Source of the DNA: Mesostigma viride
Taxonomy: Eukaryota; Streptophyta; Mesostigmatophyceae; Mesostigmatales; Mesostigmataceae
Direction of reading: 5' to 3'
NCBI GenBank assembly: GCA_009746045.1
Contig: RPFO01000111.1
Span: 137,001 to 201,000, forward strand
Length of the DNA stretch: 64,000 nt
Shown here: positions 1 to 64,000 of the stretch, piece by piece
Layout: every line of letters begins with the position of its first letter
Numbering within the stretch: position 1 is the stretch's first letter
Program-made: the position numbers and the translations under genes
The notes under the pieces: model-generated
Seen by the model: only the letters and a program-made list of their open reading frames with translations
Database searches by the model: none
What the model was told of the DNA's origin: nothing

Positions 1-2
1 CG

Positions 3-173
3 CTTGGGCTCAGGCGATGCAAAGGCAAGCCCGGAAGGGGCCTGGGCGACCACCAGTGCACGACTAGTGTCACCGCTGCCTTCCGGATCGACCTGAGGGC
101 GAAGCTGCAGCCGGATTTTCCGGAGCTGCAGACGTATTTTCAGGGCTTAGCGCAGCCGCCAGGCTGCAAGGCG
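3..173 (+). CDS. possible 3' end of a gene truncated by the left edge
   Basis: A reading frame open from the left edge runs about 56 codons and stops at TAG 171-173. It has a mixed, non-repetitive composition that includes the peptide RIDLRAKLQPDFPELQTYF. I do not recognise a family. It could be the last exon of a plus-strand gene that starts outside the window, or a chance open frame. Nothing downstream continues it. Confidence 0.25.
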
Positions 174-656
174 TAGATGAGTGTTTGCTCATCATATATT
201 GCGTAATAGCTTCAGGAAATTGTGTCAGCACGTGCGTCTTAGAAAGACGAAGCGATTGTGATATTCACAGCCGAATTTGGGGCCCAAACGTGAAAGTTAT
301 GAGCTCCGCCGTCAACCATGGCTACCTCGTGGCTCGTGGCTGTATCCAGGACATGTCTGAATTGTCAAACGCAAGCCATGTACCAAAAGAAGTAGAATTA
401 AAATGGTGCGGCGGCCAAGGAGTGCGGGTTCGGCAAGTTACAGAACTTGTAGTAGCCTGGCGTGACCGCGGCAAAGCAGTCCGTAGGTAGTCCATCGGCG
501 TGTTAATTAAGTGACAATCTTGACAATTTGGTGACAACCTAGTCGGATCAAAATTGGCTCACAATCATGAAAGAAATTCGATCATGCATGATGTAATTAG
601 GATAATTTAGCTGTCCCACGTAACTTACTGGACCTATGGGCCCTGTGCTGGCCACT
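174..656. other. intergenic, no gene seen
   Basis: No reading frame with family resemblance and no repeats were recognised between the possible left-edge exon and the TTAA-flanked element. Confidence 0.4.
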
Positions 657-660
657 TTAA

Positions 661-2396
661 CCCGTGTTTTTTTAATTAGAACGCGATATATCGCGTTGTA
701 AGCTTTTTTTAGAATGCGTATAGCACCTAAGGAAATTTTTTTTTCATGGTCATGTATATACTTTCCTGAAAGCCCATGAATCAAAGGATTTTTTGAGCTA
801 CTCAGACCTACAACATGCTGATTCATTAGAGAGGTACACTGGTTTGAATACAGGGGGGTCTGACCATGACCGCGATTTCTTGACCCTAGGTCACAAGTCA
901 TGTGCTTATTCACAAATGGTTCATGAAAAAAATCTGGCTTCTTGCACGAGCTATGGGCAACATATGCAGGCTCTGTGAAACAAAACTCAGGCCCATTGGG
1001 CCACTGGAGCTATTTTTCATTAGCATCACAATTACAACGCAGTACAACGCAGTGGGAAAAATGAGAGCCCTTCACAACATGACGCAACGACATGAGCCCC
1101 ATAAACGGGGCCATAGTGAGCTTGGAGGGTCAAAACGTTGAAAATAGGTGTTGTATAAGTTATACAGCATCAAACATGCATCAAACATCATGACTGGATG
1201 ACCTAATATGACTGAATCAGGCAGCCATAGCCAAAGCATCATCCACTCTCACAACGTGTTGAGCACATGCCTCGTGGGAACGGAGGTGCTGGGTTTTCAT
1301 TCCATAACGCGTGCAATACTGAAAGAAAGAGGCACGTGTAATGCAAGGCTTGGATAGGTTGAGTGATCCATGAGCTTACATGCAGGCAAAGATGACGCTG
1401 GAATGCATGCTAGCAAATGGTGGCAAGATGCTAACAACACATGATTATACACCATGATTATGGGCACCTAGCTGGTCTTCTTGCACAATCAACGCAGTAT
1501 AAACCATCAACATCCAATCCTCACGATATATGCACGGCTTGACGACGTATACAGCACCTAAATACTGCACAACTGCAACCTGCTATGGCTGACATGCAAG
1601 CAACGTCGAGTAGGATGGCGGTCTTAGAGAGGCTGGGCAGAGGTCGGTAGAAATAAGTGGAAAACTGGCAGAAACTAGGTAGAAACACGATATACTTACG
1701 CCTGCAAGCACTATTGAGCCGGTGGCAGAGGCCATTTCCAGGAAAATACAGCATCCCGTAGCAATAGCCACGGTCACGCCTTCCGCTATTTGCAGGCACC
1801 ATCATGCCCGGCGCTACCCAATAAAAGTCTGCACAATTCTCGGTTTAGCCGAGAGTCCGGACGTTCGGAATGAATAAACATGTGTTAAGAAGTCGAAACA
1901 CCATGGAAATACCAAGCATGGTGCCGCAGCAGACCCGAGTCTTGACGTAATAATATGTATGCCGGTTTCCAGGGTTTCCGCATGAAAGTTGGGTGAGAAA
2001 CTGGAAAAAACTACGTTTCCTTTGCCCCAGTACCTCAACAAACTCGTAGAAACCTAATTATCAACCTTTGAACGCATCATCATGGTCGTGCCACCCAACA
2101 GCCACTGAAATTCGCGCGAAAACTGGCGAGATCTACCTGCCGCCATCGCCGTCGTCTTCACCTTCGTCCCGCGAAAATGCCTGATTTCAGTGGTACATAT
2201 TTGTTTGCAGCTGTCACAATAAAATACCAAAAATACCAGGATTTTTTCTTGAATTCTATGAGATGTTTCTGACCTATCTTGAAAGTTTCAGACCAAAAAT
2301 CGCATGTTTAATAGGTTTGCCACGTGTCAGATTACAACGCGATACATCGCGTTCTAACCCTACAACGCGATGTATCGCGTTGTAAAAAAACACGGG
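661..2396. mobile_element. piggyBac-like non-autonomous element (TTAA target, 13-bp TIR)
   Basis: Both ends carry the same 13-bp inverted terminus, CCCGTGTTTTTTT, and each is flanked directly by TTAA (657-660 and 2397-2400). That is the target-duplication signature of the piggyBac superfamily, whose termini also begin with CCC. Just inside the ends are near-perfect palindromes: AACGCGATATATCGCGTT at 680-697 on the left, and two related copies on the right (about 2335-2352 and 2362-2383). They may be transposase-binding sites. No transposase frame is visible in the 1.7 kb, so the copy is non-autonomous. Its right 315 bp recur at 51321-51640. Confidence 0.75.
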
Positions 2397-2400
2397 TTAA

Positions 2401-2747
2401 CAAATCTGGGAGCTGATATTCAGTCTTGGTTTACACAGAAAGTAAAGAACTCCCACTTCCAATCGGTGCCACTCCATCTTGTCCAAACATGTACCTGATA
2501 CATAAACTGTTCTCTTTCAACGGTACGATGTCAAGCAAGATTACAAGGTGTCCATGTCTCAATTGCTGCAAACGTCCCACGTCCATTAACAACTATCACC
2601 CACAAAACTGTGGTATCAAGTACGGCAAGCCGCATGTGGTAGGGGTTGTAGTTTCTGCATACAACTCCATGCTTGGTACCGATGCCATGAGCTACGCCGT
2701 AATGGATGCAAGGTACGATGCGGCATTTTTTCTGGCCTGGTATTGGC
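2401..2747. other. 3' flank / 3' UTR of the minus-strand RRM gene
   Basis: No independent gene was seen. On the minus strand a TGTAA motif lies at 2545-2541, about 200 nt past the stop codon of the RRM gene, and fits a green-algal polyadenylation signal. Confidence 0.45.
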
Positions 2748-5700
2748 CTAGGCATCAACCTGCTGAGGAACCGTGGTCGCTACAGCAGGGCCAGCTGTTG
2801 TTGATGTTGCGGAGGCATCCTTGGTGCCTGCAACCGCCACAACCGTGGCTGCCTCCCCATCCACTTTTGCGGAGAACGGCTGTGCTGCCACTGGTTTGCG
2901 CTCCCATTTAAACTTGGACCTTGGCCCCATTCCCCCCGGGGTATCATGAGGCGATGCGGTGCGTGCAAGACCGGGCGCCGTCACAGGTGTTGCAGGCGTC
3001 ACGCCAGCTGGCTTGTGGGATGCTGCCTGTGGGGTGGACGCCCCACTGCCCGCGGGGGGGCGTGACGCGGTGGCCGCTGGGCTGCTATCGGCATTACGGA
3101 TGGCGGCATTACCGATGGCCGCGGGAGCCGCTGGGGAGGCGGCTGTGGCACTGGCGTTGGTAGCGTGCACGGCGCCCTTGCTTGGGGGCGTGCCGGATGC
3201 TGCGGAAGTAATGGCTGCCAGCGCTGTGGGTCCCCCTGGGGACGGGGCGGCGATTCCGTTGATGGCGGGCGGCTCTCCCTTGGGCATGGCATGCTTGGGC
3301 ACCACCTGGCATTGGCCATCAGGGCAGCAAGTACGATAGGGACGCAATGCAGCGCGCAGGCGGCGCAGGACAAGTTGGTCTTGAGGAAGTGGGATGACTT
3401 GGGACGATCTAACATGAGGAGGGGTCAGGAAAGGAGGTCCAAGGCACCAACACTCCCACAAGAGACACTGCCTCGTGGACCAACCTGCCAGACAAGAACA
3501 AAGTGGCGCACTTCGCAGGAATCGCGCTCCTTCCTGCCCCCACCACCAACGTGTTCCTAGACAACCACTTTGCTCCTTCGCCCCCCTCCGCAAACATGGT
3601 TTACAAAGTTTGAACGTCCCGGCAGGCAGTGGATAGGCAGGTCGGAACAATGTCTAGTGCATTGCACGTATGGGTAACAAAGACATAATCTGTACTGTAA
3701 TGCAATTTTTCAGTCATTGCAGCTTCAATGTGTTGTGCAAATGACCGGGTATACTAAACCAGCACACCAACCACACGCAACCACACGCAACCACACGCAA
3801 CCACACGCAACCACACGCAACCACACGCAACCACACGCAACCACACGCAACCACACGCAACCACACGCAACCACGCGAGTGACACGGAGGACGTCTGCCG
3901 TTGAGATTCTGGAGACTGGCCGGAGCTGCACAGCTCCTGCTCTAAATAAATAACAGTGGGAATCAAAATAACAAACAACCTTCAACCCCCCCCACCTTGA
4001 GCGGTCACGCACACTATACACCTACATCTAGCCCCCCCACCAACCCCCCCCCCCCCCCCACCGACCCCCCACCCCCACCCCCCCCACCCCCCCCCACCCC
4101 CACTCACCCACCCCCCACCCCCATCTTGAGCGGCCACACAAACACAGTTATACCCCCCCCCCCCCAACCACCTTGAGTGGTCGGCTCATGAGTGTGGACC
4201 CGTCAAGCTTGAGTGCGCGCTCGACCGAGGCCTCCTCCTTGAACACCACAAACGCGCAGCTGGCAGGGACAGAAGCATATGGGGGACGGGGGGCCGGGGC
4301 CACACAGGGGGTGCGGCAAGCGTGGGGGGGAGCATGACGCGCAACGATAGCGACCATGCATGAGCCGGGTGTCGACAAAAGAACAGTATGCAACAAGCAG
4401 ACCAGACTTAACCACAGCAGCGCACGCACGATAGCTCAACTGCAGTTGACAACAAGATGGTGAGGTCACAGTGATGCAAGTCTACACATGCACCACCCAC
4501 CTGGAGTGGACCACCACGAGAAAAGCGTGGCGGAAGAAAGCATGCACGCTCCAGTCACTAGTTGGCCATGCGTGTGCCGGCATGGAGCAAAGTCAAGGCT
4601 GTCATGCACGCTATTTGCACAAACTCCTTGGGCAGGGCCCCCTCCACTCATCTCTTTCGTTAACCCCAGTAACATCGCTCGCTTACTCACCCCTTGGCCG
4701 TACACCCCTCTACCATACCCCTCGATTAATACATCGCGCCCCACCAGTAGTACATCGCGCTCACCCCACCAGTGGAAGTTAGCGCCAACCTCTCCGGTAA
4801 TACATCGCGCCCCTCCAGTAATACATCCCGCTCACCCCACCAGTGGAAGTTAGCGCCAACCTCTCCGGTAATACATCGCGCCCCTCCAGTAGTACATCGC
4901 GCTTACCCCTTGGGCAGCGCTCCCCCTCTACTCACCCCTTGGCCACACTCCCCTTTTAATCGACCTCTCTAGTGGCACCTCACAGTCAGCCCCTCGAGTA
5001 ACACCTTGCAATCACCCCTTTGTTTTAGCCTCCCACACTCTACTCCCCTTCGCCATGAACCTTCCCTTGCACTCACCCCTTGGCCATGAACCTTCCCCTG
5101 CACTCACCCCTTGGCCATGAACCTTCCCCTGCACTCACCCCTAGGCCATGAACCTTCCCTTTCACTCACCCCTTGGCCATGAACCTTCCCTTTCACTCAC
5201 CCCTTGGCCATGAACCTTCCCTTTCACTCACCCCTTGGCCATGAACCTTCCCTTTCACTCACCCCTTGGCCATGAACCTTCCCTTTCACTCACCCCTTGG
5301 CCATGAACCTTCCCTTTCACTCACCCCTTGGCCATGAACCTTCCCTTTCACTCACCCCTTGGCCATGAACCTTCCCTTTCACTCACCCCTTGGCCATGAA
5401 CCTTCCCTTTCACTCACCCCTAGGCCATGAACCTTCCCTTTCACTCACCCCTAGGCCATGAACCTTCCCTTTCACTCACCCCTTGGCCATGAACCTTCCC
5501 TTTCACTCACCCCTTGGCCATGAACCTTCCCTTGCACTCACCCCTTGGACAGCCCCGTGCCCGGCTCGGTGAGCAGCGACACGCGCAGGACGTCGCCGCA
5601 CGGCTTGAAGTGGGCCGAGAGGGTGGTCGCCGTCGCCGCAAAATGGACCTGCGGCAGCGTGTGGCAGCATCCCGGGGGGATTTGTGCGGCATGGCGGGTG

Positions 5701-8700
5701 GTGGTCAGCGGATCACAGTGGCAGGCAGAAGGCGGTCCCACGGTAGCCACGGTTGCCACGGTAACCACGGTAACCACGGTAACCACGGTAACCACTGAGG
5801 CATCGCCACCATCAGCGCCGAACTAGGCAGAAATCCTCTTACATCCATGAACCGCGACCATGATGATGACCCGCGAAGCACCGCCGAATGGGAGAAAAGA
5901 GCACAACCACGAAATCCCCAGGCATAAGAATGATGCCAGTAGGTGCGATGCCCCTGACTGCGTGCAGCCCCCTCCCCCCTTTCCAAACAATGCTTGTGTG
6001 CATGCTACGCAACCCAACTATAGCGCAACCGCCACTGCACGCATCCGGTAAGCCGCATTCCTTCCACCATTTCTTTGCTTCTCCAAACGACCACCCTGAT
6101 GCACGCACTTCCCATGGCGCGACCTGGCCCTAGGCCATCAGCATGTGTGAGGGAAGAGAAGACGCCGACCAATCGATATTCACAAAAAGATAGAGATGCA
6201 AGGGGGGGAAGGCAGCAAGGCGCCAATATTGCAACATGCCACGTGTGATGACCGCACGCTCAAGATGTGGACAGGTGGCACGTGGTTAGTGCGCTATGTA
6301 CAGACACAAGCGGGGGAAACAAATGCACAGCCTTCATCGCGCGTTGGAGACGCAGATCTACCGCACAAGGCGGCAAGCTGGATAGGGGGACAAGGGGGAG
6401 ACACAAAACTGTATGCGCTTCACCGTACATTCGAGACATAGACGGATCGCGCGTCCAGCTGTGGCTGCGTCAACCGCGGCGCCGCCAGCTTGCCCGCCAC
6501 ACCCCCCTTGGGCGATGGCGCCACCGCGCTTGGCCCCGCTGGCGTCGCCTTGTTCGCAGGCGCAGAGGTTGAGGGCGTGACGGGATGCGCCGACCCCACT
6601 CGGCCCGCACCATGCTCGACCTCAGCCCCCTTTTTGCCAGCCTCAGCCCCCTCAACACCCGGCTTGGCCGCGGACAGTGCCCCAGATCCTGTCGGGACCG
6701 CGCCTCCTGTGGTGACTGCCGTGCTCGCCTTGCTGGCACATGTCACCATCCCTGGCCCGATCCGCTGCAACTTGGTCCTCCTTGTCCCAACCACTGCAGG
6801 CACCGCATCCCCCTTGCTCCCCGCCACCGCCGATGCCTCTCCTATGCCTTCGGCCATGACCCCCGCACCTTTACTCCCATCTTCCGCCCCGCCCGTGCCA
6901 GCCCCACCTCCGCCAGAGATCTTGCGCTTGCGCCCCATCAGCAGCGACTGCTTCGCCTTCATCCGGCTGAGCTCCAGCTCCAGCCGTTCCAGCGCGGCGG
7001 CGGCCTTGGCCTGCTCCTGCATGCCTAGCAGCGCGCTCTGCGTCGCCCGCATGGCCGCCATCTCTTCCTGCACGCGGTCGATGCGGTCCTTGAGGCCAAC
7101 CAGCGCGTCCACAGCGTGTTCTGCTGGCATACTCGTGGGGTCCGCCACACCACCGCCGGTGGTCCTGGCCCCCATGACCATACCGGCGGCGGCAGTAGAG
7201 GCACCGCCCAGCCCTCCTTGGCTACCCGGCACGGCCCTCTGTGCCGGCCCGACCAGCCTCACCACACGACCGGTGGGACGAGCCGTCACCGCCATCAAAC
7301 CGCCACCATGGCCGCCGGTACCTCGCACCACCTCCCGTGCCCATGGCCCCCCTGGGACCACCCCTGCTCCGTCCCTGCCCCCATCCCTCCCCCCTTGACC
7401 CGCGTCCGTGGTAGCAGCGACGCGCGAAGCAGCCCCCCCCAGCAGAACCATGCCCGGGCTGCGGATCACCAGCAGGCGCTTGTGGCCGTGGGGCACACTG
7501 GCCCCAGGGCCCATGCGCTCCCCCGGTGGCGGCTCTACCGGAAGGGAGACGCGCAGGGTGCCGCCGCGCGCCACGGTGCGTGCTCCTCCCGCCCGCTTGC
7601 CCTCCTCCTCCTCCTCCTCCTCATCATCATCAGCCTCCCTCGTCGCAAACGGCACGCCTGAACCCAGGGGAAGGTGGGCACCCTCCCAGCCACCCGTCCC
7701 ATATCCTTCCATGCCCATGTAATGCCGCTCCTCGTCACTCATGTACCGATCCGGCCCCCCCCCAAAATAACCCTCCTGTGCCCCTTCCATGTACCGGTCC
7801 TGCTCCCACCCGTCACGCTCGGCATCCCCCGACTGGCCCAGTCTGTCAAACACAGCGTTGCGCATGAAACCGGCCAAACTGGTGCGCCCTCCACCGCTCC
7901 TTCCGCGCACGACACGGCGGAACTGGTACGCCGCTCCTTGCGGCACAAACCCGTCCCCTGGGGCCCCTTGCCCTGCTGGCTCTGCGCCGTCCGGCGGTCC
8001 GTCATCGGGAAGCCCCCCCTGCGCGCGAACCGGCGGCGATGCACTGCCGGCATGTCCCCCTCACGTTTATCGTCAGGCAGCCACCTGCCACTCACAGGGC
8101 CCTCCACGCCCCCCCCCCTGCTCCCTGCCCCCTTCCATTCCTCCTCATCCCCAGGGGCAAACACACCGTCATCGATCTGTACCGCCTGGGGCCCGCCACG
8201 TGTCACCTCCAGGTCCATGTACGCCTGCCGTGAGACCCCCCGCCCGCGCTTGCCCTCACCTGCGTGCGCACGGGTCACCTCCCTGGCACCCTCCACAGGG
8301 ATGCTGATAGGCACCGCAAGGGGACGCTGGCTGTGGGTGCCGTGTGTGGCGACGCCAGCACTGGCATCCGGCTCATCACCTGGGTGGGTGATCTGGCCCA
8401 GCGCTGATGTCAGCAGCCGCACGCGCTGACGCTGATTCTGCTCCTTCTCGGCACGGTGCTCGCGGGAGGGGCCTATCCGCCCCCCGTCCTGCTCCCCACC
8501 CCCACCCCTCCCTTTGTCCCCTCTACCCGCCCCGTTCCAGAGGGCATCGCGGCCCTGCCTGTCGTGCCAACGGTCCCTATCCTCGGCCCCACGGTCCTCC
8601 CGCTGGGCATCCACCCCCGCCCTCCCCTCCCTTCGGTGCCGATCCTCTGCCCCCCCAGCCTCCCGCCCATGACCCCGCCCATCAATACCCCCACGCGCCC

Positions 8701-10454
8701 CCCCACCATCACGCCCCACAGCGGCCATCCCCTTGTCACCGCGCGCGTCCCTCACGGTGCCTGGATAGTCCACCTCGCGCGCACGCCGAGGGCTGCGGCT
8801 GCGGCTGCGGCTCCTGCTGCGGCCCCCGCCCCAGTCAGCCCGCCGTTGGCCCACGCGCGGTGGACTGGACCTCCCCCGGCTCCCCCCCTCTCGCGCACGG
8901 TCCAAGACACTGTCGCCACGCCCCCGGCTGCGGCCGCGGCTGCCGCCACGGGGGCTGCGACTAAAGCTACGCCTCCTGCTCCTGCTCCTGCTCCTGCTGC
9001 GTCCCCGGCTCCTCGGCGGAGTTCTTCTGACAGATGCAAGGCGCCGGGGCGATCGGCTCCTGCGCCCTTTGCTCCTACTCCTGCTCCTGCTCCTGCTGTG
9101 GCTGCGACCTCTACTTCGGCTACGGCTACGGGCCTTGCTGCGGCTCTTGTCAGGACTGCGGCGGCGGCTTGCCGAGGCCCCCCGGTTCTTCTCGCGCGCT
9201 GCGCCGCGTGCGGGGCTCCTCCCGCGACTGTCCCCATCACTGCTGCTGCTGCCTTCACTGCTGCTGGTGTCGCTGCTGCTACTGCTGCTGGCGCCCTTGC
9301 TGGGCTTGGTGCGGGGAGAAGCCTTGCTCTTGGGCGGTGGTGACCCCTTCTTCTTGCCACCGTTCGCCGTCACCGCCGCTTGCCCGCCCTTGCCCTTGCC
9401 CTCGCCAGCCTTGGCGTCCACGGTGGTGGTGGCGGCGGCGGTGGGAGCGGGCGCGGTCTCTTCCTCCTTCTCCTCGAACACGCTCATCAGCGGCTCGTAG
9501 ATGCCGCGGTTGCTCACCATGTACTCCCACAGCCTGGGACAACGGAGGCGGGTGGGCGGGAGGGAGGAAGCAGAAAGGGGGGGGGGGAGGAAGCGGCGTG
9601 GGGGAAGGGGGGGGGGGGGAGTGGTACAGAAGGGAAAGGGGGGGGGGGGGGGAGGCCAAAGGCATGGGCAGGAGGACAGGAGGGCATGTGAGCGTCTGAG
9701 CCACCACAAGTAGATGAACACATACGGAAGTACAGGTGGCGACATGTGGTGCCTCCAGACCTCTCAAACCAGGAGTGGTCGAGGCTAACGAGCCATGCTC
9801 ATGTTAAGACAGCACGACAACGGCCTCCCTGCATATTCAATAAGGTGTGACTCTGAAGCCTTCCCGTCGTTACAAATGTTGGCGCACACACGCGCCGCTC
9901 TTCCCGGAACCTTTTCATGCGAGTTAGCCTTTTGCTGCAACGGCCCTGCTTTGTATAGCTCCGTCTAAATACCACATACGGAAGGGGAAGTATCTCGAGC
10001 GTACCATGCAGCAAACTCGGTGGATCTCTTTTCACCGATGAAGTCGTACAGGTCCTTTGCAAAGCTTGTTTGGTGTTTTCCATGAGCAAGCATCACGACG
10101 ACGTACTTCTGCAGGTATGTCAACAGCGACGTGGAGAAGAAAACGTTTAGTAAAGCCGAAAAGATTCTGGCCTGGAAAGGCAAAACTACTGCCAAGTTGT
10201 AGCAGCCCAGAAACCCAACACTTGCAAGAAAAACAAGTGCTTCGAGTGTTTCCTATGTAACACGCGCTCACCGCCAATGTCTCGCAATTGTAGGTCGTGC
10301 TATCCATAACTTCAGGAAGTTTGGCTATTACAGCGGCACGCAGATGCTTAGCACCCAGCGAGCCAGTATCAACGCGATACGGAACCGGCGTGACAGTGCT
10401 TTCAACAGCTACATCCGCCACGGTGGCGGAAGGTTCGTCCGCTGTTGCCGCCAT
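2748..10454 (-). CDS. Nab2/ZC3H14-like N-terminal domain, RS-rich, RRM-containing RNA-binding protein
   Basis: Six exons, minus strand: 10454-10272, 10108-10005, 9533-6429, 5648-5542, 4259-4172, 3305-2748; about 1,381 aa. Exons 1-2 and the start of exon 3 encode a helical domain like the Nab2/ZC3H14 N-terminal (PWI-like) fold, including LRAAVIAKLPEVM and YVVVMLAHGK. A long RS/SR- and Gly/Ala-rich region follows. One RRM is assembled across exons 3-5, with RNP2 SVYVSN and RNP1 KGCAFVVF. The tail is Ala/Pro-rich with SKFKWERKP. The same order occurs in land-plant RRM proteins related to poly(A)-binding protein N1 and ZC3H14, so the likely role is nuclear mRNA processing or poly(A) binding. All junctions are GT/AG and in phase, except that exon 3 needs one extra base at 8013-8019. 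ATG 10454 opens the Nab2-like domain. It is divergent from the AIR carboxylase gene, with 755 bp between starts. Confidence 0.85.
3771..3870. repeat. 10-bp tandem repeat (CCACACGCAA)10
   Basis: Ten uninterrupted copies of the decamer lie in intron 5 of the RRM gene. Apparent reading frames here are repeat artefacts. Confidence 0.95.
3986..4185 (-). repeat. degenerate copies of the RRM exon-5 donor, separated by poly-C
   Basis: The real donor (exon end ...CTCAAG, intron GTGGTT, at 4172/4171) is followed inside intron 5 by two related blocks. On the plus strand they read CATCTTGAGCGGCCACAC near 4121 and CACCTTGAGCGGTCACGC near 3990. Each is set in C-rich filler and each copies the exon-end bases next to the donor. 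Confidence 0.6.
5050..5548 (-). repeat. 31-bp minisatellite made of copied 5' splice sites
   Basis: About 16 units of 31 bp fill the 5' end of intron 4 of the RRM gene. On the sense (minus) strand each unit holds CCAAGGGGTGAGTG. This is the same string as the true exon-4 end and donor (AAGG followed by GTGAGT at 5542/5541). The array therefore presents about 15 near-perfect decoy donors behind the real one. Older degenerate copies that include more exon sequence appear near 4911 and 4623. Confidence 0.9.
5738..5796. repeat. 9-bp tandem repeat (ACGGTAACC-like)
   Basis: About six copies of a 9-mer in intron 3 of the RRM gene. The first copies are degenerate and the last four are identical. Confidence 0.85.
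8013..8019 (-). other. probable 1-nt gap in a homopolymer inside exon 3 of the RRM gene
   Basis: The RS-rich frame and the downstream frame leading into the RRM differ by one base. They meet at a run of seven C (G on the sense strand). With seven G the RS frame continues into unrelated sequence and never reaches the RRM. With eight it passes smoothly into the frame that ends SVYVSN. Exon 3 is 3,105 nt, exactly one base short of phase. This is a sequencing or assembly indel or a real frameshift allele. Confidence 0.7.
9555..9655 (-). repeat. C-rich (sense strand) tract before the exon-3 acceptor
   Basis: The plus strand shows several long G runs, so the sense strand of the RRM gene is strongly C-rich immediately upstream of the acceptor at 9534. 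It probably serves as the polypyrimidine tract. Confidence 0.6.
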
Positions 10455-11209
10455 TTCCTCACAACAAATCTTCCCGGGAAAACAGGCTACTCCCAATGGC
10501 AATTACTACCCATTGTTAGTCCAGATTTTCAACCAAACTACATAAGCAGTGTGCATTTGTAAACAAATCAATGGCGTCCCTCGCTGCTGAGTGCTGGCTG
10601 ACTCTTGCGTTGGGACCGAAGGTGCGCGACCTACTGTAGCGGGCTGGCATCCATAATCACGTCCAGCTTGCAGTCACTGGTCAGTTCCCACTTCAGTTCC
10701 CACACCGGTTACCGATACTTATATCAGCACTTTGAGGAAAAGACCGGACATGTGTACGTGACGTACAGCATTTTCTACATCTAGCGAGTAGCAAGATCTT
10801 TGTGTACTTCAAAAGCGCGGGAGCCGGGTGCCAACTAATTATCTGAGCTGACAATACTGTAGTGCTGTCCGATGGCACGAGCGTAGTTATGAGTTAACAG
10901 TTAACACAAGCCCATTCATGTACACGTGGCTGGCGGGTGATGCTCGCCCTGTTTCCGGGTCGTCAGCCTGCGGTTTTTCATGGCCGCGAAGCCATTTTGC
11001 GCTCGCTCTTCATCGCCATATTTGGCAGCAAATAACTTGTCATCATATCTGGTCGTTTTATACGGTGTGAGCAGCCGGATCGCAATTTGGCAAAGAGTTG
11101 AAAGGGCTTCTGGAGAGGCAATAGCTGTGATTTTACCGGGCTGCAATCGCAAGTAGGCTCCTTGAGATAGCAACAAGCAGCACTCGTAGAATACAAATTA
11201 GCCGTCGCA
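10455..11209. promoter_or_regulatory. shared upstream region of two divergent genes
   Basis: This 755-bp stretch separates the start codons of the minus-strand RRM gene and the plus-strand AIR carboxylase gene. It must contain both 5' UTRs and probably both promoters. I saw no convincing TATA box or other named motif. Confidence 0.45.
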
Positions 11210-12846
11210 ATGCTATCTGCAGTTGCATCATTGAGCCCTGCTCTGGCAAGCTTGGGGCAAGACACTTGGTGTATTGAGCCACATGTTTCCCCCCGTAAAT
11301 TAGCCAAGGCGCCACTGGTTCACCTCAAAAGCGCATTCGCAGGTTCCTCAGTTGTCGTCGGCAGGGCTGGTCTGGGCCGTCGCAGCAGCCAGCGAAGCAG
11401 GATGACCGATGTCACGTGCCGTGCATCCGGGGACGGCTCCTCCCAACCACAGCGGTAGGTGAATGTTATACTTCAACATGCACTTTACGGCCCATATCTA
11501 GTGTTTGGCGTGACTCCAAAGGAGGAGAAATGAGCACCCCCGTTTCAGGAACATATTCCCAATGCATGACTATTCTCGCCTCATTTCATGCTTCTAGCTA
11601 GCACGGCTCTCGCGGAATGCATGGCCTGTGACACGATGCTCCTTGTGACCGCGCTCCCTGCACTGCCTGCCCTCCGTGCTTACGCTGCCGTGTCCACGCC
11701 AGCTCGGCCGTGAAACGCTGGCCGCGCACGGCGGTGGTCGGGCTGCTCGGCGGCGGCCAGCTGGGGCGGATGCTAGCACAGGCGGCGTCCCAGCTGGGAG
11801 TGAAGATTGCGGTGCTGGACGCACCAGGCACGCCGGCAACCAGCTTGGCCCACCAGCACGTGGATGGCAGCTTTAGGGACGCGCAGAAAGTGCAGCTGCT
11901 GGCGTCCGTGTGAGTGGCGCAGCACCCTCGACCTGCCTGCTTCTTGACCTTGATCGCCCCTTGCATTTTTGGTTGCCTCCTTCTATTTGTCTTGCCTGCA
12001 CATCCCCCGTGGCTCCTCGGATGACCTTCCCCCGCTCCTAGGGCAGACGCCCCCCACCGCCTCGGGCTGACCTGTGGTAGCACCACATCTGCCAAGTCAG
12101 CCATCCGTGCGCCCGCGCACACCTACCGTTGATGATGCCGCCTTCCTCCGCCCCTCCTGTGCTCCCCCACCCTCCTACCCTCTTGTCGCGGCTGCTTGCT
12201 GTGTCATGTCTGGCCTGTGATGTCCACCCCCCGTGGTCCATCCCTGCCGCGGGACATGAGGTATGCCGCCTGGCACATGGGGCCCTCGCTTGCCAGCTGC
12301 TCTCCCCTGCGTGGCATCTGCTGCAAGTGCCGTGCCTTGTGCACTATGTCATACCCACGGTCCCAATCCATCAGGTGTATGTGACAAAATTTTAAATGAG
12401 GTAATAGAAAGAATCAACCACTACCCATCATCGCCTTATCACTTATAGAGAGCCTTATTATTTTTGCCCCCCACGTGTATGGTGACGTCTGCGCCTCACC
12501 CACCACGCACACCCGTGTGCATGCGCGTGCGGAGACGGCTGCCAGCTCGGACGTGATCACGGTGGAGATCGAGCACGTCGACGTGGCCGCGCTGGAGCAG
12601 CTCGAGAGGCAGGGGGTCAGCGTGCAGCCGACGCCCGCCACGCTGCGCACGATACAGGTAACTATGTGCGTGCACGTTGGAGGGGGTGCAACGGGCGCTA
12701 TTTAGACTATGCAATGTGCGTGCGTAAAGAGCGGGGGTACGGCAGCTCATGTGTTTGTGTGTGTAGGAGGGAGAAGAGTGTCACACAGATGACCCGCGCC
12801 ACAGCACACCGTGCAGTTGCATGTGGGAAGGAGTCGGGACATGGTT

Positions 12847-12898
<52 letters not shown>

Positions 12899-15800
12899 CC
12901 CGCGGCCTCACATACATGTTTTCCTGTTCTTGGGGCCCTCACGTCTATGTCTGTTCGTGTTTTCCTGAACGTCGCACGGGCTGTGCCTGTTTCGTGCTTG
13001 CATACGTTGCATCCCTGTGGGTGTGGACCATCCCACTGGGCACACGGCCTTTCCCCCCACCCCACCCCCTTTTGGTGGTGGACCTTCCCCCCCCTCCCCC
13101 CCCCCCCCCCCCCCTTGGGGCAGGACAAGTATCTCCAGAAGAAGCATTTCTCGTCCAACGGGGTTGCGCTGGGGCCCTTCCGCAAGGTGCGCCGTTTGCC
13201 ATAACGTTGAATATTGGTGGTTTGTTTCGAGTGTGCGTGCGATCAATAGTAATGCTGGCCGTGACACAAACGTAATGCTGGCCGAAACACAAAGAGCGAT
13301 ACTGGCCGCAACACAAAATGTAATGCTGGCCGCAACGCAAATAGTAATGCTGACCGCAACGTATCGGTAATGCTGGCCGCAACACATCTGCAATGCTGGC
13401 TGCCACAGGATGACGTATACAATAACGTCATAGCTTCCCAGCTCAACCACGTCACGATTTTACTGCCCACTCAACAAGGTTTGCTGTGAAGCAGGAACCG
13501 CGGCACATGCGAGTGGGTTTACTCACTGCTGCCACTTGGCCGCAAGCACACGGCACTGGCCTGGTTACCTGCACACGGCACTGGTAACCTGCACACGGCA
13601 CTGGTTACCTGCCGAGAACGGGCGTGTGGGGATGAGCCGTGTTGGCATGTGGCATGTTGGAATGTGGCATGTTGGAATATGGCATGCTTGAAAACACCCC
13701 TTTGCGAGCCATCCTGGGAATGCCACCGCTCTGTGCCCGGAGTCGATTACCTGCAGCATGCCCAAGCGCCACTACACATTTTTTTAAACAAGGGCAGCGG
13801 TTTGCAGAACGGTGGGGGCTACGTACGAAAGCGAAAGCCATGAGTGGTGCCATGGCGGTGCACGCTTGCCATCTCTTCTTAGCATTTTGTCTGGCGACCT
13901 TTTCTGGTAGGTTTGGCTGGCATTTGTGGTACGTCTTTTTGTCCTTGGAATGTGTTTATGGCAGGGGTTTCATGTGGCAGAGCAGCTATCTGCATGGGGA
14001 AGCGCAGGATATGCTACCCGTGGGTGCAGCCGTGTGCATTGGCATGCCAACTGACAGCTGGCAGACACAATCCCCTTTTATCTGCCACCCACATCCTGCC
14101 CTCGCCCTCGCCCTCGCCCTCGCCCTCGCCCTCGCCCTCGCCCTCGCCCTCGCCCTCGCCCTCGCCCTCGCCCTCGCCCTCGCCCTCGCCCTCGCCCTCG
14201 CCCTCGCCCTCGCCCTCGCCCTCGCCCTCGCCCTCGCCCTCGCCCTCGCCCTCGCCCTCGCCCTCGCCCTCGCCCTCGCCCTCGCCCTCGCCCTCGCCCT
14301 CGCCCTCGCCCTTGCCCTCGCCCTCGCCCTCGCCCTCGCCTCGCTCTCACTGTTGCATGTGCATCACAGATCGAATCCATTGACGAGGCCTACACGGCCG
14401 GGAAGGACTTTGGCTACCCGCTCATGATCAAGAGCCGGCGACTCGCGTACGACGGCCGAGGCAACGCGGTGGCCCGCTCGGCGGATGAGGTGCAGGCGGC
14501 CATAAAGAGTAGGTGGCCAGGGTGGTGGCCATTGGCAGCAGGTGGTGAGGGGGGCGTGGAAGGTCGGTTGTATATAGCTGCGTGGTGGGTGGCCATCGAC
14601 AGCAAGTGGTGAGGGGGGCGTAGAAGTAATGTTGTAAATAGCTGCGTGGTGGGGGGGGTGGCCATCAACAGCAGGTGATGAGGGGGGCTTGGAAGGTTGG
14701 TTGTAAATAGCTGCGTGGTGAGGGGGGTGGCCAGAAACAGCAGGTAGGGCTTGGAAGGTTGGTGGTAAATACCTGGGTGGTGAGGGGGGCGGCCATCGAC
14801 AGCAGGCGATGAGGGGGGCGTGGAAGGTTGGTTGTAAATAGCTGCGTGGTGAGGGGGGTGGCCGTCAACAGCAGGTGGTGAGGGGGGCGTTGAAGGTTGG
14901 TTATAAATAGCTGCGTGGTGAGGAGGGTGGCCATCCACAGCAGGTGGTGAGGGGGGCGTGGAAGGTTGGTTGTAAGTAGCTGGGTGGTGAGGGGGGTGGC
15001 CATCGACAGCAGGTAGCTGGGCAGGCTATCTAAAAAAAAAAAAGGTAGCGCCCCCCACGTTAAGCCTGGCGTATGGCTCGGTGTGGGGTCAATGCGTTCA
15101 TGCCCCAGGGACCACTTGCCCAGGCCCCAGGGGTGCTTCATGGCCCATGGGGTTGTAACAACTGTGTGGCTTCCGAGTTTCGGGCTTCCTGCAGCTTTCA
15201 TTGGTAAAGGAATACAAGTGTTGCTGCTTCTAAAAAGGTTTCCGTTGCGACAAGAAACCTCTTTTTCCTCTAACAGAGCGCTGCAAGGCAGGCAAGATAT
15301 GCTTTCCTCCTCTTTTGTAATGCTGCGGTTGCCATGGCTGTGCGTTGGATGACAAGTACATGGCACCCTGGCCGGGACACGGCTCCCTGGAAAGGTAGAG
15401 ATCTCTGACTCCTACCTGGTGACCCTGTTGCCCTGTTCGCGTGCCTGGGCGCTACTCCCAGAGCTGGGGGGCATCGAAAACGGACTCTACGTGGAGAAAT
15501 GGTGCCCCTATGTGAAGGTGAATGGACCTGTAGTGCACTTATATGAAGGTGTGCAGGCAAATATTGTGCGTTTGTCAAGAAGTCAAGGTGCGTGGACAAT
15601 CGCCCTTACGTGAATGTGTGTTGCGGCAGGTTGGAGACCGCCAGTGCCTGGCTGGGTTAAGCAATGCCCCGCCCGGGAGGGACCAACCTGTTTGGCATGT
15701 TGTGGTTGCAGAGGATACATGGGGGCTACCCACACGACTCATACACTTGGGTTTGCTGCTGGCTGCTGTCAAGCAGTTCTCATTTTGTTCATGGAAGTCT

Positions 15801-16871
15801 GGGGCGCCGCCACTACGCTCGACAGGTGTTGCCACACGTGCTGCCTGCTTGCGGCCACTGACAAGTGGCGCGGTTCTTTTGACACTGCCTGCATAACCCA
15901 AGTGTCACCGGCTTGATGGATGCGTGCGCCTGGGACCCAGACATTTGCATAGCTACTTCGCGTTGCCGCCTGTGCTCGGTCGATCATATCCTGCGCAGGT
16001 CTCGCAGAGGCCCTTATCATCGTGGCATGTGCATGGAAACTCCAGTACCGATGCGCCAGCGTATGGCAAGGCCATTGTGGTCGGTGCATATGGCAAGGCA
16101 ATCATGGTTGGTGCGCCAGCGTATCCATCACAGGCCCGCATCTTCCGGCGGGTGCCTGCGTATCTCTTGAGCATAAACTCTTATCGAGGCCACCCTGGCA
16201 GGAAACTGCTGAGGGATGCGGAGATGCGTGAACCTCTTCTCATTATCATCGCGAGCGGTGGCTTTCTACAACACCCCCTATGACTCCTCGACCCCATCCC
16301 CAAGCCGTCGCTAGCACCTTACCCCCCGCCATGCTCCATGTCTGCGGCACAGTACCCCTGGTTCTCGCAAGCTTTGCCGCGCCGCAGTGTGCCCCTACAT
16401 CTGCTGACATCGTTCCTGCTCCCCCAATCCTCAGGAGCTGGCCCTCACAGCCCTCACGCTCCTGTCCTTGTATCCTTGTGGACATACCCCTGTTGTTGCA
16501 GGAGATCGCCATCATGGTCGCGCGCGGGCTGGACAACAGCGTGGTGTCCTACCCGGTGGTCGAGACCACCCACAAGTAGGTATCGCGGATGGGATGTTCC
16601 AGGGGTGGAAGGCTGGCCGGGGGGCAAAGGAACAGTCCAAAGGTTAACGATTAGGGCCTGCTGGGTGCGGGATAGTCCGCTGGGCACTGCGCAGCAAACC
16701 GTTGTTGTATGGGGCCAGCAGTGCCGACCAGTACTTTTACTAAGGGGTTTTGGCATTCGTCAAATGGTTGACTATTTGCCTCGGCACTTCGTCAAATGGT
16801 TGACTAATTGCCTTGGCAATTCGTCAAACTGGTTGACTATTTGCCTTGGCAATTCGTCAAACCTTGGGGGA

Positions 16872-16909
<38 letters not shown>

Positions 16910-19900
16910 AGCTTTATTACTTAATAATAAACTTAATCATCTGCTTAAGGTCGCTCACACACGCATGTAATGCACGTGGATAAAACACAATATCACAAGG
17001 TGGTTGTTGACGACAGCATAAAACAATAACTAGCGTCATTCACAGCTAGGCCAGTGTGCATAGCACGAGGCCATTAAACACCCATGACAACCGGCCTCGC
17101 TCCTTGCTGTCTTGGCCCCCTCCTCGCCAGATTTCTTTTCACTAGATTCCTCCTCGCCAGAAATTGAGGCGCTGTCAAATGCATCACTCTCGTCGATGAT
17201 GTTGACTGGCCGCGATCTTCCTCTTCCTGCGCATTAGACCCATCCTGTTCGTCAACCTCTACTCTCTTGCGTTTGTCGCGGCCCTGCCTGCCCTGCTTTT
17301 CATCTAAACTGCGACCTAGGTCGACGATGTTTTCCGTTGCTTCCGGAACAGTTTCTCCAGCTTGCTTTTTAAACAGAGCATCTAAGGTACTGGTCTTGAA
17401 CCCTGCCAAACCGTTTTTCTTTGACATTCTCTAGCTCAATACTCACTAAACATCGCAGGCCGCCATTATAGAAACCATTTCGCATGCAATATTTTATTAC
17501 ATTAGTCGCCAGACGGCCAGAGGTCGGAGGTCCTGCCTTCCTCGTCTCACAAACTGGCCGCTGCACAGTGCACTCGAGTGCTCGACAAGGTTTTTGTCCA
17601 GGTTTTTAGTTCAGTACTTCTGTTTTGGTACCCGACTGAAATTGTACTGAACTGTACTGTCTTTCCAAACCAACTCTAGTATGAACTGTACTGCAGCATA
17701 CCTAAGATTTGGCTGCTACGCGCCGCTGGACCTGACTCGCGTGGTTGACGAATACCCTAAACATTGCGTCAAACCGGTTGACGAATTGTGGAAAATATTC
17801 GTCAAATGGTTGACGAATTGCCGATTTGGTTGACGAATGTGGTTGACGAATTGCCCAAAATGGTTGACTTTTTTACGACTCATTTTGAAATTCGTCAACC
17901 AGCTGACGAATTCGTCCCGTTAGTAAAAGCACTGGTGCCGACCCATGGCCCAGGCTGATGAAGTGCACTGGAACATCTTCTAATCGCCGCCACTGCCTCG
18001 CGTCGCTCTAACATAAATTATTTCCTTTATTTGTTCATCGCTTCCTCGGACCCCTGCAGGGACAACATCTGCTGGACCGTGGTCTGCCCGGCCTCCGTCC
18101 CTGCCAGCATCGCCAGGGAGGCGACGCGCGTGGCGGAGCGCGCCATCGGCTCCCTCAGCGGCGCGGGCGTGTTCGGGGTGGAGCTGTTTGTGCTGGCGGA
18201 TGGGCAGGTGCGTGCGTTGGGTGGGCAGGTGCGTGCGGGGCTCTGGGCAAGATGCCCTGGCGGGTTGCATGGTAGGTTGCATGGCTTAGAACGGGGGGCC
18301 TCACGTGGGCGGTCTCCGGTGACATGCGGCAGTGGTCAGCGGTGACATGCGGCAGTGCCGATGGTGACATGCGCCAGTGCTGATCGGGGGGCTAAATGCG
18401 GCACAAAAAGACTCGCCCGTTGAGTTCATTTGGCGCGTGCTTCTCCCAATCGGTTTGCTATACCCCGGGTGTGCATGACATCATGCTGTGTGTGTGCATG
18501 ACATGATGATGTGAGTGTGTGCATGACGTCATGGGGCGTGTGTGCATGACATCAGAGGGCGTGTGGTGGCCACGTGGGTGGAACGTGGGCATGGGGTGAG
18601 CCTCGCACTGGACGTGGTCTGTCACGTTACGGACCACTCCGACCGACAGGTGAACCGAACGTGGGCCGCCCGTCGGTTATCGCTACTTCTTGCCTTGCCT
18701 TGCCTTGCCTTGCCTTGCCTTGCCTGGCCTCGCCTCGCCTCGCCTCGCCTCGCCTCGCCTCGCCTCGCCTCGCCTCGCCTCGCCTCGCCTCGCCTCGCCT
18801 CGCCTCGCCTCGCCTCGCCTCGCCTCGCCTCGCCTCGCCTCGCCTCGCCTCGCCTCGCCTCGCCTCGCCTCGCCTCGCCTCGCCTCGCCTCGCCTCGCCT
18901 CGCCTCGCCTCGCCTCGCCTCGCCTCGCCTCGCCTCGCCTCGCCTCGCCTCGCCTCGCCTCGCCTTGCCTTGCCTTGCCTTGCCTTGCCTTGCCTTGCCT
19001 TGCCTTGCCTTGCCTTGCCTTGCCTTGCCTTGCCTTGCCTTGCCTTGCCTTGCCTTGCCTTCAATGCCTCGCCTTGCCATGCCTTGCCTTGCCCTGTCTT
19101 GATTGCCTTGCCTCTCGTCCACGGTTTGCGCAGGTGCTGTTGAATGAGGTGGCGCCACGGCCGCACAACAGCGGTCACTATACGATCGAGGCCTGCGCCA
19201 CGTCCCAGTACGAGCAGCACCTGCGTGCCATCCTGGGCTGGCCGCTGGGCGACACCTCGCTCATGGTGGGCGCGGCCGCCATGCTCAACATTCTCGGCGA
19301 CGGCGATGTGAGTCCACGCAGCGACAGTACGTCATCGTGGCTTGAGTCAGTGGTGCATGCTTGCGGGTGACAAGAGCCAGCAGCGGTAGTAGCAACAGTA
19401 GAAGCTGGGGTTGCTAGAAGTGCCAGCAGCAACAGCACTAGTTGAAAAAGAGCGGGCAGCGGGCAGCGGGCAGCAGGCAGCATTCCTGCGCTCCTTCCTC
19501 TTCCTTGCCGCTCATCCTTGTGCCGGGTACTCATTGTGGCGGCACGCCCATACTGAACTTCTCCTCTCCGCCGGACGGCGTTTGTTCCTCTCCGGATGAT
19601 GGCAGGGCAAGGAGGCGATGGAGGCCGCGTATGCGCTGATGGACGCGGCGATGGAGGTACCAGGGGCCAGCGTGCACTGGTACATGAAGGAAGGTGGGTC
19701 GGTGCTACTACACAAGCTATGGTGACCAGTGCATGAAGGATGCTGGATGGTTATACACAAACTTAGTGACCGGTGTGTGAAGGGAGATGATTTCCATGTT
19801 CTACAAGTAAATTAGCGTGTAGAACAGCCGGGTGCATTAGTGCATGTGCTGAGCGCATGAGGCAAATGTGCACAGGTTCAGTATCAACAATAGTTTATGA

Positions 19901-22900
19901 ATGTGATGCCACCAGGGGTAAAGGAATAAGTTTTGAAAAAATTAAGTTTTTAATGATCCTTTCTTCAAACCTCTTGGTTGTGGCTAGGGGTCAGTTATTG
20001 CCACTTTTCTCTGAATGGAAGTGAACGGCAAGCCCATCATCGATTTTTCCATGTTCTGCGCGCAACTTCGACCAAGTGGCCAACCAGCTGAGAGTCACAT
20101 TGACCGACCAAGTGGCCAAGCAGCTGAGAGTCATAGTGACCGACCAAGTGGCCAACCAGCTGAGAGTCACATCGACCGACCAAGTGGCCAAGCAGCTGAG
20201 AGTCACATCGACCGACCAAGTGGCCAAGCAGCTGAGAGTCATAGCGACCGTTCGGGTCAAAATGATTTCCGCTCTCCCCTCGTTTCTCCGACATGAAATG
20301 CCTCTCCCCCTCTGCCTCGCTACGAGCTGCCTCTCCCCTTCTTGTCATACTAGAAGTGCTAGTGTGTCCTTTAGCCTCCCCTTTGTCCCCCTCTCCCCTG
20401 TCCCCTTGCGTGCCCCCCCCCCCTCTCCCATCGCCCCCCCAGAAATCCGGGCGCAGCGCAAGATGGGCCACATCACCATCGTGGCCCCTAACATGGCCAC
20501 CTGCCAGGCACGCCTGCGGGCGATTGCGGCTGCTGGCGGCTACGACCTGGACTCCATCCCAATGGGCGCGCCCAACATGGTGGCATCCGCGTCAACGCCC
20601 ACGCCCGTGCCCACACCGGCAGCAAGCAAGCCCGCGCCTGCGTCCACGCCCACACCTGCACCCGCGGCATCCGCCAGCAAGCCGCCCGCGTCCCCTTCTT
20701 CTCCCACCAAGAAGGCAGCGCCTGCGCCCGCACCAACCGCGGCTGCTGCGGCGCCCACCCCAGCAGCGGCGGCGGCCCCTGCTCCCTCCAGTATGTGCTC
20801 TCATGGTTGTCCCTTCATGCTTGCGCCCTCATGCTTGCGCCATCGTCCTTGCGCCGTCATGCTTGCGCCATCGTGCTTGCACCCCCATGCTTGCGGTGCC
20901 AGCTGTACGTAGCTCCTCGCGGTTGCATATCCATGGAACGTAGTATGCGTGTTATAGTGACCCATTATCCATGGAACATTGTATGCGTGTTATAGTGACC
21001 CTTGTACATCTATGCATAGTATGCATAGTATGTGCATCGTGTTGTCTCCTTGATCACAGGGTGTCTATGCTCCTTTTGGTTGCGACGTGGTGCCTGTGCG
21101 GCATCTACGTGGGGTACTTGTGGTCTCCATCCATGGCTGTATCAAAAGCACGGCGCGCGTTTGTGGTCCCATAGCGGTCTATGTAGTAGTATAGCACACA
21201 CGTACCCGCATTTGCTCTGAGACTGCCCCGGCTGCCCGACTCTTGTCACAATCGGCCATGCATGCATGTAAATATTGCGTGCATGCATGCTCTGGCCATA
21301 GCCTGTACATCCTCACCGATGGCGCGGTCGCGCTGCCCCTTGGCTCCCTATGCGGCCGTGCTGGGCTCCACAACGCATGCTGTGCCGATTGTTTTGTGTG
21401 CCCCAATGGGGAGGCGTTGGGGGGCCGGTGCATTGTGGAAGGGGTATGGCTGCTGGGTTTAAGGAGTTTGATTTGTGGTAGGGATGTACATGCCGGTTTG
21501 GTCTGTGGTAGGCGCAGGGCCGATGGCCGCGTGGCCTCGTGCGGAGAAGACGGTGGGATGTGGTGGGTCCACAGGCGTTCCGTCGCCGCTGCCCGTTTCT
21601 GGATACTTCTTCCGAGTCTGGGTAAACTTCTGTTTTGTGAAGATGACCTGTGGATGATGATTCACGCGACCTTTGTGCCAATTAGGAACCGTCCCGTGGG
21701 CTCTATCATGCCACTGCATCTAATGAATACTGGGGCTATTCCATCGTATCATCTAATGAATACTGGGGCTATTCCATTGCATCATGGGCTATAACAGTGT
21801 TGTCCTGTTTGGGGCTATTCCATCGTATCATGGGCTACAACAGTGTTGTCCTGTTTGGGGCTATTCCATTGCATCATGGGCTATAACAGTGTTGTCCTGT
21901 TTGGGGCTATTCCATTGCATCATGGGCTATAACAGTGTTGTCCTGTTTGTCTACTACATACTATACCGCGGTTCCCTCCCATCTTTCGAACCACCAGAAT
22001 CCTCCAGGGATCATTCGCTGGCATGTTGCACTGGGATGATTTTACGGGACTCACTCTCCCTGCCATCGTGCCATCTCTGCCATCGCCCGCCAGGGCACCA
22101 TCCGCCGCTCCGCCTTGCCTGATGCTGCAATCCCGCTTCCCCTTCACTTGCCGCCCTGCCCCGCCACTCATGGCCTCATCCTCACGCGCGGTTCCCTGTG
22201 TTATCGTCACCACCGCTTTATTGTTATCATCGCCACCACTTCCTTGCCTTTCTCCCTGGACCCGCAGAGCCTGCCGCGGCCCCAAAGCCGCTGGTGGGCG
22301 TGATCATGGGGTCGGACTCGGACCTGCCCGTCATGAGCAAAGCGGCCGAGATCCTGGAGGAGTTCGGCGTGCCGTACGAGGTGGGTGGGGCATGCACGCT
22401 GGTGGTAGTGGGTGTGTAGAACAGGATCAGCTCGCCTGGTTTGTGGACACGCTGCTGTGCGCAACATCTGGAAAGGCCCACGTGTGTATGGTTGATGCCC
22501 ACCAGCGCTTTGTTTACAGCGCTCCATTGGATCCGGCTGCCGAAGACGTACGGATCCCGCTGTGGAATAAAGTGCCCGGCGCGGCTCCGGCTAGACGGAT
22601 GGCCCTTATCAGGGCCGCCGCGGCGAAGATTTTTGTAATACGTACTTGTCTCTACGAGACGCGAAATACGTGAGAATGTTCCCCGATCGGATCCGAAAGA
22701 TGTAACAGTTGTTGGTTCGTTTTGCGCCATGTGGCGAACATCGAAAGGAGCCTGAACCCGCTGTCCAGGGTCCGGCTGCCCTTGTGCGACGTTAGACACG
22801 ACCACAACAGTTAATCCCACGCCGGTCAAGAGGGTGTCCGCGGAGGCGTACGTACACTGCGGAAGCTTAGAAACTACTAATGTCAACACACTTAACAGTA

Positions 22901-25900
22901 TCAGCAACCTAATGTCAACACACTTCACAGCATCAGCAACCTAATGTCAACACACTTAACAGTATCAGCAACCTAATGTCAACCCACTTAACAGTATCAG
23001 CAACCTAATGTCAACACACTTAACAGTATCAGCAACCTAATGTCAACACACCTAACAGTATCAGCAACCTAATGTCAACACACTTAACAGCATCAGCAAC
23101 CTAATGTCAACACACTTAACAGCATCAGCAACCTAATGTCAACACACTTAACAGCATCAGCAACCTAATGTCAACACACTTAACAGCATCAGCAACCTAA
23201 TGTCAACACACTTAACAGCATCAGCAACCTAATGTCAACACACTTAACAGCATCAGCAACCTAATGTCAACACACTTAACAGCATCAGCAACCTAATGTC
23301 AACACACTTAACAGCATCAGCAACCTAATGTCAACACACTTAACAGCATCAGCAACCTAATGTCAACACACCTAACAGTATCAGCAACCTAATGTCAACA
23401 CACTTAGCAGTATCAGCAACTGGCCGGCATTTGCCGGCCACTGGCCATGTGAAGTTGTTGCCAGCGCGGTGCCGCCTGTGGAAAAAAAGCCTAAATGAAG
23501 CGCTGATGTCCACGTGCGTACGGTTGATGGCAGATGCTAGGCGACTCGTATACTGCTATATAATATGGAAAGGTGTACCCATGGGCGTGCCCACTAGGAA
23601 CAGGACAAGTCGATGCGTGCCGTATGAGGTGGGCGCGCACACTAGCGGGTAGCCCATGGGGGTAATAGGGCCGGTGTGCAGGGTGAGTGGACATCTCCGT
23701 CCGTAGGCGCTATCAGCATCCATGCACCGAGCGTGTGGCTGGAACAGGGCCAGCGGGGGTGAGGTGTGGGGTGGGAAGGCATACCTGTACAGCGACCATG
23801 GGCCGTCACATATGTAGGAAGGCAGGCACGGTTGGAAAGCGTTTGGTGTTGATGAATACGCGGGAGTTTCTTGAAAATAGTTTGGGACAGCGGCACAGGA
23901 GAGACCGCCGCAGGAGGCTGGGAGAGCCGCCAGCTGGAAGTCCTGCCGGCCGCGCGGTTGGCAGATGTTAGTCGAGTCATGTATTAAATATGGACGACAA
24001 TATTAAATATGGACGACAATGTATTAAATATGTAAAGTTGTGAGCCAAGCTATAGTGTTTTGTAGGGATGATGATGCAAGTGTGCCATTGCACGAGACTT
24101 GAATGACGGTTGTCAACGGCTGTCCTGCTTGTCCTAAGAGGAATACAGCTATACGTAGTTTCTCTTTTTGCCTATGGCCTGTTCTTGTGCCGCTCACCCT
24201 CTGGTATCCCTTTGCGTGCCCTATTGGCTTAATATGCCCCTTGCGTTCCCTATTGGTTCGCCCTATTGGCCTATTACACCCCTTACATGCCCTATCGGCC
24301 TATTATGCCCCTTACGTTCCCTATCGGTTTGCCCTATTGGCCTATTACACCCCTTACATGCCCTATTGGTTCGCCCTTTTGGTCTATTATGCCCCTTGTG
24401 TTCCCTATTGGCCTATTATGCCCCTTACGTTCTCTATTGGCCTAATATGCCCCTTACGCTCCCTATTGGTTCGCCCTACTGGCTATTACACCCCTTACAT
24501 GCCCTATTGGTTCGCCCTATTGGTCTATTACGCCCCTTGTGTTCCCTATTGGCCTATTATGCCCCTTACGTTCTCTATTGGCCTATTATGCCCCTTACGT
24601 TCCCTATCGGCCTATTATGCCCCTTATGCTCCCTATTGGTTCGCCCTATTGGTCTATTACGCCCCTTGCGTGCCCTAGTGGCCTATTATGCCCCTTACGT
24701 TCCCTATTGGTTCGCCCTTTTTGCCTATTATGCCCCTTACGTTCCCTATTTGTTCGCCCTTTTTGCCTACTATGCCCCTTACGTTCCCTATGGGTCCGCA
24801 GCTCACTGTGGTGTCCGCCCACCGCACACCCGCGCGCATGGTGGAGTATGCGAAGAAGGCGCACACGCGGGGCATCCAGGTCATCATCGCTGGGGCGGGG
24901 GGCGCTGCGCACCTGCCGGGTGGGTTGCTGGCGTGTCTGTGGTCCTGGGGCTCATCCTCCTTTCTGTGATTGGGTACGCTAATGTCATGGGTAAATGAAC
25001 GCACTGAGAAAATGGCCATCTATTCGGGATGCCAGGTTGACAAGCACCTGTGCCTCCCTGCCCAGGGCTACACAAGGGGAGCCCTTAGCACTTTAAAGCG
25101 GGCCATGGCTGTTCACCGCAGGCCTAGCGTTGCAGTTGTGCGCTGGTCGTGGTCTTGTTACCCCTTGCCATGTGTCAAATGGTGCGGGCAACATGAGCCA
25201 TCCTGCGTGCATGCCCTGGGTGCGAGAATGGCTGCTGTGGGGGGGGGCGGGGGTGTTCAATACCCGGGCTGGCACCATGCCCCGCATGTGCTTTAATACA
25301 TCTTCAAGAAGTTTCTCGTGATGTGTTAATTAACTTATTTATTACGCGTAGTAATGGCTGTCTGAGTATCTGAGAGATGTGGGTCGCCCCCATATTTGCG
25401 TCCCCGGATGGCGTGGATCGGCATCCCCCCTCCTACCTGAGCGGGTAACCACGTTTCTCCCACCCTCCCAGGGCCCTAACCCGTGCTCAAATGGATGTGG
25501 CACCGCGCAGGCATGGTGGCCGCGATGACGCCGCTGCCCGTTGTGGGCGTGCCCGTGCGCGCCAGCTCGCTGGACGGCATGGACTCCCTCCTTTCCATCG
25601 TGCAGGTGAGGGGTGGCACGCGTGCGGGCCATGCGGGGGCACCCACGGGATGCCCGGCCATGGTTTCACGGGCTGCTAAATTGTCGGTACGACATGTTGC
25701 CCTTGTGCTGAAGGCTAGTTCTAGTGTGTGTGTCGCTAAACAAGACGCAAGGGGTGGGGGCAAGAAACGACCTTGAGCAGTCTTGGCCCATGGAGTGGAA
25801 TAAAGGGAGTGTGTGGCAACACCCTGTACTTTGGGCTCAAAACTGCTGCCCACCGGACAGGCAGGGCTATAAAGAGACGCTGCCTGACTATTTTGCGTTA

Positions 25901-27663
25901 GAGTGACCATCCATTGCTTCCCTCGCTTTACCCAGTCACATGCTAGCTACCCCGCCGCCCCGCCACATCCAGCGCATCCCTTGCTGTCCGTCGATGAGCA
26001 CGCACAATGTGTGGCCAGCTCTCAACCACTCGTTCATCCCCTCATGGTGGAATTGGATGCCCGTGCCCATGCATGAGCGCGTGCATGTGAGCCCGTGCGG
26101 TTATCCGCACGTGTATGTGTGTGCGTGGCTCTCTTGCATGCGCGTGTGTGCTGCCAGATGCCGCGCGGCGTGCCGGCTGCCACCGTGGCCATTAACAACG
26201 CAACGAATGCAGGGCTGCTGGCCGTGCGCATGCTGGGCGCCACGCAGCCCGCGCTGCTGCAGCGGTGAGTGCCGGCGGTGGGCTGGCTGACCAGGCTGGC
26301 TGATGAGGCTATCCAGTGAGGCTATTTTAGCAAGGGTAGCTAATGTGGCTAGCTGATTACTTGACTATTTAATGAATGGTCACGTAGACGGTGTCACGTG
26401 GGTACCCCAAAGGAGCCTTCAACCCTTGTACACAATGAGTTGGGAGGGCGCCCTAGCTTCTCTCACTGCCCTAAGTGGGCAGGCCACAGAGCGCTCTCTC
26501 CGCATCATGGTGCGGGCGCAACTTTGGGTGGGATAAAGCTTCGGCATAGCAAAAGCATGGCGGACGCAGTAAGGCTGCCCCATGTTCCAGAGCCAGATAG
26601 GCTTGGAACACATTTAGAGGCGCGCCAGATTGAGAGAATATAAAGGCCTCTCCCTGAGCCTGAGGGCTTTTAGGGTCACACCCAGGGTTCACCCACGACC
26701 CCCTAGCTGATAAGACTAGCATAAAAGCATTGTGAGCTCTGGACTGCCCAGCTGCTTTGCATTCGGCCCCTTTGGCTGTCAGCAGCACTCTTGGGAGCTG
26801 CCCATAGATTGGGTACATGGAATGAAGTGCCATCACCGTGGTCATTGTTCGTTGGCAAACTTAATCACTTACATTACGTGACTGTGTCACGAGTGCTGGA
26901 ACTGTAGACCCTACACTAGACCCTACACGAGGAGGGAGGGCGCCCAACCTTCTCTCGCTGCCGGGGGGGCAGACCACAGAGGAATACCTGTGCAACGGTG
27001 AGGGTCGACGGTGGGTGCAACACATGTGTGCAACCCACGCGTGGGCAATATGGGTAGAAGAATCCAGAAAGTGTGGTGTAAGCAGCATGCGGTGCCCAAT
27101 GCAGTGGAAGCTCTTTGCTAAACACTTCATCTTTGTTTCTCAAGCTATATGAAGTCTCATGTCAACGAGTGGCCTATGTCATACAAGAGCGTGTGCCTAC
27201 AAGAACAAATACTGTTGGTTTGGTTTATTGCATGGTCCTTGCATTGTGATATCAGTCACTGCCATGTTGCACCAAGAAAAGGTGTGGTTTTCTTTCCTTC
27301 CCTTCACGACTTCTTGGAATTTCTTCTCAGCTCCTGCTGAAGCATGGTCATGCACGTGGTTTGTTTCTTGCATGAAAAAAGCTTCCAAAAGGTAACAAGA
27401 CAGCGTGTAATGGCAACTTGCCTGCAGACAGCGTGTAATGGCAACTTGCCTGCAGCTTGAGTCTTTGACCACTCTTCATCCTGTTGCCAACGCAGCACTC
27501 TGATGCTTGCACGCATGCGCTCTTTTATGCGTTACCTCTTTTTTCCCCACTGAGCAGGATGGTGGACTACCAAAAGGACATGGAGCAGCAAGTGGAGGCC
27601 AAGGCGGCGGACTTGGAGACGCGCAAGTGGCGGGATTACCTGAGCACCATGAAGAAGGAATGA
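11210..27663 (+). CDS. ADE2: phosphoribosylaminoimidazole carboxylase, plastid (PurK-PurE fusion)
   Basis: Converts aminoimidazole ribonucleotide to its 4-carboxylate in purine synthesis, which is plastidial in plants. Sixteen exons: 11210-11454, 11703-11909, 12546-12657, 13124-13186, 14370-14508, 15462-15517, 16502-16575, 18060-18207, 19134-19307, 19606-19693, 20443-20790, 22268-22380, 24802-24919, 25511-25605, 26158-26264, 27558-27663. Every junction is GT/AG, phases match and the total is 2,193 nt (730 aa). Residues 1-80 are Ser/Ala/Arg-rich and transit-peptide-like. PurK (about 88-480) has [12 protein letters not shown], an EIEHVD segment and DKYLQKKHF of the ATP-grasp fold. Exon 11 carries a Pro/Ala/Lys linker of about 70 residues. 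PurE (about 560-715) has GSDSDLP, SAHRTP and GGAAHLPG. It has the domain order of fungal and plant enzymes. A TGTAA lies at 27814, 150 nt past the stop. Confidence 0.95.
12850..12898. repeat. (TG)n microsatellite
   Basis: About 24 TG units in intron 3 of the AIR carboxylase gene, upstream of the poly-C tract that precedes exon 4. Confidence 0.95.
13085..13120 (+). repeat. poly-C tract at the exon-4 acceptor
   Basis: Long C runs immediately precede the acceptor (CAG 13121-13123) of a 63-bp exon of the AIR carboxylase gene. Confidence 0.8.
13245..13400. repeat. ~21-bp tandem repeat
   Basis: About seven degenerate copies built around TAATGCTGGCCGCAACACAA, in intron 4 of the AIR carboxylase gene. 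Confidence 0.85.
14097..14343 (+). repeat. (CCCTCG)n hexanucleotide array before exon 5
   Basis: About 40 nearly perfect hexamers end about 25 bp before the exon-5 acceptor. All frames across it are open, which produces spurious Pro-Ser, Ala-Leu and Arg-Gly polypeptides. Confidence 0.95.
14490..15020 (+). repeat. ~60-bp minisatellite carrying copied exon-5 donors
   Basis: Eight to nine units follow exon 5 of the AIR carboxylase gene. The true exon end and donor region reads GGCGGCCATAAAGAGTAGG, and the equivalent part of a repeat unit reads GGTGGCCATCGACAGCAGG; the match extends into the following TGG. The array thus appears to be seeded by the exon-intron boundary. Confidence 0.75.
16866..16909. 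repeat. poly-G run
   Basis: More than 40 bases, almost all G, inside the hAT-like element. Its length is unlikely to be read reliably. Confidence 0.9.
17074..17427 (-). CDS. 117-aa frame inside the hAT-like element, unknown
   Basis: The frame starts [19 protein letters not shown] and has a mixed basic/acidic middle including KRKRVEVDE. Its composition resembles protein rather than repeat, but I recognise no domain. It may be a remnant of an N-terminal transposase segment or chance. The stop is within the element. Confidence 0.2.
   Translation of the reverse strand: MSKKNGLAGFKTSTLDALFKKQAGETVPEATENIVDLGRSLDEKQGRQGRDKRKRVEVDEQDGSNAQEEEDRGQSTSSTRVMHLTAPQFLARRNLVKRNLARRGPRQQGARPVVMGV
18690..19066 (+). 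repeat. (CCTTG)n-(CCTCG)n-(CCTTG)n pentanucleotide array
   Basis: About 75 pentamers lie in intron 8 of the AIR carboxylase gene, ending about 65 bp before exon 9. A long homogeneous CCTCG core (about 18726-18963) sits between blocks of CCTTG. All frames are open here and the resulting polypeptides are artefacts. Confidence 0.95.
20068..20252. repeat. 36-bp tandem repeat x5
   Basis: About five copies containing GACCAAGTGGCCAAGCAGCT in intron 10 of the AIR carboxylase gene. Confidence 0.9.
20805..20905. repeat. ~16-bp tandem repeat
   Basis: Degenerate copies built around TCATGCTTGCGCC at the 5' end of intron 11 of the AIR carboxylase gene. Confidence 0.8.
21717..21950. repeat. 46-bp tandem repeat x4-5
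   Basis: Copies containing GGGCTATAACAGTGTTGTCC in intron 11 of the AIR carboxylase gene. Confidence 0.9.
22877..23430. repeat. 32-bp tandem repeat x~17
   Basis: Homogeneous head-to-tail units containing AATGTCAACACACTTAACAG in intron 12 of the AIR carboxylase gene. There are no unique spacers, so it is a minisatellite and not a CRISPR array. Confidence 0.95.
24170..24800 (+). repeat. composite minisatellite running into the exon-13 acceptor
   Basis: Interleaved units built from CCCTATTGGTTCGCC and CCTATTATGCCCCTTACG fill the last 630 bp of intron 12. The last unit, ACGTTCCCTATGGGTCCGCAG less its final base, is itself the polypyrimidine/acceptor region of exon 13 (AG at 24800-24801). Confidence 0.85.
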
Positions 27664-28342
27664 GGAGGAACATGAAAAAAGAGAGAGAGGAGAAATCAAG
27701 AGAATAATGACGAATAAGGAGAGAGAGAAGTACAAATAAGGGGTAATAAGGAGGACATAAAAGAACTGGGAACTTTCCCTAGCTTAGCCCTTGTGCATCG
27801 CTTTGGTTACCCGTGTAAATGTTTGCGACAAGAACCGCCTGACATTACACTTGAGTTATTTATGTAGCCCACCGCTTGCCTTCTGGGGGTTAAAAGTCAA
27901 GGAGACCGGGGGTTAAAAGTGTATACTTGAACCGTTCCGTTTGGAACTTCTACTTCGTATAATAATAATCGGCCCGGCCTTAACAACCAAAGTACTTGTG
28001 ATTTTCGATCAGTGAGTGGCCATGGCCCTGCAACATCAAGGAGACAACCAGCAACATGTTTGGATATTTCGGGAAGAGATTATGTCAAGTGGGTTTCACG
28101 TGACGCAGTCTACATGTAAATCAATCGACTGATTAATATTTTGGGCGCTCTGGCATATTATTATTATGAGACATATTATAGAAATTGGATCCATAAATTG
28201 GAGATCGAATAAACATGTGCATGTACAGCTATGAAGCGTGCGTGAGGTCGCGGGCTATCGCCCATGTCATGCATGTGGTTACATAAAGCCACAATGGATT
28301 AGAAACATCGTACGTGCACACATGATGGAGTTCAGGTGGGTC
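27664..28342. other. 3' UTR and intergenic sequence
   Basis: Holds the AIR carboxylase 3' UTR with TGTAA at 27814. A short stretch near 28035 resembles the first 17 bp of the 169-bp SINE-like element described at 38769. No gene was seen. Confidence 0.45.
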
Positions 28343-28351
28343 ATGGAATAA

Positions 28352-28768
28352 GAGCGGCTCGGCCAACCAGGGCGGCATATTTTGACCTGGCCTGGCCCCA
28401 AGAACATTCCTAAAAAGGTAGGGAAACATGCCATGACCTATACCCAGATGTTGCTGGACGACCTAGTGGTCCCAGCCCAGTTTGAGTACTGCATCCACTC
28501 TCTCTCCCGTCTTTGGACTGCCATGCAGGACAAGACGCGGTGGAAGAAGATTGTCAAGGCGCACACGCCAGCCCCTGTGGGCAAGCCGCCTCCCCCCAAA
28601 AGGAGGAGCCGTTTTGATGAGTAGCGTAGATAGGCTTTTCTAGACTAGATATAGCTTAGAGTTAGGTTAGTTCGATTACGCGGCTTCCTCCACACCACCC
28701 ATCCAACCTGGAATCTGTGCTACATGATCTCCCAACGGAGACATGTTATAATTTAATTTAATTTTTTA
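28352..28768 (+). mobile_element. LINE family B, 5'-truncated 3' fragment with 9-bp TSD
   Basis: Encodes the last ~80 codons of the LINE protein ending KPPPPKRRSRFDE, then the 3' UTR, a terminal hairpin (28722-28746) and a TTTAA-type tail. The direct repeat ATGGAATAA flanks it at 28343-28351 and 28769-28777, which is a clean target-site duplication. It is homologous to the end of the longer copy at 50.9-51.3 kb. Confidence 0.85.
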
Positions 28769-28777
28769 ATGGAATAA

Positions 28778-29348
28778 CAATCCGACCTTTGAAGAATGCA
28801 TGCTGAAGAAATAAGTGTGTGGTGCCCCCGCCTGCAGCTATAGGGGCGCGAGGTTTTTGCGCCGATCGTACGCATGAAGTGCAACATGCGTAGCAAGCTG
28901 CAGGATGTGTCTAGATACATGTGCATGCGGGCACCACTGGTCAAGTGTTCAAGAGGTGCAGACGACCAACAATGCATTGTTAATAATTTCTCCATGACGA
29001 TAGCCAGCTCCCTCGGGCAGGCTGGCCACATGCATGAGGAAACTGCTTGCATACATCAGTGTAAACAAGTTTTTATTCGATGAGTTACTTCCATGCATGC
29101 AACATGCTGCGCCCACTTCGCATGTATATAGCCCATGCTTAGTTGTGCGACGCAAAATCATGTTGCGAGCCAAGATAGAATACACAAAAATGTACCACTA
29201 GCTTCCTACTTTCGTCATGGCACAACCGACCAGTGAATGCCTGAAACCTTGCGAAATACGTTATTTACAGCAAAAAATAGTTGTTCCTGAGTTTGCAGAA
29301 ACACACATCATCTACAAGGAAATCAAGTCCCCAGCCCCATCCTGCCCC
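28778..29348. other. intergenic / 3' flank of the MCAT gene
   Basis: No gene was seen. On the minus strand a TGTAA at 29269-29265 lies about 80 nt past the MCAT stop codon. Confidence 0.45.
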
Positions 29349-32300
29349 TTAGACGGTGATGTTGTTGCACGGGAAGGTCTTGTTGATGCGCTTGAAGATA
29401 CCGGCAATGACCTGAAAGGAAAGGTCAGAGGCATCGCGTGTAATATTTGACATAATGTCAAGGCATCATCAGTAATTGTAAATAAGCAGCAGACAGAACG
29501 CTGACCTGCACGAATCCCACAAAAAATGTCGAATGATCACTGTGTGCAAACGAAGCTTTCCTTCAAACGCTCGCAGTCAGCACCAAGGGGAACGCCGCTG
29601 GCTACGCCAAACAGCACAGGTGTGCACATGCTCTGGCCTCCCAGCATGCGCACAGGCCTCCATGAAGCCAAGCTCGACGCAACTGTGCAGGCTACTGACG
29701 CTCCACACAATCTTCATGCCTGCAAAAGTTGTCTCTCTTCCACAACTCCAACGTTACTATGCGGACACACACTAAGTTAAAAGCAAACAACTCCAAAGCA
29801 AACGCCTCTTGCATTCTTCTCCTCCAGCTCAAAAGCTACACAATGCACGCCCCAAAGCATCAACCCTCGGCGACCTCCGCGACCTGCATTCCTCCATCCC
29901 CCTGAACCTCTCCATGCTTTTTACTCCTCCACCCCCCATGCCCCTCCAAGCTCCCGTATCTCACAACTTTGTTGGGTGCCATTTCGTCGCGGACCCCCCC
30001 CCCCCCCCCCCCCTTGTTGTGCCCGACCTTGTTCAAGCCCCCACCCACCCACCCACCCACCCCACCCACCTTGCTCGGCCCCATCTTGCATGCGTCTCCC
30101 TCTCCCCCCCTCCCCCTCACCTTGTTGGGCCCGATCTCGTACGCGTCCACCATGCCATTGTCGAGCAGCATCTTAAGCGTCGACTCCCACTGGACTGGGG
30201 AGGTGAGCTGAGGTTGCATGGAACAAGGAACAAGGAACAATGACCCGAGGGCGAGGCAGGGATAGAACCCCGTACGCGGACAAACCATTTTACACGTACA
30301 GGTATCAGCATGGCATCCCTGCAGGTAACAATACCCGAAAGCACACGCCTGCCGCCAATTTCTGAAGCCGCCAAGCACAATATGATACCGCACGCGGCGC
30401 AGGGGTCGCATGCTCATCCTCATAGAGGCATCGCGGTGGCGGACGCTGGTATGCCACTATGTGCACATACAGCTGTTCCCGTGTCTACACCTGGCACCTG
30501 GCAACTGCCAATACAGGGCGGGGCATCCACTATGTAGCCCTACCTACGGCACCGGGGGCAGCAACAGTAGCTAAGCAGTTACAGCAACAGCAACTAAGCA
30601 ATTATGAAGTTGGGCAGCGCTAGTGGCTTGCAATGAAACCCCTCGCCTCCCACTCATCATTGGCGGTCGGCCTGACCGCGCGTGCATGCGTTCTTACCCA
30701 CTTGGCCACCTGCCCTCACCCACTTGGCCACATACGCTCTCACCTGTTTGGTCCCTTGCCCTCGCGCACTTGTCCACATACGCCCTCACCTGCTTGGCCA
30801 GGGTGGCGTACCTATCAACAGTTATAGCCATGCTGGCCGCCGTACCTGCTTGGCGAGGATGGCGCGAATGACCTCTGGGTCGCTGTGCGCCGCCATGTCC
30901 ACGTTGGACACCACTGGCAGGCGCGGCTCCTTGATCTTGGCGTCAGCAAGCGCAAGCTGGAGCTTCTCGCGTGCAGGGGCCATGTAGCGCGTGTGGAACG
31001 CGCCAGCGACGGCGAGGCGGACCTGAGCGAGGGGTGGGGGGTTAGGGGGAGGGGGGGGAAGGAGGGGGAAGGAGGGGGAAGGAGGGGGAAGGAGGGGGAA
31101 GGAGGGGGAAGGAGGGGGAAGGAGGGGGAAGGAGGGGGAAGGAGGGGACGGGGTGAGCACGAACGAGACCCAGCACCCATGGGCGTGCACATTGACACGG
31201 GCAGTTGACCACACTTGCAACTTTTGTGCAAGTGCATGTCCATTGTGTGGCGGGGCATGGACACGTGTATACGTGCGCATGGCATGTGGGGATGTTCGCA
31301 TGTGGCAGCGTGGCAAGGGCGTTGGACCGACCAACGGTGGAGCCGAGTTACAAGGAAAGAAAGGAAAGCAACGCTCGCACGCAGTAGAGTCTGGCAGCAT
31401 GCAGCCCTCTCCGTCAGGCATGCTAGTGCACTGCCGAGCATGTGACAAGTGTTAGAGCCTCCTCACACCCTGCGAGCCCTTGACCATTAAAGGCCCTGCA
31501 AAGGAACAGGTAGGATCATCGCTGGACGGAGGCGTGCCCACCACAAGAGAGCAGGCCTGGGTCCACCCTATCTACCTCGATCGATCGGGGTCAGGGGATG
31601 GCTGGCCCGGCATGTGCCGCCCGAGTGACTTCCCAGACATCGCCCATGACAACCTATCTGATGGTCCATGACACGAGGCACAAAATGGCTGGCTGGCTGG
31701 CTGGACGGTTCGCTGCCACAACCATGGGCGCGTCACCTACCGTCATCTTAGCACCAAACTCCTTGGCAAGCCCTTCCAATGCCTCAATGCCCTTGAGGCC
31801 TCCAGACACCGCATAGTTGCCCTGTTTGCCACAACCACACAGAGAACACGGCGCAGGAGCACGGGGGGGGGGGGGGGGGGGGGGGCGGACACAGAAGCAG
31901 GGGCGGCATGTTTGATACACCCCGGTGACAAGCGTCAGCACCCTTGGTTGGGCAAAGTGGTGCGCGGAAATGTCCAATACAACACTTGGACAACTTAACC
32001 CCTCTTACGACTCGCTGGGCCCAGGGCCAAGCTCCCGAGGCACAAGGCAAATGGCACCGCCGGCACAGGGCACTCACCGGGCATAGATAGTTTGCGATGA
32101 CAACGCCATCCGCGTCGCCGACCTTCTTGGTGGCGGCCTCGCACAGCTCGTTCACCTTGGGGACGTCCAGCCCGACCACGCTGGCCATGGCGCTCGGGGT
32201 CATGTCCGCGGCCGCCTGGGGGAGGGGACAGGGTGGCAGCACAGGTGTTTGGTGGTTGTGGTGGTGGTGATGAGACTTGAGATGGAGGGGTAGGGGAAGG

Positions 32301-35300
32301 CTAGAGATGAATGAGCATCGGCCTTGGGGAGATTCTTGCCGCCACCTGGACAAAAGGGTGGTGGAGACAGAACAGGTGGCTAGTGGTGGTGGTGTCAGTG
32401 ATGGTACTATTGGAGTGATAGCAGGTCGTCAGCAATGCAGGAGGGTGTTGGTGTTCCTGTTAATGGTGGTGAGGTGGTGGTGGCGGCATTGTGTTTGTTG
32501 TTGGTGGCAGTGTTGTTGTTGGTGGCAGTGGTGTTCTCAGTAATGGCGGTGGCGACGGTCAAGGGGTGAGCATAAAAGCTACGATCGCAAGCACCCTCAA
32601 AACTCAGCGCACCCAACCTGAAGACGACAAGTAGAGTACTCGCCCTCCCGGCCTCCACACCCAGGGAACCCACCTGCATGCTCTCTCCACGCTTCTGCAC
32701 CAGCTTGAGGCCATCCTCAAAGCTGCGGATGAAACATAGGTACGCAAGAGGGTAGGAACGTGGGAACAAGTGCACCGAGGGGTTAGCGTGTGGGTGGCCA
32801 TTGTGTTGAGATGCTGAGTGCCGATAGCACCAGCAGAGGGAAAAAAATGATACAAACTTGGTGTCATGAACCCAAACAGGAGGAAAAATGGTTTCGACTT
32901 AGGACTTAGTTTTTTTGCAAAACTTAGCCCTGACCGGGAGAAGACAAGTCTGCGGCCTGCGGGGGCTGAGATTAAATAAGAGGTACCTTGAAATTAAATA
33001 AGAGGCGTGCATCTATGAATATATAGTTTTGGAGGCGAGTTTCTGTTGGCGTTAAGTCGTAGTATTGTACGATTGATAGATTGGTAGTGCATTGGTGGTA
33101 CTGCACGACGGTATTGGACGGAGTTCCCGGAATCCCGGTCTGGCAAGCGGATTTTGCATCTCACGGGTACATCTCACGGGTACACGACGCGGCACGACGT
33201 TGTACAGCAAAATGGCTCGCAGAAAAGCTAGGAACCTGGGCGACTATTTGGCGCCGCGTCGGTCGTGACGTTGTTTACTCCGTTGGATCTGCATCTACGG
33301 CGTTTGTGGGTTGTTTCGAAACCCGGTCGATGAGATTTTAAGGAGAAGTGGGGTATATAACTGATCCTTTTTTGACAACTTTGTGAAAATGTAAAAGTCG
33401 AGATGAATTAAACGGCTTGACATGTTGTCGTCCACTACTACACGTTAACGCCAATCGAAACTCGCGTCCAAAAATATATCTGGATAGAGGCATGTCTCGT
33501 ATGTAATTTCAAGGTACCTCTTGATTAATCTCGGGCCCCGCCTCGGGCTATAAGTTTGCAAAAAAAAAGTCTTTAAGTCCGGGCAAAGGTGAACAGGAGG
33601 AAAAATGAGAGCCCAAACACTCCCTGCCCCCCCCTGCAACACGTCTCCAAAGAAGCTTTTCTCCCGACTTCTTTCCCCCCTCCCCCATTCCCCTCCTTAC
33701 CCCTCCCCCCCCCCTCAACTGCGAGCAAGCGCGAAGCACCCACCTGAGCGCGCCCGCGAAGGTGAGCGCCGTGTACTCGCCCAGGCTGAGACCCGCCGCC
33801 ACATTGCACTTTGCGATGATGTCCGCGCCGCCCTCGGTGGCCTTGAGCTTCTCCAGCCCTGCCAGGGAGGAGACAAAGATGGCCGGCTGGGAGGGGAGAG
33901 AGGGGGAGACACATAGATGGCAGCAGGAGGAGAAGAGGACGACCACGACATGTCAGCGCACACAGGTGATCAGGGTGGGGAAGGCATGGGAGGGCAACCA
34001 TCAGGGCGTGGAAGACATGGGCCTGCACACAACAGGGAGCAAGTGGTGAAGGCATGGCCGTGCAAGCATGAGATGGACCACGTGTCGCAGTCAGACAGGT
34101 GCTATCAAAAGACAGGGATGCAGCGTAATGGCAGTGGAGTGGCAAGCACCCCTGAAATACACTCATTTTGGTTAAGGTGCTTATATATACGTACAGACGC
34201 AGAGGGCTTGTGACGACCAGGCAGTCCTCCCACCGCATCCTCATGGTGCCCTACCTGGCTGACAGCCGAGCGCTCGCACGATGCCCTACCTGCCTGATGT
34301 TGCTATTCTTGTCCATGCCATCTACTAGCCCCTTCCCCTACCTGGCTGATGGCGGTCGAGTTGAGCTTCTCCGCAGGGCCCTCGATGCACAGCTTGAGAA
34401 GGTCAAAACTGTAGGGGGGGGGGGGCGGCGCGAGCAGAAGGCAGGTGTAGGGGCAGGAGCAAGTGTAAGGGTAGGCGTGTCAGATATAGGGGGGCGGGCC
34501 AACGCGGCAAGGCATGCGCAAGGGCGGCCGTGGAAGGGGGCCGATGATGCTCCACACGGTGCGCAGGAGGGAATGGGGGCCATGGGGGGGGAGGCCAGTG
34601 GAAGAGGCAAGGCGGGAGGGGCGGGAGGCATGCGGGAAAGTCAGGGGAGCGCTTCAGGTGTGCATGGGGGACATGCAGGGCACGGGGGCATGAGGGCACA
34701 CCTGCAAAATCTAGCTTACCCCAGCACTTCGTTGGCGCGCGCAAAGAGCTCCTTGGCGGCGGGCACTGTCTCCGTCACCTCCTTCGCCATGCCCACACTT
34801 TGGGCTCCCTGACAACGCAGTAGAGAAACAGCCACCGCACAAGGGGACAGCCACCGCGCGAGAGCACATTTTTCTGGTTTATTTGTACATGATTTAGTTA
34901 GGGTGATGGCAACACCGCACATCCCCACGCGGGTGGGCATCGCATGGGGGGCAGGCGGCAGTGTCAGGGACACGGCCTTGGTATGGGTCGCTCCAAGGTA
35001 TACACAGGGGGGAGCGCTCCATTTAGTTGCAATGACAGGAGCTGCGTCCCATCGGATGGGCACAACGCAGTGGGCCTGCACTCATTAGAAGCAAGTGACT
35101 GCATGCTGCCTGGGCATTCTTGGCCCAAAACAACAGTGCGGCATTGACACACGAGTTGCCTCCCGTCAGAGATCTGTGTGTCCTAGGTGCTGGTGATGTG
35201 TCGCGTTACTGTGGTGCGAGTGCCAGTAGTACAGATAAGGGTAAAGGGGGCCAGCAGGGAGTAAAAGGGAACAGGGGCAAGCAATAAGGAATGGGAGAAC

Positions 35301-36167
35301 ACGTTGGTGATGTAATTGACATCGGCAGGGACGACGTACAACTCTCTTCGAAGGCAATAAAACCTTAAAGTATTAAATTTTTTTATATTTTATCTTTTCA
35401 ATGTTACGGTACCATGCAGTCGAATAACGGAGATATAGTGATACTCCTCAGGTAGCGGACAAGTTAACATGGCGCAGTGACGTACCGGCTACCGCGTCGA
35501 AGCAGGCATACTCGTTTAAGTGGTCAAACGACTTAACCCCCCCGCAAGCAAGCAAACGATAAAAAAGCTGGCAACCTTTGAAAGCCATGCATTTCATCAA
35601 ATATCGACGCACGTGGACCAATGCGCTACATACCAATAACCCCCCCTGGAAACCTGATGTGGTGCAACCGTTTCACAAGAATTTTACAACCTTGGTAGCA
35701 AGGGGAACGTGGCTAAACCGGCCAAGAAACGCTGCAGTGCCCATTTCGAGCCAACAGAAACCTATGTATCTATGTATATAAGGACATATTTGGGACATCT
35801 CGGCAGGATATAGGACTTCTGCGGCGAGGTTATATTTGATAGAGGAAATCCAACAAGGAAGTTTATCAACCGTGCAGCAACACGGTAGCGCACGAAAAAG
35901 TACATCAGGACAGGAAACGCGCCAAGACCATTGCACAGATGTTTCAAATACATAGTGCACTGAAGATATCCGTACCTGTCCAGGGAAAAAGAACCCAGTT
36001 TGGGGCTTGAATCCCGCAAATTTATTATCGTTTCCTGAAGCTCGCACGCAAAACGCCTTCTTGGTTCGAACGGGGGCAGCCCTGGCCCGTGCAGCCACGG
36101 CATTTCCGGCGAGGGATACCCGGGAGGATAGTCCCGTGACAGCAGGAGCAAGAGTAGCTGACGACAT
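29349..36167 (-). CDS. MCAT: malonyl-CoA:acyl-carrier-protein transacylase, plastid
   Basis: Moves malonyl groups from CoA to ACP for plastid fatty-acid synthesis. Ten exons, minus strand: 36167-35976, 34808-34720, 34408-34342, 33886-33744, 32722-32674, 32215-32078, 31821-31741, 31022-30846, 30207-30121, 29411-29349. All are GT/AG with matching phases; 1,086 nt, 361 aa, close to plant MCATs. Residues 1-50 are Ala/Ser/Arg-rich, consistent with a transit peptide. GFFFPGQGAQSVGM (junction of exons 1-2) opens the fold. The nucleophile is the Ser of GLSLGEY (about 150), and the catalytic His is in AGAFHTRYM (about 263). QKRGESMQ supplies the conserved Arg region, and TSPVQWEST and GIFKRINK match the C-terminus. 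Exon ends 3, 8 and 9 are duplicated in their introns, and intron 4 hosts a TIR element. No missing residue was noted. Confidence 0.95.
29960..30130 (-). repeat. three degenerate copies of the MCAT exon-9 end and donor
   Basis: The true exon end encodes YEIGPNK before GTGAGG at 30120. Reading the same strand into the intron gives CKMGPSK followed by GTGGGT, a shorter GLNKVGHNK block, and DEMAPNK. The copies are separated by C-rich or A/C-rich filler. They look like successive decayed duplications of the last ~30 bp of the exon plus its splice site. Confidence 0.75.
30690..30860 (-). repeat. degenerate copies of the MCAT exon-8 donor
   Basis: The true boundary is CTCGCCAAGCAG followed by GTACGG (30846/30845). 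About 50 and 100 bp into the intron the sense strand has CTGGCCAAGCAGGTGAGG and GGACCAAACAGGTGAGAG, plus weaker CTTGGCCAC-containing blocks on the plus strand near 30700. Confidence 0.6.
31040..31146 (-). repeat. (TTCCCCCTCC)n array before the MCAT exon-8 acceptor
   Basis: About ten perfect decamers. They are C-rich on the sense strand and end about 20 bp upstream of the acceptor at 31023. Confidence 0.9.
32891..33591. mobile_element. long-TIR DNA element in intron 4 of MCAT
   Basis: About 100-bp imperfect inverted ends face each other. Shared blocks are a GACTTA...TTTTTTTGCAAA segment, GAGATTAA followed by AAGAGGTACCTTGAAATTA, and the mirror image near 33505-33560. A perfect 16-bp direct repeat, AACAGGAGGAAAAATG, borders them at 32875-32890 and 33592-33607. 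Only an 86-codon frame of unknown type (33081-33341) lies inside. Long TIRs suggest a Mutator-like MITE, but 16 bp is longer than the usual 9-11-bp duplication, so the superfamily is uncertain. Confidence 0.65.
34247..34350 (-). repeat. copies of the MCAT exon-3 donor
   Basis: The true boundary is CATCAGCCAG followed by GTAGGGG (34342/34341). Downstream in the intron the sense strand repeats ACATCAGGCAGGTAGGGC (near 34284-34302) and CTGTCAGCCAGGTAGGGC (near 34249-34268). Confidence 0.75.
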
Positions 36168-36788
36168 GTTTAGGATGATATGTGCTGCAGTTGCCTGTCT
36201 CAGCTATGGCGCCAGAAGCACGAGCGTGTGTACACCAGCCTGCCCAGCCGGGGACGACCTCCTGTAGAATGCCAGACCGTGCACCGGAACGCGTGACGTA
36301 AGCTGCACCGCATTGATATTTTCCAGAAAATATCAAGGTCTTGCAACAGCGCTCCGAGGGCGCGGCGCGTGCTCAGAAGGCCCCCAGGAAACCATTCTGA
36401 GCGACGCAACTCCCCTTGTTTTACCTCCCAAATGTAAAAAACCTGCACTTTTGGAAGTTACCGGTTAGAAAAGTTACTTTGATCCTGCTTGATTGTTATT
36501 AATTCCGATGTAATGGGCGTCAGCAGTCAGCACTCAGCAGGGGGCTGCTGCACGTTGTTAGGCGTATTTCCGGGTGAATGGGTATTTTTATTAACCAATA
36601 GGAATATCATTAGGTTAAGAGGTACCACGTATCGACCAGCTGGTTACCCTCTGAGGGTAGTGTGATAGGTGAAAGGTTTAGAAAGGAGCATTGTTAGGCG
36701 TATTCATCCTTGGGTCAGCTTCATCATCAAAATGTTTTGCTCAATGGTCAATGCGCATGTTCAGTTTCTAACCGTAAAATTAAAAGCC
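36168..36788. other. upstream region of MCAT
   Basis: Contains the MCAT 5' UTR and presumed promoter. No named motif or second gene was seen. Confidence 0.4.
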
Positions 36789-36799
36789 AAACGGCTTAT

Positions 36800-36868
36800 A
36801 TGTTGTTGTTCTTGTTGCTGTTGTTGACTTGTTAGTTGTTGCCCACGCCGCACATGGGCAGCAGAGAG
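36800..36868 (-). mobile_element. micro-retroposon (hairpin plus AAC-rich tail), 11-bp TSD
   Basis: On the minus strand a short sequence contains the hairpin arms GCCCA and TGGGC around the loop TGTGCGGCG, then an (AAC)n-like tail. The direct repeat AAACGGCTTAT flanks it at 36789-36799 and 36869-36879. It matches the 3' terminus of a retroelement whose body is not in this window. Confidence 0.75.
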
Positions 36869-36974
36869 AAACGGCTTATGTACCGCGCGGCATTCGGCAC
36901 ACTAGGCACTCGGCAGGCGCGCAACAACAACAACTTGAACAAGCTTGAACAACACTGGCTACACAGTCTTCTAG

Positions 36975-37027
36975 CTGCCCATGTGCGGCGTGGGCAACAA
37001 CAACAAAAAAAAAAAAAAAAAAAAAAA
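36975..37027 (+). mobile_element. 53-bp micro-retroposon, 9-bp TSD
   Basis: Consists of CTGCCCATGTGCGGCGTGGG, a terminal C, a few AAC units and about 25 A. The direct repeat GTCTTCTAG flanks it at 36966-36974 and 37028-37036. It is the same hairpin as at 36800-36868, in the opposite orientation, and only about 20 bp of body remains. Confidence 0.8.
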
Positions 37028-37036
37028 GTCTTCTAG

Positions 37037-38768
37037 AATGTCTTCTAAGATTCTTCTACAGTAAGACAATACCTGCGGTCGCCCAGGACAACTGCCACGC
37101 CCTGTGTCGTGGGCAACAAGCCAACAACAGCTGCCACGCCCAGTGTCTTTTTGCGTGCTATCACTGCTATGACTGCTGTCGTTGAGGTTGTTTGGTTCGG
37201 GCATGACCTCTGGATATTCAGCGCAACGTCGGGTATATATATATAATTACAACTATACTAGGAAGTAGAATATTTGGCCCGGCTTTCCATCGAATACATG
37301 CATACCAAGTACGCTGAGTACTTAGCGTTGTAGGGTGACTTGCCGCACGTACACGCCGCATGTACATGGAATTGCCCGCCCTTTACCCAAGGAAATGCTG
37401 TTTCGGACATGGAAAATCTTCACAGGTAGCCAGTGTGTTGTCCGGTCGCAGGCGTTTAGCAGTCTCCGAGTCAGCATTTGTGATCGGGTCTATACTTCTA
37501 CTTTTACTTCGTAAAGCATCAGTGGCTGTCTCGGGGGTTAATATGCTGCCACGTGCGACGCGCTCCTGATTTTGGTTCATCCATGCTGACGATCTTCGAG
37601 GGAAGAAATGATGAGACGGCATTTCGTAGACTTTGAGGGAACCACTGTGATTCAATTGGTCGTACCTTAGGAGGGCACGTCCGTTGCATAAATTGTACCA
37701 GCCGAAAGGGATGCAGGCCGTGCTGTGGCCTCCAACCGTTGTACTTGGAATAATGCGTTTGTGTTTGTTTCCATACATCCAATTTGGGGCTTTCCACGTC
37801 CCACGAGCAACGGTTCCTTGACACAGTGTCCTGCCTGCTGTGTTGCTTCACAGCAATTTGACTGTGAGCATCTGTGGGCTGGCGAGTGGGAGTGCACACA
37901 GTAGTCCCACAATTTTTATACTTAGCACACTTGCTAACCGTACGAGTGTGGGTGGGCAGGCTTCTACAGTTGGGATGGATGACTTTGTTTGCCTCCGTTT
38001 GTCAGGATGGTGTTTGGTGCTTTGGATGGAATTAAGTCATGGCAGGCTTGTGCTCTCCTAATTGCATCGCCATGTTCGATGATTTCCAAGTCTAAAAGGC
38101 CGGTTGGTTGCCAGCCTTGTCTCTCTCCTCGTCTTCCTCCATCTTTCCCAGCAAATGTCATTGTTGCTTGTCATGATGTGCTTGATGATAAACGTTTGTT
38201 TGCTACCCACTTTCCTGGCTACACCTGCCCGAGGCGCATACACACAATGCACTCTTTTCTTTCCCATTTCGTGTCCACCCATGCAGTGCTACATGCTGGC
38301 CCTGGCTGAGGTTCAGTGCTTCCTCTTGTCGCAGTTCCTGCTGCATACAGCGGGACCGCTATCCCAGGGCTTCATCATCCAAGGATGATCCAAACGACCC
38401 TAGAGATCGTGCATGATGGGGAAGCTGGCGTGAACATTGTGTGTGCTCTAGGTGCACTTGACAATTCATCCTGACGTTGTACTATGTGGGAGAATCTCCG
38501 CAGTCCAGGGATAGTTGTCTCACTTAAGGTGGACCGTAGGTACCCCCACCCCCCCCTGCCAGGGAGGTTGATGCGTAATCATATGTGCAGACATCAATAA
38601 GCTTGTCATGATAGCTCAGCTGAAAGGTCTCATCAAGAGGATCCAGAATCGCGTGTACGACACCCAAATTGAAATCTTCAACTACAACTTAGCAAGTGGC
38701 AAGTTGCAGCAGCTAAAAATAGGTATTGGCTCCCCAGGCACATGGATTGACTTTCTCCCACATTTTAT
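37037..38768. other. no recognised gene; one exon-like stretch
   Basis: No frame shows family resemblance. The stretch 38594-38725 (plus) is exon-like: it follows a CAG, is open, and includes LKGLIKRIQNRVYDTQIEIF before a possible GTATTG donor. Another CAG-led open stretch starts near 38285. I cannot assign either to a gene. Confidence 0.25.
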
Positions 38769-38937
38769 CAAGGAGACAACCAGCGCAGGCCAGAAATCGG
38801 GAGAACCCGGACCATGGTAGCTCGAGCCTGCCGTTATCTTGTCCGCGTGTTCGCGTCGTTCAGGATGATGAATATGAATGGTGATGGAAATGTGTAGCCT
38901 TGTGCATTGAAATTATGGCTGGCTTACGTGTAGAGCG
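38769..38937 (+). mobile_element. 169-bp SINE-like element (R1), 9-bp TSD
   Basis: Runs from CAAGGAGACAACCAGCG to TTACGTGTAGAGCG with no inverted termini and no A-tail. ACATTTTAT flanks it at 38760-38768 and 38938-38946. A second complete copy (48105-48468 minus a nested insertion) is also 169 bp. It contains TGGTAGCTCRAGCC and, in the second copy, GTTCGAGTC, loosely like pol III A and B boxes, so a tRNA-derived SINE is possible but unproven. Confidence 0.7.
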
Positions 38938-39341
38938 ACATTTTATATGACACTGAAGGGATGTTACGTCCTTGGAATTTCAAAGCCCCAGGTCAAACGG
39001 AAAAGGTTTACTATTTTAAGGTTTCATGTTTGAAATGTGGTTGTTTCCATGCAAAGAGCAGCCTCCAAATTCATAACTTGGCCACCTCTAGAAATCACGC
39101 GGACTGAACAGGCTAACTCGCCGTGGACTGGTACCTAACTAATTGGCTGCACAAATTCAGCGTCGATCAGAAGATTTGTATTGTGGCCATGCCTAGGTTG
39201 GGGGGATGCCCCCCCCCCCCATTTGGCCAGAAGTGTGACCTTTTGGCTGGGCTGGGTGCACTTTTGGCGGGGCGCGCCAGCTGGCGCCAAAGTCCTGGCG
39301 CCGGGTACGGAAGGTTACCTATGGTCCACCTTAATAGTCTT

Positions 39342-40883
39342 GCAGCCGAATTCGAGGACACAGGTGTTATGCTGCTCTTCCGGGACATCTGCAACCGCCT
39401 TCTGCTGTCGTCGCAACCACCTCCAGCGGCTTGGCAACACAGTTTTCGCACGATGCTGTACAAGAACAAGGGGTCGCCTGCCGACCCCGGCAACTACAGA
39501 GGGGTGTGCATTCAAAGTGCCCCCCTCAAGCTTCTTATGCGGCTCACCCTGAACCGCCTGCGCACGGCCCTGGACGGTCACCTCAGCGAGACTCAGCACG
39601 GCTTCCGTTCAGGTCGCAACACAGTACAGGCGCTCTTCGCTACTCGCCGACTGGTGGAGGAACTGCAACGCCTTCAGCCTGGTGAGTCCCCTTTGCACCT
39701 TGTGCTGGTGGACTTCATCAAAGCCTTCGATTCGGTTTTCTGGCCTGCGCTTTGGGACATCCTCGAGTTGTTCCGGATCCCCCGCCCCCTGATTGCTGTC
39801 ATCCGCAACCTGTATGAAGGGTCCACCACTTCGGTGCGCACTTCTTACGGGACCACGCCCCCATGCCCTTTACAGAAGGGTGTGTGGCAGGGCTGCGTGT
39901 TGTCGCCCTACCTGTTCATTATTGTTGTCGAATACGTAATGATTCAGGCGCGCAAGCGATTTGCCCGCATTGTGGGCAGGGAACCAGGAGTGCAGGTGGC
40001 TAACAAATTCTGGCATGGCGGTGCGGACACGGAGATTCGGCTAGCAGACATCATTTACGCGGACGACACCACCCTCTTCGAGGACATGGAGCACGTGCAG
40101 ACATGGCTTGACTGCCTGGCTCTCGAGGCCCGTGCAGTGGGGCTGGAGGTCAGCAAGAAGACAGAGGCCCTGGCGGTTGGGCTCACCAACCCAGCGCCGC
40201 CCCTCTATCTCCTAGACGGCTCTCGAGTCCCGTATCGGGACCGCGTTAAGCTGCTGGGCAGCCTGCTCCCCAGCTGCGAGGCTGATGTGGACCATCGCAT
40301 CTCCCTCGCCTGGCACGCTTTACGTCAGTACCGGGCCCTGTGGCGCAAGCCCCTGGGCAAGATCGAGAAACAGGACCTGTTCAAGGTCCTCGTCCTTCCT
40401 GTTCTCACGTATGGCGCCGAGACGTGGACCCTCACCGCCGACCTGGCCCGCAAGCTGGACGGCGCGGTCACCAGCATGCTGCGTTCCATTTTCAGAGTAG
40501 GATATGCTGCTCATGTCCGCAATGAGGACCTGTACCAGGGCATGCCCTATATCACCAGCACAATTAAGCAACGCCGCCTGCAGCTTGTAGGGCACCTAGC
40601 TCGCACCAACCAGGTAGACACCTCACGTGGCCCCCCCGCAGGACTGCGACCAGCTCAGCCTGGCCGGCACCTCCTGACGTGGGCTGGGCCTAGTGATGTT
40701 AGACGCCGCAAGGCCCGCACCTTCAAGGAACAGCTAGTAGAGGACATGGGGGGCCTCGGCCTCTCCGTGATTTGGAAGAAGATGATGGACAAGGCCAAGT
40801 GGGCCCAGGTCATAGAGGACAATGAGCCCCCCCCAGTGGGGAAGCGCCCGCGTGTGCAATCCCGCGGGAGGCACGCCAGATAG
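39342..40883 (+). CDS. reverse transcriptase (LINE family A), 5'-truncated
   Basis: The frame is uninterrupted from the truncation point to TAG at 40881-40883 (about 513 codons). It contains the RT motifs in order: QHGFRSGRNT, VDFIKAFDSVFW, GVWQGCVLSPYLFI, the catalytic YADDT, KTEALAVG and VKLLGS. The LINE C-terminal segment LTYGAETWTLT...GHLART and a basic tail follow. There is no endonuclease domain. The frame happens to stay open upstream of the insertion to an ATG at 39123, so a chimeric 586-residue reading exists; its first 73 codons are flanking DNA. Transcription is unknown. Confidence 0.85.
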   Translation, partial: AAEFEDTGVMLLFRDICNRLLLSSQPPPAAWQHSFRTMLYKNKGSPADPGNYRGVCIQSAPLKLLMRLTLNRLRTALDGHLSETQHGFRSGRNTVQALFATRRLVEELQRLQPGESPLHLVLVDFIKAFDSVFWPALWDILELFRIPRPLIAVIRNLYEGSTTSVRTSYGTTPPCPLQKGVWQGCVLSPYLFIIVVEYVMIQARKRFARIVGREPGVQVANKFWHGGADTEIRLADIIYADDTTLFEDMEHVQTWLDCLALEARAVGLEVSKKTEALAVGLTNPAPPLYLLDGSRVPYRDRVKLLGSLLPSCEADVDHRISLAWHALRQYRALWRKPLGKIEKQDLFKVLVLPVLTYGAETWTLTADLARKLDGAVTSMLRSIFRVGYAAHVRNEDLYQGMPYITSTIKQRRLQLVGHLARTNQVDTSRGPPAGLRPAQPGRHLLTWAGPSDVRRRKARTFKEQLVEDMGGLGLSVIWKKMMDKAKWAQVIEDNEPPPVGKRPRVQSRGRHAR

Positions 40884-41050
40884 CTCCCCCTCATGCGGCT
40901 GCCTAGATAGATGTTGTAGTTAGCATGTTGTTAGATAGATGTAGATAGATTAGACCGGTAGGAATGTTGCACCCATCCATCCATCCATCGGGGTTAATGC
41001 TCCGTGACTCCCCAACGGGAGCACGAGTCTAATTAATTAATTAATTAATT
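39342..41050 (+). mobile_element. LINE family A, 5'-truncated copy with open RT frame
   Basis: A non-LTR retrotransposon copy lacking its 5' part, including any endonuclease. It ends with a 3' UTR containing (CATC)n, a hairpin at 41003-41025 and a (TTAA)n tail. The direct repeat AATAGTCTT at 39333-39341 and 41051-41059 marks the target site. The insertion lies exactly at the 5' junction of a second, older family A copy. Confidence 0.85.
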
Positions 41051-41059
41051 AATAGTCTT

Positions 41060-42200
41060 ATCGTGGGCAGGGAACCAGGAGTTCAGGTTGCTAACAAATT
41101 CTGGCATGGCGGTGCGGACACGGAGATTCGGCTGGCAGACATCATTTACACAGACGACACCACCCTCTTCGAGGACACTGAGCACGTGCAGACATGGCTT
41201 GACTGCCTGGCTCTCGAGGCCCGTGCAGTGGGGCTGGAGGTCAGCAAGAAGACAGAGGCCCTGGCGGTTGGGCTCACCAACTCACCGCCGCCCCTCTATC
41301 TCCTAGACGGCTCTCGAGTTCTGTATCGGAACCGCGTTAAGCTGCTGGGCAGCCTGCTCCCCAGCTGCGAGGTTGATGTGGACCATCGCATCTCCCTCGC
41401 CTGGCACGCTTTACGCCAGTACCGGGCCCTGTGGCGCAAGCCCCTGGGCAAGATCGAGAAACAGGACCTGTTCAAGGTCCTCGTCCTTCCTGTTCTCACG
41501 TATGGAGCCGAGACGTGGACTCTCACCGCCGACCTGGCCCGCAAGCTGGACGGCGCGGTCACCAGCATGCTGCGTTCCATTTTCAGAGTAGGATATGCTG
41601 CTCATGTCCGCAATGAGGACCTGTACCAGGGCATGCCCTATATCACCAGCAACGACGCCTGCAGCTAGTAGGGCACCTAGCTCGCACCAACCAGGTAGAC
41701 ACCTCACGTGGCCCCCCCGCAGGACTGCGACCAGCCCAGCATGGCCGGCACCTCCTGACGTGGGCTGGGCCCAGTGATGTTAGACGCCGCAAGGCCCGCA
41801 CCTTCAAAGAACAGCTAGTAGAGGACATGGGGGGCCTAGGCCTCTCCGTGATTTGGAAGAAGATGATGGACAAGGCCAAGTGGGCCCAGGTCATAGAGGA
41901 CAACGAGCCCCCCCCAGTGGGGAAGCGCCCGCGCGTGCAATCCCGCGGGAGGCACGCCAGATAGCTCCCCTAGGGCAGCGTGCGGCTGCCTAGACAGATG
42001 TTGTAGTTAGAATGCTGTTAGATAGATGTAGTATTTAGCCAATGTAGATAGATTAGACCGGTAGGACTGTTTGCACCCATCCATCCATCCATCGGGGTTA
42101 ATGCTCCGTGACTCCCCAACGGGAGCACGAGTCTAATTAATTAATTAATCGGGGTTAATGCTCCGTGACTCCCCAACGGGAGCACGCGGGTCTAATTAAT
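41060..42200 (+). mobile_element. LINE family A, second truncated copy, defective
   Basis: Closely similar to the first copy from VGREPGVQV onward. A small deletion near 41652 (compare 40561) shifts the frame just after YITS, so the protein is broken. The 3' end is duplicated: two hairpins (42107-42129 and 42164-42186) each have their own TTAA-type tail. Copy 1 sits at its 5' end. Confidence 0.8.
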
Positions 42201-42207
42201 TAATTAA

Positions 42208-42425
42208 TTAATCACTCCCCGGAAAGGAGAACTTTTGCGGATGACTGTAGGTGTCAGTTGGCGATGCCTTAGGATCCGGAGACGTCCGTCCTATAGTCAA
42301 CAAAAGTTGGTGCGAGAGGTCCCCAGTTCGATTCCGGCCTAGATTCATTTGCAGATCGCGTTTTCCGCAGACCGGCACTGAACGCAAATGGTTTTCACCT
42401 TTGCAGCGTTCCAAATCAGAATAGA
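42208..42425 (+). mobile_element. tRNA-like SINE / MITE composite unit
   Basis: A unit starting ATCACTCCCCGG contains TAGTCAACAAAAGTTGG (A-box-like) and CCAGTTCGATTCCGG (B-box-like, tRNA T-arm), followed by CATTTGC...GCAAATG inverted ends about 50 bp apart. The A-to-B spacing is shorter than in a tRNA, so this is not a functional tRNA gene. The same unit recurs at 63042-63575 and partly at 62772-62872. Confidence 0.55.
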
Positions 42426-42487
42426 TATAGAGTATAAGATTGTTCTCTCTCTATTATATAAGATTGTTCTGTCTCTATCACTTCATA

Positions 42488-42609
42488 AGATGGTTTTGTA
42501 GCTAGATTAGACCGGTAGGATTGTGTGTGCCCATCCATCCATCCATCCATCGCCGGGGTTAATGCTCCGTGGCTCCCCAACGGGAGCACGAGATTAATTA
42601 ATTAATTTT
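42488..42609 (+). mobile_element. LINE family A 3' end fragment
   Basis: From TAGATTAGACCGGTAGGA through (CATC)n and a hairpin (42568-42590) to a TTAA tail. TAGTCTTA after its tail (42610-42617) matches TAGTCTTA at 41053-41060, so the whole cluster may derive from one original insertion later rearranged. Confidence 0.65.
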
Positions 42610-42626
42610 TAGTCTTACTAATATAA

Positions 42627-42660
42627 CATCAAGGAGACAACCAGCGCAGGCCAGAAATCG
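42627..42660 (+). repeat. truncated R1 SINE-like fragment
   Basis: The first ~30 bp of the 169-bp R1 element (CAAGGAGACAACCAGCGCAG...) are present, after which the similarity ends. Confidence 0.55.
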
Positions 42661-44766
42661 GATAACGTGAACATGCTAGAAAACATTTAACATGATCAAT
42701 CGACAATGGGACAACCACCGCAGTGTACATCAAGGTGCGTGTACGTATCCTTATTACTAATATCTATATTTATGGTATTCTCCTTGATATTCGGTATTAT
42801 GGTATGCAAACTGTGTGGGATATTGAGCGTTTTGGGTCTTTATACCACAGACAACAGCCACTTGATCTAACAGGAATCCCTATTGCTCGGTCTTGGTTGT
42901 CTCCTCGGACACTGAACGATGATATATGGCCTCATCAGTCATCAACATCCAAAAAGTAAAAACACCATGCAATATCTTGAAAAAAAAAAAAAAAGGCGAT
43001 TCGACACTCTCTACGTATTAACTTCCAGTGAATCATGCAATGAAAAATGTTTACAGATCCTGCTGGCTGTGAAGTGACACCAACAAGGTGGACAGCTATG
43101 GAGTAAGGTGGTTGAATTGTAAGTTCACTGTCCAATCGTGAGGCCTGCAAGTACAAAATTGGTTCCATTTTGCTCAAAGTGGATTTGCCTAAAGGTGCCC
43201 AAGTGTCATTGCTGGCGCGATGAATCCCTACGTGCAACCTACTTGGTTGTGCGCGCATTTTACAACACTGTGAACCATGAAGTTCTAAGGGGCCTAAAAT
43301 AGCTGGACAGCAAGATTAAGGGACCACTCCTATATATACAACAACAGACCATGCCACCATGGAGCAAAAGTTCGGAGATGCACTTTGGGAGCTTCAAGGG
43401 AGATGAAATATAGGGTAGTGTACTGGGCTAGGATTGAAGCCTGAATTCATCAAACGTCTAACCCTGAGAAAGCTAACAAAAAAGCGCATGGATCCCTACC
43501 AGGCTCGGCAACTATCAGCCCTAATGCTACAATTCTGAGGAAGAGCACATTAAGAAATTAGGTAGATTTGTCCCGACCTAAACACAGTATTCTGGACTCG
43601 TAGATGAGTCCCATCCGGAAATAGGATGACCCGGACCAAACGTGTTCGCAAAATTCCTGGTAAGGGCCTGGCCATGCAGCCTGGCCATGCAGGTTTCGAT
43701 CCAAAGTTGAGGCAAATTTGCATCCTTGCCTTAATTAATTAATGCAATTCACAGTCTGATGACTATTAGAGACGGGGATGCGGATGAATTTAAAGATGCT
43801 CATGAGGCTTCGCCTATATTGCCCCAATAAAGTATCAGGATTCACCAGCCGTGACTCTAAGCCCAGCTGAGCCGAGATCCGATGCCCTCGTGCGTGAGCG
43901 AAGCGAAGTTTTTTGTAGAGCTCGAAACTTCTGATAACATTATCTCGTAAACAAATCGGGAATGAAGAAGCTAGAAGTCCCTCGGTATGACGGCAATATT
44001 CCTGACTCGCATGTCCAGAAACCCGCAATTGCGTTTTTCCAGGCATGGAAGCAGTAAAAAGCCACCATGTCGTGCAAAAATCTTGGCAGATGGGCCACCA
44101 CGTGAATCTACCTGGAGGTCAGCAAGACAAGGTGTCCCGGCAAGCATCGAAGCCCAAGGGATTTTTCAGGTTATAACGGTCGGAAACGTGATCACCTGGG
44201 CCAATGAGATCGTTTATCCACTCGAGGGCACGTTCCCGCCCGCCACATCTGGGGTCGTTAGTTCCGTAAACCAACGGGCTGTCTGCGCCAAGTCTGGTGT
44301 TGCCGTATGACGCCCGGGCTGTTGGGCGGGGCACCATTCACCAACGTCTGAGCGCGAGCTGCTGCAGGAGTCTCCGGCCGGTGTGTATTTCAGTTTGGGA
44401 CGATAACCTTGGCAGCGCACGCCCGCGCATGGCACAGGACGACGCACTCTCTCGCGGCCAATTCGTGAATGTGTAATCTAGGAGCCAGCCGCTAAGCCCG
44501 ACGAGCGCGCTACCTTTGAGACGCGGCCAATGTGGATGGGTCCAACGGCAGCTTTGCTCATGCACGTCCTGACAACGTGCCGGCTAACGTGATATCTTGA
44601 AAGCTGGGCGTCTCGGGCTCTAGGCTGCGCGCCTTACCGGCATGAACGTTAAGAAAGCTGCAAGCGTTTAAAATCTCAGATAGCTCTGCAAGTCCTTGCT
44701 GCGTTTTACTTTGCCGGTGTTTCCGGAGGTGGCCTAGCTCCCATTCGTAGGAAGGTCCATCCGAAA
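42661..44766. other. intergenic, no assigned gene
   Basis: Low gene-likeness. Some minus-strand stretches near 44120-44770 are open and protein-like (for example MTFSDGPSYEWELGHLRKHR from 44773, and RALEWINDLIGPGDHV near 44200), but no consistent spliced model or family emerged. Confidence 0.3.
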
Positions 44767-45612
44767 ATGTCACAAAAAGAAAGTTTTATCACGCAGTACA
44801 CGGGTAACACAGAGAAAGTCAGTCGACCACCCATCAATAAGCAAGGTTCTGGGAAGCAAACCGGATCACAGGGTTCTTCTTCATCGTCAAAGGCCGGAGC
44901 GTCAAACGGAAACCAAGGTCTGCTCTCGTCCTTTCTGTGCTGCGTACGGCCATACAAGGATGTTTGTGACGTACGAACAGCTGGCAATGTCGCCACGGCT
45001 GTCTCACACCGGTCCACCCCGCGCGCTGCCCCACGCACGCCGGTTAGAAAGCCGCTTCCCCATGCTCCTCTGATGGCCCCAATGCTTCCGGAAGACAGAG
45101 GCAAGAAGTCCTTGGTGCTAGACCTGGACGAGACCTTGGTGCACAGCTCCTTCAAGCCGGTTCCAAACCCTGACTTTATTATTCCAGTGGAGATTGACAA
45201 CCGCATCACGGACGTGTACGTTTTGAAGAGGCCATGGGTGGATGACTTCATCAAGGCTGTGGGTGATCGCTTTGAAATAGTTATCTACACAGCGTCCCTC
45301 AGCAAATATGCCAACCCGCTGCTGGACTTGCTTGATCCAGATCGAGTATTTCGGTATCGCCTCTTCCGCGAGGACTGCACTCCGTATGAGGGCAACTACG
45401 TCAAGGATCTTGCCAACATGGGCCGCCCTCTCAAGGATGTGATTATCATCGACAACTCTCCCCATTCCTATGCATTCCAGCCGGAGAATGCTATTCCCAT
45501 TAGTTCATTTATTGACGATCCAGAAGATCAGGAGCTGCTGGATTTGATCCCCTATCTGATTGCCATGCAAGACGTGGAGGATGTGCGGACTGTGCTGGGC
45601 GGGCAGCACTAA
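44767..45612 (+). CDS. SCP/FCP1-type CTD phosphatase (HAD family), intronless
   Basis: A 281-aa protein in one uninterrupted frame. The N-terminal 105 residues are Ser/Pro-rich with FLCCV (possible lipidation site). The FCP1-homology domain follows: the HAD motif LDLDETLVHSS supplies Asp119 (nucleophile) and Asp121, then RPWVDDF, IYTASLSKYA, YRLFRE, KDLANMGRPL and IIIDNSPHSYAFQPENAI. This matches small C-terminal-domain phosphatases, which dephosphorylate serines of the RNA polymerase II tail or other nuclear targets. The active-site motifs are complete and the length is close to animal SCP1. No intron is present although the neighbouring genes are split into many exons. The start is the first ATG of the frame after a non-coding stretch. 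Confidence 0.93.
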   Translation: MSQKESFITQYTGNTEKVSRPPINKQGSGKQTGSQGSSSSSKAGASNGNQGLLSSFLCCVRPYKDVCDVRTAGNVATAVSHRSTPRAAPRTPVRKPLPHAPLMAPMLPEDRGKKSLVLDLDETLVHSSFKPVPNPDFIIPVEIDNRITDVYVLKRPWVDDFIKAVGDRFEIVIYTASLSKYANPLLDLLDPDRVFRYRLFREDCTPYEGNYVKDLANMGRPLKDVIIIDNSPHSYAFQPENAIPISSFIDDPEDQELLDLIPYLIAMQDVEDVRTVLGGQH

Positions 45613-46829
45613 TCTTATCGCTCGCTTGCATCGGAGCTGACCCAGGAAATTACAAGGCGATGCTTACGGAGTCTGCCATGTTGCGCTGGTGTCAGCATGA
45701 CCTTCTGAAACCATTTGCGCGCTGGCCATTAATGCTGGCTGCCATGGGGCATGTGCGCGTGACGTTGGTGTCCTTGATGGCTTGTCTGCCATCACCCTGG
45801 CTACCTCTGGCATTTACGACCCGGGATGGGATTGCCCGTGGGATGACCAGCGCATGCATAGGGGGAAGTGCGCACTGGCCAGGGCATTTGGGAGAGCATT
45901 GGGAGCTTTGCAGGCGAAGGAATGGTTGCCAAGTACAAGCTGAGCTGCAACTTGCGCGAAGCTGTGTTATTGCTGCGAGGATGGCGGTGGCTGTATGCAC
46001 CACGAGGAGGTGTCTCTTGTTCTGCGGAAGCAAGTATTGGAAGGGTGTTGCCACGCCCAGAGCGTGCAGCAGCGGTCATGGGTTTGAATTCTATTTCGGC
46101 TTGACAAGGCTGCACACGTTTTGGGGGGATATTTCGGGGTGACTGGTCTGTAAGGTTTCTGAGAGGGTTGGAAGTAGCCTTCCTCCCGTCCTGCCGTGGC
46201 CCATTGGAGAGAGTCAGTTTTTAAGCGTGTAGCCGCTGAAATCCCCTGGGAGTTTGAGAGGGATGAAGGTGGGCGCACATTAAAAGTTCCTTGAAGTGTC
46301 CGTGTATTGACGGCGTTAGAACGTTTACATGCCAGCCCTTCCAGCCTGGCCCAGCAGCTGCTGTGGTGAACGTGGCTAGGTTGGCTAGGGTGTGTACTTA
46401 TATGTTTCTCTTGCGATAGCACTTTGTCATACAGGGGTGAATGATGGCCTATAGTAGTCATTCCCTAGAATCAGGATGCCACTGTCAGTAAGACCACGAG
46501 TGGCTACGCGAAGAGATGGTGGAAGGATCTGTTTTGTCTAGTGGCACGAACTGGACTGTTTTATACCTTGATTGATCTGTTTATTGTGCCTCAATAATTC
46601 AATGCAAAATTTCCCTGCACGATGATTGATGACCCATGGTTGTATCAGTTGAAAGTTGTCCTTTTTAGCACAATAAACTGAAATCAAGCCTCAGTGCTGG
46701 TTGTGTGATTGTACATAAAGATGGTTGGGTTATTGTTACCAGGAAAACCCGTGCATCTTCAGGAAGGTGCCTTCACTGTTCTTTGATCTTCCCCATGATC
46801 CACTGTCCGACTTGACGGCCCCCGTGTCC
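45613..46829. other. 3' flank of the phosphatase gene
   Basis: No gene was recognised. A TGTAA occurs at 46149, about 540 nt after the stop, so the 3' UTR may be long. Open frames here lack family features. Confidence 0.35.
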
Positions 46830-47395
46830 CATACCGGCCCAGCGTCCGACTACTGGGCAGCCTCCTCCCCAGCAGCGCGGCTGATGTCGAGCATCACATC
46901 TCCCTCGCCTGGCCAGCACGCTCTCCGCCAATACCGGGCCCTCAGTCGGGCCTTGCACAGGCATGAGAAGCAGGACCTGTTCAAGCTAGGTCCTGCATGG
47001 TTCTCCCGGTGCTCACTTACGGCGCCGAGACGTGGACCCTCACCGACGCCCTCAAGAAGAAGCTGGACGTCACCAACTTGTTGCGATCCATTTTCAGTGT
47101 GCAGGATATGCAGTGCACATTAATTCGCAATTTCCTACCTCTCGATCTCTCCCGCTTGGACTGCTATGCAGCTATAGGACAAGAAGAGGTGGCAGACCAT
47201 TGTCCAGGCCAGGCTTCAGGCCCACATGCCAGCCCCTGTGGGCAAGAACCCCCCCCCCCCCCGCAGGAGGAAGGGGCGCTTTGCTGAGTAGAGTAGCTAG
47301 GATCTTTGTAACTTAGATTCGATTAGCTTAGAGTTACCTCATTAGTTTTCGCGGCTCCACTCTTCCCCCGCCATCAGCCTTGGAATTAATACGTT
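46830..47395 (+). pseudogene. degenerate LINE relic (family B-like)
   Basis: Broken frames retain ALRQYRALSRALHRHEKQDL and LTYGAETWTLT in different frames, then a KPPPP-like proline run and a 3' UTR resembling family B (TGAGTAGAGTAGCTAGGAT). Frameshifts and a missing tail show it is dead. Confidence 0.65.
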
Positions 47396-47397
47396 CT

Positions 47398-47470
47398 ACA
47401 TTAATTAATTACTACTCGTGCTCCCGTTGGGGAGTCACGGATCATTACCCCCGATGGATGGATGAGGGGG
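47398..47470 (-). mobile_element. LINE family A 3' terminus, inverted fragment
   Basis: On the minus strand it carries (CATC)n-like sequence, the CAAC-loop hairpin (47439-47417) and a TTAA-type tail. Only the extreme 3' end is left. Confidence 0.65.
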
Positions 47471-48104
47471 GACATTCCCCCCCTAAAATCTCACAAGAGC
47501 GCGCTCCCTCGTCTGGCCTACCGCGCCGCCCGGTGCCAGCCAAAGTGAAAAATGGCCGAGTGCGCTCTGTCAGCCAAAAGGCTGCACCGGATCGAAAACG
47601 GCAACTTTGGGAGTGTGCTACGAGCTACGTTGGTTGTACGACACGTGGCAATTTTTATAGCATCTCTTAGTAGAAGCTCTTAGTAAGCGATAATATTAGC
47701 ATGGTCTCCAAGTAGGAGCAGTTCAATGATGATTCAACATTTTGTACTGCAGAGCTCCGGCTTCAGGCTGGTTGTTGGTGCGATGGTGGTTTGCAACTTG
47801 CAGAACATCAAGCGGAAAAGACTATGCCTGACGCCAGGTCCGGCCGGTGTCAGAATCAACATCAACAACCTGACGCCGGCCTGAAAGTGGATACGTCTTC
47901 CTAAAATCAACCAATACTTGGTAAGTTCTCAGCGTAAGTTGTAAGTACAGCATGGTCAAAGCTGACTCCTGCAAGCGCCGGCCCCGGACGGCACGCTAGC
48001 GGGATCACCAGAGCGCACTCCTTGTCCTAAAACCAGGCACCGGACCGGCGGGAAGAGTGCACTCCTGAAACTTTTCCTTGGCACTGCACACTGCGCCGAG
48101 ATAT

Positions 48105-48468
48105 CAAGGAGACAACCAGCGCAGGCCAGAAATCGGGAGAATCCGGACCATGGTAGCTCAAGCCTGCCGTTATCTTGTCCGCGTGTTCGAGTCGTTCAGG
48201 ATGATGAAGATGAATGGTGATGGAAATGTGTAGCCTTGTGCATTGAAATTATGGCTGGCTTACGTGTAGACCTGTGGGCAAGCCACCTCCCCCCAAGCGG
48301 AGGAGGCGTTTTGATGAGTAGTGTAGTTAGGATTTTCTAGATAGCTTAGAGTTAGGATAGTTCGATCACGCGGCTTCCTCCACCCCATCCATCATGAAAT
48401 ATGTGCTACATGACCTCCCCACGGAGGCATGTTATAATTTAATTTAATTTAATTTTACGTGTAGAGCG
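48105..48468 (+). mobile_element. R1 SINE-like element inserted in LINE B, itself carrying an insertion
   Basis: CCGAGATAT flanks it at 48096-48104 and 48469-48477. Subtracting the nested LINE fragment and its 9-bp duplication leaves 169 bp, identical in length to the copy at 38769. The LINE B reading frame continues across the two flanks when it is removed. Confidence 0.75.
48271..48456 (+). mobile_element. LINE family B 3' fragment nested in R1
   Basis: A 186-bp fragment starting at CCTGTGGGCAAGCCACC, with the codons for the KPPPPKRRRRFDE-like end, 3' UTR, hairpin (48408-48432) and tail. The duplication ACGTGTAGA lies at 48262-48270 and 48457-48465. Confidence 0.85.
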
Positions 48469-51320
48469 CCGAGATATGCCAGTACTTCCCACTGGAACAC
48501 AAGCTCCGTGGCCCCGAAGCCCGCCCATCCCCGCCGACAAAGTGTCCAGAGGAGTTTCTCGCCCTGCCAGAATTCAATCATCGCCTCGCTGTACGCCTTT
48601 TCAGCTTCTTCAAGCTACCTGAACGCGACCTCGTCGCTAAGCTCCGCAACCCAGCCTGGCCTGCGCAGCCGGCAGCCCCATCGGCTCCCTCCCTCTGCAA
48701 GGATGACATCGATCCGAGCATCGCTGGAGGAGCACGTGACGTACCTGGCCGTTGGCCGAGAAGCTGATCGACCTCGCTGAATACGACGCTCAACACGGTG
48801 GAGGGCCGGGTCTCCAATGTGGATTTCAACCAGGGTCCTCCACAAGCTCCAACCTCAGCTCACGCTGCTGCACACCGCGGCGCAGGCATCTGAGACGCAC
48901 GCTGCACTTGTCTCTCGCCTAAACCAGCCAGGTGGAGGGTAAGTGCGGCGTGCTCATGAAGAAGCTTGAAGCCATCACCGCCCACACCGAAGCCCTGGCC
49001 ACATGAGGTCCCAAAGATAGCCGGCGGAGCAGACGGCCACCTTCGCATCCCAGCCACCGGCCCCAGCAGGATGCTGGCGATGTCCAGTCGTGCCTCATCC
49101 ACCCCGACGCGGCACCAACACGCGCCGAGACTTTCTGTTCGGGCAACTATGCCAAGGCCTGCCAGGCTCGCAACCAGGGCAAGGACATGTGGTACCACCT
49201 CGACTGGCTCGGCGGCCGGCGGCAGCGCACCCCGATGGAGCACACGGGGGACGGCACGGCGCCGGTCAGCCTTGACCGCTGGTTGGCCCACAATGTTTCC
49301 TTGACCGCAGGTGGGGCTCGCGCCCCCCCCCCGCCGCTTCACCCCGAGACGGCCGCCCGCCTCGATCGGGGTTGCCGGACCACCGCCGCCGCCAGCGCCC
49401 CCCTCCTCGGCCGCGGACTACCAAGTCCCCGCCTTGCAGGAGGGCTGCCTTGCCACCGGCGTAGGACGACGTTGTCCCCCCCTTCACTTTGAAGGAATTG
49501 GACGGCGCCCTTGCTCGCCTGCGGTACGATGCGGCGGTCGGTGCCGACCACCTTTCTGCTGAGCTGCTGATCGAAGACCCCTGATCCGGCGGTTAGGGAT
49601 CTTCTGCCAGCAGTTCTGCAACCGTGTCCTGCTTTCTGGCGAGCCTCCGCCTGCTGAGTGGCCGGCCGGCCATCCGCGTCATGCTGTACAAGAAGGGCTC
49701 TGCTGCTGTCAGACCCCGGTAACTACCGGGGTGTCTGCCTCCAGAGCGCCGCGCTGAAGGTCTTCATGCGCATGATGCTGCACAGGCTCCGCGCCGCGCT
49801 GGACCCACACCTGGGTGAGTCTCAGATGGGTTTCCGTCGTGGTCGTAACACTGTCATGGCTGTGTTTCAGTCGCGCGCCGGTTGATGGAGGAGGTGCGTC
49901 GCCTTCCTGAAGTTCCCCCTGACAGTTTGCCGCTGGTCTTCATTTTTGTTGACTATATCAAGGCCTTTGACACGGTCCTCTGGGAGGCTCTTTGGGCCAT
50001 CCTAGCTCTGGATCGGGTGCCACCAGCGTTTATTGCTGCCATTCGGCGACTGTATGAGGGCTCACAGGCAGTAGTGCGGACTGGCAGCGGAAGGTACCAC
50101 CCCACCATTCCCCCTTCACCACGGGGTGTGGCAAGGTTGTGTCCTGTCCCCATACCTGTTCATTATTGTCGTGGATCACGTCATGCGCCGAGCACGTGCG
50201 CGCTTTACTGCTCTTAAGGGGTTCGAGCCAGGCTTGGACATCCTTAACGAGAAAGAGCACGGCGGGGTTAAACCTGGCTACCGCCTGGCCGACCTGATTT
50301 ATGCAGATGACACCACCCTCGTCGCGCGCCCCGAGCACATTCAGACCTGGCTGGACTGTCTGGGCCTGGAGGCGAGGGCGGTGGGGTTGGAGATTAGTGT
50401 CAAAACTGAGGCGATGGTGATTGGGGCCTCCAGTACACCGCCGCTGCCGCGCCTGCTCGACGGGACGACGGTCCCGTTCCGAGATCGCTTCAAACTGTTA
50501 GGGAGCTCAGAGCTGGCTCCCTGACACCGCCGACGATGTGGACACCCGCATCGGCCTGGCCTGGGCTAGGCTACGTTCGCTCAACACCTACTGGCGCTCC
50601 AAGGGCCTGGGCGAGCACCGCAAGCGCATGCTCTTCAAGGTCCTCGTCCTCGCGGTGCTCACGTATGGCGCCGAGGCGTGGACACTCATGCACACCCACA
50701 CTGGCAGCCAGGCTCAACGGCACGGTTTACAGGATGCTCCGACAGGTCCTGAACGTAGGGTTTTCCAAGCGCCCGTCATTCAAGTCTTTGTATCAGGGCA
50801 TGCCTCGTATTTCGGACGAGATTAGACAGCGTAGGATAGCATTTGTAGGACACCTTGCTCGCACCAGCCAGGTCGACACCGCCCTTGGTCTGGCAGGCCC
50901 CCAGCGGCTTGGCCAGCCAGGGCGGCACATTCTGACCTGGCCTGGCCCCAAGGGCATTCCCAAAAGGGTAGGGAAACCTGTCACGAACTACGTCCAGATG
51001 TTGCTGGATGACCTACAGGTCCCAGCCCAGTTTCAATACCGCATCCACTCTCTCTCCCTTCTTTGGACTGCCATGCAGAACAAGACGTGGTGGCAGAAGA
51101 TTGTCAAGGCTCACACGCCCGACCCTGTGGGCAAGCCACCTCCCCCCAAGAGGAGGAGGCGTTTTGATGAGTAGGGTAGTTCGGATTTTTCTAGACTAGA
51201 TATAGATTAGCGTTAGGATAGTCCGATTACACGGCTCTCTCCACTCCACCACCCATCAAGGAATATGTGCTACATGATCTCCCAACGGAGGCATGTTATA
51301 ATTTAATTTAATTTTTAATT

Positions 51321-51640
51321 ATGGTCGTGCCACCCAACAGCCACTGAAATTCGCGCGAAAACTGGCGAGATCTACCTGCCGCCATCGCCGTCGTCTTCAC
51401 CTTCGTCCCGCGAAAATGCCTGATTTCAGTGGTACATATTTGTTTGCAGCTGTCCCCCAAAAAATACCAAAAATACCAGGATTTTTTCTTGAATTCTATA
51501 AGATGTTTCTGACCTATGTTGAAAGTTTCAGACCAAAAATCGCATGTTTAATAGGTTTGCCACGTGTCAGAAATCTTACAACGTGATACATCACGTTCTA
51601 ACCCTACAACGCGATGTATCGCGTTGTAAAAAAACACGGG
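51321..51640. mobile_element. right-end copy of the piggyBac-like element
   Basis: Nearly identical to 2082-2396, including the palindromes and the terminal AAAAAAACACGGG, here followed by TCAA instead of TTAA. The left half is missing. The LINE B tail abuts its left side. Confidence 0.75.
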
Positions 51641-52306
51641 TCAAATCCCTATCGATCGTTGTAATTGATTGTCATGTTTGAATGGGTCCTAACAGCCAAC
51701 ATCAAAATGTAATTGAACGACGCAGCCCTGAAAGCCCCAGACGCTTATCTCATCAACTGTTTTAAATTGAAAAAGTTGGACTGATGAAAAATCGTGTATG
51801 ATACAAGTTAAGATTCAGTATTTTCCCATATTGCACTGACAAACTACCTTATCGTGGAATCCCCCTTGAGGTCCACATGCGTAAGGTGCGCATCGACGAC
51901 AACTGGCTACTTGGTCCAGACCTCAACGAGGCAATAGGCTACACAGAATTCCATCCCAACTCTACACCACAAATAACTGCAGTCTCGATGAATCAGAGCA
52001 TGGCCTCCTGTACTCATGAGATTCTGCATGCTGTGGCTGCGCTTATTCCCACTCTGAAGGATGCGCTGGAGCTAGAAACACGCTTTATGCTTGACGCAAA
52101 ACGTGAGGCCCCATGACCTCAGCTGGTCGGCAAGGAGTGCCTGTTTCCAATATTTGCTTTGCCAGTAATAAGATGTCTTCATGTCAGCCAGGTTCCACCC
52201 CACCCAACAGGCTCACTCCAGAAATAGCATATTTACACAACCAGGATCCAGATACTCGACATCCAAAATTTGAATCCAATTCAGACACCAGTCACCGGGC
52301 CACTGG
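51641..52306. other. 3' flank of the A20/AN1 gene
   Basis: On the minus strand TGTAA at 52237-52233 lies about 70 nt after the stop. A plus-strand open stretch at 51877-52116 has no recognised family. No other gene was seen. Confidence 0.4.
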
Positions 52307-53366
52307 TCATATCTTGTCAACCTTAGAGGCGATCACCGTCGGATTTGCTTTAGCGATCGCATCGCGACCTGCTGTTTTGTAGTCAAAGCTGCAGTCATGC
52401 TTGTCAGAGTAACGGTGAACTGAGCAGTATGTATAGCTGCATCTGCACTTGAAGCCCGTCAAGCCCACTTTCTTGTTGCAAGAAAAGCACCGGTTGGTAT
52501 TCTTCTGCACCTTTGCAGATTCCTGCTCAGATGCAGGCAGCGACTCAACAACCGACGACACTGCAGATGCAGGAGCGGAGCTGGAGCCTGCAGGGTCAAC
52601 CCGTACGACGCTTTCTGTGGCCTTTGTTTCGTGAGAGGAAATTTTTTCAGCCGCTTTCTTGCCTTGTTCTAGGACGTGATCCCGGTAGCACTTCGAGCAC
52701 ATGCTAAGGCTCATCGGATTTCTGCAAAATTTAGGCAAGGCAGATGGCAAAAATCGTGAAATGTCAGCAAACATATAGATCGGGCAGATGCCAGACACTC
52801 CGGGGAAAATGCAGCACAGGAAGGTCATAAATACTGCGAAAAAATCGATCAAATACTTAAAACGAAACGTGAGAAAAAATCCTGCCCAACACCTACCTAT
52901 CGGTTACAAAAAAAAAACGCTAGTTCCAGACCACAATCAGGCGCGGAGAGGCGCGGACAAACAAAAAAGCGCCACACTGGAACTGGCCCTACGGTGATTG
53001 AAAATAGTAAGTAAAACGAAGCGCCTCTTCCCAAGAAGCGCTGCATCAATTCCGGATGAAACCTACTTTCACAGACATGCGACCAGCGCCCTGCCGAATA
53101 CCAAGGAGACAACCTACCGCTACTGGGCACAAGCGCCTTCCGCCTTCACAAAATACAAGACAATGGAAAACCAGCGGGTCATAGCTACTGCTTTCCAACA
53201 GTTTATGCCCAACCCGTGCCCAACGGCGCTAAATTCGTCCCGAGAAAAACCGAGCAAGGATTAGTCCACACAGCGAGATTTACCCGTAAAAACCGCACCC
53301 CTTGGCGCAGGGAACTGGCTCCTGATGGACGTTTTCATCAACCATCTTGTTCATGCCTTCCGCCAT
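52307..53366 (-). CDS. A20/AN1 zinc-finger stress-associated protein
   Basis: Two exons, minus strand: 53366-53284 and 52721-52307; 498 nt, 165 aa, the usual size of plant SAPs. Exon 1 begins MAEGMNKMVDENVHQ and ends CAKGCGFYG at a GTAAAT donor. Exon 2 resumes NPMSLSMCSKCYRDHV. Together they give the A20 finger with Cys20, Cys24, Cys36 and Cys39 (C-x3-C-x11-C-x2-C), split by the intron between its Cys pairs. After a Ser/Ala/Glu-rich linker the AN1 finger has C-x2-C-x10-C-x-C-x4-C-x2-H-x5-H-x-C ending HRYSDKHDC. Such proteins bind ubiquitin or act as E3-like factors in stress responses. TCCCAG just before the ATG could be an acceptor of a 5' UTR intron. Confidence 0.93.
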
Positions 53367-54188
53367 CTGGGAATCAGTATGGATCGGGAGATATATGGGA
53401 GAAGAACCTCAAGCGGGAGAACAACAGTTCCCCAGGAGGGAAATTCCTCACCCGTGTCAATACCGGTTTTCTATTGCGAAGAAAGCTAATCCGCTGAAAG
53501 GTGATGCGCGAACACCGCGACCTATGTCTTCCTGTAGTCGACGTTAGCTGGAGGCGAAAAGCACTGAGCCGTGACCGCTCCTGTTCACCTATGGCTTGCG
53601 GACCTGTCCGCGGTCCTCGTTTATCAACAGCTCGACGAATGCTGCGTGGACTACGTGCGTCTGTCGAGCTCCGCTGTCAGTCAAATCGACACCAAATCAT
53701 ACTGAACTGCGTATTCGTAAGGTACCGGCACACGTTGTTAAGACACGTAACACCCTTGATGTCCCTGATCCTTCTAGTAGGTTTAGCTCCAATCATCTGA
53801 CAAGGCTTTACCGCGGCCTCAGGGGAAAACCACTAGAACTTTTTTCCCCGTATGTTCCCCGTCAAGGGTCGAGAAATTCGGGAGTCCAGAAAAATCTGCG
53901 TACTTTTAGCACCACCCGTGCGACGGACGTCCAATCACTGATGGAAAAGAAATTCCAGGTTGCGTGGCACAGGCAGCGAATTTCGGTGGCGCATGCGGTT
54001 TCGGGGAAACTGCCCAGTTGCCCACGCGACTGCGGGCGACAGGCGATGTCCTTAAACATTCCGCGAGGCGCGAGCTCTGCCACCTGCATTCCGCAATGGG
54101 CTTTTCCAGTTTTCCTGGGGGCCGCCAGACGCCAGTAGATAGATCGAGGCCTGGAGCCCTGGACAGTCCATAATCACTACAGTAATCA
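53367..54188. other. upstream region of the A20/AN1 gene
   Basis: Presumed promoter and 5' UTR. Open frames on both strands lack family features. Confidence 0.35.
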
Positions 54189-54408
54189 GGCGGAGCCAAT
54201 TTTCGGAAGAACCGTTACTGTAGGTTCGCCAGAATTGGCGAAGCTTATAAGGCCGTACACGTAGAAAAGTCAAAAGACATACTGTAGGAGTAGCTTGGGA
54301 GTAGGGGATAAAATCCGTCAATCCATGATCCATACATCCATACATCCACCGAATTTGTCCCTAATTTGCGAGCGTAAGGGTGAGGTTCTTCCGAAAATTG
54401 GCTCCGCC
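54189..54408. mobile_element. 220-bp MITE-like element with perfect 25-bp TIRs
   Basis: The left arm starts GGCGGAGCCAATTTTCGGAA at 54189. Its perfect inverse ends at 54408 (...TTGGCTCCGCC). The arms are 25 bp. No clear target duplication was seen, so it could also be a diverged insertion or an inverted repeat of other origin. Confidence 0.6.
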
Positions 54409-54734
54409 GTAGCGTTTCAACGGGCAAGTTGCAAACACGCACGTTACTTGATTCCGGTGAAATGGGTGTTAGTTTATTTCCATATAACAGTTCAGGTGAC
54501 CCAGGTATGCCAAAAATAGCCTGAAATGCCTAGTTTTGCCTAAATTGGGGTGCCCGCATTAATAAGGCGCGCCCTGCGACCAAGGTAGCCATTGTACTGT
54601 AGATATATCGTCATCCGGCATACGTGTAAAGACCTGGTTCATGCCCATGAGTGCATGGAAGACTTCCAGGGGGCTGTTACTTGATTCACACTTCACACTG
54701 CCTCGACAGTCGACACACAGGAGCGGAGCAGCCG

Positions 54735-54779
54735 TTGTTGTTGTTGTTGTTGTTGTTGTTGCCCACGCCGCACATGGGC
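54735..54779 (-). mobile_element. micro-retroposon (hairpin plus AAC tail)
   Basis: On the minus strand the GCCCA/TGGGC hairpin is followed by (AAC)8. AGCAGCCG flanks it at 54727-54734 and 54780-54787, a probable 8-bp duplication that partly overlaps the element end. A sister copy follows at 54846-54882. Confidence 0.65.
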
Positions 54780-54845
54780 AGCAGCCGTACATCAGCTGAT
54801 GATGCAATATTCCGGCCCTTGGCCAGGCCTTGGCCACTACCTAGC

Positions 54846-54882
54846 TGTTGTTGTTGTTGTTGCCCACGCCGCACATGGGCAG
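54846..54882 (-). mobile_element. micro-retroposon, second nearby copy
   Basis: The same hairpin and a shorter (AAC)n tail on the minus strand, 65 bp from the previous copy. No convincing flanking duplication was seen. Confidence 0.5.
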
Positions 54883-54888
54883 CAGCAG

Positions 54889-55602
54889 AGATGGCCAGTA
54901 ATTGGCCACTATGTGCGGCGTTGAGTTGAGTTGAGCTGAGTTTATTCCCGCGCCGGCGTGGGATTCAACTTTAACTGACTAACATACCCTCTAGAGTACC
55001 ATCTGACATACTTAATATACTATCCGGCCAATATACAGTTAGAATCCCACCACCACCACCACCAGGTTAGAAACTTCGAAGCGGGATGAATATGTAAGTT
55101 GCATACAGTACTGCATAGATGTTGTTCATCTGGCGGAGAAAGCCAAGTATTTTTTTTTGAGAGTATATCAAGCAAAGATTCCGGGCATCCACGGTAACGA
55201 ACTGGCAAGCGAGCAAAGGAACCGTCGAACATCTTGGCCAGTCTGTAAGTACTAGGCAGTACTCCCGCGTGGCTGGGGCTTCGGGATGCGAACATGGGAT
55301 GCAAACGAGTGAGTTTACGTCCATGGCAGATCAGCGATAATGGTCACCAGCGATCTGTTGCCGATTTGAAGAATGGAACGGTGCCTGGTGACGAAACGAT
55401 TTCACGCGCTTAGGCCCACATGAAGCATGAAATCCCAATTCTAATTATTCTTCCCGGCGATGTTATGTTGAGGATGCAGGACATATTTTCTAGAGACATT
55501 CTTCTGGTAATGGGGACCGTTTGGGTTGAGAAGGCCGTGTCAGTTCATTAGTCATTTCTGCCACGGCCGATAAGACGCAATACTTTTATCCGTACGCCTC
55601 TC
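54889..55602. other. intergenic / upstream of the TMEM163-like gene
   Basis: No gene was seen. Contains a short (CCA)n stretch near 55049. Confidence 0.35.
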
Positions 55603-58600
55603 ATGCCGCCGGGGAAAGCCTCTGCACAGAACCCTTTGGTGCTGGCTATCGATGACAAGGTAACCGAAGTTGTAAGTGGGCTAGTCTTTCCATGCTTACA
55701 TGGCTGAATCAGCCATTTCATGCGTAGATGTCTCGGCGCCCCTTTGCTTACAGCGTGTGGATGTTGCTAGCAAACGCACGCAGCTCGAATTCAGGTTGAT
55801 ATCCCGCGTGGGAGGCTGTCGATCAGTTCAGTGGCGCGTCCATCCTTATCCCATTCTCTGGATGTGTATGCCGAGTAGTCAAAGCTCCCCACGCCCCCCG
55901 TGCACCCAGCGCACAAGGGCACCACCTCAACATCTTTGGACACGGAGAGCCTGTACATCTAGCATACCGGTGGCCCCTTTGCCCTGGACGCCGCAATGCC
56001 CTGGATTTTACTTCGCGGCGTGCTGGAGCAATGCTGCACAAATGTCGCCTGATATGCTCGATACCGTCTCCGGACGTCGCGGCCTAATGGGTTTGCCTTC
56101 CATGAGGAGTACATCTATCTTAATGGTGTGCATGTGCCACCCTCGCTGCGCGCCCCTGCTGTCCCCCAGGGTGCCTCGTGGGGAGTGGTGGCGGACCGCG
56201 AGCACGATGAGCTGGAGCAGCTGTTCGACTCCGACAAGTGCAAGGCCATGGCGCGGTGGGCGCGCATCGTCTCCTGGGTGTCCCTGTGGCTGACCTTCTT
56301 TGCGGGCGTGCTGGGCCTGATCGCAGCACTTGTGTTCAGCAGGTGAGTAGGGGCGGCACTCGTGTTCAGCAGGTGAGTAAGGGCCGTAAGCAGGTAGGGG
56401 CGGCACTCGTGTTCAGCAGGTGAGTAGGTGCAGTAAGGAGGTAGGGGCTGTGGTACCAAGGTAGGGGGTTCATCGGGTAGGGGCAATAACGAGGTAGGGA
56501 TTTACCAGAGAGAGGCGAGACTAGGTAGTTAGAAGGGGTGGTTGCCTTGTGAGGCTTTTAGGGTAAAGCGGGTGGGCATACAGCAGGCAGGCGTAAAGCA
56601 GGTAGGGTCAAAGCATGTAGAGGTAAAGCAGTTAGGCGTAAAGCAGGCGGGCATGGCAGTGCCAGCTGTCATACGCCCGTGATGCGCTAGGCTGTGTCAT
56701 CACGGCCTGTTTTCGACGGTGCAGGAGGGCCTTGTGTGCGGGCATCAACTTGTACAAGTATGCTTGGGCATCAATTACCGTAGCGGGTCACCAATCAGGC
56801 GCCGCGTGAGGCAGCGTGGCTTGTGGCCCGCGAACGCGGGCATCCCCCCCCCCCCCCCTGCCTCCGCCCTGCTTGCCGCTTACATCTAGCGTGTGGAGCA
56901 TGTGCAGCCTGTCGTCATACCCACCCCTGGCTCACCCCCCCGCCCCTACCTCCCCAGCCCCACCCGAACAAGTAAGTGATACTGTCCCACTTCTATGATG
57001 ATGTCGAACCCTACCACGCGAGCAGAGCTAGATAGTGCCATGCGCGCAAAGCCCTCGACAGTCTCACGTGCCAGCCACATGCCCAGGGGCCGGTGCATGC
57101 AATCCACCTGCATGAACACTTGCTGGTAGCTCCTGGCCGAAAGAACGGTGCATTCCGTGTGCGTGGGCGCCCTGCCCTCATGGACAGTGGCAGCGAGCAC
57201 CGCTGGGAGTCCTCTCACCCGCATCTAGCGCGGTGTCTGTCACACAACGAGGACGGAGACCAACCCACGCTCTCGCACCCTGCCGCATGCCGCCTAGCAC
57301 CCATGTGTAGCATGGAACCTCGGACCCCAGGGTGGTACGGTAGGGCTGGGGCTCCCACAGGGCTGGGGATGCCACCCAGCTCGTGGCATGAGGCTGGTGC
57401 TTGCCACCTGGCTGTTGGCACCTTCCCCCGCCACCGTAGCAATCTCGTGGGCGGTGCCCTGTCGCCATGTGGAGCGCCATATGCTGGCCCATAGTGTAAT
57501 CACGAGACCATTTTCCTTTCTTTTCTGAAGCCCTGCATCCATGGATTACTCTTTCCTTATGCGCCTCTCCCCATGCGCCATGCCCCATGCCTCGTGCATG
57601 ACCTGCCATCCGCTTGGGTGCGTCTAACCCCTTCTCCCCCCCCCTCGTCGCGTGTGCCACCAGACCATCCTTGTGTGTGTGCTACTCACCCACCCATCCA
57701 TCCCCCATTATATTTGCTGCCCCAGCGCCCCCCCCCCCCCCCAAACCCCTCCTCCTATCTGCCACCAACCCACGTTGCAATGTGCCCCTCTCCCCCACCT
57801 TCCAACATACCGTATTTCCTCCACCTTCCAACATACCCCATGTCACCCACCTTCCACCATGCACCTTCCCCCCACCTTGCATCCCACCAGCGCGGCCACG
57901 CTGGGTTACGCGCTCGAGGCCTTTGTCGACATGTTCTCCTCAGTGCTCGTGTTGTGGCGCTTCCGCTTCGAGGATGAGGACGAGACGGTGAGGGACGATG
58001 CCCTACTCTGCCACGCGGACGCATACCACGGTGCCAGCTTGTCATCACGCCAACATGCCAACATGCCGCTGGCATGCCACAGTGCCTGCCATGCCCTGCC
58101 ACTCTGCCGCCATGCCGCCATCCTATTTTTCCGCCATGCGTTGGCCATCTCATGCCGCCACGCCGCCACGCCGCCATGCCATCTGCCTGCTGTCATCGTG
58201 GTAAACGTTGCTGGGTGTGATGCGGTCCAAGCATTTTGGTGGTTGGGATGGTGGACATGCGCAAGTACGCGCAATCACGGCTGGCCGCTGGCGTCGTTCG
58301 TGCAAGGTCGTGTCCGCCATGCGACGCAGGGCAGCATGGCCCGCACCGCTGACGCTGGGCACTGCACTGTGGTGCTAGCCAGCATTATGCGCAGGCACGC
58401 CGTGCGCAGCCGTGGGTGGATTGCTCGCGTGGCATGGGAGGTAGCAACCAGCGGCAGCATCAGGGGTATCTGTTCACTACATCGTAATGCAACTCTGTTC
58501 ATAACATCTTGTAATGCAAATATGTTCATTAGTTCTAAATGCAAACACGTTGCTATCCATACATTATAATGAAGAACAAGCGCTTGGTTTTAAAATGCCT

Positions 58601-61600
58601 ACGTCGCCTGGGATGACGTGTGGAGCTATAGTGGTAGATAGGCCGCCACCACAAGGGAGCCATCACACGCCACCGCCGAGGTCATCCCTTCCCATCCGAC
58701 GCCTCAACCAACTGCTCCTTCCTGCGTGCCTAGTGTTGCGCGTGGAACCTTCCCTGGTCTCAAGCCTGGCCCCAACCTGGGCCCGTCCGCCTGTACACAT
58801 GGCGTCAGCTCCAGCCTGCCCTGCTCCCTCCTTGCGTTGCAGCGCATGGCTACCATCAGTGGACGCGATACCTGCATCCATCCGCGTGGGGACGTGAATG
58901 CCGCAAAGTGTTGATGGGGTGTGGCACGGCGCAGCTTCCTTTGCTGTGTGGTCACTGTTGGTATTTGTCTCTACATTTCCTGTCAGGTTTGTGGTGCTTA
59001 GTACGGTGCTACCATGGACTGCTCTAGAAATTGATAGACTACTCTACCAGTTGGCGGGGTTGGCAGCACCCACTGACACCTCTGCTGCGCATTTTCCTGG
59101 TTTGGTCCCCGCTGGCCCGTTATTTTTTGTGGCAGGTGTCCGCGCGCGCGAATGCCAGCAGGGAGCGGCGTGCGTCGGTCGGAATCGCGGTCGCGGTGGG
59201 TGGCCATCCCCTCTTCCCATCCCCTCTTCCCGTCGCCCCTTCCCATCCCCCCTTTCCATCGCCCCTTCCCATCCCCTCTTCCCATCAGCCCTTCCCATGG
59301 CCCCTTCCCATGGCCCCTCCCAATCGCCCCTCCCCATCGTCCCTCCCCATCGCCCCTTCCCATCGCCTCTCCCCATCGCCCCTCCCCATCGCCCCTCCCC
59401 ATTGCCCCTCCCCATCGCCCCTCCCCATCGCCCCTTCCCATCGCCCCTTTCCATCGCCCCTCCCCATGGCCCCTCCCCATGGCCCCTTCCCATCGCCCCT
59501 CCCCATCGTCCCTCCCCATCGCCTCTCCCCATCGCCCCTTCCCATCGTCCCTCCCCATCGCCCTTTCCCATCAATCAATTCCATCCCTTCCCATCCTCAA
59601 GACGAGCTAGTGACAGGCTAGCAGACGAGGGTGTGTAATGTCCTTGCCACCGACATGCTTACCTCCCACCTTCCTTCTCCCAATCCACCAACCCACCAAG
59701 AAAGGTGGCAAGCTAGCCTGCACCCACCTGCCTGCACGCCGGTGGGATTCCGTTGGTTCCGCTTGTCCCCTCCCCGCTGCCCACTGTCCCTTCCATTACT
59801 CGCCGTCCACCCCACACCTCCACCCCACATCGCTCCCTGCCTCTTGCCCCCCCCAGCTCATCTTCATCTCCATCCTGGTGGGCGTCAAGGCCATGCTCCA
59901 CATCGTCAACGGCATCGTGCCAGACCGTGCGGTGCTGCTGCAGCTGCTGTCGACCGTCTCGATCATATCCATGTCGCTGCTGGCGGCCGTCAAGTACTAC
60001 ATCGCGGTACGGTGGTAGCCTATCAGTGCATGTACTGCATCATAAGTACAGCATCGTGGTATGGCTCTATGAACGATACTACATCCATGATACTTTATTA
60101 CGCAGTACGTTTATAATAACAAAAGGTAAAAAGCGTCAGGGCACATTCATTATCAGTACGTTTGTATGGAATGTACCACATCATGCCAAGTGCCATCAAC
60201 CAGTGCTACACCGCGGTAGTCTGTCATTTGTGCGTCGCGTTTCTTAAGTAGAACGTGCTACGCCGCGTCAGGTGCCACAACGGGTATGTCTGCACGCACA
60301 CTCGTGCATTTATACACACTCACCCATTTATAAAACCCCTTCTCCAACAAAGGGGAGCAAGACTGACCTTGTTCAACCATGTTTTCTGAGTGCCCCAAAT
60401 GCTGAGCCCCCCGCGTTGCCTGGGATGTGAAATCGGACGAGACCGCAACAACTGGCCTATCCTATACTCCCAATGGAGGGACCGTTATCTTTCTATGACA
60501 AAGAAGCGAAGATTCCGTGCCATTTCGGTCGGCCGTGAAAGACCCTCACCATTCTACAAGGGGTGTCTACTGCCCGCAGATGCCAGCACTGGGATAGAGG
60601 GAACTGTCAGCAAATTCGTGCACTGTGCCCGCACCGGCTGTCAACTGATCATCCCTCTGGTGAGGTGGGGCCTGCGTCGCCGTCATGTCAAAAGTGGTTG
60701 CGGCGCGCAGGGATGTGGGGCGACCGACACCAGCAGTGCCAAATGCGGTGCCAAGGCCAGTTGTGCCAAACGCAGTTCCACCGCCACCAGTGCCGTGGAA
60801 GTGGACCTGGGTCTGGGGGGGAGGCAGGCTGGGGTTGCCTGGAAGCATGTTTGCCTGTGTTGGGAACCAGCCTCACCAGTTGCGGGGATAGATCCTGCGG
60901 TAAATGCCTGCAGGTCGAGACATGCCATGGGTGGGGTATGCTTAGTCATGGGATGCCATCTCCCAACTCGGGTGGTGCTGCTAGTGGCCAAGGAGTTCTG
61001 CAGACTTTGCAGCCGGTACACCTCATCAAAGTTACGCGTTGCCATAGTCTATCATGGGCAATCACGATGACGGATGCTGACGCACACGTTACCCATGAGA
61101 CGACCAGGGACGATGCGCAGTTGTTGCTCGTGTGGAGACGACACCCTGCAGCATTGTTTTTCATTGGTCGCCGTCCATTGGTTGCCGTTGTCTCTTGCCT
61201 TGTCTGCCAGCACTCACCTTCCTGATGGCCAACCCGTGCGCACACGGTGCTTACGGGCCGTTTCTCACCCTTTTCCAATGCTCTATCTCCCCACCTCCCC
61301 CCGGCCCCCGCTGCTCCCCCCACCACCCACCACCCCCACCCCAATCCCTTGTCCCATGTGTTACCAAATTGTTGGTGTCTCCCTGTCTCCCTGGCCCCGT
61401 GTCGTTCTGTCCGTTCCGCAACAATGTCCACCCTGCCTCTCTCCCCGCCCTCCTTCCTGTTGTCTTCCCTCTCCACCCGCTCGCTCTTGGCCCTTTTGCC
61501 CCCCCCCCCCCCCCTCCCAGGCCGTTCTCCGCAGCCAGGCCATGCAGAACGACGCGCACTCCTCTCTGGCCGTGGTGTTCATGTCCATCGGTGTGCTGGC

Positions 61601-61760
61601 ATCTGCAGCGGTGCACCACGCGTACGAACACATCTGGTTCCTCGACTCCGCCGTCGCGCTGGTGGTTTCTGCCGCGCTCATGCTCTGCGGCGCACGCACC
61701 CTGGCAGGCGCACGCTGGTGGGACGCCGAGTTTTGGCGCGCACCCTCGGACGAAATATGA
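55603..61760 (+). CDS. TMEM163: TMEM163-like cation-diffusion-facilitator family membrane protein
   Basis: Six exons: 55603-55659, 56170-56342, 57891-57987, 59136-59195, 59857-60006, 61521-61760. All are GT/AG with matching phases; 777 nt, 258 aa. The short N-terminus (MPPGKASAQNPLVLAIDDK) leads to an acidic segment and about six hydrophobic helices: SLWLTFFAGVLGLIAALVFS; LGYALEAFVDMFSSVLVLWR; a helix around LIFISILVG; LLSTVSIISMSLLAAV; SLAVVFMSIGVLASAAV; SAVALVVSAALMLCG. The Asp of EAFVDMFSS and the segment RSQAMQNDAHSS align with the two metal-site helices of CDF transporters and TMEM163, a Zn2+ efflux protein. The likely role is therefore divalent-cation transport in an internal or plasma membrane. 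Exon 1 is the least certain. Exon 2 and 5 donors are duplicated in their introns. TGTAA lies at 62092. Confidence 0.85.
56320..56430 (+). repeat. exon-2 end and donor of the TMEM163-like gene in three copies
   Basis: The true boundary, TGTTCAGCAG followed by GTGAGT (donor at 56343), is repeated almost perfectly with donors at 56373 and 56420. Each copy carries GCACTCGTGTTCAGCAGGTG. Use of a copy would bring an in-frame TGA into the exon. Confidence 0.9.
59205..59570 (+). repeat. ~12-bp CCATCGCCCCTC minisatellite
   Basis: About 30 degenerate units start just after the exon-4 donor of the TMEM163-like gene. They are C-rich on the sense strand, and spurious Pro/Ser-rich frames cross it. Confidence 0.9.
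59985..60275 (+). repeat. degenerate copies of the exon-5 donor of the TMEM163-like gene
   Basis: The true end, AAGTACTACATCGCG followed by GTACGG (60006/60007), is followed by AAGTACAGCATCGTGGTATGG (near 60039), GATACTACATCCATGATAC (near 60074), GTGCTACACCGCGGTAGTC (near 60204) and GTGCTACGCCGCGTCAGGT (near 60256). Divergence grows with distance. Confidence 0.6.
61501..61518 (+). repeat. poly-C tract at the last acceptor
   Basis: Fourteen C plus CTCCCAG immediately precede exon 6 of the TMEM163-like gene. Confidence 0.8.
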
Positions 61761-62391
61761 GAAGATGGTGGGGCGTAAGTGGGCTGAAACGATGCCACGT
61801 GCTGCCAGCGTGCGTGGCATGCCCTTTATTTAAAGTGACGTTTACAGCGCACGCTGCATGGGCAGCAAGATGGCAGCATGCACGCAATTCCTAGTTTTGA
61901 GAGCAAGTGCATGCCTCTCTTGCACCCGTCTGCCATCAAGGCAAGCCAAGTGGTGGGGGCAGCGGTGCAGTGTAGGGCAAGACTCCGATTTAACGTGGCA
62001 GACCTTCTGTGTGAGCACTTTCTGGAGCTGGAGCTGAATTTGGTTGCATGTGCGGTGATTTACAAAACATGGGGGGTCTTGCCAGGAGTAGTGTAAATAA
62101 CTGTGCCTAGTCTACTAATGTCTCACCGACGGACTAGTTTGGCACCCTAGTGGCTTGAAAGCCCATCAAAGGTAATGGTGGGCGTGCTATTGCTGGTCAG
62201 TCCACATGTAAGGCAACATGCCTAGTGATACAGCTTGCCATTTAGGCTGCACAGGCTTTAGCAACGGAGCACGTTAGGGATGCACATGCAGGCCTCACAT
62301 GCTAGGTTCAAGGAGCCACTAACAGTCAGAAGGCCTGCACTGCTAATGGAACGCCCTGCAATCCAGCCAGCACGTCGCATTGTGGTTTTAT
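61761..62391. other. 3' UTR and intergenic
   Basis: Contains the probable polyadenylation motif TGTAA at 62092-62096. No further gene was seen. Confidence 0.4.
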
Positions 62392-62684
62392 CAATGAGAC
62401 AACCAGCGCAGGCCGCAAGTCTCGAGAATCCAGGCCATGGTAGCTCGAACCTGCTGTTACTGTATCTTATCCGCGTTTGTTGAGTCCTTCAGGATGATGG
62501 CCATGAATGGAACCGTGTATCCGTGTATGTAAAAGTAAGTAAGTACTTGCGTGTCATGCGCTAAGGCATGCCACGGAGTACTATGCTAATCTCATTAGAA
62601 AAATAATTACACAAAAGTTTAAACAAATATCGTCTGCATCATGTGTATGTTAAAATTATGGCTGGCTAATCTGTAGAGCGAGAT
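62392..62684 (+). mobile_element. diverged R1 SINE-like copy
   Basis: Starts CAATGAGACAACCAGCGCAG and ends ATTATGGCTGGCTAATCTGT followed by AGAGCG, like the 169-bp element. About 120 bp of unrelated sequence interrupts the middle. No matching flanking duplication was found. Confidence 0.6.
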
Positions 62685-62692
62685 GTGCATTA

Positions 62693-62744
62693 ATTAATTA
62701 ATTAATTAATTAATTAATTAATTAATTAATTAATTAATTAATTA
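62693..62744. repeat. (TTAA)n tract
   Basis: Thirteen TTAA/ATTA units, like the tails of family A LINEs but without an adjoining LINE body. Confidence 0.85.
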
Positions 62745-62771
62745 GGAACATAACTCCGCTGGGAGTATATG

Positions 62772-62872
62772 TAGGATTCATTTGCAGATCGCGTTTTTCC
62801 GCGTTTTCCGCGGCCCGGCACTGAACGCAAATGGTTTTCACCTTTGCGGAGTGCCTGATCAGAATATACGTT
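62772..62872 (+). repeat. partial copy of the CATTTGC/GCAAATG unit
   Basis: Matches the distal part of the composite units at 42208-42425 and 63480-63575, including GCGGCCCGGCACTGAACGCA. Confidence 0.6.
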
Positions 62873-63041
62873 TGGCTGATTTCGATAGTACCGGCTACGC
62901 CCCCTTCTCAAGAAGGATTCAGCCGTGTTCAGCCCGTCTCACGTTGCGAGACTGAACAAGTCTCGCGTGCAGACACGTGTGTAGTACTCCTACACACAGA
63001 TCTCGAGTGATTTATCTAGTACCAAAATCCGAAAGGCTTGC

Positions 63042-63575
63042 ATCACTCCCCGGACAGGAGAACTTTTGCGGATGACTGTAGGTGTAAGTTGGCGATGCCA
63101 TGGTAACCCGATTCCGTGATTTGGAAGAAGATGATGGACAAGGCCAAGTGGGCCCAGGTCATAGAGGACAACGAGCCCCCCCCAGTGGGGAAGCGCCCGC
63201 GTGTGCAATCCCGCGGGAGGCACGCCAGATAGCTCCCCCTAGGGCAGCGTGCGGCTGCCTAGATAGATGTTGTAGTTAGAATGCTGTTAGATAGATGTAG
63301 TATGTAGCCAATGTAGATAGATTAGACCGGTAGGACTGTTTGCACCCATCCATCCATCCATCGGGGTTAATGCTCCGTGACTCCCCAACGGGAGCACGAG
63401 TCAAGAATTAATGGTAACCGGAGACGTCCGTCCTATAGTCAGCAAAATTGGTGCGAGAGGTCCCCAGTTCGATTCCGGTCGGATTCATTTGCAGATCGCG
63501 TTTTTCCGCGTTTTCCGCGGCCCGGCACTGAACGCAAATGGTTTTCACCTTTGCGGAGTGCCTGATCAGAATATG
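63042..63575 (+). mobile_element. tRNA-like SINE / MITE composite unit, split by a LINE fragment
   Basis: Starts ATCACTCCCCGG, resumes after the nested LINE with the B-box-like CCAGTTCGATTCCGG, and ends with the CATTTGC...GCAAATG unit. It is the same structure as at 42208. Confidence 0.6.
63109..63410 (+). mobile_element. LINE family A 3' fragment, 9-bp TSD
   Basis: A 302-bp fragment carrying the last ~40 codons (WKKMMDKAKWAQVIEDNEP... ending RGRHAR), 3' UTR, (CATC)n and hairpin (63376-63398). ATGGTAACC flanks it at 63100-63108 and 63411-63419. It interrupts the composite SINE-like unit. Confidence 0.85.
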
Positions 63576-63740
63576 TAGCACATATCCCGGAGAAGGGGCA
63601 TATGGCTTTTAGTACATTCTGGGCTACTTACTGCAAGGGTGGGGATGTAAAGGACACTTGCTCTAGGTCCACCAAGGGCACCTGCACCACCATGTTCGCA
63701 GCAGACCTAGGGGTCTGGCACGGGGTGGAAGATCATCATG

Positions 63741-63750
63741 GCTATATAAG
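63741..63750 (+). promoter_or_regulatory. TATA-like motif
   Basis: GCTATATAAG lies about 90 bp upstream of the ATG of the right-edge open frame. It is the only clear TATA-like site noted in the window. Its function is inferred. Confidence 0.3.
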
Positions 63751-63831
63751 AGCTAGGGCATGGCTTCTCGATCGACAGAGAGCATCTCTCTGCATAGGCA
63801 TAGCATAGCTAAATTCTACGGCCGGTTCACT

Positions 63832-64000
63832 ATGCGACAACATGCTGAGAACCTGGCCAGCTGGTCTCGCCCCCGTCTTCAGCTCGCCGCCCTCTTTTCC
63901 ATCCTTGAGCGCTCTGTCACGGACCTCTGGACCCCCTCCCCCTTGACCGAATCCACCTTCCTCCTCCACCTCCAAGCAACCATCTCACAGCACGTGACGC
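63832..64000 (+). CDS. possible gene start truncated by the right edge
   Basis: From ATG 63832 the frame is open to the window edge (56 codons) and starts MRQHAENLASWSRPRLQLAA. It is protein-like but has no recognised domain. Given the setting it could be the start of a cellular gene or of a retroelement frame. Confidence 0.3.
   Translation, partial: MRQHAENLASWSRPRLQLAALFSILERSVTDLWTPSPLTESTFLLHLQATISQHVT

Follow-up and report, generated by a model that had tools for sequence, protein, structure and literature searches.

How does the end of an exon, together with the 5' splice site that follows it, come to recur inside the adjoining intron? This question is raised by a 64,000-nt stretch of Mesostigma viride DNA (GCA_009746045.1, contig RPFO01000111.1, positions 137,001-201,000 of the forward strand; hereafter the window), for which a sequence-only reading had claimed such copies in 11 introns and had attributed them to repeated duplication across the exon-intron boundary. 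We modelled 35 introns in five genes of this one window: 15 in AIRC/PurK-PurE, nine in MCAT, five each in RRM and the TMEM163-like gene, and one in a gene for an A20/AN1 protein. The MCAT model is identical to the JGI Mesvir1 protein (361/361 residues), the spliced RRM model yields a full-length RRM_1 match, and the modelled donors of every AIRC and TMEM intron (I) listed below agree with the published proteins. The published AIRC protein is without our modelled exon 15 and has its last exon read in a different frame; at the TMEM I5 acceptor, our model retains five residues absent from the published protein. An internal frame shift in RRM exon 3 reflects either an additional intron or an error around 8.3-7.7 kb, a region outside the 35 introns.

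Three junctions that were slightly off (AIRC I2, TMEM I1 and TMEM I4, none of them among the listed cases) were corrected against the published models. The initial junction set underlies the list of copies, the p values of individual introns, the 24-nt self-similarity profile, the TRF coverage and crossing counts, and the RRM I4 donor scores. The corrected set underlies the main permutation test and its controls, the intergenic comparison, the GT and reading-frame counts, the G-skew, the within-gene permutation and the blastn search.

Matched and mismatched exon-intron junctions

We joined the last 30 nt of each exon to the first 10 nt of its intron, compared this 40-mer with the rest of that intron, and used the 34 mismatched junctions as the null. 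The matched junction was strictly best in 10 of the 35 introns, where about one is expected (permutation p 5e-5), and in 12 it ranked within the best 5%; prior to junction correction, these counts were 10 and 13. This excess over mismatched exon-intron pairs in the 35 introns of the window confirms that exon end and donor recur inside their own intron in about one-third of the window's introns, as had been proposed. The donor effect persisted when we permuted within genes and when each large gene was omitted. Base composition is ruled out as the cause by the within-gene permutation and by the reverse-complement control, in which the same scoring gave 0/35 best (1/35 under one other scoring); exon interiors, scored in this way, gave 0/35 as well. 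Since one and the same window both prompted the hypothesis and served to test it, the p values describe this window and are no replication.

The acceptor side differs. An acceptor window (-10..+30) under the same scoring was best in 0/35 introns (p 0.96), and the tally within the best 5% was 12/35 for donors versus 0/35 for acceptors (Fisher p 0.00016; paired Wilcoxon p 0.00015). The contrast was weaker for exon-only 18-mers (6/35 on the donor side versus 1/35 on the acceptor side within the best 5%). A mostly intronic acceptor window (-25..+15) was best in 1/35 introns with p 0.003, so the intron tail is slightly repetitive and the next exon is not.

Under a stricter null, in which the intron's own first 10 bases were joined to random coding 30-mers, 11/35 introns reached p<=0.05 and 8/35 passed a 5% false-discovery rate; the p values given for single introns below derive from this null. 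We count 12 cases, namely the 11 introns of the sequence-only reading, which had mostly chosen rightly, and AIRC I6, which it had missed; five of the 12 are weak taken singly. AIRC I5 and I6 are counted though outside the best 5%, and each falls inside under one other scoring. AIRC I13 and RRM I3 are among the 12 introns within the best 5% but are not counted: the former owes its match only to a G-rich stretch of the exon that does not include the junction, and the latter is too weak (p 0.066, stricter null), as is AIRC I15 (p 0.12, stricter null).

Copies in individual introns and their donors

The list comprises 47 copies; 13 further low-scoring rows with the junction (scores 9-11) and rows without the junction were dropped. 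In RRM I4 (reverse strand), TRF and the copy list reveal a 31-bp tandem array of 16.3 units (5045..5548) that starts within the exon and repeats the exon end CCAAGGG plus the donor GTGAGT, with the predicted real donor at 5541. Five older, degraded copies of exon end and donor occupy 4615..5020 on the same strand (junctions at +526, +606, +635, +851 and +917). A 31-mer of the array had no exact match in viral_contigs, which says little. In RRM I5 (3986..4171, reverse strand; p 0.041), the donor at 4171 is followed by two degraded copies (4133-4111, 4006-3986). The AIRC cases are on the forward strand. In I5 (14509..15017; p 0.058, weak), the donor at 14509 is followed by an array of units of about 69 bp with eight aligned junction copies, and in I6 (15518..15618; p 0.019) the donor at 15518 is followed by three decayed copies (15533-15551, 15582-15597, 15602-15618). 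I8 (18208..18237; p 0.0008) has its donor at 18208 and, through a 21-bp duplication, a copy at 18219-18237 (18/19 identical); in I10 (19694..19789; p 0.011), the donor at 19694 precedes two decayed exon-end copies (19729-19746, 19769-19789). I12 contains one copy of exon end and donor (23615..23633; p 0.0025), and its predicted real donor is at 22381.

On the reverse strand, MCAT I3 (34249..34341; p 0.0025) possesses a donor at 34341 and copies at 34299-34284 (15/16) and 34262-34249 (14/14), MCAT I8 (30781..30845; p 0.0008) a donor at 30845 and a copy at 30808-30781 (24/27), and MCAT I9 (29966..30120; p 0.0008) a donor at 30120 and three copies (30096-30056, 30032-29999, 29991-29966). In the TMEM163-like gene (forward strand), I2 (56326..56448; p 0.0008) has its donor at 56343 and overlapping 30-bp and 47-bp repeats found by TRF, the first of which starts within the exon; the copies are at 56353-56384 and 56400-56431 (29/32 each). 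I5 of this gene (60007..60218; p 0.023) has its donor at 60007 and decayed copies at 60044-60064 and 60202-60218.

The copies do stem from the exon end and add intron length, as had been suggested. That they decay with distance holds for RRM I4 (identity 0.84-0.90 up to +465 and 0.55-0.68 from +526) and fails for AIRC I12, where 18/19 positions are identical in the sole copy, at +1248. Not every intron calls for repeated duplication across the boundary. Copies resemble one another more than the junction in AIRC I5 (identity 0.80 vs 0.67) and RRM I5 (0.74 vs 0.59), and the central units of RRM I4 are near-identical; this pattern is expected from one or a few captures and subsequent amplification within the intron. 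Judged by their sequences, several arrays thus look as if they had been amplified inside the intron after capture, and repeated boundary duplication need not be assumed in these three introns. In MCAT I3, MCAT I9, TMEM I5 and AIRC I6, the copies are no closer to one another than to the junction, so several captures are possible there.

A GT accompanies the copied exon end in 35 of the 47 copies, so the claim that the donor is copied along holds for these; it fails for the eight copies of AIRC I5, all of which have GC at the exact equivalent, and for both copies of AIRC I10, which lack a GT. One might suppose that the copies are functional and kept by selection, be it as spare or decoy donors or as U1 snRNP sites that guard long introns against premature cleavage, and the retained GTs would fit this idea. 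It would also fit that, among the five oldest copies in RRM I4, three have kept CCAAGGG followed by GTGAGT or GTAAGC while their flanks diverged. Yet 20 of the 35 GT copies belong to RRM I4, and with this intron excluded GT is found in only 15/27 copies and in none from AIRC I5 or AIRC I10; some long introns (AIRC I7, 1484 nt) have no copy, and the core would look preserved simply because the real exon and donor are conserved. We therefore regard a function of the copies as very improbable.

Used as a donor, a copy would cause a frame shift or a stop in 42/47 instances (32/35 of those with GT); five of the 47 copies are open in frame, and three GT copies could be used without breaking the frame (AIRC I8 +21; MCAT I9 +51 and +153). 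The published protein models of MCAT, AIRC and TMEM use the most upstream donor at the listed introns, in agreement with the earlier placement of the copies downstream of the donor backed by protein conservation, and homologues with solved structures have no extra residues across MCAT I3, I8 and I9 and AIRC I8 and I10. In RRM I4, 18 downstream donors score at least as high as the predicted real donor. Of two equally strong donors, the intron-proximal one wins in mammalian in vitro splicing; this rule would predict use of the downstream copy, against a reading in which the first donor is chosen.

Repeats across introns, splice sites and intergenic DNA

Self-similarity is high across the intron, extends into roughly the last 10-20 nt of the upstream exon, and is zero by the acceptor and the downstream exon. 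In 24-nt windows, the mean z is 1.8-1.9 over the donor, dips to 1.1 at +8 and is about 1.9-2.7 further into the intron. The donor thus scores no higher than the intron interior, a strong donor hot spot is rejected, and the idea of the boundary as a special site was overstated; the boundary is not clearly a special duplication site. With 40-mers, the donor is somewhat above mid-intron (best in 10/35 vs 5/35, mean z 1.33 vs 1.06), so a mild excess is possible. What stands out is that the repeats run across the donor, do not run across the acceptor, and hardly occur in intergenic DNA. TRF arrays (period >=15, score >=50) take up 15.7% of the bases in introns, against 0.7% in intergenic DNA and 1.0% in exons; clusters with a period >=6 number 43 in introns, four in intergenic DNA and four in exons, and the mean self-similarity z is 2.55 in introns, whereas 35 intergenic pieces of matching size, each represented by three 40-mers, average -0.06. 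TRF arrays with a period >=4 cross the donors of RRM I4 and TMEM I2 and leave the other 33 uncrossed; they end within 21 bp of nine acceptors and cross 0/35.

That these introns are merely repetitive, with a few ordinary minisatellites overlapping donors by accident, would agree with the lack of a clear excess of repetition in donor windows over intron interiors and with arrays that contain only 2/35 donors. Chance should, however, strike acceptors equally, and none of the 35 is struck; matched junctions moreover outscore mismatched ones even within genes, and the reverse-complement control is null. We hold such an accident to be highly unlikely.

Alternatively, the asymmetry could be mutational: a G-rich sense strand after the donor might promote R-loops during transcription and, through them, tandem duplication at the 5' end of the intron. 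The repeats are mostly restricted to introns, and the sense-strand G-skew after the donor has a median of 0.25 in introns with copies versus -0.02 in those without (p 0.0009); it is 0.185 (p 0.009) when the copies are masked and RRM I4 and AIRC I5 excluded (10 introns). Such a skew can, however, result from copying a G-rich donor, and repeats are also frequent in the 3' part of introns, where the skew is towards C, as TRF coverage per intron tenth from 5' to 3' demonstrates (0.23, 0.32, 0.19, 0.26, 0.16, 0.14, 0.11, 0.10, 0.19, 0.22). We rate this explanation as unlikely.

Intron growth and known systems

We consider it probable that local duplication within introns, tolerated on the donor side and removed on the acceptor side, explains the pattern in M. 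viride. This reading builds on extra copies at donors only, on repeats concentrated in introns, on the exon source of the copies and on the use of the most upstream donor in the published models. Introns would lengthen through local tandem duplication of short DNA segments. Where the segment includes the 5' splice site, its upstream copy would stay functional and the downstream copy of exon end and donor would become intron, an event that would be tolerated because the protein is unchanged; the captured copy may then be amplified within the intron as a minisatellite, and decay. A duplication over the 3' splice site would put a complete upstream acceptor ahead of the old one, and since this first-made acceptor, if used, adds sequence to the mRNA, such duplications would be removed by selection. 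Splicing via the most upstream donor would thus be the filter on intron duplications. We infer that the first donor to be transcribed is the one to which splicing commits, and that the donor/acceptor asymmetry arises from selection rather than mutation; against the latter step stands that mutation biased towards the 5' end would yield the same pattern. Selection on splicing does not explain the scarcity of intergenic repeats, which needs either transcription- or intron-linked mutation or a faster turnover of intergenic DNA by transposons.

More tentatively, and with doubts that outweigh our confidence, these elements may be joined: duplication would be nearly restricted to DNA that is transcribed and then removed by splicing, in a domain that begins about 20 nt upstream of the donor and ends about 30 nt short of the acceptor; as the first donor would prevail, every donor-spanning event would be accepted. 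Introns would then grow by a one-way ratchet, possibly with many equal donors before one acceptor. The pattern bears on how introns lengthen and on how one donor is chosen among many equal ones, and RRM I4 with its equal-or-better downstream donors is a natural competition test for the second. The donor-only pattern predicts a general rule, namely that a duplication is tolerated over a 5' splice site but not over a 3' splice site. Should tandem duplication prove truly intron-confined, an early-branching relative of land plants would be likely to have a source of mutation tied to transcription or splicing.

Tandem duplication of an AGGT-containing segment is a proposed route to new introns, as the sequence-only reading noted. 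On this route a single duplicated segment would supply both splice sites, and the exon end would be expected again at the far end of the intron. The exon end was not found to recur at the 3' end of the 35 introns: the last 20 nt of the exon were best in 0/35 against the last 40 nt of the intron (p 0.43) and in 1/35 against the last 60 nt (p 0.74), and the listed copy nearest to an acceptor is at least 365 nt away from it. Human tandem arrays are likewise said to figure in intron gain, to go by the title of a 2007 study by Zhuo et al. Intron gain by tandem duplication is described, in the accessible parts of the respective papers, for a potato RdRp gene (PMC4974935) and for Drosophila cases (PMC2891723). 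In these systems as in Mesostigma, a segment with a splice site is duplicated and exon sequence is turned into intron; the potato and Drosophila cases, as far as those parts describe them, are new introns or intron positions, whereas in Mesostigma only the donor side is duplicated. Introner elements would appear as nearly identical introns at numerous unrelated sites; an all-versus-all blastn of the window's 35 introns (low-complexity filter, E<=1e-3) gave no match between different introns. The accessible text of the M. viride genome paper (PMC6947507) reports a mean intron of 1141.9 bp, with 30.1% of intron space consisting of repetitive elements and long terminal repeat elements as the largest repeat class; its main text, to that extent, has no match to 'tandem repeat' or 'splic'. 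Repeat-driven lengthening of introns in the same species is common to both studies, with LTR elements stressed in the accessible part of that paper and tandem duplication here.

The earlier remark that such reiteration is not known to be described needs to be narrowed, as single loci are known already; for such copies on a comparable scale, or confined to donors, no report appeared among the matches listed for tandem duplication, intron gain, minisatellite, donor and Mesostigma literature, a weak negative that applies mainly beyond subscription papers. The human IFI6 gene reportedly contains, by the title of a 1995 paper, a minisatellite whose units supply splice donors. Two downstream repeat units serve as donors there and three mRNAs result, according to the accessible part of a later source (PMC4526556). 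The likeness lies in a tandem array straddling an exon-intron junction, seen by TRF at RRM I4 and TMEM I2. IFI6 is one locus, whereas in Mesostigma about one-third of the introns of one window, in several genes, are affected; and downstream units are used in IFI6, as far as that part of the source tells, whereas the published Mesostigma protein models use the most upstream donor.

Introns that repeat their own exon-donor junctions

Mesostigma viride is a unicellular streptophyte alga, and for the present analysis we reconstructed 35 introns across five genes encoding AIR carboxylase (PurK-PurE; AIRC), MCAT, an RRM protein (RRM), a TMEM163-like protein (TMEM) and, as the fifth gene in the window, an A20/AN1 zinc-finger protein. 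Three junctions were adjusted to agree with published proteins, and a possible additional intron within RRM exon 3 was excluded. Our MCAT model corresponds to Mesvir1/1885 of the published JGI protein models (identical across 361/361 residues in a search of 5.8 billion proteins), and it is this JGI label, Mesvir1, that assigns the window to M. viride. AIRC matched Mesvir1/1883 (98% identity, 92% of the query covered), the TMEM163-like protein matched Mesvir1/1887 (95% identity), and the RRM product matched the RRM_1 profile at 70/70 positions. Between 8300 and 7700 on the minus strand, the long RRM exon changes frame, through either a short additional intron or an error in the sequence, and admits many splice solutions. 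The published JGI protein lacks AIRC exon 15 (26158-26264), which forms part of the PurE domain in our model, and its end follows a different frame.

The sequence-only reading had listed 11 introns in which the exon end and donor recur further downstream. We took the last 30 nt of each exon together with the first 10 nt of its intron, aligned this junction locally to the remainder of that intron, and compared the outcome with those obtained when the junctions of the 34 other introns were aligned there instead. In 10 of the 35 introns the matched junction was strictly best, and in 12 it ranked within the best 5%. The permutation p of 5e-5 (the minimum reachable with 20,000 permutations) stems, without independent replication, from the same 64-kb window that first drew attention to the pattern. 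Two alternative scorings gave 9 and 10 strictly best introns, and 12 and 14 within the best 5%. The p value was unchanged by permutation within genes and by omission of any one of the four large genes; single-gene values were 5e-5 (AIRC), 0.007 (RRM), 0.026 (MCAT) and 0.08 (TMEM). Since exon sequence by itself (its last 18 or 30 nt) was best in 4 to 6 of 35 introns, the donor consensus is not the sole source of the signal. Reverse-complemented junctions were best in 0, 0 and 1 of 35 introns under the three scorings, and exon-interior segments in none under any of them (1/35 with a slightly different interior window).

Under a stricter null, which kept each intron's own first 10 bases and substituted 1,200 random coding 30-mers for the exon sequence, 11/35 introns reached p<=0.05, 7 reached p<=0.01 and 8 passed a 5% false-discovery rate; 600 whole coding 40-mers gave 12, 7 and 7, respectively. 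These comparisons support the 11 introns with differing confidence. RRM intron 4, TMEM intron 2, MCAT introns 3, 8 and 9, and AIRC introns 8 and 12 are strong cases, and AIRC introns 6 and 10, RRM intron 5 and TMEM intron 5 are weaker ones. AIRC intron 6 is additional to the original 11, while AIRC intron 5 (p 0.058, stricter null) lies above the 0.05 line. AIRC intron 13, among the 10 strictly best, was discounted because its match excludes the junction.

Donor choice and the difference between intron ends

Our list of copies, i.e., recurrences of the exon end and donor within the intron, comprises 47 entries and omits 13 weaker rows containing a junction. The GT proposed to recur with the exon end is kept at the donor position in 35 copies and missing from the other 12; outside RRM intron 4, it is kept in 15/27. 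The copies might serve as spare donors or as U1 sites, but the loss of the GT from 12 of those 27 speaks against this. As predicted from the sequence, splicing at a copy would cause a frame shift or stop for 42/47. The five open in-frame copies lie (in nt downstream of the real donor) at +93 (GC) in AIRC intron 5, +21 in AIRC intron 8, and +51, +108 (GG) and +153 in MCAT intron 9, so that 3/35 GT copies would be usable without frame damage. The published protein models employ the most upstream donor at MCAT introns 3, 8 and 9, AIRC introns 5, 6, 8, 10 and 12, and TMEM introns 2 and 5. In RRM intron 4, the score of the real donor is equalled or exceeded at 18 downstream sites; the scoring matrix was derived from the 35 donors, of which three had been placed slightly wrongly.

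The corresponding acceptor test (intron end, 10 nt, joined to the start of the following exon, 30 nt) was best in 0/35 introns (p 0.96), likewise under all three scorings, and no acceptor reached 0.05 under the stricter null. In a self-similarity profile of 24-nt windows across introns and flanks, exon windows on the donor side stay at background until about -24; the increase begins at -16, reaches 1.9 at -8, drops to 1.1 at +8 and then runs near 1.6-2.7 within the intron. Compared with the intron interior, the donor does not clearly stand out as a hot spot, which speaks against the wording of the sequence-only reading; with 40-mers it lies somewhat above mid-intron (best in 10 versus 5 of 35). 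On the acceptor side, the profile starts to fall at about -30, and both the acceptor and the next exon are at zero. Some of the fall just before acceptors may be a side effect of pyrimidine tracts, because these are alike in all introns and lift the mismatched scores; this has no bearing on the absence of exon starts from introns. With exon sequence alone, the two intron ends differ less than with the junction (18-mers within the best 5%: exon end 6/35, exon start 1/35). Called tandem repeat (TRF) arrays of period >=4 approach 9 acceptors within 21 bp and cross none of the 35; they cross 2/35 donors.

In mammalian in vitro work, the intron-proximal of two equally strong donors is preferred. 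Were this valid here, the downstream copies would be used, so the choice must be settled either by exon definition or by commitment, as transcription proceeds, to whichever donor comes first. If the first-transcribed splice site wins, both intron ends would be accounted for, with duplicated donors harmless and duplicated acceptors harmful; we infer that such a rule could underlie the donor/acceptor difference.

Pyrimidine-rich simple or tandem repeats precede several AIRC acceptors (intron 3, 13083-13115; intron 4, 14098-14348; intron 8, 18692-19113; intron 12, 24217-24799) and look as if the polypyrimidine tracts themselves were expanded. The last 200 nt are C-skewed in 30/35 introns. A contribution of R-loops to the repeats fits the G skew that donor-copy introns carry on the sense strand past the donor, also with the copies masked; however, the C-skewed 3' intron parts are also rich in repeats, and the G skew may be a consequence rather than a cause.

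Origin of the copies

The exon is the source of the copies, as judged from sequence comparison, because it encodes conserved residues and adds none relative to solved homologues (MCAT introns 3, 8 and 9; AIRC introns 8 and 10). In 11/12 introns, the distance from the real donor downstream to the first copy is 21 to 56 nt, as expected if units of this length had been duplicated in tandem; the exception is AIRC intron 12 (1248 nt). Decay of the copies with distance, also proposed, is seen in RRM intron 4 and fails in AIRC intron 12. Copies in AIRC intron 5 and RRM intron 5 are closer to one another than to the junction, the two copies in TMEM intron 2 have common changes relative to the exon, and RRM intron 4 has near-identical central units, whereas the first and last units of its array have older bases in common (mean copy-copy and copy-junction identity both 0.80). 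These relations suggest one capture followed by amplification within each of the four introns. In MCAT introns 3 and 9, TMEM intron 5 and AIRC intron 6, the copies are no closer to each other, so that more than one capture is possible.

The exon end did not recur at the intron 3' end (last 40 nt, best in 0/35, p 0.43; last 60 nt, 1/35, p 0.74), and blastn found no match between different introns of the 35. We therefore rejected fresh AGGT-type introns on the former ground and introner copies on the latter.

Repeats outside introns and relation to known systems

TRF arrays (period >=6, score >=50) cover 19.2% of intronic, 0.9% of intergenic and 1.6% of exonic bases, in 43, 4 and 4 clusters, respectively; all four intergenic clusters fall between 40.9 and 43.7 kb. 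Independently of TRF, 40-mers compared with the rest of their own intron gave a mean z of 2.55, and those from 35 size-matched intergenic pieces (three each) -0.06. Young transposon DNA may explain some of this difference, because the intergenic part contains reverse-transcriptase reading frames. These occupy 39117-40883 and 49849-51174; RVT_1 was found in 39117-40880 and 50075-50521 and not in 49849-50214. Visual inspection showed further similar fragments at 41045-41668 and near 28.4-28.6 kb and 63.1-63.4 kb. MCAT intron 4 holds an insertion-like element of roughly 700 bp (32875-33607), whose 114-nt inverted arms (82% complementary) are flanked by a perfect 16-bp direct repeat, AACAGGAGGAAAAATG, the layout that a transposon with target-site duplication would leave. 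An NLI-interacting-factor-like phosphatase frame (44653-45612) has no visible introns, and the palindromic word ACGCGATNNATCGCGTT occurs by eye three times near the window start (661-719 and 2328-2400).

All our counts describe 35 introns in one window, from genomic and protein sequence of one species' genome region. Among the matches listed in literature searches that covered mainly openly accessible papers, none described donors duplicated recurrently in many introns or an asymmetry confined to donors. The M. viride genome paper describes the introns as long (mean length 1141.9 bp), with repeats making up 30.1% of intron space, and its main text contains neither 'tandem repeat' nor 'splic' (PMC6947507). 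Introns gained through tandem duplication have been described in potato (PMC4974935) and Drosophila (PMC2891723), and for human tandem arrays PMC3488318 cites Zhuo et al. (2007). In human IFI6, a minisatellite supplies several splice donors (Turri et al., 1995, cited in PMC2915984, PMC2572611 and PMC4526556), and two downstream repeat units act as donors (PMC4526556).
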